From positions 1,160,501 through 1,224,500 of the forward strand of contig OX031062.1 of assembly GCA_943736015.1 (NCBI GenBank): a DNA stretch of 64,000 bases. Direction: 5' to 3'. The notes under the pieces were generated by a model. That model was given only the letters and a program-made list of their open reading frames with translations. It made no database searches and was not told the DNA's origin. Position 1 is the stretch's first letter. Each line of letters starts with the position of its first letter. Below, one piece after another: positions 1 through 64,000 of the stretch. The translations under genes and the position numbers were made by a program. Source of the DNA: Tridacna crocea. Lineage: Eukaryota; Mollusca; Bivalvia; Cardiida; Cardiidae.

Positions 1-1287
1 CTAATGCACTACATATATCTGTTTTCTGTATCAGCATTTTGTATATGTCACTTAAACTGTTGCAGTTAAAAAAAAGAGAGGGAAAAAAAACCAGTTGGCT
101 TAAATGATTTAAAAAAAAAACAGATCATTTTATATACATGTATCTAGAAGTAGTTTTAATTCTTCATTCTCTTTCAGAGCCTCAGAAAAATATTTGACAT
201 TAATATTGTTTTTGAGTACTAAAACACTGCTTCTTTCATTTAAGAACATTTTTTGGCTAGTAATTTTAGATGAATTCAAATTACTGACTTTAGTTATTTC
301 TCTGAATTTTGGTGCTCTCTGTCTAACATCCACCTTTGTCAAAGCTCCCCTTGTTTTATGTTTTGCATGTATATCAATCATGGGCAGTGTGTTTTACTTA
401 CCACAAATGATCTCAGTTCTGTGATGATAATTCCCTGATACTACAACTTTGTCTCAAAATTTACATTTCTTCTAATTTTGATTTTTTCTTTGTTTGGAAT
501 TATTTGAAGCTGATTTTTAAATTGATTTTTTGTCTTAATATACCTTGCTAAAACGTTGCAATTTCACTGAGTTCTTTTTGTTAATGTATTACAGTAGCAT
601 TATTACAGTTTAGTACTTGTCCAACATTTTTTTATCATTCATTGGTTAATGATACTTTTCAGGATATGAAAGCAGGTTCAGTTAGTGAAAAGCTTTTAGA
701 AAATACATTCTCTACAAGGACAATTTTGATAAAGATAAGGCTGCTAAGAATGTGTATTCTGATCTTTGATCTACATTGTGCAACATCTTGCTGACTCTAT
801 CATAAAAGCAGCCATTACATTGTAATGGCTTACTTTTATATAATTATATTTCTTGACTGAAAATGTCCTATTCTATTTCTTTTTAACTTTCTTTTTCTAT
901 TATTATGTCTAAGGGTAAGATATGAAGTAATAATAGACTGTTGTCTTGATTTTATTTTTTGACTTTCTTTCTTAATTATCTTAAGGATTTGCATAATTTA
1001 CAAGACTTGTTCTGTTATAAACTTTCAAGAAAGCATAATGTTATGCTAACTATGAAATAGATAAATTAAGTATGTCATTAACAGTATTTTCATTCATGGG
1101 ACATCTCAAATCCTCACTCTGTAGTCTAGACCACAAGGACTGGTATTCACCTAAAATGCTAAAAGGCATTCTTAGTTTGATTTCAGATTTACAAGTAGAA
1201 CCATATCTTATTGACTGAAAAAAAATGAGTCATTTTCTGGCAAAACATTTTTAATGCTTTCAATGATGTACTATACCAAACAAGTCA
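1..1287. other. AT-rich intron, no supported gene
   Basis: Upstream part of the filamin intron that precedes the first visible exon. Only short stop-limited frames occur. A weak remnant of the dispersed GATC palindrome (TGTGTATTCTGATCTTTGATCTACA-like) lies near 750-790. I see no splice-bounded coding segment. Confidence 0.6.
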
Positions 1288-1516
1288 TTAACCCATTACC
1301 AAACAACAATATTTTAGACAGGTCCAAATTGGAAGCATTTGCAGACGACAAAATAAAGGTGACTGAAAAGTTGAAATTTGTTTTGCAAAGGGTAGAAAAC
1401 ATTGTGGGAAAAGGAGAAAATGCTGGTTACCAGCATTTTCTCCTTTTCCCACAATGTTTTCTAAAGGCTTCTTTCTCAGGGGTGTCAAAAGTAGGGATTG
1501 TGTGGTAATGGGTTAA
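1288..1516 (+). mobile_element. TTAA palindromic MITE, subfamily A (reference copy)
   Basis: Full-length 229-bp copy that defines the family here. It has TTAA at both ends, left terminus CCCATTACC and right terminus GGTAATGGG. The long arm carries AGCATTTGCAGACGACAAAA. A central palindrome is built on TGTGGGAAAAGGAGAAAATG and its complement. The short arm carries CTTCTTTCTCAGG. TTAA target duplication plus CCC-starting termini resembles piggyBac-type non-autonomous elements; that class assignment is inference. It has no coding capacity. The same structure recurs over a hundred times in this window. Confidence 0.9.
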
Positions 1517-1645
1517 GCATTTATATTCAAATTTGAATTAGAGAATCAGTTTGAACTTATGATTTTTTGGATCTGGACATAAAATGGTCCTCATTGATAT
1601 GCAGAAAAGTTTCAGTGCAGGTCAGCTGTGTAATCATAAACAGTG

Positions 1646-1874
1646 TTAACTCATTACCACACAAGAAAATTTTAGACTGGTCCAAATTGGAAGCATTTGC
1701 AGACGACAAAATAAAAGTGACTCAAAAATAGGAATTTGTTCTGGTACGGGTAGAAAACACTGTGGGAAAAGGAGAAAATGCTGGTTACCAGCATTTTCTC
1801 CTTTTCCCACAGTGTTTTCAAAAGGATTCTTTCTCAGGGGCATCAAAAGTAGGGATTGAGTGGTAATGGGTTAA
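1646..1874 (+). mobile_element. TTAA MITE, subfamily A
   Basis: 229 bp, TTAA at both ends. The hairpin is intact and both outer stem segments read ACACTGTGGG / CCCACAGTGT, so the C/T variant seen in other copies is paired here. Confidence 0.9.
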
Positions 1875-2016
1875 TCTGAACAGGGATAACTAGGAATGTT
1901 ATTAAGAAGATTGGGTGACTACAACCAGAATTTTTCCTATGTGTATATTTTTTAGAAAGGTAAACAAGTAAACATAGTTAATGTTGATTAATATGTGTTG
2001 ATACGTTATGCTATAG

Positions 2017-2301
2017 CAATCGAGGTAGGAGAACCAAGACCGATCACTGTGATGACGTCGACTACTGGCAAGCCAGATGCCCCATGCAAGGTTGCCGTGA
2101 CAAACCCAGCGGGTAAGACAGTGGAACTGCCCACCCGTAAAATACCAGAAGGTTACACTGCTACCCTTGCACCCCAGGAGGTTGGACCACACAAGGTCAA
2201 GGTTGACTTTAACAACCAGCCGGTGCCCAAGTCTCCATTCAGTGTTATGGCAGTACCTGCTATTGATTATAGCAAGGTGAAGGTTACAGGCCTTGAAAAG
2301 C
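2017..2301 (+). CDS. FLN: filamin exon 1 of window: Ig-like repeat of the repeat 7/8 type
   Basis: Ninety-five codons open on a split codon (phase 1, after TATAG) and end at AAGC|GTAAGT (phase 1). Filamin cross-links actin filaments and scaffolds membrane and signalling proteins; its rod is a string of about 95-residue Ig-like domains. Visible marks are IEVGEPRP at the start, DAPCKVAVTNPAG mid-domain, EGYTATLAPQEVGPHKVKV, VPKSPFSV in the last strand, then SKVKVTGLEK opening the next repeat. It is paralogous to the first part of exon 2 and starts at the same domain position and phase, which points to an old tandem duplication. The acceptor is pyrimidine-poor, so the exact 5' edge is the least certain part. 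Confidence 0.88.
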
Positions 2302-2323
2302 GTAAGTTGTAGCAGTCTCTTTT

Positions 2324-2552
2324 TTAACCTGTTACTCCATAGGTACTCATTTCTACGCATTGCTTGTAGCAGCCTTTGGAGAACGTTGTGGTAAATGGTG
2401 AAATTGCACGTCACAAGCAATTTCACCTTTTGTCACAATGTTTTTTATGCTATCAAAAGGTGTAATATACACATAAGAAACAGCTTCATCCTTGCTGTTA
2501 CTTAGTGTCCATTAGAGATACCATAGAAATGCCTTATGGGGTAAAGGGTTAA
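2324..2552 (-). mobile_element. TTAA MITE, subfamily B
   Basis: Subfamily B is marked by a short arm TACTCATTTCTACGCATTGC and a long arm AGAAACAGCTTCATCCTTGC. The stem is degraded (GCACGTCACAAGC at the tip). It begins 22 bp after the exon 1 donor and shares its right TTAA with the next element. Confidence 0.88.
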
Positions 2553-2777
2553 CTCATTACCAAACAACAATATTTTAGGCTTGTCCAGATTGAAAGCATT
2601 TGCAAGAAGACATAATAAAAGTGACTGAAAATTTGAAATTTGTTTTGTGACGGGTAGAAAACATTGTGGGAAAAGGAGAAAATGCTGGTTACCAGCATTC
2701 TCTCCTTTTCCCACAATGTTTTCAAAAGCCTTTTTTTCAAGGGCGTCAAAGCTTAGGATTGTGTGGTAAAGAGTTAA
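2549..2777 (+). mobile_element. TTAA MITE, subfamily A
   Basis: Abuts the preceding subfamily B copy and uses the same TTAA (2549-2552). Hairpin nearly perfect. Confidence 0.88.
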
Positions 2778-3020
2778 TTCTAGAATAATAAAAACATTAA
2801 CGAATGCTTGATTATTTCGGAACTCTTTATCATCCGCAGACTGCTTTGTGGCAGAAGAATAAGATACTAATAACAAGCAAAACTCTCCAGCTACTGTCAG
2901 TAGCATGTAGGACTTTAAACCTGGAGGTAGCTGCTGCAAATCCTGGAGCATGGCTAATTTCTTTGCAAGGCATTTCTATGGTATCTCTAACTGACCCAAA
3001 ATAACAGCAAGGATGAAGCC

Positions 3021-3300
3021 ATTTTTAGCTCCACTGGCCGAAGGCCAGCGGGCTATTGTCATGGCGTTGTGTCCGTCGTGCGTCCGTCCGTCCGTCCGTT
3101 CGTCCGTTCGTCCGTTCGTCCGTGCGTGCGTCCGTAAACTTTTTCTTTAAAAAACTTCTCCTCAGAAACTATTGACTGGATTTTTACCAAATTTCACAGG
3201 TATGTTCCTTAGGTGGTCCTCTTTCAAATTCCTTCAAATAATTGTGTTCCATGAATAATTCTGGTTGCCATGGCAACCAAAGTAAAAAACCTTTAAAAAT
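3021..3300. repeat. GCCGAAGGCCAGCGGG-type dispersed element with CCGT microsatellite
   Basis: Begins TTTTTAGCTCCACTGGCCGA with a short inverted repeat (GGCCGAAGGCC), followed by a CCGTCCGT/TCGTCCGT microsatellite at 3077-3133. It is related in its opening motif to the element at 46442. Probably a non-autonomous DNA element, class not determined. No coding potential. Confidence 0.55.
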
Positions 3301-3526
3301 CTTCTCCTCCCAAACCGCTAATTGGATAGCATTATTTTTTTGCAGGAATGTTCCTTAGATATAGGTCTACAGAATTCCTTAAAAAAAAAAAGATCCGTCA
3401 AAAAACATGGCTTTTATGGGAGACTCATTTTCCTTTTATGGTATAGAGTAAAATCTTTGAAAAATTTCTTCTCTCAAACTACTTGTTTTGATTTCATTGT
3501 TGTATTGAAGGTTAGTTCCAATGGTG

Positions 3527-3755
3527 ATAAGTCTTTACCATACAATCCTGACTTTTAAGGACCCTAAAGAAGAAGTCTTTGGAAAACACTCTTGGAAAAG
3601 GAGAAAATGCTGGTAATCAGCATTTTCTCCTTTTACCTCAGTGTTTTCTACTCTATGAAAGAGAGAAATCATCATTTCATCAATGTTTAATTTGTTGTCT
3701 GCAAATGCTCTCAGTTTGGTCACATCCCAAGTTTTGTCATTTGGTAAAGAGTTAA
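3527..3755 (-). mobile_element. TTAA MITE, subfamily A
   Basis: 229 bp; left end decayed to ATAA, right end TTAA. Stem partly mismatched (CACTCTTGG versus CCTCAGTG). Confidence 0.8.
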
Positions 3756-3934
3756 AGATGGTTGCTTTACATAATCTGTAATCCTTTTCATATAAAGCAA
3801 GGGAAACTCTGCACTTTGATTAGTTCTGGTAAAGGTTTGTTGACCTCCTGGTGACCTGGTAGAAAGAGGGACTGGGCTTTACTGTTGTGATAAGGCATTT
3901 TGTTCTCCAATCAAACTGATCACTGACAAAGAAG

Positions 3935-4102
3935 AGTTTAGAAAACATTGTGGGAAAAAGAGAAAATGCTGGTAACCTTTTCCCACAATGTTATCTACCC
4001 TTCACAAAACAACTGTCAAATTTTCAGTCACTTTTATTTTTTCATCTTCAAATGCTTTCCATTTGGACAACCATAGAATGTTGTGATTTGGTAATGAGTT
4101 AA
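3935..4102 (-). mobile_element. TTAA MITE fragment, subfamily A
   Basis: The left end is not recognisable. The hairpin has lost most of one arm (GCTGGTAACC runs straight into TTTTCCCAC). The right arm and TTAA are intact. Confidence 0.7.
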
Positions 4103-4323
4103 CTAAACTAGAAGACAAAATTTTTATAACTGGCCATAATTGAAAGATGTTGCAGACAACATAATAAATCTTCAAATTAGTAAAACTTGTATCAAAAAGG
4201 GTAGAAATTATTGTGTCAAACTAAGAAAATGCAGGTAACTTTTATTTTCTTCTTTTCTCACAATGATTTTCATAGCCTTTTTTCTTTAGTGACCTAAAAT
4301 GCAGGAATGAATGGTAATTGTAA
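4099..4323 (+). mobile_element. degenerate TTAA MITE
   Basis: Abuts the previous fragment at a shared TTAA. Long-arm motif and a decayed stem are visible; right end decayed to TGTAA. Confidence 0.6.
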
Positions 4324-4392
4324 AAAGACTTCTCTTCACCGGTACAGAAAAATCAGGCCTGTGGAGCGATACAGGCGCTCAAGCGCCTCTAG

Positions 4393-4545
4393 TTATGTGT
4401 ATATGACACCTTTTAATAGCATAGAAAACATTGTGACAAAAGGTGAAATTGCTCGTCATGAGCAATTTCACCTTTTGCCACAATGTTTTCCAAAGGCTCC
4501 TACAAGCAATGCGTAGAAATGAGTATCTCTGGAGTAAAGGGTTAA
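4393..4545 (+). mobile_element. TTAA MITE, subfamily B, 5' truncated
   Basis: Stem GTGACAAAAGGTGAAATTGC and short arm AAGCAATGCGTAGAAATGAG are present. The long arm before 4390 is replaced by unrelated sequence containing a small GGCGCTCAAGCGCC hairpin. Confidence 0.8.
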
Positions 4546-4620
4546 TTTGACATACATGATTTAATGTTCTTTCACCGCTGATCATTTAAACATCAACACT
4601 GATCAATTAAACAACAGTGT

Positions 4621-4760
4621 TGGTATGGAAAAGCAGCTTGTGGCTTGGGAATGATATCATACGGAGTACTGGTCAGAGAAACTCCAAGAAAGCATGGATA
4701 GGTGCATTAGCTTCCATTATTTAACTGATGTAATAATAAAAATGGCTTGCAATGCCATAC
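4621..4760 (+). mobile_element. 3' part of tRNA-derived SINE
   Basis: Body motif AAGCATGGATAGGTGCATTA and the degenerate tail match the better SINE copies at 21.3, 26.6 and 47.1 kb. The tRNA-like head is missing. Confidence 0.65.
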
Positions 4761-4824
4761 AAACAAAAATCTTGTACCAATGTCGTCATTTTGTATTTTT
4801 GTATTGAGTTGTAATCTGTATTGA

Positions 4825-5050
4825 TTAACCGTTTCCCAAACAAGTCCTTGTTTTTACGTGTCTGCAGTACAAGTCTTTTGAAAACACTGTGGGAAAAGGA
4901 GAAATTGCTGGTAACAAGCAAATTCTCATTTCCCACAGTGTTCTCTACCCATTTGGAGAACTTTCTGTCATTTTTATCAATTTGAAATTGTCGTCTGCAA
5001 CCTCTTTCAGTTTTGAAGAATCTAAAATTTGTCGTTTGGGAAAGGGTTAA
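4825..5050 (-). mobile_element. TTAA MITE, subfamily C
   Basis: Subfamily C is marked by TTTTTACGTGTCTGCAGTA in the short arm and CCCTTTCCCAAAC termini. The stem tip (GCTGGTAACAAGCAAATT) mixes A-type and C-type sequence. Confidence 0.87.
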
Positions 5051-5079
5051 TATGCATAATTTATAGATAATTATTTTTC

Positions 5080-5302
5080 TTAATCCATTACCACACAATC
5101 CCTTCTTTTGACGCCCTCGAGAAAGAAGCCTTTAGAAAACATTGTAGGAAAAGGAGAAAATGCTGGTTATCAGCATTTTATCCTTTTCCTACAATGTTTT
5201 CTACCCTTCACAAAAAAAAATTCAAATTTTTAGTCACTTTTATTTTGTCGTCTGCAAATGCTTTGAATTTGGACAAATATAAAATTTTGTCGTCTGAGTT
5301 AA
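5080..5302 (-). mobile_element. TTAA MITE, subfamily A, with paired stem change
   Basis: Left stem GTAGG (5144-5148) pairs with right stem CCTAC (5188-5192), while the family reads GTGGG/CCCAC. Both arms carry the same private change. TTAA at both ends. Confidence 0.88.
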
Positions 5303-5500
5303 TAAGTGAGTTGGCTATTCATGTGAAAAAAAAAAAAGATTTCAATGAAAAGGATTTACAGCACTTGTGTTGTTAGCCTTCATGTAACAGCTCTTTGATT
5401 TTGTAGATCCAATTAATCCCAGAACAATTTTGGGTCTGTGTAGATTTAAACAAATTTTGTGTAGTTTTATGCTAATAATTGATTCCATTTTTTTTTTCAG

Positions 5501-6082
5501 CTGTGGAAGTAGGTGAGAAACGTCCAGTCAAAGTTGAAACTGCTGAGTGCGGTGTTGTAGACGCTCCATGCCAGCTTACAGCCACCAACCCAGAGGGACT
5601 GGTTAGAGACCTTCCAGTAAAGAAAACACCCAAAGGGTATGAAGCCGAATTTGCCCCACGTGAAGTAGGCTCTCATCTTGTTGCTGTGAAGTATGCTGGC
5701 AACGAAGTACCAAAATCTCCATTCTCAGTGCAAGCAACCCCACAGGGACCTCCAGCCTCAAAGGTCAAGGCCTATGGCCCAGGTTTGGAGTCTGGAATGG
5801 CCACAAAACCATGCAGTTTCACCATTGATACCACAGAAACAACACAACCAGGAGGCCTTGGTGTCACTGTAGAAGGTCCAGCTGAGAGCAAGATTGAATG
5901 CCGTGACAACCAGGATGGTACATGTGATGTCACATATTATCCAACTGTTCCAGGAGATTACAACATCAACATCACATATGCTGATGAACATATTCCTAAA
6001 TCACCATTCAAAGCTGGTATTGTTCCCAGTGGGGACATTGATGTTAGTGGAGTTAAGGCCTATGGCCCAGGATTGGAACCTG
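5501..6082 (+). CDS. FLN: filamin exon 2: repeat 8-like end, complete repeat 9-like, start of repeat 11-like
   Basis: The longest exon here, 194 codons, acceptor TTTTTTTTCAG|CT (phase 1), donor CCTG|GTAAAT (phase 1). It holds three domain segments without an intron: VEVGEKRPVKV to KSPFSVQATP completes one repeat; ASKVKAYGPGLESG to KSPFKAGIVPSG is a full repeat with the hallmark GGLGVTVEGPAESKIECRDN and DGTCDVTYYPTVPGDYNINI; then VSGVKAYGPGLEPG opens the next. By similarity the middle domain matches vertebrate repeat 9 and the following one repeat 11, so a repeat 10 equivalent seems absent. Upstream poly-T gives a strong polypyrimidine tract. Confidence 0.95.
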
Positions 6083-6458
6083 GTAAATATAATACGGCAA
6101 AAAGCATGTGGACCTGGAGTGTGAAGTGTCATAACATCATGAATGGGTTTGACCTGCTCTTGTTTGAATGCATCTGAACTTGCGTTACTAATTTATGAAG
6201 GAAAAAATGTAGCCTTGTATGATGATAAGGTCTCCGCCTTTCATAGAAATTCGTAATCTTATCTCTAGTTTTGCACGGTGAATGAGTAATTCTTTCGGTT
6301 CTGTTAGTAAGGTCTTCATCCTTTTTAGGTCAATGGAGAAAATATGTGTTTCTGTTCTATAACTGATTTGTGCAAATGAGTTGTTTGTGTTACCATCTTT
6401 TTCCCTGCAGCATGACACAAAACTTTCTTTTCTGATGAACTGAGAGTTAGATTGTACC

Positions 6459-6686
6459 TTAACCCTTTACCAAACAATTTTGTATTTTCAAGACCTTGTG
6501 GAAGAAGCCTTTTAGAAACATTGTTGGAAAAGGAGAAAATGCTGATAACCAGCATTTTCTCCTTTTCCCACAGTGTTTTCTACCTTTCCCAGAATGATTT
6601 CTAGTTTCAAGTCTACATAATTATGTAACTACAAATACATATGATTTTTGGCAGGTGTAAAATTTTGTCATTGGGTAAAGCGTTGA
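6459..6686 (-). mobile_element. TTAA MITE, subfamily A
   Basis: Left TTAA, right end decayed to TTGA. One stem arm reads GTTGG against CCCAC. The long arm is diverged. Confidence 0.8.
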
Positions 6687-6690
6687 CTCT

Positions 6691-6735
6691 TTAACTCTTT
6701 ACCACACAAGAAAATTTTAGACTTGGACATTCAGG
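6691..6735 (+). mobile_element. TTAA MITE left-end fragment
   Basis: Only the first 45 bp of a forward subfamily A copy (terminus, AAAATTTTAGAC) remain, 4 bp after the preceding element. Confidence 0.7.
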
Positions 6736-6739
6736 ATAT

Positions 6740-7687
6740 GCTTATCTTGAAACTGCAAGACTAAGTAATGTCTTGATCCTAGACAGAAAATATCTGTAAG
6801 GTTTATTTGGCACTGGAAGGGTATGAGTAGAAACTAACTTGATTGGTGAGAGTGATCTACTAATATACAGGATACTGGCGCGAAATACTACTGTACATGT
6901 GGATATATCATACACATGTTGAAAAATTTGCAAATTTCAGATTACAGACATTTTGCAAATGAAAATTTTTGTGAATTTCAGACACTCATTAATTGTTGGT
7001 GTACTTGCAGTAAAATACACAAACAGAAAATTTGTGAATATTTCAAAATCGCAAAATTACAGTTTTGCTTGTTGCAAAAACTTACAATTGCACAGTAACT
7101 GTTCCTCTATTTTAGAGCTTGCTGATGACAGGAATTCCCGACATTTGACTATTTTACATTTCTGATTATTCTCTAAATAAATGAAAAACACTTTGTCCTA
7201 AGAAAAATCTTTCAGGGACCAGTAATCTGTTTGACTTTTATTCTTGTCTCTACTAATAATGGCACAAGATGTTTAGGTAAGGAAGTAGAGATTTTAGACT
7301 TTTTAGCTTGGTTACAAAAATTATAAGGAGTTGAAATTATATTTATTTGTGTGAAAGTTTAAAATTCATATAAAGGTGAATTTATATTTGCTTGTGTAAA
7401 GAAACTGTAACTATTGTCTACTTGAAGCTTTATTTTCATTTTGAATTTAGTAAAACATTATTTTCAAGATTTTTTTTTTTCCCAGAATAGGTCTTCAATA
7501 ACAATGTGATATGCAATCATGATATATTAAAATAGATTTTTTTGCATGCCCTTTCATTTAGAATGTTCCTAGAATGTGTATAACCTGTCTATGTGTAGCT
7601 GATATGATGATTTTCTGACTGAAGATTTATATGTACTTACAAAGATTTAGTGTTGAGTGACCTCCCTTTATGCTGTGTTATCGTTGT
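6740..7687. other. unannotated intron stretch
   Basis: AT-rich, with imperfect runs of TTTGCAAAT/AAAATTTGTGAA around 6920-7100. No splice-compatible filamin segment, no recognised element. Confidence 0.5.
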
Positions 7688-7915
7688 TTAACCCTTTCCC
7701 AAACAAGCCCTGGTTTTTACGTGTCTGCAGTAAAAGTCTTTTGAAAACACTGCGGGAAAAGGAGAAATTGCTCGTGACGAGCAATTTCTCCTTTTCCCAC
7801 AGTGTTTTCTACCCTGTTTGAGAACTTTCTGGCATTTTCTCCATATCTAAAATTATCGACTGCAAACTCTTTTGGTTTGGAATAGTCTAAAATTTGTCCT
7901 TTGGGAAAGGGTTAA
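7688..7915 (-). mobile_element. TTAA MITE, subfamily C (good copy)
   Basis: 228 bp. Stem GGAGAAATTGCTCGT pairs with ACGAGCAATTTCTCC around one central base. TTAA at both ends. Confidence 0.9.
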
Positions 7916-8721
7916 TATGAAATGAAACATTTAACTATAGCTTTTACTAGCTCAGACCATTATTCAGGCTTCATATCGGCTAATCATTTCATTTTGAATT
8001 TTATTGCTAAATTATAAAGTAAGTTGTCTTGTAGATAGAGCTCAACAGCCAAGCGGATGGTTTGTTCTTTCATATTGGAGGTAGAACAAATGATAAAAAA
8101 ATTTATTGTAAATATGAACCTGATTTTAAAGGCATGATAAATCTCTGTTGTTGTATCACCCCTCACAACATACGTCAGTTTGACGTCACAGGTAGTGATA
8201 TCGCACCCTTGTTATAAAGTCAGTGTGCGTGTTTGGTAAGACTGGGGTTTTTTTGTAATCATTCCTTTAAATGATCTGAAAAAGTCTTTAGACCTCCAAA
8301 GCGTTCAATGCTTAGGGACTTTGTTTTTTGTCAAAGCTTTTGTTAACTACTTGTTATAATGGAATAGACTTCGACCAACAATTAAAACCCAATCACTTTT
8401 TGATATTTGGTCAAAGTGTTTATGCATATAGACATCTGCTTCCTGTCTAAAACATCAGAATATTAAATGTATTTATCCAATGTCTTTGATAAATACATGA
8501 GAGTCTTTGTAGTCCGTTTGTATCCACCCAAGCTAGCCTCATTCTATCTTCATATCGTACTTATTTTTCAATATGGTGGCCATAAGTTATGAAAATGCAC
8601 TTGTCCGATATCACTTCCTGTGACGTAGGTTGTTACCCTTGTGTATGTTTCTGTTGATAAATCTGTGCATTATTGGCGTTCATGCTTCATCACCTTCTAG
8701 CTGGTGCACCACTTTTTCTCT
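7916..8721. other. unannotated intron stretch
   Basis: No recognised exon, transposon terminus or tandem repeat. Short frames only. Confidence 0.45.
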
Positions 8722-8897
8722 CTAATGCTTTACCATCTGACAAAACTTCAGTCTTGCTTATTTGGAAGGGTAGAAAACACTGTGGGGAATACAGAAGGTG
8801 TTGGTTATCAGCAGCATTTTTTTCCTTTTCCCACACTGTTTTCTAAAGCTCCCTTTCTCAGGGTCATTAAAACTGGAGACTGTTTGTTAAGGATTAA
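8722..8897 (+). mobile_element. TTAA MITE, internally deleted
   Basis: Left end CTAA, right TTAA. About 50 bp of the long arm is missing and the stem has decayed. Confidence 0.75.
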
Positions 8898-8988
8898 CAA
8901 TGCTCTTACTAGATATCTGTGATATTTTTATATCTTATGCAAAGTTACTGTACAGATCAGATAAATCTTAAGATAATTTTTCATGAAT

Positions 8989-9083
8989 AGATAGAAAAAA
9001 AGTCTCTGTAAACGATAACTGTTTTTAACTATATAAAAAAAAGTCTTTGTAAAAGTTAACTGTTTTTAACTATATATGAAAAA
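8989..9083. repeat. two-copy direct repeat
   Basis: AAAAAAAGTCT(C/T)TGTAAA...TAACTGTTTTTAACTATATA occurs twice in tandem with a period of about 46 bp. Confidence 0.6.
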
Positions 9084-9305
9084 CTCATATAAGAGATAGT
9101 TTTTATAACATAGTATTGCATTATCTAACAATAGATTCTTGATATTGTTTCAGTGAAATAAGTGTGCCAGTGTCATAAACAGCTTTCAGTACAGTTTTAA
9201 GTTGTTATTGTATACATTGCTAGTAATTTGAATGATTCACATATGAAACATGTAGTTACACACACTGCCAGAATGACATTGAAATTGTAATGAAAAGACT
9301 CTCTT

Positions 9306-9535
9306 TCAACTCTTTACCAAACGGGGAAATTTTAGACTGGTCCAAATTGAAAGCATTTGCAGACGACAAAATAAATGTGACTGAAAAATTTTAATTTGTT
9401 CTGGGAAGGGTAGAAAACACTGTGGGAAAAGGAGAAAATGCTGGTTACCAGCATTTTCTCCTTTTCCCACCGTGTTTTCAAAAAGGCTTCTTTCCCAGGG
9501 GCGTTAAAAGTAGGGATTGTGTGGTAATGGGTTAA
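9306..9535 (+). mobile_element. TTAA MITE, subfamily A
   Basis: Full length; left TCAA, right TTAA; hairpin nearly perfect (CCCACCGTG in one arm). Confidence 0.88.
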
Positions 9536-9657
9536 TAGTGGCTAGACATTCTTGTTGCATTAGACAGTAGATCTATTAGAATGAACTTGAAAGAGAAATG
9601 ATTTGTCAGTGAAAACTGTTTATCTTCTAGCATATGAAAAATATAACATACATCGTT

Positions 9658-9849
9658 CAGAGCTCCAGATAGAGGGAGTGATTTTGATTTCAAAGTTGAA
9701 AATATCAATTGTTCTCAATTAAACCGTATGTCGTGGGTACTCAATAGAATCATCTCATCGACACAATTTTTATGAATACCTACAACTTAGGGTTTGTAAG
9801 AGAAATAATGGATTTAGAATACCGTCACTCCTTTTTATCTGGAGCTCTG
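9658..9849. mobile_element. GAGCTC fold-back MITE (family G), copy 1
   Basis: Inverted termini CAGAGCTCCAGATAGAGGG and the matching GGAGCTCTG end. The centre is an imperfect palindrome (ACTCAATAGAATC...). Two relatives at 13338 and 33789 define the family. Ends 54 bp before exon 3. Confidence 0.75.
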
Positions 9850-9903
9850 TCATTTCACTACTTGTACTATGTTTTAAAAAAATTCGGATTTTTATGTTGC
9901 TAG

Positions 9904-10077
9904 GTGTATTCCTGGACTCTCCAACCGGCTTTACTGTGGATGCTAAGTCTGTGACACCTGAGGGTGCCGGAAAGGTCAGGGCCATTGTTACAAGTCCCAG
10001 TGGACAGAGAACAGAGAGTCTGGTGAAGAACAAGGGAGACGGCACATACGATGTTCTTTACACTCCCTATGAACAAG
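9904..10077 (+). CDS. FLN: filamin exon 3: core of repeat 11-like domain
   Basis: Fifty-eight codons, acceptor GTTGCTAG|GT and donor CAAG|GTAATG, phase 1 on both sides. Contains the strand-C to strand-F core: SPTGFTVDAKSVTPEGAGKV, TSPSGQRTESLV, then the filamin signature GDGTYDVLYTPYEQG. The VFLD...FTVDA opening and ALT/SVT stretch match vertebrate repeat 11, supporting its order directly after the repeat 9-like domain of exon 2. A MITE end fragment starts 9 bp after the donor. Skipping this symmetric exon would keep frame but destroy the Ig fold. Confidence 0.94.
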
Positions 10078-10085
10078 GTAATGCA

Positions 10086-10112
10086 TTAACCGTTTACCAC
10101 ACATTCTCGAGC
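10086..10112 (+). mobile_element. TTAA MITE terminus fragment
   Basis: TTAACCGTTTACCACACATT only. Starts 8 bp downstream of the exon 3 donor dinucleotide. Confidence 0.6.
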
Positions 10113-10113
10113 T

Positions 10114-10332
10114 TTAACCCTTTCCCAAAGACAAACTTTTGGACTAGACCAAATTGAAAGCATTTGCAGATGACAATTCAACTCTTGCTGAAAAGATTAT
10201 TTCTGTCTATGATAGGGTAGAAAACATTGTGGGAAAAGGAGAAAATACTGGTTATCAGCATTTTCTCCTTTTCCAACAAAAGGCTTCTATTCCAGACCCG
10301 CAAAAACCAGGGATTGTTTGGGAAAGGGTTAA
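10114..10332 (+). mobile_element. TTAA MITE, subfamily D
   Basis: Subfamily D is marked by CAACTCTTGCTGAAAAGAT in the long arm and CAGGGATTGTTTGGGAAAGG at the right end. TTAA at both ends; the right hairpin arm lacks the outer ATGTTTT segment. Confidence 0.88.
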
Positions 10333-10363
10333 GAATCTTGATAAAGAGAGCCTCTGATGGAAG

Positions 10364-10638
10364 TCAACTCATTACTAAATGACCAAATTTTAAACTGGTC
10401 CAAATTGAAAGCATTTGCAGACGACAAAATAAATGTAACTCAAATTTGTTTTGTGAAGAGTAGAAAACATTGAGGGAAAAGGAGGAAATGCTGATTTCCG
10501 GTATTTTCTCCTTTTCCCACTATGTTTTCATAAGGTTTCTTTCTCGTTGTTGTTATAAGGCGGGATTTTGTGGTAATGTTTTCAAAAGGCCTCTTTCTCA
10601 GGGTCGTAAAAAATTGGGATTGTGTTGTAAGGATTTAA
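10364..10638 (+). mobile_element. TTAA MITE, subfamily A, duplicated short arm
   Basis: The short arm occurs twice in tandem (ATGTTTTCATAAGG...GTGGTAATG then TTTTCAAAAGGCCTC...), lengthening the element. Left end TCAA, right TTAA. Confidence 0.8.
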
Positions 10639-10680
10639 AACATCAGATTGTTTGATAACCTATTAAAATGATTTATTATG

Positions 10681-10730
10681 TGTAGATCAAGAGTAGACTG
10701 CACAGAATGTCCTGTCTGGTCTTCGATTAG
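10681..10730. repeat. GATCAGACTGCACA-type palindrome, degenerate
   Basis: GTAGATCAAGAGTAGACTGCACAGAATG followed by a decayed second arm. Dispersed family, better copy at 40648. Confidence 0.5.
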
Positions 10731-10939
10731 TATGTGGTATTTTTTTTGTGTGTGAAATTTTTGATAATTCAATAGAAATCTTTCATCCATCAGTCGAACT
10801 TTTTCATTTATGGGTTACCTGTAAAAGTGTTTGGTTTACTTGAAAATAGCCTGTTAAGTGTTTATGGAAACTTAATCGCTTTCAGAAAATCATGTGGAAA
10901 GATAGATGAAAACATAATTGCATTCAGGAATACATGTGA

Positions 10940-11165
10940 AGAGTTAGTTGAAAACTTAATTGCTGAGAGGGATACATAGGAAATGATAGTTGGAAACATA
11001 ATTGCTGAGAGGGATACATGGGAAGTGATAGTTGGAAACATAATTGCTGGGAAATGATAGTTGGAAACATAATTGCTGAGAGGGATACATGGGAAATGAT
11101 AGTTGGAAACATAATTGCTGAGAGGGATACTTGGGAAATAATAGTTGGAAACATAATTGCATTCA
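10940..11165. repeat. 42-bp minisatellite
   Basis: About six tandem units of AATTGCTGAGAGGGATACAT plus GGGAAATGATAGTTGGAAACAT; one unit has lost about 18 bp. Because 42 is divisible by 3 the minus strand stays open, giving a spurious repetitive frame. Confidence 0.85.
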
Positions 11166-11277
11166 CAAAAACATGTGAAAGATAGTCACTAAAAGAAAAC
11201 AATTTTTATTTGACTAAATGTTTTCGAAGGTTTCCGATTCAAGATTAAAGAAAAAGTTGTATGCAGGTGATTATGTG

Positions 11278-11507
11278 TTAACTCTTTACTCCATAGATAC
11301 TCATTTCTACGCATTGCTTGTAGGAGCCTTTGGAAAACATGGTGGCAAAAGGTGAAATTGCTCGTGATGAGCAATTTCACCTTTTGCCACAATGTTTTCT
11401 GTGCTATCAAAATGTGTCATATACGCATAAGAAACGGCTTCATCCTTGCTGTTGTTTAGGGTCAATTAGTTAAACCATAGAAAATGCCTTATGGGGTAAA
11501 GGGTTAA
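11278..11507 (-). mobile_element. TTAA MITE, subfamily B, against exon 4 acceptor
   Basis: Full length with intact stem (GGTGAAATTGCTCGT...). Its right TTAA ends 17 bp before exon 4, so only ATAATCAATGTTTTCAG separates element and exon; the branch point must lie in or at the edge of the MITE. Confidence 0.9.
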
Positions 11508-11524
11508 ATAATCAATGTTTTCAG

Positions 11525-11848
11525 GACCCAACACCATTGACATTACTTACGAGGATGTACCCATCCCCCAGAGTCCTGTCAAGGTTGAGGCCACACCTGG
11601 CTGTGATGCCAGCAGAGTTAAGGCCTATGGCCCAGGTCTGGAGGGAGGTTTGACAGACCAGCCCCAGGTGTTTACTGTAGATGTGAAAGGGGCAGGTCAA
11701 GGGGGATTGGCCCTTGCTATTGATGGCCCCGCGGAGACCCAGATCAACTGTAAAGATAACAGAGATGGTACCTGTGAGGTGGAATATATACCTGTCAAGA
11801 AGGGAGACTATGACATCACTGTTAAATTTGCTGATCAGCACATCCCAG
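11525..11848 (+). CDS. FLN: filamin exon 4: end of repeat 11-like and most of repeat 12-like domain
   Basis: One hundred and eight codons, acceptor GTTTTCAG|GA, donor CCCAG|GTAAAA, phase 1 both sides. First PNTIDITYEDVPIPQSPVKV closes the repeat 11-like domain; then CDASRVKAYGPGLEGG opens the next, with GQGGLALAIDGPAETQINC, KDNRDGTCEVEYIPVKKGDY and FADQHIPG. The GAGxGGLxLAxEGP pattern and order match vertebrate repeat 12. The exon is tightly bracketed by two MITEs: one ends 17 bp upstream, the other begins 10 bp downstream. No frame damage results. Confidence 0.95.
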
Positions 11849-11858
11849 GTAAAAAGAT

Positions 11859-12086
11859 TTAAATTTTTACCAAAATGACAAAGTTGTAAACCAATCCAAA
11901 TTGAAAGCATTTGCAGAAGACAACATAAAAATGGCTCAAAAATTGAAATTTGTCTTGGGAAGGGTAGAAAACATTGTGGGAAAAGGAAAAAATACTTGTT
12001 ACCAGCATTTTCTCCTTTTCCATAATATGTTCAAAAGGCTTCTATCTCGGGCTGTTAAAAGTCTGGATTGTGTGGTAAAGAGTTGC
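11859..12086 (+). mobile_element. TTAA MITE, subfamily A, against exon 4 donor
   Basis: Begins at the TTAA 10 bp after the exon 4 donor GT; right end decayed to TTGC. Stem mildly mismatched. Confidence 0.87.
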
Positions 12087-12253
12087 TGTGAATTGAACCA
12101 ATTTCTTACATAAATCTTTTGGGCCACGCTATTTTCAAAGACACTGAAGTATCATCAATTTATTTTAGCTGTATAGTTGTTTACATCATCTGTTGTTGTT
12201 GTTGTTCTATAACTGTGACATTTGTGTCTTTGCCATTCAAGAAGATACTTACT

Positions 12254-12482
12254 TTATCCCATTACCACAGAATCTCTACTTTTAGCGCCCCTGAGAAAGA
12301 AGCCTTTTGAAAACACTGTGGGAAAAGGAGAAAATGCTGGTAACCAGCATTTTCTCCTTTTCCCACAGTGTTTTCTACCCTTTCCAGAACAAATTTCAAG
12401 TTTTCAGTCACCTTAATTTTGTCATCTGCAAATGTTTTCAATTTGAAACAGTCTAAAATTTTGTCGTATGGTAAAGAGTTAA
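12254..12482 (-). mobile_element. TTAA MITE, subfamily A
   Basis: 229 bp, left end TTAT, right TTAA. Stem pair ACACTGTGGG/CCCACAGTGT intact. Confidence 0.88.
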
Positions 12483-12531
12483 CTGAAGCACTCCTGACTA
12501 TTGACAGAATAAGTCTTATTACAGTAACATG

Positions 12532-12615
12532 TCAATTCAGGCTCACAATACCATTTGGTAATAAACCGAACCATTTTGCATTTAAATTCAGGCTCACCAT
12601 TCCATGTTGGAATCC
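12532..12615 (+). repeat. two-copy duplication of exon 5 acceptor edge
   Basis: AATTCAGGCTCAC.AT.CCAT.TTGG occurs at 12534 and again at 12585, the second being the real acceptor and first exon bases. Period 51 bp. The first copy could act as a cryptic 3' splice site. Confidence 0.55.
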
Positions 12616-12762
12616 AGAACCCAGTGAACCCAGCCAAGGTAAAATGTTACGGCCCGGGCGTGGACTCTAAGGAAGTGAAGACCAATGCCCCAGCTACATT
12701 CACTGTGGACACAACAGAGGCCGGTGAAGCACCATTAGATGTGACTTACACTGACAAAAATG
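12592..12762 (+). CDS. FLN: filamin exon 5: end of repeat 12-like, first half of repeat 13-like domain
   Basis: Fifty-seven codons, acceptor AAATTCAG|GC, donor AATG|GTATAT, phase 1 both sides. SPFHVGIQNP closes one repeat; AKVKCYGPGVDSKEVKTNAP opens the next; APATFTVDTTEAGEAPLDV is the strand C-D region. The short GEAPLDV form (no GG loop) parallels vertebrate repeat 13 (GVAPLQV). A partial copy of the acceptor lies 51 bp upstream, and a subfamily B MITE starts 19 bp after the donor. Confidence 0.94.
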
Positions 12763-12781
12763 GTATATGATTCTTTTCTAT

Positions 12782-13010
12782 TTAACCCTTTACTCCATAG
12801 ATACTCATTTCTACGCATTGCTTGTAGGAGCCTTTGGAAAACATTGTGGCGAAAGGTGAAATTTCTCGTCACGAGCAATTTCACCTTTTGTCACAATGTT
12901 TTCTGTGCTATCAAAAGGTGTAATATACACATAAGAAACAGCTTTATCCTTGCTGTCATTTAGGGTCAATTAGAGATAAGATAGAAATGCCTTATGGGGT
13001 AAAGGGTTAA
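12782..13010 (-). mobile_element. TTAA MITE, subfamily B
   Basis: 229 bp. Stem has GTGGCGAAAGG against CCTTTTGTCAC. Shares its right TTAA (13007-13010) with the next element. Confidence 0.9.
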
Positions 13011-13236
13011 CTCTTTACCATATAATTCAGACTTTTAATGACCAGTGGGAGACAAAGCGTTTGAAAACATTGTGGGAAAAGGAGAAAATGCTGGTTACCA
13101 GCATTTTCTCCTTTTCCCACAGTGTTTTCTACTCTTTCCAATTCGAAAACTAAGTTTTGATTCACATTTATTTTGTCGTCTGCAAATGCATTGAACTTGA
13201 GCCAGTCTAAACTTTTGTCGTTTGGTAAAGAGTTAA
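13007..13236 (-). mobile_element. TTAA MITE, subfamily A
   Basis: Abuts the subfamily B copy through one common TTAA. Hairpin intact. Confidence 0.88.
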
Positions 13237-13337
13237 TCTACACAATCCTGACTTTTACCAATCCTCAGGTAGAAGGTTTTTCTATATATTGTTGGGAAAG
13301 GAAACGCATGGCTAAAGGAGATTATAAGCAGACATCA

Positions 13338-13519
13338 TATAGGGGAGTGATTTTGATTTAAATATTTGAAATATTAATTACTCTCCTCTAAACCCGGTGT
13401 TGTGGATACTCATTAGAATCGTCTCATTGAAAAGATTCTAATGAATATCCACAACATAGGGTTTCAAAGAGAAGTAATGGCTTTCGAATACCTACTTATC
13501 CTCTTACCTGAAGCTCTGA
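13338..13519. mobile_element. GAGCTC fold-back MITE (family G), copy 2
   Basis: GGGGAGTGATTTTGATTTAA start, strong inner inverted repeat (ATACTCATTAGAATC / GATTCTAATGAATAT), right end GAAGCTCTGA. Left terminus decayed. Confidence 0.7.
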
Positions 13520-13678
13520 TAAGAATTTATGATGCATCACAACAAACCATTCATGATATAATTATAGGTCCATAAAATCATAAAATCGGACTTAATTCTG
13601 AGGTACAAAACGCCCTTTACAAGGTCAGCTTGTGTGGATTGGGTAGGCGGACATGGATTGATTCATTTTGCAGATGCT

Positions 13679-13899
13679 TTAACCCTTTACCATACAACAT
13701 AATTTTGGACATGTTCAAAATGAAAGCATTTACGGATGAAAAAATAAATGTGGCTAAAGGATTGAAATTTGTTCTAGGAGGGTATAAGACGTTGTGGGAA
13801 AAGGAGAAAACGCAGGTTTCCAGCATTTTCTCCTTTTCCAACTATGTTGTCAAAATGCCTTTTTGTCAGGGTCTTTTATGCACGGGACTTTTGTGTTAA
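13679..13899 (+). mobile_element. TTAA MITE, subfamily A; right end merged with 61-bp array
   Basis: Diverged copy. Its last bases (TTTTGTGTTAA) are also part of the repeating unit of the following array, so the array formed after this insertion. Confidence 0.82.
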
Positions 13900-14250
13900 C
13901 GGTTATACGCTTTGTTGTTTAGGTGCACCTATACCAGCTGACATTGTGATTTTGTGTTAAAGGTCATACACTTTGTTGTTTAGGTGCACCTATACCAGCT
14001 GACATTGTGATTTTGTGTTAAAGGTTACACACTTTGTTGTTTAGGTGCACCTGTACCAGCTGACATTGTGATTTTGTGTAAAAAGTTATACACTTTGTTG
14101 TTTAGGTGCACCTATACCAGCTGACATTGTGATTTTGTGTTAACGGTTATACACTTTGTTGTTTAGGTGCACCTGTACCAGCTGACATTGTGATTTTGTG
14201 TTAACGGTTATACACTTTGTTGTTTAGGTGCACCTATACCAGCTGAGATT
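13889..14250 (+). repeat. 61-bp tandem array carrying six copies of the exon 6 acceptor
   Basis: Each unit holds the MITE terminus, ACACTTTGTTGTTTAG and the first 26 nt of exon 6 (GTGCACCTATACCAGCTGA...). AG dinucleotides fall at 13921, 13982, 14043, 14104, 14165 and 14226, exactly 61 bp apart. Only the last copy continues into open exon sequence. The five upstream copies run into a stop (TAA in four, TGA after read-through in the third), so they are decoys or poison splice sites. Confidence 0.92.
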
Positions 14251-14351
14251 GTGCCACTAGAAGCAGGTAAATACCAGGCCACATATTATCCAGTAGATGA
14301 GGGCAAATGTAAGGTAGAGGTGAAATATGCCAACCAGCATGTACCCAACAG
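14228..14351 (+). CDS. FLN: filamin exon 6: second half of repeat 13-like domain
   Basis: Starts after TTGTTTAG (phase 1) and ends AACAG|GTAATT, phase 2, the only phase-2 junction in the window. Encodes APIPAEIVPLEAGKYQATYY, PVDEGKCKVEVKYANQHVPN and the first two bases of the serine that begins SPF in exon 7. The DNADGT-type loop of other repeats is replaced by PLEAGKYQA, a shortened form. Five near-identical acceptor copies lie immediately upstream. The last copy is chosen because only it leads into an open frame with the expected strands. Confidence 0.92.
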
Positions 14352-14372
14352 GTAATTTTATGTTCTTTTGTT

Positions 14373-14460
14373 TCATTCTGTGGTGTTTAATGCTGTTTTC
14401 AACCTTATTTCAGTTATATTGTCATAGCTAGTGCATCTAATTGTGCTTTCCTTTGCTTTC
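14373..14460 (-). mobile_element. SINE 3' fragment, minus strand
   Basis: TGGTGTTTAATGCTGTTTTC is the reverse complement of the common SINE tail. It lies head-to-head with the next SINE. Confidence 0.65.
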
Positions 14461-14462
14461 CG

Positions 14463-14655
14463 TGACTGTTTTCTATGGTCATTGTGACTCGACTCGATGC
14501 TCCTAACAGTTGGTCGTTGTTTTGAATATGGTTTTGTAGAGAAGCAGGCAGTGACTTGGGAAGAAGGTTTTTGAAGTACTGGTAAAGAAACAGGAGGAAA
14601 GCATGAATAGGTGCCTCTGCGGCCTCGATATAACTGAAATAGTCTTTAAACAGTG
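14463..14655 (+). mobile_element. SINE, 5' truncated, interrupted by MITE
   Basis: Body GTACTGGTAAAGAAACAGG, AAAGCATGAATAGGTGCC and GATATAACTGAAAT. The tail continues after the MITE at 14855 (GTTGAACACCAT). Confidence 0.7.
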
Positions 14656-14854
14656 TTAAAACCCATTCCTACTCAATCCGTACTTTTGATGCCCCTGAAA
14701 AAGAAGCCTTAAGAAAACAATGTGGGAAAAGGAGAAAATGCTGGTTATTCTACCTTTCACAAAAATTTCAAATTTTCAGTCACTTTTATTTTGTTGTCTG
14801 CAAATGCTTTTGATTTGGACAAGCCTAAAATATTGTTGTTTGGTAATAAGTTAA
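14656..14854 (-). mobile_element. TTAA MITE, subfamily A, in SINE tail
   Basis: The right hairpin arm is deleted (GCTGGTTATTCTACC). TTAAACAGTGTT occurs on both flanks, so the insertion point in the SINE tail is duplicated by more than four bases. Confidence 0.75.
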
Positions 14855-14943
14855 ACAGTGTTGAACACCATTTCAGCTAACCAATAAGTTCTGTATGCAT
14901 CATTCTTTCTAAGCCATTGGTTGCCTTCCCAGATAAACACCAG

Positions 14944-15172
14944 TTAAGCCATTACCACGCATTCCCTACTTTTGACGCCTATGAGAAAGAAGCCTATAGA
15001 AAACATTGTGGGAAAAGGAGAAAATGCTGGTAAACAGCATTTTCTCCTTTTCCCACAATGTTTTCTACCCTTCACAAAACAAATTTCAAATTTTCCGTCA
15101 TTTTTATTTTGTCGTCTACAAATGCTTTCAATTTGGACCAGTCTAAAATTTTCTTGTTGCGTAAAGAGTTAA
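14944..15172 (-). mobile_element. TTAA MITE, subfamily A
   Basis: 229 bp, TTAA both ends; stem perfect except one base at the tip (GGTAAACAGC). Confidence 0.9.
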
Positions 15173-15360
15173 GAAAACATTGTGGGAAAAGGAGAAAATG
15201 CTGGTAGAAAATGCTGGTTACCAGCATTTTCTCTTTTTCCCCACAGTGTTTTCTACCCTTCCCAGAACAAATTTCAATTTTTCAGCCACCTTTATTTTGT
15301 CGTCTGCAAATGCTTTCAATTTGGACCAGTCTAAAATCTTCTCGTGTGGTAAACAGTTAA
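15169..15360 (-). mobile_element. TTAA MITE, truncated short arm
   Basis: Follows on the same TTAA but starts directly at the stem (GAAAACATTG). The stem has an internal duplication GAAAATGCTGGTAGAAAATG. Confidence 0.85.
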
Positions 15361-15399
15361 GCATTGTTCAACAGTTGCAAGGACTGTAGTAACTTCTGG

Positions 15400-15475
15400 A
15401 AAGAGTGTGGGGGATCAAACAGTGACCCCTTAGTATAAAGCCCTCTATGTTACCCACTGAACTACAAGCATTATG
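15400..15475 (-). mobile_element. tRNA-like SINE head, minus strand
   Basis: On the minus strand GTAGTTCAGTGGGTAACA resembles a pol III A box and CTGTTTGATCCCCC a B box. Not a functional tRNA: no acceptor-stem pairing seen. Confidence 0.55.
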
Positions 15476-15660
15476 AAAGATGTGATGTGACAATTTGAAA
15501 ATCTGATGTTGACTGTCTCTGTCTTTGTTTGATACTTTGTCATGCTAGTTTCAATCCATCTTCTGTTTGCCACAATGTTTTGCAAATGTATCTGTTCATA
15601 TAGTCATGTATGAAATCTAAAGATATGTTGACTTTACCATATATACATATTTTTCCTTAT

Positions 15661-15888
15661 TTAACCCTTTCCCAAACAAGCCCTGGTTTTTACGTGTCTG
15701 CAGTAAAAGTCTTTTGAAAACACTATGGGAAAAGGAGAAATTGCTCATAACGAGCAATTTCTCCTTTTCCCACAGTGTTTTCTACCCTGTTTGAGAACTT
15801 TCTGCCCCTTCCTCAAAATCTAAAATTGTCGTCTGCAAAATCTTTCAGTTTGGAAGAGTCCAAAATTTGTCGTTTGGGAAAGGGTTAA
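15661..15888 (-). mobile_element. TTAA MITE, subfamily C
   Basis: TTAA both ends, short arm TTTTTACGTGTCTGCAGTA, stem GGAGAAATTGCTC with mismatched tip (ATAACG). Confidence 0.9.
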
Positions 15889-15924
15889 AAAAGAAAATGT
15901 AATCATTGTTTTTAGCAACATTGA

Positions 15925-15990
15925 AATTGTTTTCTGATAATGCTTTGAATTTTGTCCATTTCATAATTTTTCCTGTTGGTAAGTAATTAA
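15925..15990 (-). mobile_element. TTAA MITE right-arm fragment
   Basis: Decayed long arm ending in TTAA that is shared with the next element. Confidence 0.5.
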
Positions 15991-16145
15991 CCCTTTACCA
16001 AACAATCCCTGGTTTTTATGCCCCTGAGATAGAAGCCTTTTGAAAACATGTTGGTTACCAGCATTTTCTCCTTTGACTCACAATGGTTTCCATAGGCTTC
16101 TTCTTCAGGGTCATTAAAAATCCGGATTGTTTGGTAAAGAGTTAA
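15987..16145. mobile_element. symmetric TTAA MITE, short arm on both sides
   Basis: 159 bp. Left arm AACAATCCCTGGTTTTTATG and right arm AAAAATCCGGATTGTTTGG are complementary: both sides are the family's short arm and the long arm is missing. Ends 28 bp before exon 7. Confidence 0.82.
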
Positions 16146-16173
16146 TACATATGGTCCCTAATTCTATTTTCAG

Positions 16174-16327
16174 TCCATTCAACATGCGTGTAGAACCAGG
16201 TGTTGATGCTAAGAAAGTACGTCTCTCGGGAGACGGTTTACATCCAACAGTTTTGGCCAGTATGCCGGTCGAGTTTGTTGTTGATACAAGGGAAGCCGGT
16301 GATGCCCCTATCGATGTTGAGATTCAG
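16174..16327 (+). CDS. FLN: filamin exon 7: end of repeat 13-like, first half of repeat 14-like domain
   Basis: Acceptor TATTTTCAG|T completes the split serine of exon 6; donor ATTCAG|GTACAT is phase 0. PFNMRVEPG closes one repeat, then VDAKKVRLSGDGLHPTVL opens the next, with SMPVEFVVDTREAGDAPIDV and EIQ at the exon end. LPVEFxxDxxxAG is the matching signature of vertebrate repeat 14. Upstream lies a symmetric MITE; another MITE begins 20 bp after the donor. Confidence 0.94.
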
Positions 16328-16347
16328 GTACATAAGACTTTATACTG

Positions 16348-16555
16348 TTAACCCTTTACCCCACAATCCCTCATTTTTACGACCCTGAGATAGAAGCCTT
16401 TTAAAAAATTACGGGAAAAGAGGAAATGTTGGTAACCAGCATTTCTACCCTGCTGCTGGAAACAATTTTCAATTTTTAAGTTACATTTATTTTGTGGTCT
16501 GCAAGAGCTTTCAAATTGGACAAGTCTAAAATTTTGCCTTTATGTAAACAGTTAA
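16348..16555 (-). mobile_element. TTAA MITE, subfamily A, stem truncated
   Basis: TTAA at both ends. The right stem arm stops at CAGCATTT. Starts 20 bp past the exon 7 donor. Confidence 0.82.
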
Positions 16556-16889
16556 AGATTCACTCTTACAGCCAGAGAGTAAACAAACACTGTTAATACT
16601 GTACAGTGTGTAGAATCTAGATAGGTTTGTAAACATAGATAAGAAATCGATATAAGGTCTATGGGACAAAGAGATGCCAAGGATTTGTTTTCGACCAGAA
16701 ACTGGTTGTAATGTCTAGGGATAGCCTCCATATATAGAATGAATTCCATTTTCTATCCGTCGTTACCTGTGCAACTTTGCAACTGCCAGATGCAACATTT
16801 GGCACAAAGGTACGAAAATGATTATAATTTTATAAAATAAAGATGAAAATTGGTTACAAAACTGGATGAAAAGGAGTAAGGATGCATCT

Positions 16890-17087
16890 TTAACTCTTTC
16901 CCAAACAATTTCTGGTTTTTACAACCCTTAGATAGAAGCCTTTTGAAAACAGCATTTTCTCCTTTTCCCACAATGTTTTTTACCCTGCTTGATACAAACT
17001 TCAATTTTTGAGTTGTGTTTATTTTGTCTTCTGCAAATGCTTATAATTTGGACCTATTTAAATTTTTATTGTTTGGTAAAGAGTTAA
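16890..17087 (-). mobile_element. TTAA MITE, left stem arm deleted
   Basis: TTTTGAAAACAGCATTTTCTCC: the palindrome has collapsed to a single arm. TTAA at both ends. Confidence 0.8.
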
Positions 17088-17126
17088 ATTGTGATGTGCC
17101 AGAGATATAGTGAACAAGATTTTCTA

Positions 17127-17231
17127 CCCTATCAAAGTCAAAAATCATCATATTAACAATACTGAATTTGTTGTTTGCAGATGCTTTCAATTTGGTTCAG
17201 TCCAAAAATTTGTTGTTTGGTAAAGAGTTAG
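17127..17231 (-). mobile_element. TTAA MITE right-half fragment
   Basis: Long arm TGCAGATGCTTTCAATTTGG and terminus GGTAAAGAG; ends TTAG. Confidence 0.7.
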
Positions 17232-17328
17232 CTCTATACCAGTCAAGAAAATATACAACTTGCCCGAAGTGAATCATTTGAAAAAAAAAAAATGACTGTA
17301 AATAGAAAATATAAGTTGGCCATTGGAC

Positions 17329-17440
17329 AGCTAGAAAACAGTTGTGGGAAAAGGAGGAATTGCTGGTTACTAGCATTGTCTCCTTTTTCCAAAATATTAC
17401 CAAAATTCTTCTTCCTCTGGGTTTCAAAAACTTTGCCATG
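17329..17440 (+). mobile_element. degenerate TTAA MITE fragment
   Basis: Decayed hairpin (GGAGGAATTGCTGGTTACTAGC) and short arm TTCTTCTTCCTCTGGG. No clear termini; runs to within about 40 bp of exon 8. Confidence 0.6.
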
Positions 17441-17482
17441 TCCAGTGAAAGGTTCAATGAATCAGTTGATCTATTTGAACAG

Positions 17483-17672
17483 AGGCCAGATGGAACCAGT
17501 ATCCGCCCAATGATACAAGACAATCGGGATGGTACCTACACAGTTAAGTATACCCCAGAGGATTGTGGACCTTATGACATTAAGGTCTTCTATGGGGACG
17601 AGCCCGTCACTGATGCACCAATCAGAACCACAGCTGTACCGACTGGCGATGCCTCGAAATGCAGAATTACAG
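17483..17672 (+). CDS. FLN: filamin exon 8: second half of repeat 14-like domain and start of repeat 15
   Basis: Acceptor TTTGAACAG|AGG, phase 0 matching exon 7; donor ACAG|GTGAGA, phase 1. Encodes RPDGTSIRPMIQDNRDGTYT, VKYTPEDCGPYDIKVFYGDE and then TAVPTGDASKCRITG. AVPTGDASKC is strikingly like the repeat 14/15 boundary of vertebrate filamins, which fixes the register. The usual SPF/SPY before the last strand is replaced by DAPIRTT. The acceptor tract is purine-interrupted, so it may be a weaker site. Confidence 0.94.
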
Positions 17673-17708
17673 GTGAGAGCTCATAGAATTTGTAAGATGC
17701 ATTTCTTT

Positions 17709-17845
17709 ACACCCAATCTAGAGTTTTAACAACCTGGAGCAAAAAGTCTTTTGAAAACCTTGTGTGAAAAGGAGAAAATGCTGGTAACCAGCATTTTCTC
17801 CTTTTCACACAAAGTTTTCTTCACTTTCGCAAGCAATCACTGTCA
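17709..17845 (-). mobile_element. TTAA MITE fragment with paired stem change
   Basis: Stem GTGTG (17762-17766) pairs with CACAC (17806-17810) instead of GTGGG/CCCAC. Termini lost. Confidence 0.8.
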
Positions 17846-18023
17846 GCTACAAGTACATTGTATAATTTTGTTATTCCTAAGCTGTTTGTCACTTTCCAAC
17901 ATAACCATTGTCAAAACAAGAGATCATAAATAAGAAAGAGTTGCATTCTGTCACAATGTCTGTCATCAATCCTCGGGGAAAGTATTGGCCAAGCCAGAAA
18001 TTTCAAGCAGCTACGTCCAAGTT

Positions 18024-18186
18024 TTAAGTCCTGGATTTTAATGACCCTGGTAAAGAAGCATTTTGAAAGCACTGTGGGAAAAGGGGTTAAAGCTGGTTAT
18101 TAGTATTTTCACCTTTCTGTCACAATATTTTCAGGAGTCTTCTCTTGAAGTTTGTTAAAACTAAGATATGTCTGGTAATTGGTTAA
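18024..18186. mobile_element. symmetric TTAA MITE, short arm on both sides
   Basis: 163 bp, TTAA both ends. Left AAGTCCTGGATTTTAATGAC and right GTTAAAACTAAGATATGTCTG are both short-arm derived. Confidence 0.7.
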
Positions 18187-18221
18187 AAGCTACATCAAAC
18201 ATGCTTCAATAAATTAATCAG

Positions 18222-18341
18222 TTGGGTAGGTAGTCAGTCAGGCAATCAGTTGTAACAGGATATTGAATCAGTCAATTAATCAATCAGTCAGTCAATCAAT
18301 CAATCAACCAACCAACCAACCAACCAACCAACCAACCAGCC
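18222..18341. repeat. TCAA/CCAA microsatellite at exon 9 acceptor
   Basis: CAGTCAATCAAT units grade into (CCAA)n, ending 22 nt before exon 9. It occupies the place of the polypyrimidine tract. Confidence 0.9.
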
Positions 18342-18363
18342 AATTATTTTATGCATTGTGCAG

Positions 18364-18608
18364 AAGGACTTCAGCCCACTATTCCGGTGGAGAAAGAAAC
18401 CGTCATCACAGTTGACGCATCACAAGCTGGTACAGGCAAAGTCACATGCAGAATTCGCAGTCCACAGGGTACAGAAATCGACATTGATATCATCGAGAAT
18501 ATTGACGGCACATTTAGCATTTCCTTCACGCCAGCTTTCCCAGGTGACTACAGTATCAACATTAAGTTTGGTGGTCAGAGTATCCCCAATGGAGATTACG
18601 TCGTACAG
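18364..18608 (+). CDS. FLN: filamin exon 9: repeat 15-like domain
   Basis: Eighty-two codons, acceptor ATTGTGCAG|AA (phase 1), donor GTACAG|GTAGGA (phase 0). EGLQPTIPVEKETVITVDAS, QAGTGKVTCRIRSPQGTEID, IENIDGTFSISFTPAFPGDY and KFGGQSIPNGDYVVQ make nearly a full domain. ETVITVD, GKVTC and VDVVENxDGTF are the signature of vertebrate repeat 15, the last domain of rod 1 before hinge 1. The usual SPF near the end is GDY. The acceptor sits just behind a CCAA microsatellite, and a 24.2 kb intron follows. Confidence 0.95.
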
Positions 18609-18780
18609 GTAGGAATGTTTTCTATCAGCATGCTCTCCTTCATGTCATATGAAACTCTGATAATGTCAGCAAGTCCACCAATAACACATCTAATAGATGA
18701 AATTCACTTTTTTGGCCAGTAAAAAAGGTTTGAAAAATAAGATTGGAAAAAGCTAGGGATTTTTGTTGGTTTCAGAATAT

Positions 18781-18987
18781 TTGACTCTTTACCAAACGAC
18801 AAAATGTAAGACCAGTCCATTTTCAAAGCATTTGCAAATGACAAAATGAATTCGATTCAAAAATCTAAATTTGTTTTGGGAATAGTAGAAAACATTGTGG
18901 GAAAAGAAGAAACTACTGGTCACCAATGTTTTTAAAAGCTTTCTTATCAGAGTTGTCAAACTTGGGATTGTGTGGCTCAGGGTTTAA
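18781..18987 (+). mobile_element. TTAA MITE, stem truncated
   Basis: Left TTGA, right TTAA. The right stem arm is reduced to CACCAATGTTTT. Confidence 0.75.
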
Positions 18988-18989
18988 TG

Positions 18990-19176
18990 CTATTGTACAG
19001 TGTAGATACAAGATAAATTGTGTAACAAAGATGGGATTGATGTTCAAAAGGGAAGAAAACACAGTGTGTATAGGAAAAAATGCTGCTTTTCAGCTCTTTC
19101 TCCTTTTCTTAGGGTGTTTTCTAAAGTTCTTTTCCTCTATTGTAAAAACAAGGGCCTCATTTGGTAAAAGGTTTAA
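18990..19176 (+). mobile_element. degenerate TTAA MITE
   Basis: Decayed stem (GTGTATAGGAAAAAATGCTG). Right TTAA shared with next. Confidence 0.6.
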
Positions 19177-19380
19177 CCCATTACCAAAAAAAAAAATTGA
19201 CCTTTCCAATTCCATAGCATTTGGACATGGCAAATCAAATGGTAGAAGTTGTCTTTAAAAGGGTAAAAAACATGTAGGGAAAAGGAGAACATGCTGGTTA
19301 CCCAAACTTTGTCCTTGTCCCACAAAGTTTTCAAAGCCCTCTCGGCCAGGGTTTTATGGGATTGTGTAGTAATGGGTAAA
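19173..19380 (+). mobile_element. degenerate TTAA MITE
   Basis: TTAACCCATTACC left end, GTAATGGGTAAA right end, stem with several mismatches. Confidence 0.7.
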
Positions 19381-19795
19381 CAGTTTCCTCTGGTAAATGT
19401 CTGGGGACAATACTGGCTTTATCAGTGTTTCAGATTTGATGTGCATCTTTAAATGTATTATTTTATAGACTTGCTGTGTTTTGACATCACAATATAATAA
19501 TATTATTAGAATACTATTGTTTGCTGTTCTTGCCTTGCATCACTTTGTTTTTTTCTGTCTCCAGTAGAATTTGACCTGAATAATTTCAAAAACATAAAAG
19601 ACCACAAACTTAAAAAACTAAAATACAAAACTGGCTGTGAAATGAGTACTTTTAAACACATTATTTTACTAAAGGTACATAACTCTGGATGATTTAATTT
19701 TTGTACTGGAAGAGTTACTCTTTGTGAAAAAGAGAGGTGGGTTACATCTGTATTTTTGTCTGAAATATGGAAACATGAACTTGGTTTATTGGATG

Positions 19796-20154
19796 TTAAC
19801 CCTTTACTCCATAGATACTCATTTTGACGTATCAACAAAAGACAGCTTTTGAAAACATTGTGGGAAAAGGAAAAATTGCTCGTAACATGCAATTTCTCCT
19901 TTTCCCACAATGTTTTCCACTCAATGAGATACATGTATTTGTATCCTCATTTGTCCATATTTTTGACATCATATTTTTATCTGCAGCTGAAATGGAAGAG
20001 CCTCAATTGAAATGCTGGTTAGAAGCATTTTCTCTTTTTCTTGAAATGCTTTTTTTTTGCCCTTTTTGAGACAAAGTTCATCGTTTTAATGACTTAGATG
20101 TGTCATCTGCTACTCCTTCAAATTTGGACAAGTCTAAAATGTATGGTAAAGGCG
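19796..20154 (-). mobile_element. TTAA MITE subfamily E joined to subfamily A remnant
   Basis: Subfamily E short arm (CTCCATAGATACTCATTTTGAC) and stem, then its long arm breaks at GAGCCTCAATTGAAATGC and runs into a reverse A-type stem and long arm ending near 20154. Compare the intact E copy at 39529. Confidence 0.7.
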
Positions 20155-20218
20155 TATTGGAGACATGTTTATTAGTACATACTGTATTTGCATATACCTC
20201 ACTGTTTAGTATAAAAAT

Positions 20219-20435
20219 ATAACCCTTTACTCCATAAATACTCGTTTCTACGCATTCCTTGTAGGAGCCTTTGGAAAACATTGTGGCAAATGGTGACGAG
20301 CAATTTCACCTTTTGCCACGATGTTTTCTACACTATCAAAAGGTGTCATATACACATAAGAAACGGCTTTATGCTTGCTATTATTTAGGGTCAATTAGAG
20401 ATACCATAGAAATGCCTTATGGGGTAAAGGGATAA
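20219..20435 (-). mobile_element. TTAA-family MITE, subfamily B, flanked by ATAA
   Basis: Both ends read ATAA, not TTAA (ATATAACCC on the left, GGGATAATAC on the right). Left stem arm shortened (GGTGACGAGC). Confidence 0.85.
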
Positions 20436-20504
20436 TACAGTGTGTGTAAATTAATTCTTTGGGGCCCAGGCAAAACTTAAAAACCTATTTAGGACAATGT
20501 TGAT

Positions 20505-20552
20505 CAAGGTCTGGCTGCACAGAACATGCAGTCTGATTGCGGATTACAATTG
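20505..20552. repeat. GATCAGACTGCACA-type palindrome, degenerate
   Basis: TGATCAAGGTCTGGCTGCACAGAACATGCAGTCTGATTGC. Confidence 0.5.
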
Positions 20553-20666
20553 CTGATGTGAATTTTTTTCCAAAAAAAAAAAAGAAAATAAACCAAATAG
20601 CATAATAGTTTTTTTTTTTTTACTGTTGACTTTAGAGTTTCTTTTCGTTTAATAGCAGGTAAAGGG

Positions 20667-20872
20667 TTAACCCTTTGTTACTTGCCAAATTTTGGACTGG
20701 TCCAAATTGAAAGCATTTGCAGACGACAGGACAAAGGTAACTGAAAAATTGAAGTCTGATTCTGGAAGGGTAGAAAGGGTAGTTACCAGCATTTTCTCCT
20801 TTTCCCACAATGTTTTCAAAAGGCTTCTTTCTCAGGGTTGTTAAAAGTCGGGATTGTGTGGTATAGAGTTAA
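20667..20872 (+). mobile_element. TTAA MITE, left stem arm deleted
   Basis: GGGTAGAAAGGGTAGTTACCAGC: the left arm is replaced by a duplicated GGGTAG. TTAA both ends; the right one shared with the next element. Confidence 0.82.
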
Positions 20873-21095
20873 CTCTTCTACTTGCCAAATTTTGAACTGG
20901 TCCAAATTCAAAGTATTTTCAGGCTACAAAATAAAAGAGGCAAAAGTAATTTAATTTGTCTATGAAAGGTTAGAAAATATTGTGGAAAAAGGTGGAAAAT
21001 GCTGGTTACCAGCATTTTCTCCTTTTCCCACGATGTTTTCAAAAGGTATCTTCCTCAGGGTTGTTAAAACCTTGGATCGTGTGGTGAAGGGTTAG
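20869..21095 (+). mobile_element. TTAA MITE, subfamily A
   Basis: Abuts the previous copy. Stem mostly intact; right end TTAG. Confidence 0.83.
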
Positions 21096-21317
21096 CTCTG
21101 CTATCCTACCCAAGGTTTGTAAAACTATTCCAGAAATTGATTTTTATCTACAAATTGATAAAATCTCACAGAAAGGTTTATCAGTTACTGCTGACCAGTG
21201 GTCAAACCTGATATTGGTAGTTACCTGGTTACTATAGTTACAGGAAACAGGGTGATATGAACTTTTTACATGTTCTCTTGTGTAGATGTAGTGTGTAGAA
21301 GTCTGTCTTGGGTAGTC

Positions 21318-21487
21318 TGCTCATTATGGTTTTCAGGATGGTTTTGTGGGAAAGCAGCCAATGGCTTGGGAAGAGTATTGTACAAGTACTGGTGAAAGAA
21401 ATGCCAGGAAAGCATGAATAGGTGCACTGGCCACAGTGATGTAACTGAAGTAACATTGAAAATGGTGTTAAACACCATGCAGTCTTT
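21318..21487 (+). mobile_element. SINE 3' half
   Basis: TGGGAAAGCAGCCAATGGCT, AAAGCATGAATAGGTGCACT and tail AAAATGGTGTTAAACACCAT. tRNA-like head absent. Confidence 0.75.
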
Positions 21488-21704
21488 AGCTAGTCTCTTG
21501 AAATCATCATGACAGATGGAGAATTTTGGTTACAATGAATTCGCCTTTGATTTGGCTTATTTCCTTGTGACAACCTTTTCTGTTTATTAGCTGGCTGCTC
21601 AAAAATATTGTAAATAAGAAAGATAATTTGAAACTCATTTGAAGCAATGTCTTATTTTGACACCTTGTTTTTACAATCATTCATGTAAAGACCCCTTATT
21701 TTTG

Positions 21705-21925
21705 TTAACTGATCCTAGTTGTAATGACTCCATTTAGAAGGCATTGAAAAAATTGTCGGAAAAGGAGAAAATGCTTGCCATGGTAACAGCATTTTCTCCT
21801 TTTCCCATAATTTTTTCCACCATTTGATTGGCGAATCCCATTGTTATAGCTACATTAAATTTGATGTCTGCACACCCTCTTAATTTTGTTGATTATAATA
21901 GATTGTGGTTTGCTAAAAGATTTAA
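21705..21925 (-). mobile_element. degenerate TTAA MITE
   Basis: Hairpin with altered tip ATGCTTGCCATGGTAACAGCAT. Both long-arm and short-arm sequence strongly diverged; TTAA right end. Confidence 0.65.
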
Positions 21926-22000
21926 TTACATAATTTGAGATAACTTGCTGAGCTGCAGAGAATGTTACCTGAGGTAACAGGGATTTATAGAAATGATAAT

Positions 22001-22225
22001 TTAACTCTTCACTACACAATCCCAACTTTTAACTACCCTGAGAAAGAAGCCTGTAGAAAACATTGTGAGAAAAGGAGAAAATGCTGGTAACTAGCATTTT
22101 CTCCTTTTCCCACAATGTTTTCTGCCCTACACGAAATAAATGTCAAATTTTCAGTCACTTTTATTTTGTTGTTTGCAAATGCTTTCAACTTGGACCAGTC
22201 TATCATTTTGTTGACGACATTTTTT
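22001..22225 (-). mobile_element. TTAA MITE, subfamily A
   Basis: Left TTAA; stem nearly intact (GTGAGAAAAGG). Right end runs into a poly-T tract without its terminus. Confidence 0.8.
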
Positions 22226-22446
22226 TTTTTAAACTGTAACAAAATTGAAAGCATTTGTTGACAAAAGTTAAAATTCAGTGAAATGATTGGATCTTTCTAT
22301 GATAGGTGGTAAACATTGTGGAAAATAGTAGAAAATGCCTGGTACTCAGCACTTTCTCCTTTTCCCACAATGTTTTCAAAAGGCTTCTTCTGCTGACTTC
22401 AGGGTTTGTATTGTTTAAAAGTCAGGATTGTAAGGTAAAGGATTAA
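22226..22446 (+). mobile_element. TTAA MITE, 5' degraded
   Basis: Long arm AAATTGAAAGCATTTG, decayed stem, right TTAA. Confidence 0.72.
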
Positions 22447-22534
22447 ATGTGAGGCTTCAAGCTGAAATACAGGGAGGAATTAGTTTCCAACAGTTTATTT
22501 TGTAATATCAAAATTTCCTCTTTTTGCTTGCCCC

Positions 22535-22754
22535 TTAACCCATTAACGAATGAAAATATTTTAGACTGGTCAAAATTGAAAGCAATTGCGGACGACAAAA
22601 TAAAACTGACTGAAAATTTGAAATTTGTTTTGTAAAGGGTAGAAAACATTGTGGGAAAAGGAGAAAATGCTGGTTACTAGCATTTTCTCCATTTCCCACA
22701 GTGTTTTCTAAAGGCTGCTTTCTCAAAAAAAGGGATTGTGTGGTAACGAGGAAA
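22535..22754 (+). mobile_element. TTAA MITE, subfamily A
   Basis: Left TTAA. Short arm has lost about 9 bp (TTCTCAAAAAAAGGG); right end decayed. Confidence 0.8.
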
Positions 22755-22755
22755 T

Positions 22756-22819
22756 TTGTTGTCTGTAAATGCCTTCCATATTTTCCAGCTCAAAAATTAT
22801 GTTGTCTGAAGGAAAGTTA
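22756..22819 (-). mobile_element. TTAA MITE long-arm fragment
   Basis: TTGTTGTCTGTAAATGCC and neighbouring long-arm sequence only. Confidence 0.5.
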
Positions 22820-22921
22820 TTGCACATAAAACTGTAGAGGCAAGATATGACAGGCAGAGGCTGTAGATTTTACAAAAGTGCCAAGATGTATGTGCTGATA
22901 ACAAAAACATGCCAGAACTCT

Positions 22922-23120
22922 GTACAAACCAACAAAATTTTAGAGTAGGCCTAGTTGAAAGCATTTGCAGATGACAAACTAAATATGACTAATAGTATGA
23001 GCTAGAATCTCTCCATTTGAAATGTAGAAAACATTGTGGGAAAAGGAGAAAATGCTGGTAACCAGCATTTTCTCTTTTCTCACAAATTTTTCAAAAGCTT
23101 TCTTTGTTGCAAAGGGTTGA
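22922..23120 (+). mobile_element. TTAA MITE, subfamily A
   Basis: Stem intact through CCAGCATTTTCTC; right end TTGA shared with next. Confidence 0.75.
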
Positions 23121-23336
23121 CTAGACAAAATTTCAGACTGGTCCAAACTGAGTCATCATACAGATGACAGATTAAATTTTGTTTTCACAAAATCAGATTT
23201 TGTCTTTGATAGGGTAGAACACATTGTGGGAAGAGGAGAAAATGTAAGTTGCCATCATTTTCTCCTTTTCCCACAATGTTTTCAAAAGCCCTCCTCAGGG
23301 TTTGTTAAAATACTTGTAAAGTGTAAATGGCTTTAT
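23117..23336 (+). mobile_element. TTAA MITE, diverged
   Basis: Stem tip altered (ATGTAAGTTGCCATCAT). Right boundary joins the next element. Confidence 0.72.
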
Positions 23337-23562
23337 CCCTTTACCCCATAATGGCATTTCTATGGCATCTCTAATTGACCCTAAATTACAGCAAGGATGA
23401 AGCCGTTTCTTATGTGTAAATGACACCTTTTGATAGCATAGAAAACATTGTGACAAAAGATGAAATTGCTCGTCACAAGCAATTTCACCTTTTGTCACAA
23501 CGTTTTTCAAAGGCTCCTACAAGCAATGTGTAGTAATGAGTATCTATGGAGTAAAGGGTTAG
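23333..23562 (+). mobile_element. TTAA MITE, subfamily B, paired stem change
   Basis: GTGACAAAAG in one arm pairs with CTTTTGTCAC in the other, while most B copies have GTGGC/GCCAC. Left TTAT, right TTAG. Confidence 0.85.
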
Positions 23563-24060
23563 ATGTGTGAGATAAGGAACAGTTTTTTAGCAGATATCTT
23601 AATATTTATTGCTAAATTTCCTTGATAAGCTGAAAGAAGAAAATATTACATCAGTCACTTTGGTATCAGAATTAGTGTTTTTTTGCTATATGTATTGGTT
23701 GAAATGAAGAGTTTTTTCGTTTTTTAAAATGTTTATCGGCAAAATACAGGGCTATAGGTTTTTATAAAAGTCTATAGTGCAGAGAAAATGTGAGACAAAT
23801 ATTGTTGACTAGTTTTCAAGCATTTTATTATTTATCAGCTGACATATGTGAAATTATACAAACACATAAAGCATATTTCACAACAGTAGCTCTTTTTACA
23901 GAGTGTAGATCAAGATCAGACAATACTGAATGTGCAGCATGATCCTATTTTTACATTTGTCTGCTTTGTTTGGAAACATTGAACAAGGGAAATTTAAAAT
24001 TGCTGCCATTAGGTTTTGTTTTAGGATGAAAAATCCAGGTTGGTTTATCAAGTGCTCTTT
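23563..24060. other. unannotated intron stretch
   Basis: AT-rich. Contains one weak GATC palindrome half (GTAGATCAAGATCAGACAAT near 23905). No exon-like segment. Confidence 0.45.
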
Positions 24061-24064
24061 GTGG

Positions 24065-24262
24065 TGACCCTTTTCCACCAAATTGCATTTTTTGACAATC
24101 CTGAAAGGTTGAATTTTTGCAAATATTGTGGAAAAAGGGAAAAAATGGTTGGTTTCATATTTTTCCATGTTTTTAGTACGATCAAAAACATATTCTATCA
24201 TTTAAGTCACTTATATTTTGTAGTTTTCGAATGTTTTAAATTCTGACACAACTTCAGTTTTG
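24065..24262 (-). mobile_element. very degenerate TTAA MITE
   Basis: Residual stem GTGGAAAAAGGGAAAAAATGG and long-arm ATTTTGTAGTTTTCGAATG. Low confidence. Confidence 0.45.
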
Positions 24263-24278
24263 TTCTGTTCTAAACAGT

Positions 24279-24506
24279 TTATCATTTACCAGACAGTCCC
24301 TGGTTTTTACGACACTGAGATAGAAGGCTTTTAAAAACATTGTCGGAAAAGGAGAAAATGCTGGTAACCAGCAATTTCTCCTTTTCCCACAATACTTTCT
24401 ACCCTGCTGGAAACAAATTTCAATTTTTGAGTTCCATTTATTTTGTCATTTGCAAGTGTTTTTAATTTAGACCAGTCTAAAACTTTGTGGTTTGGTAAAG
24501 AGTTAA
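24279..24506 (-). mobile_element. TTAA MITE, subfamily A
   Basis: Left TTAT, right TTAA (shared). Stem has GTCGG against CCCAC. Confidence 0.85.
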
Positions 24507-24701
24507 CTTTACAACAAATTTTAAAACTTGACCAGATTGAAAGCATATGCAAACTACCATAGATGTCACTCCAATAATGATTTCTGTCTCTGATAGTATA
24601 GAAATCACTGGTAACCAGTATTGTCTCCTTTTTCCAATATGTTTGGCAAAGTCATTTTCTTTGGAGTTGTAAAAACTTAAAATTGTGTGGTAAAGGGTGA
24701 A
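24503..24701 (+). mobile_element. TTAA MITE, left stem arm deleted
   Basis: TAGAAATCACTGGTAACCAGTATTGTC shows a collapsed left arm; right end TGAA. Confidence 0.7.
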
Positions 24702-24807
24702 GATACAATTGAAAACCTTCCAGGTAATGTTAGAAGATTCAAACAAGATTCCTCATATGAGAAAACAGTTTTAGTATTTTGATCTGATAAATTATGTACT
24801 GAAATAC

Positions 24808-24850
24808 ATTAACTCTTTACCACACAATCCCCGAGTTACAAAGTCTTTGA
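24808..24850 (-). mobile_element. TTAA MITE end fragment
   Basis: TTAACTCTTTACCACACAATCC then decay into SINE sequence. Confidence 0.6.
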
Positions 24851-24854
24851 ATTC

Positions 24855-24985
24855 TTACGAACAAAGTCCGTAACACAGAAACAAATAACCAAATGCATAG
24901 CAGAAATCTAGAGACCAGGCAGGATTGGAGCCTAGAATGCCTGGATTAAAGGTCAACACCATAACCATTGAGCCAAAGAGAATTC
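24855..24985 (-). mobile_element. tRNA-derived SINE head, minus strand
   Basis: Minus strand reads TGGCTCAATGGTTATGG (A box-like) and TAGGCTCCAATCCTGCC (B box-like), 40-odd bases apart as in tRNA-derived SINEs. Confidence 0.6.
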
Positions 24986-25012
24986 TTCCAAACACAGTTG
25001 TCAGGTATTGTT

Positions 25013-25239
25013 TTAACCCTTTCCCAAACAAGCCCTGGTTTTTACGTGTCTGCAGTAAAAGTCTTTTGAAAACACTGTGAGAAAAGGAGAAATTGCTCGT
25101 AACGAGCAATTTCTCCTTTTCCCACAGTGTTTTCTACCCTTTTTTGAGAACTCTTCCATTTTCTCAAAACCTAAAATTGTTGTCTGCAAACTCTTTCAGT
25201 TTGGAAGAGTCCAAAATTTGTCATTTGGGAAAGGGTTAA
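25013..25239 (-). mobile_element. TTAA MITE, subfamily C
   Basis: TTAA both ends; stem GGAGAAATTGCTCGTAACGA complete at the tip. Confidence 0.9.
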
Positions 25240-25290
25240 ATGGAGATGAAGCCATGCATGAAGGGAGTGGTCTCCAGTAACACAATTAGA

Positions 25291-25431
25291 TGGTTTTTGG
25301 AAACATGGTGGCAAAAGGAGAAAATGCTGGTAACAAGCATTTTCTTCTTTTCCCACAATGTTTTCTATCTTTGCTGATATAAGAAAATCATTTTTGCCAT
25401 ATTGTATTTTGTTGTTTGGTAAGAAGTTTAG
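25291..25431 (-). mobile_element. TTAA MITE fragment
   Basis: Stem and shortened long arm ending GGTAAGAAGTTTAG; left arm missing. Confidence 0.7.
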
Positions 25432-25434
25432 TCT

Positions 25435-25939
25435 AGGCAGATAACTTTTTTTGGTCTCTCTGGAAAGCAGTATTGCAAATTTAAAGTTAACCCCAGGTAA
25501 ACATTATTTTTGCTTCTTCCACATTTTTTTTTCACTTGCACAATCATGTGTCATACCTTAATCTGTGTTGATTATCTTTATTTTACATGCAAGTTTTTAC
25601 AGTCTTCTTCAACAACAATATTGTTGAAAAAGAATAAGTTCAGCTTAAGAAGTTAATGATGTTATAAGACAGGGAATTATTCCTCATATATTTGGCAATT
25701 CACCAGATTTATTTGATAATTTTAATAAGAAACCTGCTTTTTATTTGTTTTACTGATGATTTTATATTCACATTGAGAGCTTTTATCTTCACATCCAGGA
25801 TAATCAAAACATAAAATTTTTCCTTGGCAGTTATTGTTACTTTAATCCATGTTGATTAACGGTATTTTACGAGGAGTTATTTAAGTCTTTTATAAATGTC
25901 CTCTGCTGCAATATTTTTTTGCTAAAGGCTGATGAATGA
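25435..25939. other. unannotated intron stretch
   Basis: AT-rich. Contains TTCAACAACAATATTGTTGAA (25608-25628), a short perfect inverted repeat. No other feature. Confidence 0.5.
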
Positions 25940-26152
25940 ACAGAACAATCTCTGGTTTTCAAACCCTTGAGAAAGATGAGTTTTTGAAATATTGTGGGAA
26001 AAGGAGAAAATGCTGGTAACCAGCATTTTCTCCTTTTCCTACAATGTTTTCTAGCCTTTCAGACACAAGTTCCATCATTAGAATCACATCTGTCACCTAC
26101 AAATACTTCCAAAATGGTAATTTCCAAAATTTTGTCATTTGTTAAAGAGAAA
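25940..26152 (-). mobile_element. TTAA MITE, subfamily A
   Basis: Stem intact except CCTAC on one side; termini decayed. Confidence 0.78.
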
Positions 26153-26167
26153 ATAACTTTGCTGGAC

Positions 26168-26230
26168 AGGGAATGAGTACCGCAGTACTCGGCATTGGAC
26201 AGGGAATGAGTACCACAGTACTCGGCAACT
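26168..26230. repeat. 33-bp two-copy repeat with GAGTACNNCAGTACTC hairpins
   Basis: ACAGGGAATGAGTACC(G/A)CAGTACTCGGCA twice in tandem; each unit is itself a short palindrome. Confidence 0.75.
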
Positions 26231-26570
26231 TACCAAAGTTGTATGATAATTTTGATAAGAAATCTGCTTTTAGTTTCTTTAACTGTTGGCTGTATCTTCA
26301 TTATTCAGGCTTTTATCTTCAGATTGAGGGCTTTTGCACTAGATAAATCCCATATTTTCAAAGGTTTTTTGTAAAGTTTATTATGGCTTTCAGATTTACA
26401 ATAGAACTTTGTCTGAGTTTTACGTTCGGCTGTTTTGAAAGAAAGCGTCAAAAGTATTGTTGTAAGCCTGGCGTTATCTGCAGTCTTGTTCATCGGATTG
26501 TGTCGCGTAAATAATTTTGTGATGTCAGTGTCATTGGTGAAGATATTTACTTCGAACTTGGGCAGAACCC

Positions 26571-26862
26571 TGCCAGCTTAGTCAGTAGCGCGCAGGATTT
26601 GAGAACAGGAGGTCAGGGGTTCAATCTATGGCTCGTCCAATTTCTTTCTGAGGATTGATGATAGTCATTGTGACAAGATTCATTCCTCTCCCACTGCAGA
26701 CTATTGTTATGAAAATGATTTTGTGGGAAAGCAGCCAGTGGCTTTGAAAGAAAACTGCGGAGTGCTGGTTAAAAAACTTCAGGAAGCAAGGAAAGCTGCA
26801 CTAGCTGCCATGATATACTGAAAAAATGTTGAAAACGGCATTGAACACCATACAATCAATAC
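26571..26862 (+). mobile_element. tRNA-derived SINE, nearly complete
   Basis: tRNA-like head (TTAGTCAGTAGC; B box-like AGGGGTTCAATCT), conserved middle GATTGATGATAGTCATTGTG, TTGTGGGAAAGCAGCCAGTG, body and tail GTTGAAAACGGCATTGAACACC. Structure fits the bivalve tRNA-SINE type; family name not assigned. Confidence 0.8.
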
Positions 26863-27235
26863 TTCAGACTTGGACTAGTTGTTCACTATCAAAAGGGGAG
26901 CCAGCTCAACAGGGGCAGGAAACCAGAATGTTTTTGACACAGTAATGCCCTTTTTCCGTGACTGAAAATTTTCTTCAAACACAACTGCAGGAGAACATTG
27001 GCACTCCAGTGTGGTGCTTTTGTTTGGTTTTGATACATCTTTACTTTTTCTCTGATCTTTTGAAAAAATTGAAGCTTTTCTCTGACCTTCCATAAGAAAA
27101 TCTGTTTCAAATAGATATAGGCACACACACACACATAAAAGGAGGAATGGACAGCATTAAGTCATTTTTGTCTGACTGAAGTCGAAGCATATCAACTCAG
27201 TCACGATTTCTGGTCATCACAGAATTTGGAGGGGT

Positions 27236-27277
27236 TTAACCCTTTTTCACACAATCCCCGGTTTTAACAAGCCTTTC
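27236..27277 (-). mobile_element. TTAA MITE split by a SINE, left part
   Basis: TTAACCCTTTTTCACACAATCC...TTTTAACAAGCC. Continues at 27433 after the SINE. Confidence 0.72.
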
Positions 27278-27440
27278 TGGTTTTTTTTTCACAGGAGTGT
27301 CCTTGGGGCAAGACACTTCAGAGCCTAGCCTAGCACTGGTGAAACCTAGGAAACATGAATATGTGAACTGTCGCTGTGATATGACTGAAATACTGTTGAA
27401 AGTGGCATAAAACACCATTCAAACAAACAAATTAATAAGC
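27270..27440 (+). mobile_element. SINE inserted in a TTAA MITE
   Basis: 3' half of a SINE (GGGCAAGACACTTCAGAGCC, GATATGACTGAAATACTG, TAAAACACCATTCAAACAAA). Flanks AACAAGCCTT and AATAAGCCTT look like a target duplication within MITE sequence. Confidence 0.75.
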
Positions 27441-27500
27441 CTTAGAAAGATAGTTTTTGAAAACATTGTTGGAAAAGGGGAAAAAGCTGGTTTTAATAAG
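27433..27500 (-). mobile_element. TTAA MITE split by a SINE, right part
   Basis: Resumes AAGCCTTAGAAAGATAG and the start of the stem (GAAAACATTGTTGG). Confidence 0.65.
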
Positions 27501-27590
27501 AAACCTCTCATGTTCTTTTATACAGCTTGAGGTAAGAGTCTTGTGAACATTGTTAGGAAATGAGAAAATTACTGTCTCCTGCTTTTAAAT

Positions 27591-27660
27591 GCAGATTTTT
27601 TTTTCAGATTTTTTATTTGTCTGTAATAGCTTTTTTTTTTGGGGGGGGGGGGGGGGGGGA
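27591..27660. repeat. T-run/G-run tract
   Basis: TTTTTTTTTT followed by about 20 consecutive G. Possible quadruplex, assembly length uncertain. Confidence 0.7.
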
Positions 27661-27771
27661 GTCTGAAATTTTATTGTCTAGAAAAGGTTTGGAAAGAAAA
27701 ATTGGTTGTATAATGAAGAAAAACAGAACAGAACTAAAGTGTTCTCTTAATTGGTATGCATGGAATTTACA

Positions 27772-27998
27772 TTAACCCATTACCACACAATCCCTGGTTT
27801 TTACTACCCCGAGATAGAACCCTTTTGAAAACATTGTTGGAAAAGAAGAAAATGCTGGTAACCAGCATTTTCTCCTTTTCCACAATGTTTTCTATCCTGC
27901 TGGAAACAAATTTCTATTTTTGTGTTACATTTATTTTCTCGTCTACAAGCGCTTTCAATCTGGACCAGTCTAAATTTCATTGTTTGGTAAATGGTTAA
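27772..27998 (-). mobile_element. TTAA MITE, subfamily A
   Basis: TTAA both ends, right one shared with the D element. Stem GTTGG. Confidence 0.88.
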
Positions 27999-28223
27999 CC
28001 CTTTCCCAAACGACACACTTTTGGACTAGAACAAACTGAGAGCATTTGCAGACGACAATTCAACTCTTGCTGAAAAGATGATTTCTGTCTATGACAGGGT
28101 AGGAAACATTGTGGGAAAAGGAGAAAATGCTGGTTACCAGCATTTTCTCCTTTTCCCACAATGTTTTCAAAAGGCTACTATTCCAGACCCGTAAAAACCA
28201 GGGATTGTTTGGGAAAGGGTTAA
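27995..28223 (+). mobile_element. TTAA MITE, subfamily D (good copy)
   Basis: 229 bp, TTAA both ends; perfect central stem; short arm GGCTACTATTCCAGACCC. Confidence 0.92.
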
Positions 28224-28261
28224 ACAAAAAACTTTCACTTGGTTTGTGAAATGTTTGGCAA

Positions 28262-28483
28262 AGTAAATCCTATACCACACAATTCTGAGATTCTGAGATC
28301 ATGACGTAGAAAGCCCCTTGAAAACATTAAGGTAAAAGGAAAAAATGCTGGTAACCAGCATTTTCTCCCCTACCAGTATGTTTTCTACCTTTCCTAATAG
28401 GTTTTATCTTTGAGTCATATTTATTTTGCTGACTACAAAATGTTTTCAATTTGGACAGAATTGAAATTATGCAAAAAGGTTAT
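28262..28483 (-). mobile_element. degenerate TTAA MITE
   Basis: Stem reads AAGGTAAAAGG against CCCCTACCAG. Right end TTAT. Confidence 0.65.
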
Positions 28484-28622
28484 CGCTGAGTTGGAGGTAG
28501 ATAACTTTTGAAAGTACAGTGCAACAATAAAATTACATGGAATGGTGGATACTTGCAGTTTGTAAAAAAAGAGATGAAAGTACTGCCAATGAAGACATAA
28601 TAAGGCCTGATTGTTTTGCTAT

Positions 28623-28875
28623 AGCCCCGCTGCGGTTAGCTCGGTGGTAAGCGTATACGACTCATGGCCTGAAGGCTGCAAGTTTGATACCCGGTTGAGG
28701 TAAATTTCTCTAGGTGATTTTTAGCTTTTCATTTCTGATGCATCTGAGAAAAGTAGTAAGTTACTGAAAGAAAGTTGTCAATACTGGTGTGAGAAAGCTA
28801 GGAAACATATGCATAGGTGCACTGACTGCCGTGATATGACTCTAGCTGTTAAAGTGGTGTTAAACTTCCTTTATG
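28623..28875 (+). mobile_element. tRNA-derived SINE, complete head
   Basis: GGTTAGCTCGGTGGTAAGCG (A box-like) and AAGTTTGATACCC (B box-like), then GTGAGAAAGCTAGGAAACAT, CCGTGATATGACTC and tail AAAGTGGTGTTAAACTT. Confidence 0.8.
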
Positions 28876-28966
28876 ATCAATGGCATTCCAAAAGATTTAA
28901 AAGAATAGATTCAAAATCAGACTGAATGTTCAAAAGTTACTGTTGTTGTAATGGGCACTCCATTGG

Positions 28967-29203
28967 TTAACTCTTTACCTGACGACAAAATTTTCAACTT
29001 GTTCGAATTAAAAAGCATGGCAGACGGCAACTACAGAATGGTTCAAATGAAGGAATTTGTCTTTGAAAAGGGTAGAAAATATTGTGGGAAAAGGAGAAAA
29101 TGCTGGTTACCAGTATTTTCTCCTTTTCCCACAATGTTTTAAAAAGTTTTTTTTCTCGGATTCATTAAAACTCAGGATTGTAATTATTGTGGTAAAGGAT
29201 TAA
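28967..29203 (+). mobile_element. TTAA MITE, subfamily A
   Basis: TTAA both ends; 8-bp insertion (TAATTATT) near the right terminus. Confidence 0.85.
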
Positions 29204-29307
29204 TAATTTACAGAAATAGATTGTCTGGTCCAAAAATAGATGAGGAATTTCTCTGTCTCTTGAAACACTGATTACAACTGCTTACTTTGAAAACAATTTT
29301 CATCAAT

Positions 29308-29345
29308 TTGACCCATTAACGAACAATCCCAATATTTAACAACCC
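29308..29345 (-). mobile_element. outer MITE, left part (split by inner MITE)
   Basis: TTGACCCATTAACGAACAATCCC...AACAACCC; resumes at 29576. Confidence 0.78.
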
Positions 29346-29575
29346 TTAACCCTTTCCCAAACAACAAATTTTAGACTCTTTCAAACTAAAAGCATCTTCA
29401 GAAGACTAATTCAAAATTGGCAGAAATTAGCTTTATGGCTCTGATAGGATAGAAAACAGTGTTGGAAAAAGAGAAAATGCTGGTTAACAGCCATTGTCTC
29501 CTTTTCCCACAAGGTTTTCAAAAGCCTTCTTTCCTAAGGGTTGTGAAAACCAGGGATTGTTTGGTAAAGGGTTAA
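29346..29575 (+). mobile_element. inner TTAA MITE, subfamily D-like
   Basis: Inserted into another member of its own family with TTAA on both sides. Confidence 0.85.
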
Positions 29576-29739
29576 GAAAGAAGGCTTTTGGAAAAAAAGC
29601 ATACATTATTCGCCCTGTCTGGATAATCAACATTTCCTCCTTTTCACATAATGTTTTCTACCCTTTCCGAAAACAAATTCAATTTTTTTGTCGCGTTTAT
29701 TTTGTTGTCTGCAAATCCTTTCATTTAGACAAGTCTATA
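29576..29739 (-). mobile_element. outer MITE, right part
   Basis: GAAAGAAGGCTTTTGG, decayed stem and long arm TTGTTGTCTGCAAATCC; cut off by the following SINE. Confidence 0.78.
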
Positions 29740-29746
29740 GAAGGGT

Positions 29747-29972
29747 GACCTGTATTACTTTGTGGTAATGTGCTGGACTTGTGACCTTGGGGTCCCGGGT
29801 TCTAGCCTCACTAGCTCCACTGGGTTTTTTCACAGTAGCCTTGGGCAAGACACTTCAGAGCCCAAGCCTAGTATTGGTGAAACCAAGGGAAACATGAATA
29901 TGTGAGCTGTCGCAGTGATATGACTGAAATAATGTTGAAAGCAGCGTAAAACACCATTCAAACAAGAAATTC
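29747..29972 (+). mobile_element. tRNA-derived SINE
   Basis: Head with B box-like CCCGGGTTCTAGCC, GGGCAAGACACTTCAGAGCC, AAACATGAATATGTGAGCTG, tail AAAACACCATTCAAACAAG. Same subtype as the SINE at 27270. Confidence 0.8.
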
Positions 29973-30004
29973 AAGCAAAAGAATATTGTCGTTTGATAGA
30001 AAGA

Positions 30005-30217
30005 TCGACCTTTTCCAGATAACAAAATAATAGACTTGTCCAAACTCAAAGCATATTTATACAAGAAATTCAGTGTAGCCCAAGTGGTGGAATTTATCTG
30101 TTATAGGGTAGAAAACATTGTGGGAAAGGGAGAAAATGCTGGTAACCAGCATTTTCTCCTTTTCCCACAATGTTTTTCAAATGGTCTCTTTCACATGGTT
30201 GTTAAAACTAATGTTTA
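30005..30217 (+). mobile_element. TTAA MITE, subfamily A
   Basis: Perfect stem apart from GGGAAAGGG; termini decayed, right end runs into the next MITE. Confidence 0.8.
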
Positions 30218-30268
30218 CCTTATACCAAACAACAAAATTAGAAACAATGACTGATATGAAAGCATTAA
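30218..30268 (+). mobile_element. TTAA MITE split by GC-rich element, left part
   Basis: ATACCAAACAACAAAATTAG...AAAGCATTAA; resumes at 30557. Confidence 0.65.
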
Positions 30269-30556
30269 CAAGGGCGGATCCGGGGGGGGGGGGGGGGGGG
30301 GGGAACGGAAACAACCCCCCCCCCCCCCCCCCCCCCCTCCCCCCCTCCCCCCTGGAATTTTCGAAAAATGTGGTTATGAAAATTAATTTTAAAAAAAGTT
30401 CTAAATGTGGAGAACTCCTCATGGAGAACTGGAAACATTGACTTTTCTTGTAAATGACCAACATCCGCTGAAATTCGGAAATCAAAGTATCATACAAAAA
30501 GACGAGTGTGTTTTCGGTGGGACCTCCCCTGAGAAAAATATCTGGATCCGCGCATG
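30269..30556. mobile_element. 288-bp element with GGATCC termini and opposed G/C runs
   Basis: Termini CAAGGGCGGATCC and GGATCCGCGCATG are inverted repeats. ATTAA lies on both sides (30264-30268, 30557-30561) as a likely target duplication. Just inside is a run of about 21 G, then about 25 C, able to pair. Confidence 0.7.
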
Positions 30557-30727
30557 ATTAATTTTTGCTAACAACAATCTGAATATGGTAATCGTTGAAA
30601 GGACAGAAAACTTTAGGAGGAAAAAGAGAAAAATAGCTTAACAAAATTTTCTCCTATTCCCACAATGTTTTCAAGAAAGTCATTTCCTGAAGATCATTAA
30701 ACTCAGCATTGTGTGGTTAAGGGTTAA
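30557..30727 (+). mobile_element. TTAA MITE split by GC-rich element, right part
   Basis: Decayed stem AGGAGGAAAAAGAGAAAAAT, short arm and TTAA terminus. Confidence 0.65.
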
Positions 30728-30946
30728 TCAAGCCCTGGAGTTTATGAATGAAGCCTCTTGAAAAGTGAATAAATATTTTGATAGCTATTTTGGAAGCCAT
30801 CTTGACAGAGAAATGAGGTTGCCAATAAACACATGTTGTTTAGTTTGTCTCATTTGATAAATATTCCCTGAAAGCTTAAAGTCCCAATAACGACCAAAAG
30901 TGAACAATGGGGATGTTCAAATGCATTTAGATTTAATTCATGCCAT

Positions 30947-31179
30947 TTAACTCATTACCAAACGGCAAAATATTTGGCTTGTCCAGATTAATCCAAAGCA
31001 TTTGCAGATGACAAAATCAAAATAATTGAAAAAATGAAATTTGTTGTCTGAAGGGTAGAAAACATTGTGGGAAAAGGAGAAAAATGCTGGGTACCACCAT
31101 TTTCTCCTTTTCCCATAATGTTTTCAAAAGGTTTCTTTCTTGGGGTCATCAAAGTAGGAATTGTATAGTAATGGGTTAA
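30947..31179 (+). mobile_element. TTAA MITE, subfamily A
   Basis: TTAA both ends; stem tip altered (GGGTACCACC). Confidence 0.85.
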
Positions 31180-31199
31180 AACTATGGAAATTACTTTTG

Positions 31200-32000
31200 T
31201 GAACATGACATTCTGTTATTGTACGGTCAGTTCTTGCAAGGTTACCACCATTTTCTCTTGTTCAAAGGTTTTCAAAGAAGTTCCCCTATCATGGTCATGT
31301 ACGGTTCAAAATTTTTTTGGAACTTACAGATCAAGGGCAAGTTATTATCAAAGCATTTTGGACAGCATTACCTATTTTAAAACAGAATTTTCAGTTAAAA
31401 TCAAAGACTTGCAGCCAAGTGTTGGCACCCACAGCTGCATAATTGTCACAACTCAGCTGATTCTGTAAAGTCATCTAACCTTGTCCGTATAACGGTTGTT
31501 TCCATTTGAACTGCAAATCACGTGATCTTACACAATTTTTTTTTTGACACGCCACTGTCTGTCGTTTAGCAACGATGAAGTCATTCACAGCTGTTAATTT
31601 ATCTGTCGGTGAAAACTTCAATCAGAATTGATAAACCATATTGAATAATGAGAGTATGAACTGTTTGCCAACTTAACTGAAATACACTTGGAAAGATTTT
31701 GATAGAAGATTGAAAGTTTTCTTTTTTAAAGAGGAACCTTGCAACTTTCAGAATGGTAAACCGGCCTGTTTCCGGGTATGTTCCAATTTGGTGCATATCA
31801 ATCCACCAGATACAGGCGAGGGATTTGATGGCTTCCATCAGCAGGGGTATGCCAAATGTGGGGGGTGTTCTTGTTTGACAATTGGCATGGATTTGAAACT
31901 GAAATGATGGAATCAATTAGTATACAATTATATTTTAAAATTTTATTTCTGTGCTGTGGAGTCTCAAAATGGCAGGGCTTATCATCAATGACAACAGAAA
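31200..32000. other. unassigned intron sequence with a block shared with 62.3 kb
   Basis: CAGCCAAGTGTTGGCACCCAC at 31412-31432 recurs at 62322-62342 in similar context, so part of this is a dispersed repeat. Frames of about 100 codons exist around 31600-31910 on both strands but lack any family I recognise. Confidence 0.45.
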
Positions 32001-32002
32001 GT

Positions 32003-32181
32003 TTAAAACTATACTACACAATCCCACGTTTTCATGACCTTGAGAAAGAAGCCTTTTGAAAACTTTGTGGGAAATGGAGAAAATGCTGGTAACCAGCATT
32101 TTCTCCTTTCCCCACAATGTTTTCTATCAAAAAAAAAAATCCCTTCATTTGACAACTGTAAAATTTTTGTGGTCTGGTTAA
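32003..32181 (-). mobile_element. TTAA MITE, long arm shortened
   Basis: TTAA both ends; good stem; long arm partly replaced by an A-run. Confidence 0.78.
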
Positions 32182-32269
32182 AATTTAGTGAGACTTTCCC
32201 GGAGGAAATTTAAAAAAAAATGTTGCTATTTAAAAACTACAGGCCTTGCATAATTGAAAGAACCATCAA

Positions 32270-32454
32270 GTCTATACCACACTTCAAAAATATAGACCAG
32301 TCCTTTGCAGGAAACACTTGAGATGAAACTTGTCAATGATAGGGTAGTAAGCATTGTGGAAAAAGCGGGAAAATACTGGTTCTTTTTCTGACTGTTTTTA
32401 AAAGGTTTCTTCCTCCGTGTCATTAAAACTCGGGATTCTGTGGTAAAGGGTTAA
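32270..32454 (+). mobile_element. TTAA MITE, internally deleted
   Basis: Collapsed stem, short arm TTCTTCCTCCGTGTC, right TTAA. Confidence 0.7.
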
Positions 32455-32633
32455 TACACTAACCATTCAATACCAACGATGTAAAATTGTGGCATGTTAG
32501 AAATTGCTTGTAATGAGTGATTGGTTTTGCCACAATGTTATCATAACTAATGTCTTCTTACTTTCTAGTTATTTGTGTTTCAATGGGATTTTTTAGAGTC
32601 ATCTGCTTCAAATAAGTTCGAGAAGGTAATAAG

Positions 32634-32904
32634 TTAACCCATTACCAAACAATCCCTACTTTTGACGACCCTGAGAAAGAAGCCCTTAGAAAACATTGTG
32701 GGAAAAGGAGAAAATGCTGGTAACCAGCATTTTCTCCTTTTCCCACAATGTTTTGTGTCCTTCACAATGTTTTGTATCCTTTTCCCACAATGTTTTGTAT
32801 CCTTCACAAAACAAATTTCAAATTTTCAGCCACTTTTATTTTGTTGTCTGCAAATTTTTTCGATTTGGACAAGCCTGCAATATTGTTGTTTGGTAACGAG
32901 TTAA
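32634..32904 (-). mobile_element. TTAA MITE, subfamily A, internal tandem expansion
   Basis: 271 bp because CACAATGTTTTGTATCCTT is present three times after the hairpin. TTAA both ends. Confidence 0.9.
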
Positions 32905-33096
32905 CTTTTTTCCGCAAAATCCTTACTTCTAAGGATCCGAAGGAGAAGGACTTTTGAAAACATTGTGTGAAGAGGAGAAAATGCTGGTACACTTCTACAC
33001 TTTCATGGACAAATTTCATATTTTGTGAAACATTTATCATCTGTAAATGCTGTCAATTTGGATTTGTCAAAGATTTTGTTGTTTGGTGTGAGGGGC
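32901..33096 (-). mobile_element. TTAA MITE, right stem arm deleted
   Basis: Shares TTAA with the previous copy; GCTGGTACACTTC shows the collapsed hairpin. Confidence 0.75.
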
Positions 33097-33146
33097 CACG
33101 ACACACATCCTTAAGTGCACTAAGTGCAGTGATATAACCTAAGCAG

Positions 33147-33375
33147 TTAACCTATTACTACACAATCCCTACTTTTGACGCCCCTGAGAAAGAAACCTTT
33201 TGTAAACACTGTAGGAAAAGGAGAAAATGCTGGTAACCAGCATTTTCTCCTTTTCCCACAGTGTTTTCTACCCTTCCCATAACAAATTTCAACTTTTCAG
33301 TCACCTTTATTTTGTCGTCTGCTAAAGCTTTCAATTTGAAGCAGTCTAAAATTTTGTTGTATGGTAAAAAGTTAA
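33147..33375 (-). mobile_element. TTAA MITE, subfamily A
   Basis: 229 bp, TTAA both ends; stem GTAGG on one side only. Confidence 0.9.
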
Positions 33376-33788
33376 AACAGTGTTGAACTCCAAAAGAAAC
33401 AGAATGCTTCAAGAAGTAAAAAGTTAGCTGCAGCAAAAACCTTTAGAAATTCTATCTTTGAGATATAGGTGTAACCTGAACTTGGTTTTCATGGAAGCTG
33501 GTGGAACTATTTATTGGAGTTTAACATATTTTGTTTATAAGCTTTCAACAAACTGGGTTTTAATTTGATATACTGTAAGTGAATTGAATTATCTTTTTTT
33601 TTGTTTTTAAAAAAGTTAATATTTGAAAGATAGTTTTTTTCCACTGCTTGTATCGATATGTTAAAGATCTTGTCATTTTGTTTACGCAAGCTATTGATGA
33701 TTTTTTTTCCATTGGAACAAAATTTATTAATGGAGACTGATGAGTAGATACCTTTCTCATATTTACCTTGTTACCTGGGCATTTAGAC

Positions 33789-33985
33789 CAGAGCTCCAGA
33801 TAGAGGGAGTGATTTTAATTTCAAAATTTCAAAAAATAATAGTTATTCCTAACAAAACCCTATGGTGTAGGTACTCATTAAAATTGTCTTATCGAGACAA
33901 TTCTAATGAGTACCCACACCATAGGGTTTTGAAGTGAAATAATGACTTAAGAATATCATCACCCACCCTCTTGTCAGGAGCTCTG
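33789..33985. mobile_element. GAGCTC fold-back MITE (family G), best copy
   Basis: CAGAGCTCCAGATAGAGGG and CCCTCTTGTCAGGAGCTCTG ends; inner palindrome GGTACTCATTAAAATTGTCT / AGACAATTCTAATGAGTACC. Confidence 0.82.
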
Positions 33986-34281
33986 TACTGGTATTTTTAA
34001 TTTACTTTAGATAAAGCCTTTACTAAGTAATACCCTGCTTTTACCACCAATCTTTTAAGACAGAGGGAGTATTATGTTATATAGCCAGCATTTTTTCCCT
34101 TTCTTATGATATTTTCTACCTTATTGAGAATGGGACCTATGATTTTGAGCTGTTAAAACTCACATATTTTACTCAGAGGACCCGTCTTTTGATCACTGCA
34201 AATACATTAACTGGATGTTTTCCTGGAGTGGAAGGATAAGAAAATGGTTTAACTTATTCATTTTGCAGTATTGTATACCTT

Positions 34282-34489
34282 CTAACCCTTTATCCCGAAG
34301 TTTAATGTCCCTGAACAAGAAGTCTTTTGAAAACATTGTGGGAAAAGGAGAAAATGCATTTTCTCCTTTTCCCACAATGTTTTCTACCCTACCCATAACA
34401 AATTTCAATTTTTTAACCACTCTTATTTTGTCGTCTGCAAATGCTTTCAATTCGTACAAATCTACAAATCTACAATTGTCATTTGTTAG
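34282..34489 (-). mobile_element. TTAA MITE, shortened stem tip
   Basis: GGAGAAAATGCATTTTCTCC: the stem tip has been lost symmetrically, leaving an even palindrome. Ends CTAA and TTAG. Confidence 0.82.
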
Positions 34490-34544
34490 TTTACATCATA
34501 GATCTAAGAGGCAAAATGTTTTCTCTGATGGGTCTGATCCTTGT

Positions 34545-34690
34545 CTGCACTGTTGGGTACCTGCACTGTTGGGTACCTGCACTGTTTGATACCTGCACTG
34601 TTGGGTACCTGCACTGTTGGGTACCTGCACTGTTGGGTACCTGCACTGTTGGGTACCTGCACTGTTTGATACCTGCATTGTTAGGTACCA
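34545..34690. repeat. 16-bp minisatellite
   Basis: About nine units of CTGCACTGTTGGGTAC, two with TTTGATAC. Produces repetitive Cys/Trp-rich frames on both strands that are not genes. Confidence 0.9.
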
Positions 34691-34728
34691 ACAGTTCCCT
34701 TTAATTGCATGGATTTGAACTTTTGAAA

Positions 34729-34895
34729 TGCTGTCATGGGAAGGCATTGTGGTTACTAGCATTTTCTCCCCCTTCCCGCAACATTTTCAAGTTTTCCCAA
34801 ATCAAATTTGAATTTTTCAGTCCCATTTATTGTGTCGTCTGCAAATGCTTTCAATTTGGACCAGTCTATAAATTAGTCATTTGGTAAAGAGTTAA
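34729..34895 (-). mobile_element. TTAA MITE, left part lost
   Basis: Stem remnant and complete long arm to TTAA. Confidence 0.75.
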
Positions 34896-34937
34896 AGGGT
34901 TAAGGGTTTATTTGGTAAAAGGTCAAAGCAGTTTGTT

Positions 34938-35166
34938 TTATCTCTTTACCACACAATCCCGACTTTTAACGACTCTGTAAAAGAAGCCTTTTGAAAACAT
35001 TGTGGAAAAAGAAGGAAATGCTGGTAACCAGCATTTTCTTCTTTTCCCACAATGTTTTCTACCCTGCTGGAAACAAATTTCAAGTCTTCAGTAACCTTTG
35101 TTTTGTCATGTGCAAGTGCTTTCAATTTGGATCAGTCTAAAATTTTGTCATTTGGTAAAGAGTTAA
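34938..35166 (-). mobile_element. TTAA MITE, subfamily A
   Basis: 229 bp; left TTAT, right TTAA; stem GAAGGAAATG against CATTTTCTTC (G:T mismatch). Confidence 0.88.
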
Positions 35167-35420
35167 GCCAGGGTCATGTTTCTCACTTGTAAACCATAGA
35201 AACATGATGCCTGTACCAGGAAAATCATTGATTGTTGTCAGCGAAATATTCCAGTGTTTTAGAATAATTTAATATGTTGCAATCAGATACGTTTTTTTGT
35301 GTGTCATCACATTTATCAGTGCTGTATACACTAGACTGTCAACCTCTTGCTGTGAGACAGACTGGAATATTTCTGTAAATTTTATAGAATCAAACTGGGT
35401 CTGCATTCACCAGCTGAGCT

Positions 35421-35617
35421 CTGGATTCATATTCATCAACCATTCTTAAGAACGTTCGTTGTCCTATTCTCCAGAATTTTCTAAATGTAACACAAACTCT
35501 GATTGGCTTTTAATAATTTGGTCTAGCCAATCAGATGTTGTGTTACTTACAAATTTAGAAAAACTTGGAAAATTAGACTGAAAATATTCAAGAATGGTTG
35601 GTGAATACAGGCCCTGG
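35421..35617. mobile_element. ATTCACCAACC fold-back MITE (family F), copy 1
   Basis: Imperfect palindrome, left TCATCAACCATTCTTAAGAA, right TTCAAGAATGGTTGGTGAAT, centre TGATTGGC...GCCAATCA. Immediately followed by a SINE head. Confidence 0.75.
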
Positions 35618-35791
35618 TAGCTCAGTGATATTAGCATACGAGACTTGCTAACAGGAGGTCGCAGGCTCTATCCCAGGCTTGGCCAATTTCTTGCTGACGT
35701 AGTCGGTGATAGTCGCTGTCAGAAGTGGTAATGATAGTCACTGCTACAGGATACATTCCTCTTTCACCTGTGACCATCACTTTGATAATGG
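35612..35791 (+). mobile_element. tRNA-derived SINE, 5' half, split by MITE
   Basis: GGTAGCTCAGTGATATTAGC (A box-like), CAGGCTCTATCCC (B box-like), then the middle block. Continues at 36021. Confidence 0.8.
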
Positions 35792-36020
35792 TTAACTCTT
35801 TACCACACGACAAAATTTTAGACTGGTTCAAATAAAAGAATTTGCAAGCGACAAAATAAAGGTGACTGAAAAAATGAAATTTGTTCTGGGAAGGGTAGAA
35901 AACACTGTGGGAAAAAGGAGAAAATGCTGGTTACCAGCATTTTCTCCTTTTCCTACATTGTTTTCAAAATGCTTCTTTCTCAGAGGCGTCAAAAGTAGGG
36001 ATTGTGTGGTAATGGGTTAA
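35792..36020 (+). mobile_element. TTAA MITE nested in SINE
   Basis: 229 bp, TTAA at both ends. Joining the flanks restores the SINE order ...TGATAATGG-TTAA-GTGGGAAGGCAGCC, so TTAA is the target duplication. Confidence 0.92.
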
Positions 36021-36172
36021 GTGGGAAGGCAGCCACTGGCTTGGAAAGAATATTGTTTGGAGTAATGATAAAAGAGACTCCAGGAAAGCATAATATTATG
36101 TAGATGCTCTGGATGCCTCAATATATATTTGAAACAATGTTGAAGACAAATTAACATCATATAATCAATCAA
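36021..36172 (+). mobile_element. SINE, 3' half, split by MITE
   Basis: GTGGGAAGGCAGCCACTGGC, CCAGGAAAGCATAATATTAT, tail TGTTGAAGACAAATTAACATC. Confidence 0.75.
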
Positions 36173-36186
36173 ATTGTATTTACCAT

Positions 36187-36306
36187 CCATTAAATTTGTT
36201 TTGAAAGAGTAGAAAATATTGTGGGAAAAGGAGGAAATGCAGGCCACCAGCATCTTCTCCTTTTCTCAAAATGTTTTTAAAAGCATCGTTTGTCAGGGTT
36301 GTTTAA
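36187..36306 (+). mobile_element. TTAA MITE, right part
   Basis: Decayed stem and short arm; right TTAA shared with next. Confidence 0.7.
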
Positions 36307-36567
36307 CCCTTTACCACACAATACCAACTTCTAATAACCCTGAAGGAGAAGCCTTTTGAAAACATCCTTTTTCCACAAAGTTTTTGGATCTATCAAAAAA
36401 TAAATGAGTCATTTGAGGCACTATGAAATTATCATCTGCAAATGGTCGGTGTACTTCCAAAACCTTGTAACTACAGCTTGTTACAAGCTGTAGTTAGGAG
36501 GTTTTGGAAGTACGGTGACGAAATGCTTTGATTGGGTCTAATATTGTAATGTGTGGTAAGGGGTTAA
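36303..36567 (-). mobile_element. TTAA MITE carrying a nested 60-bp palindrome
   Basis: Left stem arm deleted; long arm interrupted at CAAATG by the palindrome at 36456-36521. TTAA both ends. Confidence 0.8.
36456..36521. mobile_element. short near-perfect palindrome (family P), copy 1
   Basis: TACTTCCAAAACCTTGTAAC...GTTAGGAGGTTTTGGAAGTA, folding around AGCTTGTTACAAGCT. A relative lies at 41609. Confidence 0.75.
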
Positions 36568-37847
36568 AGTCTTGATTGTATAGTCAAGTGTATAGAGCTG
36601 AATGAATGCAATGGACTTTTTTACCGAGGAAAAACAGCCTACCGTAAAACGCTGTGTATACCACGCAGGCATGTGTAACACGCAGGCCTTTTTCAGCATC
36701 AGATCCGAGGAAAAAAGGTTGTTCAGATGTACAACACGCATCAAAAATTGACCAAAATATCGTAACATGTGAAGCTTAGGTCGCTGTCTTGAAAAATTGT
36801 AAATGGCGATACTTTATCAAAGGGAAATAACCATTTTTAATCAAAGTGGAAATGGTAATGATTCGATGTGTACTTGGGGGATTACAAAAACATGCCAGCT
36901 TATGACATTTGCAAATTCACACATTGAACTAACGACCATATCGTAGTTAATCTCCTATTTTCTCACCTCCATCGACAAATGTGACATGTGTGAAATAAAC
37001 ATAGATCTATATGATGTAAATCACGGTTTTTGTAAAAAGTAGCGATAAATGTATATATTTTTAAATCATTCATTTCTTTATGAATCGTTATTTTACTCTT
37101 TTATAATTGTTCAATTTTAGCTATTAACAAAGAATAAAAAAAAAATGAGACGAATCAGACGATAACAGTAAATCATTATTTATCATTCCGGGGTACGTTC
37201 GCCGTTGCCAAAATGGCTGATAGAATCGGGAAATTACGAATCCTAATCGACAAATTAAGAATGTACAAGTACATTTTAACAAAATTAAAACATAAAGTTT
37301 TTTTTTTTAATCGGTAAAAGTTGAAATGGGATGATGACGAAAGTTAAGGCTGTTGCGAGAGAACTTTACAGTTTTGTACCTACGCCACTCCCCCACCCAC
37401 CCACTCTGAACAGGTATACGACTGACTTTCAAGGAGGAGAAAAACATGGTTTTGCCTATTGTAGTGTATAACACACAGTCCCCAGTTTGAAATTATTCAG
37501 AGCTGAAAAAAAGTGTGTGTTATACGCACCAAAACACGGTACTTATTGCTATTTGGAGGTTGTTTGAGCCAGAATGTGAGACACACTGGATCGACATTTA
37601 TGGACTTGGATGAGACTGCATATTCTGTGCAGTCTGATCATCACCTAAGCTATCCACAAATACAATGTAGTAACAGTGCCTTGAGGCTAATTAAAGTAGA
37701 GTTAGATAAGGTACAGAGTAATTTCCTGTCTAATATAAAAACACATGTTTGCCGAATTATAGAAATCGGAAATTGAATCAAAGAATGTTAAACAAAAATC
37801 TTGAAGTGTACGGAGTTCTTTGCTATACCTAGAATTAATTAAGTTAC
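36568..37847. other. intron stretch with possible 900-bp TIR element
   Basis: TACCGTAAAACGCTGTGTATACCACGCAGG at 36641 resembles the reverse complement of TGTGTTATACGCACCAAAACACGGTA ending at 37541, so 36641-37541 may be a non-autonomous DNA element. Support is only partial terminal similarity. The 87-codon + frame at 37513 has no recognised family. Confidence 0.35.
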
Positions 37848-38134
37848 TTAACCCTTACTCAAGCAGCAAATTTTAAATTTTCTTAAATTTGTAATATCAG
37901 CTCAGCTAGTAATTCTAAATCAGAATTGGTACAAATAAGCTTTAGTCTTATGTAAGAGTAGATAACATTGTGGAAAAAGGAGAAAATGCTGGTAACCAGC
38001 ATTTTCTCCTTTCCCCACTATGTTTTCTATGTTTCTTAAGACATCTTTATCTTTTTTGAGCTAAATTGAATTTTCATCTGTAACTGCTTTCAGTTTGGAT
38101 AATTTTAAAATTTTGTTATTTAATAAAGGTTTAA
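37848..38134. mobile_element. symmetric TTAA MITE, long arm on both sides
   Basis: 287 bp. Left CAGCAAATTTTAAATTTTC and right AATTTTAAAATTTTGTTATT are both long-arm termini around an intact hairpin. TTAA both ends. Confidence 0.75.
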
Positions 38135-38358
38135 CACATTACCAAACAAAAAATTTTAGGCCTGTCCAAATCGAAAGCATTTGCAGACGACAAAATGAAA
38201 GTGACTGAAAATTTGAAATTAATTTTGTGAAGGGTAGAAAACGTTGTGGGAAAAGGAGAAAATGCTGGTTAGCAGCATTTTCTCCTTTTCCCACAATGTT
38301 TTCAAAAGGCTTCTTTTCCAGGGGCGTCAAAAGTAGGGATTGGGTGGTAATGGGTTAA
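38131..38358 (+). mobile_element. TTAA MITE, subfamily A
   Basis: Shares TTAA with the previous element; flanked by a 96-bp direct repeat. Confidence 0.88.
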
Positions 38359-38451
38359 GACAACTTTATCTTTTTGAGCTAAATTGAATTTTCATCTGTA
38401 ACTGCTTTCAATTTGGATAATTATAAAATTTTGTTATTTAATAAAGGTTTA
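38355..38451. repeat. second copy of MITE long arm
   Basis: TTAAGACAACTTTATC...AATAAAGGTTTAA repeats 38038-38134 with few changes, flanking the subfamily A copy. Confidence 0.85.
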
Positions 38452-38519
38452 AACCTCTAAATTGATTGGTAGAGGATAAATGTATGACCTCAAGGGATGG
38501 CCTAATTGATATCAGAAGT

Positions 38520-38600
38520 ATTTACTTATATACTTACATAAGTAAATAGCAATCATGTTACATAGATGAGTTTACTTATGTAAGCATTTTTACTTACAAA
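38520..38600. repeat. TTTACTTA(T)GTAAG inverted-repeat cluster
   Basis: ACTTACATAAGTAAATAG and GTTTACTTATGTAAGC can pair. Confidence 0.6.
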
Positions 38601-38625
38601 AATAACTGATTGTGTGCATGATAGA

Positions 38626-38833
38626 ACTTTTTAGGCTTGTCCAAATCGAAAGCATTTGCAGACGACAAAATGAAAGTGACAGAAAATTTATAATTAGTTT
38701 TGTGGAGGGTAGAAAACGTTGTGGGAAAAGGAGAAAATGCTGGTTACCAGCATTTTCTCCTTTTCCCACGATGTTATCAAAAGGCTACTATTCCAGACCC
38801 CTAAAAACCAGGGATTGTTTGGGAAAGGGTTAA
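38626..38833 (+). mobile_element. chimeric TTAA MITE: A-type long arm, D-type short arm
   Basis: Long arm AGGCTTGTCCAAATCGAAAG as in the A copy at 38131; after the hairpin GGCTACTATTCCAGACCCC and GTTTGGGAAAGGGTTAA as in D. The switch falls in the palindrome. Confidence 0.82.
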
Positions 38834-39103
38834 AAAACGAGGGTGGAACAACCATGGCTTTCCCCATCGCAGATTTTCAAACTGTGCCAGTCTGTTTGAT
38901 TTCAGCAGAAATAATCCTCTAAATTGTTATAAATGGGTTTTTAGAGTAATTTGCCCTCTCTACGCCTGAAAAAAATTACCGTTTCGATCAGTTACGGATT
39001 TATCTAGTCTTTTACGCATTCCTTTCAAAGCTTAATTTTCATAATAGATTCTGCATGGTTCAGTGGGAGTAAAAATTAGGACTTGTAACCAGGAAGCCCT
39101 GGG

Positions 39104-39334
39104 TTAAACTCTTTACCAAACAACAAAATTTTAGACTGGCCCAAATTGAAAGCACTTGCAGACAACAAAGTAAACAGAAGTCAAAAATCGGAATTTGTTT
39201 CCAGCAGGGCAGAAAACATTGTTGGAAAAAGGAGAAAATGCTCATTACCAGCATTTTCTCCTTTTCCCACAATGCTTTCTAAAGGCTTTTTTCTCTGGGT
39301 CGACAAAAGTAGGGATTGTATGGTAATGGGTTAA
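39104..39334 (+). mobile_element. TTAA MITE, subfamily A
   Basis: Long arm variant with TTTCCAGCAGGGCAG; stem tip ATGCTCATTACC mismatched; TTAA both ends. Confidence 0.87.
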
Positions 39335-39528
39335 GCCTAATTAGAAGCACTTTGTTGTTTTTGAGAGTGCCCTTAGGCAAGCCACTATATCCAACTATAG
39401 CACTACTTTTTCTATGAAAAATATCAATCAAAGTCGGCCTGCACAGTCAGCGTAGGCTGATCTGGGCCAAAAAATTTCCTGTTGTTTAATTTCCCAGAAC
39501 CTGTCTACCTCACAATTCAGTTGGTTTG

Positions 39529-39759
39529 TTAACCCTTTACCTGAAATGCCAATTTGAGGCTCTTCCATTTCAGCAGCAAATAAAGATATGATGTCAAAAA
39601 TATGGACAAAATGAGGACACAAATATCTGATTGTGTGGAAAACATTGTGGAAAAAGGAGAAATTGCTCGTTACGAGCAATTTCTCCTTTTCCCACAATTT
39701 TTTCTAAAGCAGTCTGTTGTTGTTACATCAAAATGAGTATCTATGGAGTAAAGTGTTAA
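39529..39759 (+). mobile_element. TTAA MITE, subfamily E (intact copy)
   Basis: Long arm TGAGGCTCTTCCATTTCAGC and AAAGATATGATGTCAAAAAT, C-like stem GAAATTGCTCGTTACGAGC, short arm ATCAAAATGAGTATCTATGG. TTAA both ends. Confidence 0.87.
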
Positions 39760-39964
39760 AACAGTGACTTTAATAGATTCAGAATTATGATAGCTTGACT
39801 GGTACAGTGCATCACATAGATGTAGTCAGGAAATGGCTCATGACTGTACATTTTCAAGACTGTTTAGCATGGCTATCTCATAAACTGTACAACAATGTAG
39901 ATTTTCTAAGGTTACATCAGCAAGTCTCAACATACAAGAAATTGGACAAACAAGCCAAAAAGAT

Positions 39965-40292
39965 GAAAATATGAAATTGTCTAATTTGAAAGCAATTACA
40001 GATGACCATTTAGATGTTACGGAGATGATTGAATTTATTCTAAATATGGCAGACAGGTTCCCTTGCCTTTCTCATAAAGGGATCATTTGACTCCTTTCAT
40101 GTTAATGAGAGTAATAAAGTGTTAAATTTCAGGGACATAAAGAAAATTTGGGGGTCCCAAGTCAAGGAAGTAAGGAGTCGGTATAAACCCTGGGTAGGAA
40201 AAGAAGCTGTTTTCCCACTTTTTCTCCGAGTGTTCCCTTAAGGCTTCTTCCGGAGGTTCATTAAAATTCAGGACTGTGTGGTGGAGGGATAT
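39965..40292. mobile_element. two strongly decayed TTAA MITE remnants
   Basis: Long-arm TTTGAAAGCAATTACAGATG near 39985, and short-arm AAGGCTTCTTCCGGAGG near 40240. Hairpins almost lost. Confidence 0.45.
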
Positions 40293-41540
40293 TATGTAGT
40301 CAAGTAGGCTGATGCCTTGTTAATGGATACTAGGAATGCTTTTGTTTAGTCAGTGCATAAGAAACCCAACACTTTGCCCAGTGTTATTTGCATTTATGAA
40401 AGGGAGGTAATTTTGCTAATGGTGTTTTACTCTGTCTCATTTTGTTCCGCTCATCCACAGGAAGCAACATAAAATATTCTTGGCAACTGTCAGACTTCCA
40501 GTGAGAGAGAGGGAGAGAGTATAAAGATGTTTGTTAGATAACTTGTATAACTCTTTCACTACTAGATGAATAAACTAGATTTTCACAAAGGCTAGCAGAC
40601 AATTCTCTCTGTAAGATCAAGAGATGGGTCATAATCTAGTATATAGCTGTGGACAGTGCAGATCAGAGATCAGACTGCACATTCTGTGCAGTCTGATCTT
40701 GATCTACACTGTCCACAATTAAGCTTCAAGTATCATTTGTGGTGTGGAAAGAGATAAGGGGAAGATTCTAGTGTGCCAACAAAATCAGATGAATGAGTAG
40801 AAAATGCCATTAAGTTGAACATTCTTAGAATTTTTGTTAAACTGTTAAGTGAGTGTGCTTATTGTCTGTCAAGACATTAATCAGTGCCTGCACAGACTGT
40901 TTAAAAAAATTACAATAACTGTAGTTGTATAAAGGGAATCATTAACAAATAGAAAATTAACTTCTTGGATGATATAAAATCAAAAAAAAAAGAAGATTAT
41001 GGAAATGGGGCTATAGCTCAGTAAGAAGCAGTCAACGTTATTCAACAAATATCACTACTTTTCTTACAATGTTTTTAAGGTTTAAAGCCCTTAACTCATT
41101 GGTAAACATCTCTTTTGTGAAGAACATTCAGGCAATCTTGGCAACGTCCGTCTTTTAATATGAAAGTTTGGGGGGGGGGGGTAGACTCCCTCACTCATTG
41201 GTAAATATTGTTTTAGATCGATGTACTCGTAAAGGCTCATCAGCCAATCTTGGCAGCTTACGTCTTTTAATATTAGAGTTAGGGGGCCATAGGCCTTAAA
41301 CAGTATGATATTGTAGGGGCGTACACTTTACAAATAGTTAGGTATTTATAGTAAAGATGATAAAGAACTAAAAATCTAACTTCTAAAACTCGTTCACAGC
41401 CAGTTCTTCTTTAATCTTAATTGGAATCAAAATATGAAAAAAATACCTCAATATTTTTCAATTTAGATATTGGTAAAAATTATGCTGGAGTAATAATGAA
41501 TGTTTCTGTATCGCATTTTGAAGTTACTGCATCATTCTAT
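40293..41540. other. intron stretch with one palindrome and GAGA tract
   Basis: Contains GAGAGAGAGGGAGAGAG (40504-40520), the good GATC palindrome at 40648-40717 and a G10 run near 41170. No exon-like segment. Confidence 0.5.
40648..40717. repeat. GATCAGACTGCACA palindrome (best copy)
   Basis: 70-nt inverted repeat from TGTGGACAGTG to CACTGTCCACA with CAGACTGCAC/GTGCAGTCTG core. At least ten related copies are scattered through the window. Confidence 0.85.
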
Positions 41541-41869
41541 GCTAACTCTTTACCAGAAAAAACTAAATGTGAACTTATTCGAACTGAAAGCATTTCAGTG
41601 GTTTAATTCCAAAACCTTGTAACTATAGCTTGTTTCAAGCTGTAGTTATGAGGTTTTGGCAGTAAACTGAGGATTTGTAGCTAAAAGATTAAAGGTGGCT
41701 CAAGTGGCAGGGTTTTTGTTTGAAAAGGCAGAAACCTGTGTGGGAAAAGGAAATAAAAGGCTGGTCAGAACTGTTACTTGCAATTTCTCCTTTTCCAACA
41801 ATGTTTTCAAAAGCCTGTGTCATCAAGGTTGGTAACCCTATAGTTATATATGGTAAAGAGGTATATGAA
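41541..41869 (+). mobile_element. diverged TTAA MITE with nested palindrome
   Basis: TAACTCTTTACC terminus, GAACTGAAAGCATTT, interruption at 41609, then decayed stem and TGGTAAAGAGG end. Confidence 0.6.
41609..41664. mobile_element. short palindrome (family P), copy 2
   Basis: TTCCAAAACCTTGTAACTAT...TAGTTATGAGGTTTTGGCAG, same element as 36456, again within a TTAA MITE. Confidence 0.72.
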
Positions 41870-42830
41870 TTGTACCATGCTGTGGCAAAAGGGGGCTTAA
41901 TGAATCACCGTAATTCATGGTACCAAGTAAGCCATCACAGACTTCTTCATCCCTAATAGCCATATTTTTTTACCACAGCCCACTTAATCATGATGCAGAC
42001 TGGACCATGAACATAATAAGAATAAAAGTTTTGGTCCAGTTCAGACTGCCCAGGCTGACCTGTGCTGATACTTTTTGGGGATACATTAAGCCTCGTTTTC
42101 ATAGAGCATGGCTTGAATTATAATTATACATGTATTTGCATTGTTTGAAAATGATTACTAACACAGCTTTTAGATTTTCATAATACCTTTTATTTTCCTT
42201 TCATCCCATGAATTTCATACTTTTCATTAGTTTGTTGGGAAATAATGGTGGATTATAAAGTTTGATAATCTACGATTATGGCCAGTGAAATTATCTATGA
42301 ATGTTTCATGAACTCTTCAATTGAAGACCGAAACAGTTATTTCCGTGCACTAATTATATAGGTAAACTACCTATGAAATAAAGTCAAAGACGTGGCCACA
42401 ATAAATTTTCAGATATAGTGGAGTGTATATCCAAGAACAAACTGTATTTTTGATGCATCTAATCTTGAACTACACTGTCAATAAAAACTCACAAAGTTTT
42501 CCATTGCATGCTGAAATTTAACCCATACACTATTAATTAGATTAACATTTTTTGTCCAAGTTCAACCAGAATGTGTAAATATTAATGACAGTGGAGATCC
42601 AAGATGAACTGTCTGATCTTTGTCTGCACTGTTTGCAAATAAAATGAATTTCCTTGTAGTGTTTCATGGGTTAAAATATTATTTCTGTGTCTTCAGCTTT
42701 CTGAAACAGTTAACATTACAGAAATAGGTTTTTTAATACAATCATATACTTGCTTTGTGTTCTAGTTTGCCTTTATAGAGTTTGTGCATGATGCATGTTC
42801 TGATGTATACTTTTTTTCTGCATGTTTTAG
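41870..42830. other. intron stretch before hinge exon
   Basis: Weak GATC palindrome halves near 42460 and 42590-42640. The last 60 bases are the pyrimidine-rich acceptor of exon 10. Confidence 0.5.
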
Positions 42831-42875
42831 GCTGTCAATGAGGCCCAGTATCAGGAATACCTTGCCCAACACCCG
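42831..42875 (+). CDS. FLN: filamin exon 10: 15-codon hinge-1 cassette
   Basis: A 45-nt exon between TGCATGTTTTAG| and CCG|GTAGGT, phase 0 on both sides. It encodes AVNEAQYQEYLAQHP, not Ig-like, polar and Tyr/Gln-rich, just after the repeat 15-like domain: the place of hinge 1 in vertebrate filamins, a flexible, calpain-sensitive linker that is alternatively spliced in some paralogues. Because length and phase are symmetric, skipping it would shorten the linker without shifting frame. Short length makes this less certain than other exons, but splice signals and reading frame fit both neighbours. Confidence 0.8.
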
Positions 42876-42960
42876 GTAGGTAGTACAGAGTTATCACTTA
42901 TCCTGTAAAGTAACTAAAATTGAAGTTTTGAATAGATAGTAACACCTCAAATATTTTCAG

Positions 42961-43189
42961 TTAATCCTTTACCAAACAATCCCTGGTTTTTACGACCCTG
43001 AGAAAGAAGCCTTTAGAAAACATTGTGGGAAAAGGAGAAAATGCTGGTAACCAGCATTTTCTCCTTTTCCCACAATGTTTTCTACTCCACTGGAAACAAA
43101 TTTCAATTTTAGAGTCATATTTATTTTGTCGCCTGCAAGTGCTTTCAATTTGGACAAGTCTAGAATTATGTTGTTTTGTAAAGAGTTAA
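42961..43189 (-). mobile_element. TTAA MITE, subfamily A, perfect 67-nt palindrome
   Basis: 229 bp, TTAA both ends. 43016-43082 is a perfect odd palindrome (33-bp stem around one A), the best hairpin seen here. Confidence 0.93.
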
Positions 43190-43221
43190 GTTTTGTTTTG
43201 GGGAATGATATCGCCTTGTGG

Positions 43222-43281
43222 GACAGAGCAGATCCAAGATCAGACAACACAGACTGTGCAGTCTGATCTTGATTTACACTA
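43222..43281. repeat. GATCAGACTGCACA-type palindrome
   Basis: GCAGATCCAAGATCAGACAACACAGACTGTGCAGTCTGATCTTGATTTACAC. Confidence 0.75.
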
Positions 43282-43329
43282 CCCTCAAAAGGTCAGCAAG
43301 TCACAATAAGCAGCCTTAGGATTAAAACA

Positions 43330-43552
43330 TTAACTCATTACCAAAGTGGCACAATTTTAGGTTTGTCCAAATCGAAAGCATTAAATTTTGCAGACAATAA
43401 AATAAAAGTGACTGAAAATTTGAAATTTGTTTTGTATAGGGTAGAATACATTGTGGGAAAAGGAGAAAATGCTGGTTACCAGCAATTTCTCCTTTTCCCA
43501 CAATGATTTTTAAAGGCTTCTTTCTCGGAGTCGTCAAAAGTAGCAATTTTAA
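43330..43552 (+). mobile_element. TTAA MITE, right terminus lost
   Basis: Stem GGAGAAAATG against CAATTTCTCC (one mismatch); right end decays after GTCAAAAGTAGC. Confidence 0.82.
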
Positions 43553-43568
43553 TCAATATGAATTGATT

Positions 43569-43791
43569 TTAACTCATTACAACACAATCCCGATATTTAA
43601 CGACCCCCTAGACAGAAGCTTTGTAAAAACATTGTGAAAAAAGAAGAAAATGCCGGTAACCAGCATTTTCTCCTTTTCCCCCACAGTGTTTTCTACCATG
43701 CTGGAAATAAATTTCAGTTTTTGATTTCTGTTTATTCTGTCTTCTGCACATGCTTTCATGTTAGAAGTTTTGTTGTTTGGTAAAGAGTTAA
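43569..43791 (-). mobile_element. TTAA MITE, subfamily A
   Basis: TTAA both ends; stem with GAAGAAAATGCCGG variant. Confidence 0.85.
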
Positions 43792-44026
43792 TTGAAAAGT
43801 TGGAAAAAAAGGGGATTCTGAAAGTTGTCAATATTACCCACAGTGCTGCCATACTGTCACACAATTGTTACAGAGCTGTTGTGATAAATACACTGTTGTA
43901 TTTTGTCCTTTGTTAAAAGTTAATGAACCTGGAGCCTAGCATTCTTTGAGCTCTCTTAATTAGACTTTTAATAAGATCTGCTGGAAAAATGGAACTGAGT
44001 CCTATATTTCATTGTGATCCTTCTTA

Positions 44027-44244
44027 TTAACCTCTTTCCTCACAATCCTGAGTAACAAAAATACCATGTTATCCAACTCAGAGGAAGAAGGCCTTTTAAA
44101 AACATGGTGACCAACATTTTCCTCCTTTTCTCACTATGTTTTCTACACTTTAAAAAACAAACCCACTAACTTAACCTAAGACTGTTTTGTGGCTTTTAAT
44201 ATTTTTAATATGAACCAGTTTATAGCTTTGCTGAGGACTTGACC
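44027..44244 (-). mobile_element. degenerate TTAA MITE
   Basis: TTAACCTCTTTCC left end, extra 20 bp in short arm, collapsed stem, decayed long arm. Confidence 0.55.
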
Positions 44245-44245
44245 T

Positions 44246-44911
44246 AACTTTCAGAATCAGTGCCAAGAACTCTTTGTAGAAAAAAGTAGGCCCTCTAGCT
44301 AGCTGGAGAAATTACAAAACACGAGAAACCTTTAGCTAAACAATCTCCTGTTTAATTAACCATGAAGAAGAAGGTCCTTGAAAATAGAAATATTTTGCAT
44401 CTTTTATGAAATAATCCTCTCATTTTAGTCACATGTAATTTTTCAACTGCAACATGGCTCCAATATTGAGTAGGCCAAAAGTTCGATGCCTTTATAAAGG
44501 AGTCTTTTTTTCTGATTGTTTTTGTTTGTAGTAAAAAGAAATCAGAGGTTAGAAGTATTCTTTAGACATTCCACTATTATATGAACTTTCAAGGTGAATC
44601 ATTTATTGAATGAATGAAGGCTAGCAGATTCTAAGTAAGAATATAAAAAAGTTGGTCACATATGGGAAAAAAAAAACAAGCAGGTTGGCAGGTTTTTTAC
44701 CTACCAACTTAAGTTGAGCTAAGTTTGCCAACGCACACTGCAGTAAATGGCATGAAAAGCAATGAGGGAAAGGGAGCAGTTGTTTTTGTATGTTAGGTCT
44801 AAAAAAAAATAATTCTTAAAAGCACTTCCACTTGAAACTCACATTTTCTGGCTATGAATGAACGTAGATGAAATACAAAGATCTTTTCCTTTCATCTTTG
44901 CTAATTAACTT
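44246..44911. other. unannotated intron stretch
   Basis: Weak MITE-like arm near 44340-44480. An AGCAGGTTGGCAGG/CCTACCAACTTAAG hairpin near 44680-44710. No exon seen. Confidence 0.45.
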
Positions 44912-45139
44912 TTAACCCTTTACAACATAATTCGGTGTTTTAACAATCCTAGTTAAAGGTCTTTTGAAAACAATGTGGAAAAAGTAGAAAATGCTGGTAA
45001 CCAGCATTTTCTACTTTTTCCAACAATGTTTTCTACCCTTGTTGAAGAACTTCACTTTATTTGTACCGCTTTGAATTTTTTATCTGTAAATGCTTTGAAT
45101 ATGGAAGAGTCTAAAATTTGTTGTTTGGCAAAGGATTAA
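44912..45139 (-). mobile_element. TTAA MITE with paired stem change
   Basis: GTAG (44984-44987) and CTAC (45011-45014) replace GGAG/CTCC symmetrically. TTAA both ends; followed by a second 5' terminus fragment to 45160. Confidence 0.88.
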
Positions 45140-45480
45140 CCCTTTACTATTAAAATATGCCTTGATAGATCCTGGCAAACCATGTTTTTATGAACCAGTT
45201 GGCTTAGATTTGTAGTATAAACTCTATTTTTATGCATTAGTGTTCTTGGCTTTGCACAGATTGATCTTTATTTCATCTATATTTTTTTTGTCCATTATAA
45301 GAACATTAGTTTGTGATTATAGATTCACTCCGGTGAGGGTTGATGGCACTGCTATTCAGTTTAAATCTCTGATAAAAGCATATTGTAATTAATGTTATCA
45401 AAAGGACATTTGCTAGTGGTTGAAATTGTAAGAAGCTCCGTCACTACAATGCCAGATACTCTAACTTCATTTTTCTGGTG

Positions 45481-45757
45481 CCCAGCCCTGGTACCTCAGT
45501 CAGTAGCAGGGCTTGAGAACAAGGGTTATAGATCTGATCCCTAACTGGGCCAGTTTCTTTCTGAAGATTGATGATAGTCATTCTGACAGGATTTATTCCT
45601 ATTTCACCATTGACCATTGTTTCAATGATCATCATGTGGGAAAGTAGCCATTGGCATTGTGCTGAGTACTGGTAAAAGAGATTCTAGGAAAGCATGGATA
45701 AGTGCACTGGCTGCTGTGATATAACAGAAATATTGTTGAAAACAGTGTTAAACATGA
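45481..45757 (+). mobile_element. tRNA-derived SINE, nearly complete
   Basis: Head CCTGGTACCTCAGTCAGTAG, B box-like TAGATCTGATCCC, GATTGATGATAGTCATTCTG, body and tail GTTGAAAACAGTGTTAAACAT. Confidence 0.8.
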
Positions 45758-45989
45758 TAAATCAATCAATCAGTCAAGCATCTTTTGAATACAAGACTCC
45801 AATTCTATGAATTGAAGTAGTACCATTTATATTCTACTTTTACAAGCCTTGGTCTACAGTCTGAGCTGTGGGAAAAGTTGGGGATCTAAGAAATGCAATC
45901 AGTTTCCTGTCACAAGTATTTACTTCTTTTCAACCAGTGTTTTGTATTATTGAAAAAAGAAGGAAAGTTTTCCTTCCAGCATGAGTACC

Positions 45990-46180
45990 ATGAAAGAACA
46001 GGTTCAAGAAAGCATTTTGGGAAAAGGAGAAAATTCTGGTTACCAGCATTTTCTCTCTTTCCCCATAAGGTTTTCTACCCTTCCAGAGATCTTAACTTCA
46101 TTTCTATTACTTTTTAGTTTTTTGTCTGTAGATGCTGTTTATTTGGAAGAGTATAACATTTTTCATTTGGAGAAGATTGT
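45990..46180 (-). mobile_element. degenerate TTAA MITE, subfamily C-like
   Basis: Stem GGGAAAAGGAGAAAATTCTGGTTACCAGC and long arm TTTGTCTGTAGATGCTG; termini lost. Ends about 90 bp before exon 11. Confidence 0.65.
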
Positions 46181-46270
46181 CTGTTTCATTTACATAGCAC
46201 TCACAGGTATCTATAGGCATCATTCTTGTAGCTGCTTCTAACGGTTGCTGTTGTTTTTCTATCTTTATAG

Positions 46271-46394
46271 GTTGGTGAAGATCTGATCCAGGCTGACACA
46301 GTAGACAGTACCCAGGCTGCTGCACCAGGAGCCGGACTTTACTATCCACAAGAGTTTAACATCTGTGCTGGTCCTATTTTCAACTTTGTCACTG
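46271..46394 (+). CDS. FLN: filamin exon 11: rest of hinge 1 and start of repeat 16-like domain
   Basis: Acceptor TATCTTTATAG|GTT (phase 0), donor CACTG|GTAAGT (phase 1). VGEDLIQADTVDSTQAAAPG is linker-like, then AGLYYPQEFNICAGPIFNFV enters the atypical first strands of a repeat 16-like domain. In vertebrates repeat 16 also lacks the usual first strand and starts from an extended linker. If exon 10 is skipped, exon 9 joins this exon directly in frame. Confidence 0.9.
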
Positions 46395-46441
46395 GTAAGT
46401 TTTACGGGAGACCACTCCTTCATGCATAGCTTTATCCTGAT

Positions 46442-46850
46442 TTTTAGCTCACCTGAGCACGAATTGCTCAGAGTGAGCTATTGTGATAGTGCTCTGTCCA
46501 GTATCTATTGTGCGTCGTCAACTTTTACTGTGTGTATGCTCTAGAGGCCACATTTTCAGTCCAATACTCATCAAAGTTGGTCAGAATGTTTGCCTTGGTG
46601 AAATCTCGGATGAGTTTGAAAATGGGTCATGTCGGGTCAAAAACTAGGTCACTAGGTCAAATCTTAGAAAAACCTTGTGTATGCTCTAGAGGCCACATTT
46701 TTAGTCTGATACTCATGAAAATTGGTCAGAATGTTTGCCTCGATGATATCTCGGACGAGTTTGAAAATGGGTCATGTCGGGTCAAAAGCTAGGTCACTAG
46801 GTCAAATCTTAGAAAAACCTTGTGTATGTTCTAGAGGTCACATTTCCAAA
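46442..46850. repeat. AGCTCACCTGAGCA-type element with 145-bp tandem units
   Basis: Starts TTTTTAGCTCACCTGAGCAC with a short inverted repeat (AGCTCAC...GTGAGCT), then about 2.2 units of a 145-bp repeat (TGTGTATGCTCTAGAGGCCA at 46531, 46677, 46821). Related opening motif at 3021. Confidence 0.75.
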
Positions 46851-46871
46851 AATGTTGCTGTTGTGTAAACT

Positions 46872-47088
46872 TTAACCCTTTCCCAAACAGTCCTAGGTTC
46901 ACGACCCTAAGAAAGAAGGTTTTTCAAAACATTGTGGGAAAAGGAGAAAACAGTATTTTCTCCTTTTCCCACAATGTGTTCTACCCTCCCAAAACAATTT
47001 TAATTTTTTTTAGTCTTGTTAATTTTGTTGTCTGGAAATATTTTCAATTTGGAACAGTCTTAGGATGTTGATGTTGTGTAAACTTTAA
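46872..47088 (-). mobile_element. TTAA MITE flanked by 20-bp direct repeat
   Basis: TGTTGTGTAAACTTTAA occurs on both sides, more than the TTAA alone; the right MITE terminus is missing. Stem tip shortened (GAAAACAGTATTTTC). Confidence 0.75.
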
Positions 47089-47091
47089 ACG

Positions 47092-47400
47092 TGCCAGGCC
47101 CCGGTAGTGCAATGGGTAGTGTACTGGGCTTTAGAAATGCGGGTCTCCGGTTCAAATATTTAGCTTTACTAATTCCTTTCCAAGGATTGATGATAGTCAT
47201 CGGTGCAGGATTCATTCCTCTTACATTTCTGGTGATGATCATTGTTTCATGATAGTTATGTGGGAAAGCAGCCAGTGGCTTGGGAAGATTACTGTTTGAA
47301 GTACTGCAACAGAAACTCATGGAATGCTTGTATAGGTGCATTTGCCAATGTGATATGAATGAAATTAAGGGTAAAATGGTGTTAAACACCATACAATCTA
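47092..47400 (+). mobile_element. tRNA-derived SINE, complete
   Basis: GGTAGTGCAATGGGTAGTG and CCGGTTCAAATA boxes, GATTGATGATAGTCATCGG, TGGGAAAGCAGCCAGTGGCT, tail ATGGTGTTAAACACCATACA. Ends about 50 bp before exon 12. Confidence 0.82.
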
Positions 47401-47449
47401 TCAACTTTGTACAATATTGTCAGAAAGACGTTTTTGTTTCCATTTTTAG

Positions 47450-47590
47450 CCTACATAGTGATGCCATCAGGAAAGAAAGCCTACCCAAAGATAGAAGACA
47501 ATAAGGATGGCTCTGTAACCATCAGATACCAGCCACAGGAAACTGGATTACATGAACTGTATGTCTGCTACAACCAGCAAGCCATTCAAG
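47450..47590 (+). CDS. FLN: filamin exon 12: core of repeat 16-like domain
   Basis: Forty-seven codons, acceptor CATTTTTAG|CC, donor TTCAAG|GTTTGT, phase 1 both sides. Reads YIVMPSGKKAYPKIEDNKDG, SVTIRYQPQETGLHELYVCY, NQQAIQG. RMPSGK...DNKDGTVTVRYxPxExGLHE is the signature of vertebrate repeat 16, so placement is secure. The donor (GTTTGT) is non-optimal and its last 40 exon bases plus donor are repeated three more times in the following intron, two of those with an intact GT. Confidence 0.94.
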
Positions 47591-47894
47591 GTTTGTACAG
47601 TCTAGTTGATTTAAACATGTTGTGAGGTACAGTTTACATGAACTATATGTCTGCTTCAACCAGCAAGCCATTCAAGATTTGTACAGTCTAGTTGATTTAA
47701 ACATGTTGTGAGGTACAGTTTACATGAACTGTATGTCTGCTACAACCAGCAAGCCATTCAAGGTTTGTACAGTCTAGTTGATTTAAACATGTTGTGAGGT
47801 ACAGTTTACATGAACTGTATGTCTGCTACAACCAACAAGCTATTCAAGGTTTGTACAGTCTTTCTGATTTAAACATGTTGTTGTGAGGTACAGT
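47551..47894 (+). repeat. 86-bp tandem array duplicating exon 12 3' end and donor
   Basis: CATGAACTGTATGTCTGC starts at 47551, 47637, 47723 and 47809, exactly 86 bp apart. Each unit holds the last 40 nt of exon 12, the donor and 46 nt of intron. Copy 2 has CAAGATTTGT (donor GT lost); copies 3 and 4 keep CAAGGTTTGT at 47763 and 47849. Reading through from copy 1 meets TGA within the unit. Confidence 0.92.
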
Positions 47895-48026
47895 TTTGGC
47901 CTTGCAAACATGCGTTCCAAAGTCCAATACCCAGGAATGGATGTCAACTTTGCAACTGTTCATTGACACTCACATTTTGTGCAAGTACTGGTGCTGTTTC
48001 CAGGGAGCTGAACCAAGAGATATCGG

Positions 48027-48186
48027 TATAAATTGAAAGTATTTGCAGACACCAAAATAAAAATGCCTGAAAAATTGAAATTTCTGTCGGAAGGGTAGAT
48101 AATCAGCATTTGCTCCTTTTCCCACTATGTTTTCAAAAGTTTCCTTCCTTGTGGTTAAAACTTGGGATTGTGTTATTAATGATTAG
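48027..48186 (+). mobile_element. TTAA MITE, left stem arm deleted
   Basis: Long arm ATTGAAAGTATTTGCAGAC and right half; termini decayed. Confidence 0.72.
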
Positions 48187-48303
48187 ATATCAATCACATT
48201 GGCTATATGACTGCAGCAACCCACTTTTGAAAAAAAAAATACCTAGCATAGAAATTGTACCTTGTGAACAAAAAACTTCTCCATTTTGCAAGAGTGTTTC
48301 CAC

Positions 48304-48532
48304 TTAACCCATTAGCAAACGACAATATTTTAGACTGATCCAAATTGAAAGCATTTGCAGACGACGAAATAAAAGTGACTGAAAATTCGAAATTTGTTTT
48401 GTGTAGGGTAGAAAACATTGTGGGAAAAGGAGAAAATGCTGGTTACCATCATTTTCTCCTTTTCCCACAATGTTTTCTAAAGGCTTCTTTCTCAGGGGCG
48501 TCAAAAGTAGGGATTGTGTGGTAATGGGTTAA
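48304..48532 (+). mobile_element. TTAA MITE, subfamily A
   Basis: 229 bp, TTAA both ends; stem nearly perfect. Confidence 0.92.
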
Positions 48533-48601
48533 AGATTTTCAATCTAAAAAACTTTGCTTCATTTTGACAATAGCTTTACCAAAACTTATGTTTAGTGACT
48601 T

Positions 48602-48716
48602 TTAGCTCTTTACCAAACAAACCATGGTACCAACATTTTCTCCCTTTCCCACAATGTTTTCTAAAGCTGTCTGCTGCAGGGTTGCTAAAACTCTATATTA
48701 TGTGGTAAAGGGTTAA
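48602..48716 (+). mobile_element. TTAA MITE, 115-bp deletion form
   Basis: TTAG left terminus and CAAACAAACC, then directly ACCAACATTTTCTCC: long arm and left stem arm missing. Confidence 0.75.
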
Positions 48717-48987
48717 TTTTTTAGTCAGATTTATTGGATTTTTTGCAGAAATGGCTCTTCAAGAGATCTGTTTTGTAACTGTTGCCAAAATTTATTGTAT
48801 GCCAAACTGCGGTTGGCAAGCCAATCCAAAAATACACAGAGAAGACATGCAAAACTTCTTAAAAGCTGTTGGTCTGATTTCTGATGGATAGCAGTGATCT
48901 GTAACTAATTTCTTTGCCTGTTGAAATGTCAAACCTCCGGGTTGTCTAGGTTAGTTTTAGACCTTCGTTACACTTGAGAACAGAAAT

Positions 48988-49029
48988 GCCTGGCTGGATA
49001 GCTCAGTGGTCAGCATGTTTGACTCATGA
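48988..49029 (+). mobile_element. SINE head, split by family F MITE
   Basis: GGATAGCTCAGTGGTCAGCATGTTTGACTCATGACC (A box side of the tRNA-like head); the B box side resumes at 49234. Confidence 0.72.
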
Positions 49030-49233
49030 CCAGGGTCTGTATTCACCAACCATTCTTGAGAATATTCTTAGTCTTAATCTACAAGATTTTCTAAATTTGT
49101 AAGTAACATAACTTCTGATTGGCTAAACTAAATGGTTTAGCCAATCAGAAGTTGTGTTACTTTCAAATATAGAAAATTCTGGAGAATAAGATTAAGAGTA
49201 TTCCTAGGGATGGTTGATGAATACAGGCCCTGG
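49030..49233. mobile_element. ATTCACCAACC fold-back MITE (family F), copy 2
   Basis: CCAGGGTCTGTATTCACCAACC and its complement GGTTGATGAATACAGGCCCTGG at the ends, centre TGATTGGCTAAACTAAATGGTTTAGCCAATCA. Inserted inside the tRNA-like head of a SINE. Confidence 0.8.
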
Positions 49234-49430
49234 TGGTTGTGGGTTAGACACCTTCTTGAGGGAAACTTTCTCTCTTGCTAACTTTTCATCTCTGACCTCT
49301 GATGCTAGTGGGAAAAGTAGCAAGTGGCTTAGGAAAGAGGTGGTATCGGTACTAGTGCAGGAACGCCAGGAAAGTTACCAGGAGGTGCACTGACCGCCAT
49401 GATATTCCCTGAACAAGTGTGGACTTTTCC
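49234..49430 (+). mobile_element. SINE body, split by family F MITE
   Basis: TGGTTGTGGGTTAGACACC, GGGAAAAGTAGCAAGTGGCT, CAGGAAAGTTACCAGGAGGT, CCGCCATGATATTC. Confidence 0.7.
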
Positions 49431-49457
49431 CATATTGAAAATGTTAGAAGATCGCAT

Positions 49458-49678
49458 ATAATTCTGTACCAAGCAATAGTATTATAGACTCATGCAAATT
49501 GATACAAAATGCAGACAAAAAATAATCATTGTGTCTCAAATGGTTGGATTTGTTTTTGACCAGAATAAAAAAAACAACGTGGGAAAAGGAGAAAATGCTG
49601 GTTACCAGATTTTTGGTTAAAAGATTTTTGTCTTCTGGGTCATGAACACACAAGATTCTGCAGTCAAAGGTATTAAAC
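49458..49678 (+). mobile_element. degenerate TTAA MITE
   Basis: Right stem arm lost (CCAGATTTTTGG); decayed termini. Confidence 0.6.
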
Positions 49679-49714
49679 AGATGCAATATCACACAGTAAG
49701 TCTGTACCAGTTTT

Positions 49715-49876
49715 CCTTTACAGAAATTGAAAGAAAGGAACTATAGTCTTTGACAGATAGAAAACGTGGTGGAAAAAGGAAAAAGTGTCTGTCACTTGCG
49801 AATTTCTCATTTTCCCACAATGTTTTTATATCGTGATTTCTATGGGTAGTTCTCAGAATTATTTGGTAAAGGGTAT
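49715..49876 (+). mobile_element. degenerate TTAA MITE
   Basis: Residual stem GTGGTGGAAAAAGGAAAAAG and GGTAAAGGGTATAG end. Confidence 0.5.
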
Positions 49877-49938
49877 AGAAACCCTAACCCTTATACTGCT
49901 TAATATGTAAAATGAAACTTTTAAACAGATAATATATT

Positions 49939-50167
49939 GTAACCCTTTACTCCATAGATATTCATTTCTTCGCATTGCCTGTAGGAGCCTTTGGAAAACA
50001 TTGTGGCAAAAGGTGAAATTGCTCATAACGAGCAATTTTACCTTTTGCCACAATGTTTTCTACACTATCAAAAGGTGTCATATACACATAAGAAACGGCT
50101 TCATCCTTGCTGTTATTTAGGGTCATTTAGAGATACCATAGAAATGCCTTATGGGGTAAAAGGTTAA
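49939..50167 (-). mobile_element. TTAA MITE, subfamily B
   Basis: 229 bp; left end GTAA, right TTAA. Stem GGTGAAATTGCTCATAACGAG with one tip mismatch. Confidence 0.9.
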
Positions 50168-50207
50168 AGGTTTTTTTTGGGGGGGGCAAATACACAAGTC
50201 CTTTATC

Positions 50208-50269
50208 GGAGAGTGTATGTAAAAGATCAGAATGCATGTTCTGTGCAGTCTGATCTTGATCTACACTGC
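50208..50269. repeat. GATCAGACTGCACA-type palindrome
   Basis: AAGATCAGAATGCATGTTCTGTGCAGTCTGATCTTGATCTACACTG. Confidence 0.7.
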
Positions 50270-50509
50270 AAAAGGTCAGTCAGTCAGGCTTTCGCAGCCT
50301 AAGGGTTATGCATAAAGAAATCTAAGCTGATGCATACTCCTCACATTTTGTGATGAGAGGCTTATCAGACAAACAGATAAGGATGATGTTATTTCAAGCA
50401 CTCAGGATGGGGCTGTCATGAAAAGTTGTTTCTATTTTTAGTTGTGATTGGGTACCTGGATAAAACTTCCGCACATCACTTGTTATCCTCTTTACTGGAC
50501 GAAAACATT

Positions 50510-50826
50510 TTGGTTGATTGATTGATTGTATGTGTTTAATGCCGTTTTCAACACTATGTCAGTTATATTGCAGTGGCCTGTGCACCTATTCATGCTTTAG
50601 TGGACTTTCTTTTACCAGTACTCCTTACAGTATTCTTTCGAGCCACTGGCTTCTCTCCCACAATACCTTCGTCCAAATAATGGTCAACTGCAAGATACGA
50701 ATGAATCCTGTCGCAATATTACCATCAGCAATCCCGGGAAATGAATTGACAGTGCCAGAGATCAAACCAGTGACCTTCTGTTCACAAGTCCTGTATGCTA
50801 CTGACTGAGCTACTGGGCTCAGCACC
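50510..50826 (-). mobile_element. tRNA-derived SINE, complete, minus strand
   Basis: Minus strand: GCCCAGTAGCTCAGTCAGTAGC (A box-like), CTGGTTTGATCTC (B box-like), body and tail; the tail is at the low-coordinate end (TGTTTAATGCCGTTTTCAACA). The only full-length SINE in this orientation. Confidence 0.82.
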
Positions 50827-50935
50827 CCATAATTATACATAAGGGGAAAACTTTCAGTCTGGAAAAAATACTCAAATAATTACTGTAATTGTAGGGGCTG
50901 CTTTTGTCCACAGTATCAGAGCAAGTTGACAACAT

Positions 50936-51164
50936 TTAACCCTTTCCCAAACGACAAACTTTTGGACTAGACCAAATTGAAAGTATTTGCAGAGGACAAT
51001 TCAACTCTATCTGAAAAGATGATTTCTGTCTATGATAGGGTAGAAAACATTGTGGAAAAAGGAGAAAATGCTGGTTACCAGCATTTTCTCCTTTTCCCAC
51101 AATGTTTTCAAAAGGCTACTATTCGAGACACGTAAAAACCAGGGATTGTTTGGGAAAGGGTTAA
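50936..51164 (+). mobile_element. TTAA MITE, subfamily D
   Basis: 229 bp, TTAA both ends; right TTAA shared with next. Confidence 0.92.
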
Positions 51165-51368
51165 ATCTTTACCATACAATCCCAACCCTGAGAAAGACAA
51201 ATTTCTATACTTATGTTGTTGTCTGCAAATGCTTTCATATTGGACTGGTCTACAATTTTGTTGTTTAGTAACGCAGTTGCTGGTCACCAGCATCTTCTCC
51301 GAACAGTGCTTTCAAAAACTGTCCTTCTCTGGATTGTTATAAGATGGGATTCTTTGGCAAAGGGTTAA
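51161..51368. mobile_element. TTAA MITE remnants joined back to back
   Basis: Reverse copy lacking its hairpin (to about 51272), then a right half with stem tip GTTGCTGGTCACCAGC and short arm to TTAA at 51365. Confidence 0.7.
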
Positions 51369-51503
51369 TTGATAAGGGAAACTGGTTGATCTCCAACAGA
51401 TTTTGATGTGTCAGATTAGGCTGATGTTCTTACATACAAGCATATTACAGTATCCTGCATATTGCTCCAGGGTCTTGCTTACCTACAAGTGAATTGGCCC
51501 ATC

Positions 51504-51731
51504 TTAACTCTTTACCACACGAGAAATTTTGGACTCATCCAAATTGAAAGCATTTGCAGACGACAAAATAAAGGTGACTAAAGAATTGAAATTTGTTCTG
51601 GGAAGGGTAGAAAACATTGTGGGAAAAGGAGAAAATGCTGGTCACCAGCATTTTCTCCTTTTCCCACAGTGTTTTCAAAAGGCTTCTTTCTCAGGGGCGT
51701 CAAAAGTAGGGATTGTGTGGTAATGGGTTAA
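51504..51731 (+). mobile_element. TTAA MITE, subfamily A
   Basis: TTAA both ends; stem tip changed from GGTTACC to GGTCACC. Confidence 0.92.
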
Positions 51732-51766
51732 ACCATGTAGAGCATTTCACAGCTGGAGAAACTTTT

Positions 51767-51830
51767 GCAGCCAGTCTAGATCAATATCAGACTGCACAAA
51801 ATGTGTAGTCTGATCTTTTATTTAAACTGC
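51767..51830. repeat. GATCAGACTGCACA-type palindrome
   Basis: CTAGATCAATATCAGACTGCACAAAATGTGTAGTCTGATC. Confidence 0.65.
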
Positions 51831-51926
51831 CTACTTCCCTTAAACACTACAGACAAAAATGACCATGATATTGTTCCTGTTTGGGTTTTTATTTCTAAAC
51901 TGAAAATGTTAAGTTTATTTGGCTTT

Positions 51927-52157
51927 TTAACTCTTTACCACATGAGAAAATTTTAGACTGGTCCAAATTGAAAGCATTTGCAGACGACAAAATAAAAGTG
52001 ACTGAAAAATTGAAATTAGTTCTGGGGAGGGTAGAAAAAACTCTGTTGGAAAAGGAGAAAATACTGGTTACCAGCATTTTATCCTTTTTCCACAGTGTTT
52101 TCAAAAGGCTTCTTTCTCAGGGGCATCAAATGTAGGGATTGTGTGGTAATGAGTTAA
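51927..52157 (+). mobile_element. TTAA MITE, subfamily A
   Basis: TTAA both ends; outer stem AAAACTCTGTTGG mismatched. Confidence 0.88.
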
Positions 52158-52160
52158 GGA

Positions 52161-52381
52161 TTAACTGTTTGTCAAAGACAGAATTGTGGACTGGACCAAA
52201 TTCAAGCATTTGTAAATGACATAATAAATGTAGTTGAATTGATTTTCGACCTTGATAGATTGAAAAGATAGTGAGAAAAGGAGAAAATGGTGGTTACCAT
52301 CAAATTCTCCTTATCTTACTGTTTTCAAAAGGCTTTCTCCTTTGGGCTGTCAAAACTAGAGATTCTCTGGTAAAGGGTTAA
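52161..52381 (+). mobile_element. TTAA MITE, diverged
   Basis: Starts 3 bp after the previous element; tip ATGGTGGTTACCATC is paired; TTAA both ends. Confidence 0.8.
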
Positions 52382-52389
52382 CTTTGTAA

Positions 52390-52770
52390 TCATCTGCACT
52401 TAGATGTTACAGTGCCTTCTGGGTCGGGCACTAGGAATGTTAGACCTCAATATCAAGGTTGATCTTGTTCTGAATGTTGTTTCAAAGGGGACAGTGTAGA
52501 TTAAAGATCAGTCCGCATGTTATGTGCAGTCTGACCTTGATCTCTATTGGTTTTACCGCAACTCTAGTTGTAAAAATGGATTAAGTTTATTTGATGCTCT
52601 ATTATTTAAACTAATAAACATCTGCACTAAGATATTACAGTGCCTTCTGGGTCATGCTCTAGGAATGTTAGACCTCACTATCAAGGTTGATCTTGTTCTG
52701 AATGTTGTTTCAAAGGGTACAGTAAAGATTAAAGATCAGTCTGTATGTTTTGTGGAGTCTTAACCTACAT
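52390..52770. repeat. two-copy tandem repeat, period about 228 bp
   Basis: ATCTGCACTTAGATGTTACAGTGCCTTCTGG...GTTTCAAAGGGG occurs at 52390 and again at 52618. Each copy ends with a GATC-type palindrome (ATTAAAGATCAGTC...). Confidence 0.82.
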
Positions 52771-52804
52771 GGCTTTATAGGCAACTAATGTTGTAAAAAG
52801 CTTG

Positions 52805-53034
52805 TTAATTCTTTATCCAAAGACAAACTTTGGACTGGACCAAATTGAATATACTTGCAGACAATAAAATACTTAATTACATGTAAATCTAATGATGATT
52901 TTTTTTTAACCAGTAGAAGTCAATGTGGCAAAAAAAAGGAAAATGCTGATTACCAACATTTTCTCCTATTCCCATAAAATTTTTAAAAAACAATCTTTAA
53001 AAGGATCGTTAAAACTTGAATTGTAAAAGTAATG
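52805..53034 (+). mobile_element. degenerate TTAA MITE
   Basis: TTAATTCTTTATCC left end, decayed stem, joins next element. Confidence 0.68.
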
Positions 53035-53214
53035 CTTTACCAAACAATGACAAATTTTAAAACTCTAGTAATAAAAGCTATGGGAAGGGTAGAAAATATT
53101 GCTGGAAATGTAGAAAATATTGCTGGTTACCAGCATTTTCTCCTTTTCCCACAATGTTTTCAAAAGGCTCCTACCTCAAGATTGTCAAAAATTGTCTGTG
53201 TGGTAAAGGGTTAA
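53031..53214 (+). mobile_element. TTAA MITE, left arm rearranged
   Basis: GTAGAAAATATTGCTGGAAA is partly duplicated in place of the left stem arm. Right TTAA. Confidence 0.75.
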
Positions 53215-53248
53215 GAGAAATGCTGGGTAAGGTAAATGAGAACACTGA

Positions 53249-53474
53249 TGAACTCCTTACCACTTGAAAAATTTTAGCTTCTTCAAGTTCAAAGCATTGT
53301 ATACAATAAAATTGAATATGTCTGAAACGATAATTTTTGCCTCAACTGTGTTGGAAAAATTGCGGGAATAGGAGAAAATGCTGGTTGGCAGCATTTTCTC
53401 CCTTTCCCTAAATACTTTCAAAAGCTTTCTTTTTCATGGTTATTAAAACTTGGGATTATGTGGTACAGAATTAA
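53249..53474 (+). mobile_element. TTAA MITE, diverged
   Basis: Stem tip GCTGGTTGGCAGC; left TGAA, right TTAA. Confidence 0.72.
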
Positions 53475-53656
53475 ATGGTATTTTCAATGGATTGCACACA
53501 AGTATAGTTATAGGAAGTTGGCTGCCTTTCAAAGTCCATTGTTAAATAATGAAAGCCGGTACTGGATCTTAACTCAGGTAATTAAAAGCAATAGATTTCC
53601 ATTTGGAGAATGAAACTTGGTGGTATAAATTTCTAAGTTGATCACCAAAGTTTTCA

Positions 53657-53831
53657 TTAACTCTTTGCCACACAGTCCTGCCTTTTAACGGAAATGAGAC
53701 ATGCCTTTTGAATACATTGTGGGAAAAGGACAAAATGCTGGTAACCAGCATTTTCTCCTTTTACCACAATGTTTTCAAAAGGCGTCTTTCTCAGGGTCGT
53801 TAAAAGTCAGGATTGTATGGAAAACCATTAA
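53657..53831. mobile_element. symmetric TTAA MITE, short arm on both sides
   Basis: 175 bp, TTAA both ends. CAGTCCTGCCTTTTAACGG left and CGTTAAAAGTCAGGATTGTA right are complementary short arms around an intact hairpin. Confidence 0.85.
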
Positions 53832-54389
53832 TAAGATCTTTAACCTTTCTTTCTGTACTCTCACCGTGAATGTAAATTTGAGTTAACTTGCAGTTTTTTC
53901 TGCTGCAAAAGTTTCTCCAGGACTGCAGATTTTTACCTGTGAGGTAATGGGAAGGCTAAAGCTCAGGTAGAATCAGGCATGGTATATGATCATGCTATAT
54001 CAGTATCTGCAATCTGTTTCAAAATATCTCAGTGAAGGTGGGTAGAGAAGTTACTGATATGAGAAACCTGTATATTCTGCAGAATCTATCTCGAGATAAG
54101 GTCTTTGGGCATCAATTCCCAAATGTTGTTTGCTGTGGCACTGGAAAATGGGCCTGTCTGGAATGTTTACAGCATTTTTGTTTTCTGATTCTAGAACTTT
54201 GCAACATTTTTGAGTTATTAGTCGTTTAGATTTTAAATATATCTAATATAAAACAAATTTCTCTGTCTTTTTTTCAAGGCTTGCTCCCTTAGTAGATTTT
54301 CTAATTTTAGCTCGGTAAGAAAAATAATTTATGTGTATTTATCATTTTCCAAAAATGCCTGTCTTAAAGTCACTACTGAAGGTTTACCA

Positions 54390-54605
54390 GCATTTCTTAC
54401 CAAACAGTAACATTTTAGACCTGTCCAAATAAAAAAACATTCACAGACAACTGCAAAGAAAAAAGTGAATAAATTATCAAAATTTATTTTGGAAATGGTA
54501 GAAAACACTGACGAAAAAGGAGAAAATGCTGGTTACCTGCATCTTTTCTGTTTCCCACAATATTTTCAAAATGCTCCTTTCTCAAGGTTGTTGAATCACT
54601 GGGTT
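54390..54605 (+). mobile_element. degenerate TTAA MITE
   Basis: Long arm AGACCTGTCCAAATAAAAAA, decayed stem, no right terminus. Confidence 0.6.
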
Positions 54606-55194
54606 TATTTCTAGGCATACCAGTGATTTGAAATTAACATTTTGCTATATAAGTGAAATCACTTTTGATTGGAATGCGGAGTCGTCAGAAATGTTCCATT
54701 AATCAAGAAAGTTCAGGAACGGTACCATGATTCATACTGTGTGTAAGAAGTAGGGGTGTACAGTTTGGAATGCATAACCCTTGAAGGGTCTTTCGCAAAT
54801 AAAGTTGCCTCTGCAGATAGCATAGATCAAGATCAGACTGCACAGTATCTATAGTTTAATCTTTGATGTACACTGTCTGCTTTCCAGAAACGGTACTGTC
54901 AAAAGCAATTGTGATATTTTGAGTTATTTGGGTTTTATTTTTAGACATCAACGTTTGGTTAGTATATTTGGTGTGCTAAGGATTTACTCTTTCCCTACTG
55001 TTGATAACACCAGAAGCTTTTGTGGACAATGTAGATCAAGATCAGATTGCACATTCTGTGCAGTCTGATCTCTGATCTGCACTGTCCATTCCTTTATCTT
55101 TGATTAAGGGGCCATAATATCTCTTTATCTGCCAGTGGAACTATATCTACAGCCAATGAAAAAGTGGAAATCATTTTACTTGGCAGTGTAGGAG
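54606..55194. other. intron stretch with two GATC palindromes
   Basis: Copies at 54812-54881 (second arm decayed) and 55023-55088 (GTAGATCAAGATCAGATTGC...GTGCAGTCTGATC, well paired). Nothing exon-like. Confidence 0.6.
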
Positions 55195-55418
55195 TAGACT
55201 CTTTACTTAATGATAAAATTTTAGGCTGGTCCAAATTGAAAGCACTTGCAGACGATATGATAAACGCGACTCAAAAATTGAAATTTGTTTCCAGCAGGGT
55301 AGAAAACATTGTGGGAAAAGGAGAAAATGCTGGTTACCAGCATTTTCTCCTTTTTCCACAATGTTTTCAAAAGGTTTCTATCACAGGCTTGTAAAAACCA
55401 GGGATTGTAAAGGGTTAA
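55195..55418 (+). mobile_element. TTAA MITE, subfamily A
   Basis: Left TAGA, right TTAA. Long arm has TTTCCAGCAGGG like the copy at 39104; the short arm is A/D-mixed (GTAAAAACCAGGGATTG). Confidence 0.82.
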
Positions 55419-55717
55419 GTAAGGTGGTATTCCAACTATCTTCCTGGAAGGTTATCCTTTCTGCATTTTCGTGGCACTTTTGAAATTTTCAAGGACATTT
55501 CTGTGGTTGTTGTTGATCAGAAAGCAGAATAATACTGGTTTTTTATTGGGAAAAGATTTTGAAATTATTGCAACAGCGTATTTGTGTATCTGTGTGTGAT
55601 TTTGATTAATAATTGAGATGTCGATCCGATCTGTGAATATAACTACAAGTAAGTCTGGTGTGGTTACCTTTCTTATTGTTTTGGCTTAGAATATCTTATA
55701 CAATTTGGGTATATGTT

Positions 55718-55783
55718 GTTGACTGTGTAGATGGAGATCAGTTTGCACACAATGGACAGCCTGATCTTGAATCTACATTAAGA
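55718..55783. repeat. GATCAGACTGCACA-type palindrome, diverged
   Basis: GTAGATGGAGATCAGTTTGCACACAATGGACAGCCTGATCTTGAATCTAC. Confidence 0.65.
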
Positions 55784-55839
55784 ACTTTTTTTTTTAGATA
55801 TTCTAGTCAAATATTGTATCTTTGTATCTGTGACTTTGA

Positions 55840-56066
55840 TTAACCCATTACCACACAATCCCTACTTTTGATGACCCTGAGAAAGAAGCCTTCTGAAAAC
55901 TCAGTGGGAAATGGAGAAAATGCTTGTAACCAGCATTTTCTCCTTTTCTCACAATGTTTTCTACCTTTCACAAAACAAATTTTAAATTTTTATCTACTTA
56001 TTTTGTCTTCTGACAATGCTCTTGATCTGGACAAACCTGAAATTTTGTCGTTTGGTAATGAGTTAT
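55840..56066 (-). mobile_element. TTAA MITE, subfamily A
   Basis: Left TTAA, right TTAT shared with next. Confidence 0.85.
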
Positions 56067-56293
56067 CCCTTTACTCCATAGATACTCATTTCTAAGCATT
56101 GCTTGTAGGAGCCTTGGAAAACATTGTGGCAAAAGGTGAAATTGCTCGTCACTAGCAATTTCACCTTTTGCCACAATGTTTTCTATGCTATCAAAAGATG
56201 TCATATACTCATAAAAAACGGCTTCATCCTTGCTATTATTTAGGGTCAATTAGAGATACCATAAAAATGCCTAATGGGGTTACAATGAGTTAA
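56063..56293 (-). mobile_element. TTAA MITE, subfamily B
   Basis: Stem GGTGAAATTGCTCGTCACTAGC; left TTAT, right TTAA. Confidence 0.87.
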
Positions 56294-56385
56294 GACTTGA
56301 GATGACCATTAGGTCAGTGAATATAATTACAAGGAAGGATTGCATGGTTTACTGTTTCTTTCTATAACTTTGGTAAATTATGTTG

Positions 56386-56442
56386 TTAACTGTACAGATC
56401 AAGATCAGCTTACACACAATGTACAGTCTGATCTTGGTCTTT
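56386..56442. repeat. GATCAGACTGCACA-type palindrome, diverged
   Basis: ACAGATCAAGATCAGCTTACACACAATGTACAGTCTGATCTTGGTC. Confidence 0.65.
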
Positions 56443-56642
56443 TTATGCAAATTAGGTAGCATGATTTGATATGGGATGTAGAATAGAGACCGGTCTCTTG
56501 GCTCTTTATGAGACAGGATAAAGGCTTTTGCTGTTCTTCTTTTCTCACCTTTATATAGGCAAATTTTATCATTTGTGCTATAACATGTTATCTAAAAATG
56601 CTTTTGATAGGGACAGAAATACAGTTTTTGGGTCTGCTAGAG

Positions 56643-56872
56643 TTAACCCTTTACCTTGCAATCCTGATTTTTAATGACCCTGAAAAAGAAATCTCTTGAA
56701 AAGATTGTGGTAAAAGGAGAAACTACTGGTAACCATCATTTTCTGCCTCAGCCACAATGTTTTCTACCCTTTTAGAAAAATCCTTAATTTGTGCCACATA
56801 TGATTTAAATTGTGGTCTGCAAAAGCCTTCACTTTCAATAAGTGTAAAACATTGTCATTGGTAATGAGCTCA
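56643..56872 (-). mobile_element. TTAA MITE, diverged
   Basis: Left TTAA; stem arms GTGGTAAAAGGAG versus CTGCCTCAGCCAC; right end decayed. Confidence 0.75.
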
Positions 56873-56884
56873 TCTTTTGGGTTA

Positions 56885-57094
56885 CTAAACTCTTTAACAC
56901 TTATTTAAAATAGTAGACTTATCCCAGTTGAAAGCTTTTTGCAGACAGTAATTTAATTGTCTTTGATAGGATAGAAAACATTTGGGAAAAGGAGAAAATG
57001 CTGGTTACCAGCATTTTCTCCTTTTCCAAAAATGTTTTCAAAAGACTTCTTCCTTAGGATTGTTACAAGTCAGGAATGAGTGGTAGAGGGTTAA
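56885..57094 (+). mobile_element. TTAA MITE, subfamily A
   Basis: Left CTAA, right TTAA; good stem. Ends 58 bp before exon 13. Confidence 0.82.
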
Positions 57095-57152
57095 TTGGAT
57101 AATAAGTGATTGAAGACAAGTTTGTACGATGAAAATATTTTTATATTTACAG

Positions 57153-57281
57153 GTAGTCCATTCAAGTTCCACGTAGATGCTGTCAACAGTGGCTTTGTCA
57201 CGGCCTACGGTCCAGGTTTAAGTCATGGTGTCGTCAATGTGCCAGCTGAATTCACCATAGTTACCAAAGATGCTGGTGCAG
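57153..57281 (+). CDS. FLN: filamin exon 13: end of repeat 16-like, first half of repeat 17-like domain
   Basis: Forty-three codons, acceptor TATATTTACAG|GT, donor GCAG|GTAGGT, phase 1 both sides. [13 protein letters not shown] closes repeat 16; [20 protein letters not shown] and [10 protein letters not shown] open repeat 17. [15 protein letters not shown] is a near-diagnostic string of vertebrate repeat 17, the domain that in human filamin A binds glycoprotein Ib-alpha and other partners; partner binding here is not inferable. Confidence 0.95.
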
Positions 57282-57401
57282 GTAGGTTTGGGGAAAAATA
57301 AATAATTTTTTGATGTCCTTAGTTACCCAGATATTCTTCATTTTGTTGAATACATTTATTAGACTTAATACATATTGTTTAAATTTCTTCTCAAACTATT
57401 G

Positions 57402-57618
57402 AATTATTCACCTATTGCCAGAAAAAAATACAGATATGGTATAAAATCAAGCCTTAGAAATTTGCATTTGAAAAAAATGTGAGACAAGGAGAATATTCTA
57501 GTAACCAGCATTTTCTCCTTTCCAACAATTATTTCTACCACTCCCATAACAAATTTTTTGTCTACAAGTTCTTTCAATTTGGACAAGTGTTGAATTTTGT
57601 TGCTTGGTAGAGAGTGAA
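57402..57618 (-). mobile_element. degenerate TTAA MITE
   Basis: Stem GAGACAAGGAGAATATTCTAGTAACCAGC and long arm fragments; termini decayed. Confidence 0.62.
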
Positions 57619-57659
57619 GTATTTATTAGAAGAATACAGCTCTGTATGTGTCAGGGCTA

Positions 57660-57888
57660 ATAACTCATTACCACACGAGAAAATTTTGGACTGGTCCAAA
57701 TTGAAAGCATTTGCAGACGACAAAATAAAAGTGACTGTGAAATTAAAATCTGGTTTGAGAAGGGCAGAAAGCACTGTGGGAAAAGTAGAAAATGCTGGTT
57801 ACCAGCATTTTCTCCTTTTCCTATAGTGTTTTCAAGAGCCTTCTTTCTCAGGGGCGTCAAAAGTAGGGATTGTGTGGTAAAGGGATAA
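57660..57888 (+). mobile_element. TTAA-family MITE, subfamily A, flanked by ATAA
   Basis: 229 bp with ATAA on both sides (AATAACTC left, GGGATAAG right). Stem GTAGAAAATG against CATTTTCTCC. Ends 22 bp before exon 14. Confidence 0.88.
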
Positions 57889-57910
57889 GATTTATTTCTG
57901 GACTTTGTAG

Positions 57911-58084
57911 GTGGATTATCCCTGGCCATTGAAGGTCCCTCGAAGACTGAGATTAAATGTAAAGACAACGAAGATGGTACATGCACTGTCACATATCTGC
58001 CCACAGCACCTGGAGAATACAACATCACCGTCAAGTTTGCAGACAAGAACATCTCTGGATCACCTTTTGTTGCCAAGGTTACAG
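57911..58084 (+). CDS. FLN: filamin exon 14: second half of repeat 17-like domain
   Basis: Fifty-eight codons, acceptor GACTTTGTAG|GT, donor TACAG|GTATGT, phase 1 both sides. [59 protein letters not shown] follow vertebrate repeat 17 almost strand for strand. All filamin landmarks (EGPSK, DGTC, PGxY, SPF) are intact, so this is under strong constraint despite a MITE ending 22 bp upstream. Confidence 0.96.
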
Positions 58085-59023
58085 GTATGTTACCAGAATT
58101 TTATTTTCTATAGAAATAAAATATCAAGTAATATCTTAAACCTTCAAGTGCTAGAACCAGCAAAAGTTAATTTTCTTGACATGTAGAATATTATCAATCT
58201 GCACAGAACATGAAGTCTGATCTGAATCTACTATGTAAGAAATGGATTAGAACAAAAAGAATTATTCGTCATCGTTCTTTTGGCTTGAAGATTGGGAAGC
58301 AATAAGTAAGAAACAATAATATTGGGTTTTCAGATGGATACAAAATTTCGAAAACCTTGTCGTTTTGGGCTTATTGTTTCTTATAACTTGACCCGATAAA
58401 TGGTACTCGTTGTTGAAATACTGTACTTAAGATTTATTGTTGTGGGAGACAATATAATAAGGGTTTCCATTTAGTAAGAAAAATGTCAGAATCAACTAGT
58501 AGAAGGTTTTTCCAGGACAAGTGGGATTACAGAAGGGCAAATGCTGCTTTGAAGTCTTTTGACCAGCACAATGACTGCCTTTTCTAGATTTATTCGATCT
58601 CTGAATATTTTGGCTGATTTTCACAGAAGGATAGGCTTATATTGTAATATCAATAGTCTAATGGTTAAAACAGTAAGGAAATAGGAGTAGTTGTTTTCCT
58701 CTATGGAACTTGTATAAAGAATAGGCTGCTGATTAAAGATTGAAATATTTCCCCTAGATTCAGTGATAGATTACTAATGTCAGTTAAGAATGAATCACTG
58801 AATCCTGCAAATTCTTCAAGTTTGAATCACTGCTATCAGTGTTGTTGTGGATTGTTCTCTCGAACACTTGACAAGTTTGCAGATTTCACACCTGGATTGT
58901 GGGACTAAAATTTCAAATGAGATTTAGATCATAAACTATTTATAGAACTTTTCTATTGTAACTTCAAAATTCCTACAAGAAATATCAGGGAGATGGACAG
59001 ATGTACCATTTCAATTGTAACTC
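58085..59023. other. unannotated intron stretch
   Basis: Weak GATC palindrome near 58186-58240. No MITE for over 900 bp, one of the longest gaps in the window. Confidence 0.5.
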
Positions 59024-59250
59024 TTAACCACATACCACACAATTATAATTTTTAATGACCTTTAAGTAGAATCCTTTTGAAAACATGATGGAAAAAGGAG
59101 AAAATGCTGGTAACCAGCATTTTCTCCTTTTCCAACAATGTTTTCTATCCCATGAAAGACAAATCATTATTTTAGTAAGGGGTAACTTGTTCTCTGCAGA
59201 TGCTTTGAATTTGAATCTGTCCAAAATTTTGTTGTTTTGTAAAGATTTAA
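59024..59250 (-). mobile_element. TTAA MITE, subfamily A
   Basis: TTAA both ends; 7-bp insertion near the left terminus (TTAACCACATACCACAC). Confidence 0.85.
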
Positions 59251-59274
59251 AGTGCTTTTCAGCACTCTAGTTAC

Positions 59275-59335
59275 CTATGCTGACAGCATGGATGAGGATC
59301 AGACTACAGTCTTATCTTTGATATACACTGTCTTC
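59275..59335. repeat. GATCAGACTGCACA-type palindrome, diverged
   Basis: GATGAGGATCAGACTACAGTCTTATCTTTGATATACACTGTC. Confidence 0.6.
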
Positions 59336-59484
59336 TTTACTGGAAAATCCTTGACATTGCTATTATTTGGGTTTATATTTAGACTCAAATTGTCTTCTGG
59401 GTTTATATTGGGCTCAATGGGTTAACAAAAGTATCTTACCTATTGAAACTTCATCATTCTGCTGATCCACTATTGAATATTTAG

Positions 59485-59570
59485 TTTTGAAAGTTGTGTC
59501 AGGACTGGTGTGAGAAAGCCAAGAAATATGTAGGTTCGTTCAGTGCTGTGATATGAGCTATGTGCTTTAT
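59485..59570 (+). mobile_element. SINE fragment
   Basis: CAGGACTGGTGTGAGAAAGCCAAGAAATATGTAGG and GTGCTGTGATATGA, truncated at the next MITE. Confidence 0.6.
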
Positions 59571-59789
59571 TTAACCCTTTACCAAACAAGCCCTTGTTTT
59601 TACGTGTACAAGTCTTTTGAAAACATTGTGGGAAAAGGAGAAATTGCTCGTAACGAGCAATTTCTCCTTTTCCCACTGTTTTCTACCCATTTAGATAACT
59701 TTCTGCCATTTTTATCAAATTTGAAATTGTTGTCTGTAAACTCTTTGAGTTTGGAAGAGTCTAAAATTTGTCGCTTGGGAAAGGGTTAA
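59571..59789 (-). mobile_element. TTAA MITE, subfamily C
   Basis: TTAA both ends; short arm lost 9 bp (ACGTGTACAAGTC); right stem CCCACTGTTTTC shortened. Confidence 0.88.
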
Positions 59790-59951
59790 ACAGTGCTTAA
59801 CTTCAATACAACAGCAATAAGTGGTAGGGTGCAATATGTACTGGACATTCCTGTACAATTATATGAATGCAAAATACCTTCCTGATCACAATAATATTAG
59901 AAATCTTACCTTGAAATGTGGTTTACAGGAATTTCCCAAAGTAATCATATA

Positions 59952-60120
59952 ACTACAGTTAAACCTGTATTAAGAGACCACCTGTTTTAAAAGACCTCTG
60001 TTCAGATACAACCCTTCATACATTAACCTAAAATATAACCTGTATTTAAAGACCACCTGCTGTAAGAGACCAATTTCAGTACTTCCCTTGAGTGGTCTCT
60101 GAATACAGGTTGTACTGTAT
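59952..60120. mobile_element. TACAGTTAAACCTGTATT inverted-repeat MITE
   Basis: Ends ACTACAGTTAAACCTGTATTAAGAGACC and GGTCTCTGAATACAGGTTGTACTGTA are inverted repeats, with inner AGAGACCACCTG copies. TA-flanked; resembles widespread invertebrate Tc1/mariner-like MITEs (inference). Confidence 0.7.
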
Positions 60121-60360
60121 TGTCATGATTTATGAATTCTATAACAATTACTGTATATAATTATGTAAACCCTACTGCTAGACAGACATATTATATTTAA
60201 GCAGCAAAAAACCTTCAGTATAATTACTAGAATTTGAGATCTGGACCTGATCTAAACTCCCTTCAAAAGCAAGTAGAATTGTACACACTATGCCAATGGG
60301 GTCATAATACTTTCAGCATTTATGTATTTAGATACAAGCCAGCCTCAATAAAAGGGGAGT

Positions 60361-60582
60361 TTAACCTTTTACCCCATAAGGCATTTCTAAGGTATCTCTA
60401 ATTGACCCTAAATAACAGCAAGGATGAAGCCGTTTCTTAAGTGTATGACATTTTTAGCATAGAAAACATTGTGACATAAGGTGAAATGCTCGTGACGAGC
60501 AATTTCACCTCTTGTCACAATGTTTTCAAAAGGCTCCTTCAAGCAATGCGTAGAAATGAGTATCTATGGAGTAAAGGGTTAA
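60361..60582 (+). mobile_element. TTAA MITE, subfamily B
   Basis: TTAA both ends; stem GTGAC/GTCAC pair as at 23333. Reverse of most B copies. Confidence 0.87.
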
Positions 60583-61028
60583 TACATCTCCGTGATATGT
60601 TATACCAAGCCATTCATCACATAATGATGGATCTATATAAATCTTTTTTATCTAATAAGCAACTGAATCATTAGGTAGACTGATCCTTTGACATGCTAAA
60701 AATTGATCAATGTCTAAAAATATTGACTCTGGTGAGCCCACATTGACCGTGAAGGCTTACCAAGTTTATAACTTTTTGCAGATACATTAAGCCCTGTTTT
60801 TACAGAGTAAGGCTTATATAAATTAATAGTTTGTGAAAGGAGTGAAATAAGAAAGTTTTTGAAAGAGGGATAAATGCAAATAATGAAATCACCTCGTTCT
60901 GCACATAAAAGAAACCCACTAGAAAGCCTTTATGGCTTATCAGTGAGCTGTAAATTGAAATTCTCTCCTGACTTGAAGTGCATTTTTAGATATTTCTTAT
61001 CTTTATTGTTTGTAGGGAGATTTTGTCT

Positions 61029-61255
61029 ATAATCCTTTACCACACAAAATTGTATTTTGACAACTTTGAGGAAGAGATCTGTTGAAAACATTGTGGGAAA
61101 AGGAGAAAATGCTGGTAACCAGCATTTTCTCCTTTTCCCACAATATTTTTTACCCATTTAAAAAACTTAAGTTTATTTTTACCTCTTTCAAATTTTTCTT
61201 CTGCAGATGCTTTCAATTTTGAAGAGTCAAAATTTTGATGTTTTTGAAGGGTTTA
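61029..61255 (-). mobile_element. TTAA MITE, subfamily A/C-like
   Basis: Perfect stem over 60 nt; left ATAA, right end decayed and shared with next. Confidence 0.82.
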
Positions 61256-61480
61256 CTTTTTACCAAGCAACGATATTCTTGAGTTGCCTAAATTGAAAGC
61301 ATATGCAGACGACAAATTAAAAGTAGTCCATTTAAGGTTTCTACCTTTGAAAGAGTAGAAAACATTGTGGGAAAAAGAGAAAATGCTTGTTATCAGCATT
61401 TTATCCTTTTCCAACTATGTTTTTCCAAAGGCTTCTCTCTAAGAGTGTTTAGAACACTGACTTTTGTGGTAAAGAGTTCA
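61252..61480 (+). mobile_element. TTAA MITE, subfamily A
   Basis: 229 bp; ends TTTA and TTCA; stem tip CTTGTTATCAGC. Confidence 0.8.
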
Positions 61481-61566
61481 TTAAATACAATGTATCTGTA
61501 TATCTTCTAACCCTTAGTAGTATCAACATTTCAATACCTGTAAAAGTAAGAGAAAAATGTTCAGAC

Positions 61567-61795
61567 TTAACCCTTTCCCAAAAGACAATTATAAGACTCT
61601 TCCAAACTCAAAGAGTTTTCAGATGACAATTTCAAATTTGATAAAAATGTCAGAAAGTTCTCCAAATGGGTAGAAAACATTGTGGGAAAAGGAGACATTG
61701 CTCGTTACGAGCAATTTCTCCTTTTCCCACAGTGTTTTCAAAAGACTTGTACTGCAGACATGTAAAAACAAGGGCTTGTTTGGGAAAGGGTTTAA
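61567..61795 (+). mobile_element. TTAA MITE, subfamily C, opposite orientation
   Basis: 229 bp, TTAA both ends; stem GGAGACATTGCTCGTTACGAGCAATTTCTCC. The only C copy in this orientation. Confidence 0.88.
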
Positions 61796-61918
61796 GCAAC
61801 ATATTACATTTCTGCAGAAATGTTTACTTGTGCTAAATCACTTTTAAAAACACCTTGGCAAAAGACTACTTGGATGGTAATGAAAAATTCATCCCCATTC
61901 CAGATGCCCTTTTTATAA

Positions 61919-62140
61919 ACTCATTTCCTTCCTACAAAATTTTAGATGTATCAAAATTGGATGCATTTACAGATGACAAATCACAAGTTGCTGAAATTAA
62001 GAACGTTGTCTTTCATGGGTAAAAAACATTTTGTAGGATAAAGAGAAAATGCTGATGGCCAGCATTTTCTTCTTTTCCCACAATGTTTTCAAAAGTTTCT
62101 CAGGGTCCTTTATACTGAGATTTGTTTGATATAGGGTTCA
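61919..62140 (+). mobile_element. degenerate TTAA MITE
   Basis: Long arm AAATTGGATGCATTTACAGATGAC, stem tip GCTGATGGCCAGC, decayed ends. Confidence 0.65.
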
Positions 62141-62406
62141 TTCCTAAATCATCACCTCAGCTAGTTGTATGTGACAGAATGAATTACCCGAAACTTGGAC
62201 TAGTTTTGCTGGCTATGAAAAGGGGAAACCATACAACTGGAGCAGGTAACCATCAAAGTATTTGTGATATACTGATGGCCCTTTTTGAATACAAACTTTC
62301 ACTGAAAACCAAGTAACTACAGCCAAGTGTTGGCACCCACATCAAGTTCTCTTGTTAATATAGGCTGGGCTTTATAAAAGATGACACTGTCACTTTTATT
62401 TTTCAG

Positions 62407-62562
62407 CTGGAGAACCCAAACAGAAAGCCCAGATTGGGCGCAGCAGTGAAGTGTCCTTAAAGATCACAGAGACAGATATCGCCAACTTGACTGCCTCCAT
62501 TTTGAGTCCCTCTGGTCATGAAGAACCATGCATGTTGAAACGTCTTCCTAATGGACATCTTG
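62407..62562 (+). CDS. FLN: filamin exon 15: first half of repeat 18-like domain
   Basis: Fifty-two codons, acceptor TTTTTCAG|CT, donor CTTG|GTATGT, phase 1 both sides. [40 protein letters not shown] and [12 protein letters not shown]. The run SETDLxxLTAxVxxPSGxEEPCLLKRLxNGH is characteristic of vertebrate repeat 18, whose first strand folds onto its neighbour in the human protein. The second half (GISFVPKE-type) and all later repeats lie beyond the window. Confidence 0.95.
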
Positions 62563-62603
62563 GTATGTTGACCTGTCAGTAAACAGTCCATATGTAAAGA
62601 ACC

Positions 62604-62738
62604 TGAACCCTCTACCACACAATGGCGCCTTTTAATGTCCGTCGGAGAGAAGCCTGTTGAAAGCATTTTCTCCTTTTCCCACAAAGTTTTCTACCATATC
62701 AAAGAAAAATTGGATCATTTTAGGCTCTATGAAATCGT
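62604..62738 (-). mobile_element. TTAA MITE, truncated by tandem-repeat element
   Basis: TGAACCCTCTACCACACAAT left end, collapsed stem, stops at ATACGCCCGTCG. Confidence 0.72.
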
Positions 62739-64000
62739 TTTTATACGCCCGTCGTAGACGGGACGTATTATGGGATCACCCGAGGCGGGCGGGCGTCCGG
62801 GCGGGCGGGCGGCGTCCAGTTCTTTGTCCGGAGCATATCTCCAAAACTATTCTAGCTAGGGTTACGAAATTTCATGGGTAGATAGATCTCATCGAGGGGG
62901 AGTGCAGTGCACAGGAACCATAACTCTTGCTCGCTTAATTTTTGAGTTATTGCCCTTCATCGTTTTTCATACTTGAATTTTGTCCGGAGCATATCTCCAA
63001 AACTATACTAGCTAGGGTTACGAAATTTCATGGGTGGATAGATCTCATCGAGGGGGAGTGCAGTGCACAGGAACCATAACTCTTGCTCACTTAATTTTTG
63101 AGTTATTGCCCTTTGTCGTTTTTCATACTTGAATTTTGTCCGGAGCATATCTCCAAAACTATACTAGCTAGGGTTACGAAATTTCATGGGTGGATAGATC
63201 TCATTGAGGGGGAGTGCAGTGCACAGGAACCATAACTCTTGCTCGCTTAATTTTTGAGTTATTGCCCTTTGTCGTTTTTCATACTTGAATTTTGTCCGGA
63301 GCATATCTCCAAAACTATACTAGCTAGGGTTACAAAATTTCATGGGTGGATAGATCTCATCTAGGGGGAGTGCAGTGCACAGGAACCATAACTCTTGCTC
63401 GCTTTATTTTTGAGTTATTGCCCTTTGCCGTTTTTCATACTTCAATTTTGTCCGGTGAATATCTCCACAACTATACTAGCTAGGGTTATGGAATTTCATG
63501 GCTGGATAGATCTCATCAAGGGGGAGTGCAGTGCTCAGGAATCATAACTCTTGCTTGCTTAATTTTTGAGTTATTGCCCTTTGTCTTTTTTCATACCTGA
63601 ATTTTGTCCGGAGCATATCTCCAAAACTATACTAGCTAGGGTTATGAAATTTCATGGGTGGATAGATCTCATCAAGGGGAAGTGCAGTGCTCAGGAACCA
63701 TAACTCTTGCTTGCTTAATTTTTGAGTTATTGCCCTTTGTTGTTTTTCATACCTGAATTTTGTCTGGAGCATATCTCCAAAACTATACTAGCTAGGGTTA
63801 TGAAATTTCATGGGTGGATAGATCTCATCAAGGGGGAGTGCAGTGCACAGGAATGATAACTCTTGCTCGCTTAATTTTTGAGTTATTGCCCTTTGCCGTT
63901 TTTTACAGTTGAATTTTGTCCAGTGAATATCTCCAAAACTATACTACCTAGGGTTATGAAATTTCATGGGTGGATAGATCTCATCAAGGGGGAGTACAGT
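62739..64000. repeat. 156-bp tandem array (seven or more units), runs off window end
   Basis: Header with inverted repeat CGCCCGTCGTAGACGGGACG and GC-rich GGCGGGCGGGCG, then units starting TTTGTCCGGAGCATATCTCC at 62823, 62979, 63135, 63291, 63447 and onward, exactly 156 bp apart. Later units diverge more (TCCGGTGAATATC). Probably internal repeats of a mollusc-type non-autonomous element; array end not seen. Confidence 0.88.

Follow-up and report, generated by a model that had tools for sequence, protein, structure and literature searches.

The window, that is, the whole stretch of 64,000 nucleotides that was analysed, holds 127 copies of a TTAA-ended, MITE-like repeat of ~229 bp, which make up 38% of its bases. 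In 200 kb sampled outside the window, 155 copies account for 13% of the bases, and 325 copies were counted in 288 kb. Exact hairpin cores of this repeat number ~250,000 across the 1.05 Gb genome, an identical 35-base hairpin core being common to some 174,000 copies, and the genome-wide total of ~0.8 million copies is a rough extrapolation. The 229 bp consensus both begins and finishes with TTAA, and its terminal inverted repeat is short (TTAACCCTTTACCA versus TTAACTCTTTACCA); TTAA was found at the ends of 54/54 end-aligned copies, using an alignment model that itself contains TTAA. Near the middle of the element lies a hairpin of 33 pairs with a one-base loop. Judged from its sequence, the element is predicted to be MITE-like and non-autonomous, and the name of the piggyBac superfamily is used as a lead only. 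With regard to recombination at the hairpin, three discordant pairs were recorded, one copy being common to all three. TTAGGG arrays lie close to several contig ends, as fits an animal genome.

Models for families A, B and C were seeded with forward-strand copies at 12255..12482, 11279..11507 and 7688..7915, respectively. The A seed carries a C-G at pair 7, a state that it has in common with its flank neighbours, the B seed carries a G-C at pair 12, and the stem of the C seed reads GAAATTGCTCGT/ACGAGCAATTTC. The original prediction that the stems of the families differ and yet remain complementary was borne out, all three stems reading as it gave them. Every difference between the A and C stems is paired (3/3), and the A and B stems are separated by four paired differences and one G.T. 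Pair 12 goes through a G.T stage in family B, whose 21 scorable copies comprise 10 G-T, 9 G-C and 2 A-T there. Two A subgroups differ at 0/67 hairpin sites versus 26/162 flank sites; since their flanks have diverged and their hairpins are unchanged, selection on the hairpin is plausible, solely at the level of source elements. No selection on the hairpin was visible in inserted copies, where one-sided transitions gave 237 G.T versus 242 A.C. These stems do not show the G.U tolerance typical of RNA, and selection on inserted copies is thus largely out of play.

Paired changes had also been claimed for single copies, and three of them are present as described. The A-family copy at 5081..5297 (forward strand, arms at 5135-5167 and 5169-5201) carries GTAGG at 5144 and CCTAC at 5188, with a paired G>A/C>T change at pair 11 (5146/5190) and two one-sided changes. 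The A-family copy at 17706..17860 (forward strand) carries GTGTG at 17762 and CACAC at 17806; pair 12 (17765/17807) has the paired change G>T/C>A, and pair 6 has a double change, C/A, that does not pair. In an A-like copy with diverged flanks at 44913..45138 (forward strand), a paired G>T/C>A change at pair 19 (GTAG at 44984, CTAC at 45011) was identified by eye; a one-base insertion in the right arm leads the script alignment to score it as one-sided, and the change is outside the 45 matched doubles given below. GTGAC/GTCAC at pair 12 is present in both stems for which it had been listed, positions 23333 and 60361 marking the lower-numbered ends of two B copies on the minus strand (23333..23561 and 60361..60581), but it is private only as regards the left-arm A, since T is what most B copies carry in the right arm at this pair. 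In the first of these copies, pairing is restored by the left-arm A, and the second has a loop C, the complement of the commoner G.

Changes in single copies were counted in 205 A copies of the local sample, with pair 7 omitted, and comprised 927 one-sided changes versus 45 matched and 42 non-matching doubles. Matched doubles thus exist, but the earlier list held paired cases only and one-sided changes dominate. Perfect stems were found in 8/150 complete stems, and arm-to-arm mismatch climbs from 6% to 23% of pairs as flank divergence grows. At pair 27, when all doubles including transitions were considered, 28 were matched among 50 listed versus 26.3 expected, with no clear excess. Since mismatch grows with flank divergence, G.T and A.C transitions are equally frequent and the full class at pair 27 fits independence, separate decay of the arms accounts for most changes in individual copies, and the statement that independent decay would not produce such stems does not hold for them.

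Covariation of stem columns, which had been proposed as a check, was not significant in the local sample: the like-with-like index for true partners was 0.13 (45 matched among 87 doubles, 38.5 expected), which falls inside the range of -0.24 to 0.28 obtained with slid registers (5-35 doubles each). Copies with at least five one-sided changes had 46 doubles versus 38.9 expected, which fits chance; copies with few one-sided changes had 17 matched doubles versus 2.5 expected and 10 non-matching doubles versus 3.3 expected. Flanks were more diverged in carriers of paired changes (P 0.008), which is what subfamilies would predict. A perfect stem in a copy whose flanks have diverged was not taken as stand-alone proof, since the search patterns select intact inner stems.

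Genome-wide, the same check did give a matched excess for transversions. The test set was composed of transversion doubles at one pair, the remaining 16 inner pairs being kept constant; these doubles were classified as T-A, C-G or non-matching, and the listed copies were tallied by eye. The index F, in which copy age cancels, which unequal arm spectra can only lower and which copy-to-copy differences in mutation spectrum could raise, was 0.71 both at pair 19 (50 listed of 270) and at pair 21 (50 listed of 156), each with 26 T-A, 17 C-G and 7 non-matching copies (one-sided P 3e-7 in both cases). It was 0.47 at pair 27 (20 T-A, 10 C-G, 10 non-matching, 40/40 copies; one-sided P 0.003) and 0.53 at pair 30 (35 T-A, 7 C-G, 8 non-matching, 50 listed of 118; one-sided P 5e-4). 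Pair 18 was not significant (39 T-A, 2 C-G, 9 non-matching, 50 listed of 251; F 0.20, P 0.17). Matched transversion doubles therefore exceed independence at four of the five stem pairs tested (19, 21, 27 and 30), and, at the two pairs for which this was measured, arm-to-arm copying would affect roughly 1-5% of one-sided transversions. A first null of no copying at all, based on the full class of doubles at pair 27, was overturned by the transversion-only class, the excess having been swamped in the full class by frequent transitions. Two further candidates were rejected: pair 19 as a single A-T subfamily, since the excess there extends to T-A and C-G, and an expected trend in copying with distance from the loop, which pair 30 does not bear out.

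Carriers of the same paired allele do not look like subfamilies, since their flanks are no more alike than those of background copies. Flank identity within groups, compared with a divergence-matched background, was 0.61 versus 0.62 for C-G carriers at pair 21 (n=8), 0.56 versus 0.59 for C-G carriers at pair 19 (n=8) and 0.77 versus 0.76 for T-A carriers at pair 19 (n=4), a comparison that covers 20 carriers of 3 alleles and leaves room for clonal groups of few copies. The outer stems of the 16 C-G carriers hold 7 additional paired changes and 24 one-sided ones, versus 28 and 481 in the background (Fisher P 0.002) and 2 and 52 in a background with intact inner stems (P 0.01); when paired changes were compared with non-matching ones, P was 0.26.

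Flips of the loop base are suggestive of arm copying. The A loop, in 216 safely oriented copies, is T in 34, G in 9 and C in 3; A>T thus occurs in 34/216 loops, versus an average of 2.4% for the corresponding change at A/T sites of the stem, and the other A/T sites that reach the frequency of the loop T (9/145) are all flank sites. The loop T is shared with the nearest flank neighbour in 0/23 cases versus 2.5 expected; most flank sites of similar frequency are shared with neighbours above expectation. It is concentrated in copies of 0.2-0.3 flank divergence (24/89). The B loop (n=22) is G in 15 copies, C in 6 and A in 1, the C being common to the nearest neighbour in 3/6 cases versus 1.4 expected, and no T loop was seen among C-family copies. 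In a single copy, L018:7813-8075, a left arm that departs from the consensus at two points is followed by its perfect complement and then by a right arm without either departure, and it is on this one copy that the evidence for a third arm is based.

We consider it probable that these observations reflect occasional arm-to-arm copying in hairpin arms that otherwise decay separately, most simply by template switching. Source elements would keep the stem, probably because it aids amplification, and inserted copies would decay, most changes striking a single arm. The nascent strand may occasionally fold back or switch strand during replication, so that one arm is templated by the other; a one-sided change would then be erased or made paired, the loop base could flip, and an extra arm might be left as a rare by-product. 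The paired differences among families probably arose likewise, prior to amplification. The original prediction had offered two explanations, selection for the stem and arm-to-arm copying: the latter is retained as a minority process (four of five pairs, unrelated carriers), and selection was not seen on inserted copies. A broader version is possible but more tentative, namely that the element, each copy of which starts out with a known stem, records quasipalindrome correction across the genome, with some 1-5% of one-sided transversions converted in the lifetime of a copy, loop flips and sometimes a third arm, the paired differences among A, B and C being the same process captured by amplification, so that the appearance of compensatory evolution would call for no stem selection.

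Selection in the mobile pool, whereby well-paired copies alone amplify, ordinary second hits are enriched by transposition and dead copies inherit their paired changes, is unlikely. It agrees with the identical stems of the A sources, the paired nature of the family differences, the passage of B through G.T, the sharing of the pair 7 C-G between flank neighbours and the more diverged flanks of carriers; however, it enriches through clones, yet carriers of the same rare allele are unrelated, the left ends of some of them (L038, L042 and L046) are altered and their flanks diverged, and the three-armed copy is left unexplained. We give a similarly low probability to a repair origin, in which mismatch repair or gene conversion acting on an extruded cruciform or hairpin would copy arm to arm. 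It predicts, in copies that are not related, matched pairs that show no strong gradient along the stem, and these were found, but simple mismatch repair neither adds a third arm nor flips the loop, and the copier would more probably be template switching at replication. That there is no copying, only chance coincidence in old copies and undetected subfamilies, is very unlikely, since, for all that the one-sided majority, the copies with at least five one-sided changes, the full class at pair 27 and the local index agree with it, chance or uneven age would lift non-matching and matching doubles equally, yet four of the five pairs have an F of 0.47-0.71, and subfamilies would have flanks in common, which the 20 tested carriers do not.

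The template-switch mechanism is already known, and the point of interest is a natural assay for it. Paired stem changes are usually taken to prove that a structure is under selection; if arm copying also makes pairs in copies that are probably unselected, covariation in a multi-copy hairpin alone is not evidence of function. The ~229 bp family constitutes a large, replicated natural assay, with non-matching transversion doubles as its internal null, for a class of mutation that one comparative method, as presented in the available part of PMC7954356, scores poorly. B copies that start with the G.T mismatch could be tracked directly.

With piggyBac-like TTAA MITEs the element shares its TTAA ends and its short terminal inverted repeat. 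The zebrafish Angel element is a palindromic MITE for which folding into a hairpin has been proposed, and the likeness to Angel is one of general description. Among the literature matches listed, no title concerned template switching between the hairpin arms of a MITE family. In quasipalindrome correction, or short-range template switching, a near-perfect inverted repeat is perfected by arm copying, with spacer inversion and inserted inverted copies, and comparable features are proposed here; that work uses strains or parents, whereas the present reading draws on the many copies of a mobile element within a single assembly. For yeast strains, the accessible text of PMC8604942 describes homogenized arms together with recurrent inversion of the spacer. 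Several simultaneous compensatory changes in RNA stems are ascribed to template switching in the portion available of PMC8794818; those are functional rRNA stems, whereas the present ones lie in inserted repeat copies. In the available text of PMC2374699, the Drosophila DINE-1 is an abundant short element whose stem varies by species and stays self-complementary, which is read as compensatory; that stem has 7-11 nt and lies near the 3' end, whereas ours has 33 pairs near the middle and was tested within one genome. The great-ape method of PMC7954356, as far as its accessible part goes, scores many quasipalindrome-to-palindrome conversions as non-significant, and the conversions that it under-scores are the class met in the ~229 bp element.

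The hairpins, each with a 33-pair stem and a one-base loop, sit within an element of ~229 bp whose A consensus has TTAACCCTTTACC as its 5' start and GGTAAAGAGTTAA as its 3' end. Profile searches identified 325 copies in 288 kb; 127 lie in the window (C7:1160501-1224500), covering 24,345 of its 64,000 bases, and 155 were found outside it in twenty 10-kb stretches (13.4% of 200 kb), 18 of these 20 being taken at 5.0 Mb of contigs C1-C18. The element takes up 38% of the window, close to three times its 13% share of the sampled stretches, and extrapolation from these stretches gives ~0.8 million copies in the genome (1.05 Gb in 31 contigs). The exact 12-pair core of the hairpin, with a loop or gap of 0-30 bases, occurs 246,575 times genome-wide, and all 17 inner pairs match the consensus in 173,858 copies. 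At L015:6370-7676, two MITE pairs separated by ~854 bp resemble a tandem duplication: their plus-strand copies have a common left half and a different right half, with a breakpoint as if in or near the hairpin. A small tandem array holding the hairpin (G000:C4:49998260-49999816) has four copies spaced ~507 bp apart, each of them T-A at pair 21. The copy at 38625-38833 of the window, compared with those at 27995-28223 and 50936-51164, has almost identical left flanks and very different right flanks, which suggests a mosaic element.

The consensus stems of families A and C differ at three pairs, all three as paired changes, and those of A and B at four pairs, with one half change leaving G.T and a different loop base. 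Apart from this half change, the original prediction that subfamily stems differ yet stay complementary was borne out. The paired differences between families are mostly transversions (A-T/T-A, G-C/C-G), so that a two-step route through a G.T wobble is impossible. An A subgroup of 76 copies and another of 9 differ at 26 of the 162 sites compared in the flanks and at 0 of 67 in the hairpin, which indicates that source elements keep the stem; selection, if any, acts on these sources. At pair 12, the 21 scorable B copies divide into 10 with G-T, 9 with G-C and 2 with A-T. At flank sites 125, 126 and 158, the states typical of G-T copies are found in both A-T copies as well as in 4 of the 9 G-C copies; a source bearing a mismatch thus seems to have amplified. 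G-T is the commonest state; B copies of this type apparently start life mismatched and could act as a direct assay.

Inserted copies mostly decay independently. The 205 unascertained A copies, scored with pair 7 excluded, show 927 one-sided changes alongside 45 matched doubles (both arms changed, still complementary) and 42 non-matching doubles, and arm-arm mismatch rises with flank divergence. In divergence-stratified shuffles of 153 copies, the 31 matched doubles observed (a number reached in 0 of 300 shuffles) compare with 18.0 in the shuffles, and the 28 non-matching doubles (reached in 29 of 300) with 21.9. The like-with-like index (F), which corrects for inflation of both double classes, was 0.13 at the true register, inside the range that slid registers span (-0.24 to 0.28), and the local sample therefore gives no proof of covariation. 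The paired changes private to single copies, from which covariation had been proposed, singly prove little; the proposal is not proven by this local test and gains partial support from the genome-wide transversion test. Between closest flank neighbours among A copies (33 pairs), divergence is 5.1% in the stem versus 10.8% at held-out flank sites, a lowering that unbiased arm copying should not give and for which flank subfamily structure or detection bias are possible causes.

Whole-genome counts were taken with the 17 inner pairs as consensus apart from the tested pair. At pair 27 (3,995 + 3,827 one-sided copies, 251 doubles), considering all double classes, 28 of the 50 doubles listed were matching versus the 26.3 that the spectrum of the 100 one-sided rows listed would give (A 69, T 19, C 12). 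At pair 19 (8,219 + 8,143 one-sided copies, 2,870 doubles), 44 of the 50 listed were matching versus ~30 expected (A 75, T 11, C 14 among those listed). The frequent transition was then excluded by keeping those doubles alone in which each arm carries G>T or G>C. Such doubles (T-A, C-G or mixed) act as genotypes, so that copy age cancels; unequal arm spectra can only lower like-with-like, and the shortage of mixed doubles measures shared origin. Among the doubles listed, F was 0.71 at pair 19, 0.71 at pair 21 (0.70 once three tandem duplicates are removed), 0.53 at pair 30 and 0.20, not significant, at pair 18, and it was 0.47 over all 40 transversion doubles of pair 27; mutation spectra varying between copies could raise these values. 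Multiplied by the number of doubles, F amounts to ~19 copies for pair 27 and ~192 for pair 19 (0.8% and 4.7%, respectively, of the corresponding one-sided transversions, using the listed spectra).

Shared origin may also reflect descent, with small groups of relatives per allele. Among 20 fetched carriers (250 bp each; pair-21 C-G, pair-19 C-G and pair-19 T-A), no kinship excess was found in the flanks of the three groups, identities equalling those of divergence-matched background groups. For local alleles, carriers of A-T at pair 11 were unrelated by flank comparison, those at pair 19 were related through one pair of copies, and flank kinship at pair 27 gave P 0.06. One carrier, the ordinary A copy L039, has a flank divergence of 0.11 and a stem unchanged save the C-G pair; three others (L042, L045, L050) combine strongly diverged flanks with two paired changes each and no scorable stem mismatch, the search pattern having chosen intact inner stems. 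In the outer stem of 16 C-G carriers, 7 further paired changes were found versus 24 one-sided (background 28 versus 481, P 0.002; intact-inner-stem copies 2 versus 52, P 0.01); relative to non-matching changes, the further paired changes showed no clear excess (P 0.26).

Possible signs of template switching come from an extra arm and from the loop base. One of the 84 hairpins recognised by motif scan is three-armed (L018:7813-8075): arm 2 is the exact complement of arm 1, down to both points at which arm 1 departs from consensus, and arm 3 is a right arm without these departures. Of 216 safely oriented A copies, 34 have T as the loop base, versus a mean of 2.4% and a maximum of 10.5% at A/T positions of the stem; among the 145 other A/T sites, 9 reach the T-loop level, all in flanks. 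T-loop copies mostly have flank divergence of 0.2-0.3, and their nearest neighbour was a T-loop copy in 0 of 23 cases versus 2.5 expected; of 15 flank sites at 10% or more, most are shared with the nearest neighbour above expectation. In family B, 6 of 22 copies have C in the loop, and for 3 of these the nearest neighbour has it too, versus 1.4 expected.

A minority of paired changes probably arose by arm-to-arm copying, most simply through template switching during replication. This process is itself already known, and the interest of the element is as a replicated natural assay for such copying. In published work, arm homogenization and spacer inversion, the two outcomes proposed here, are described in yeast (PMC8604942), many such conversions are rated non-significant by the authors' own method (PMC7954356), and multiple compensatory changes in rRNA are enriched as template switching predicts (PMC8794818).
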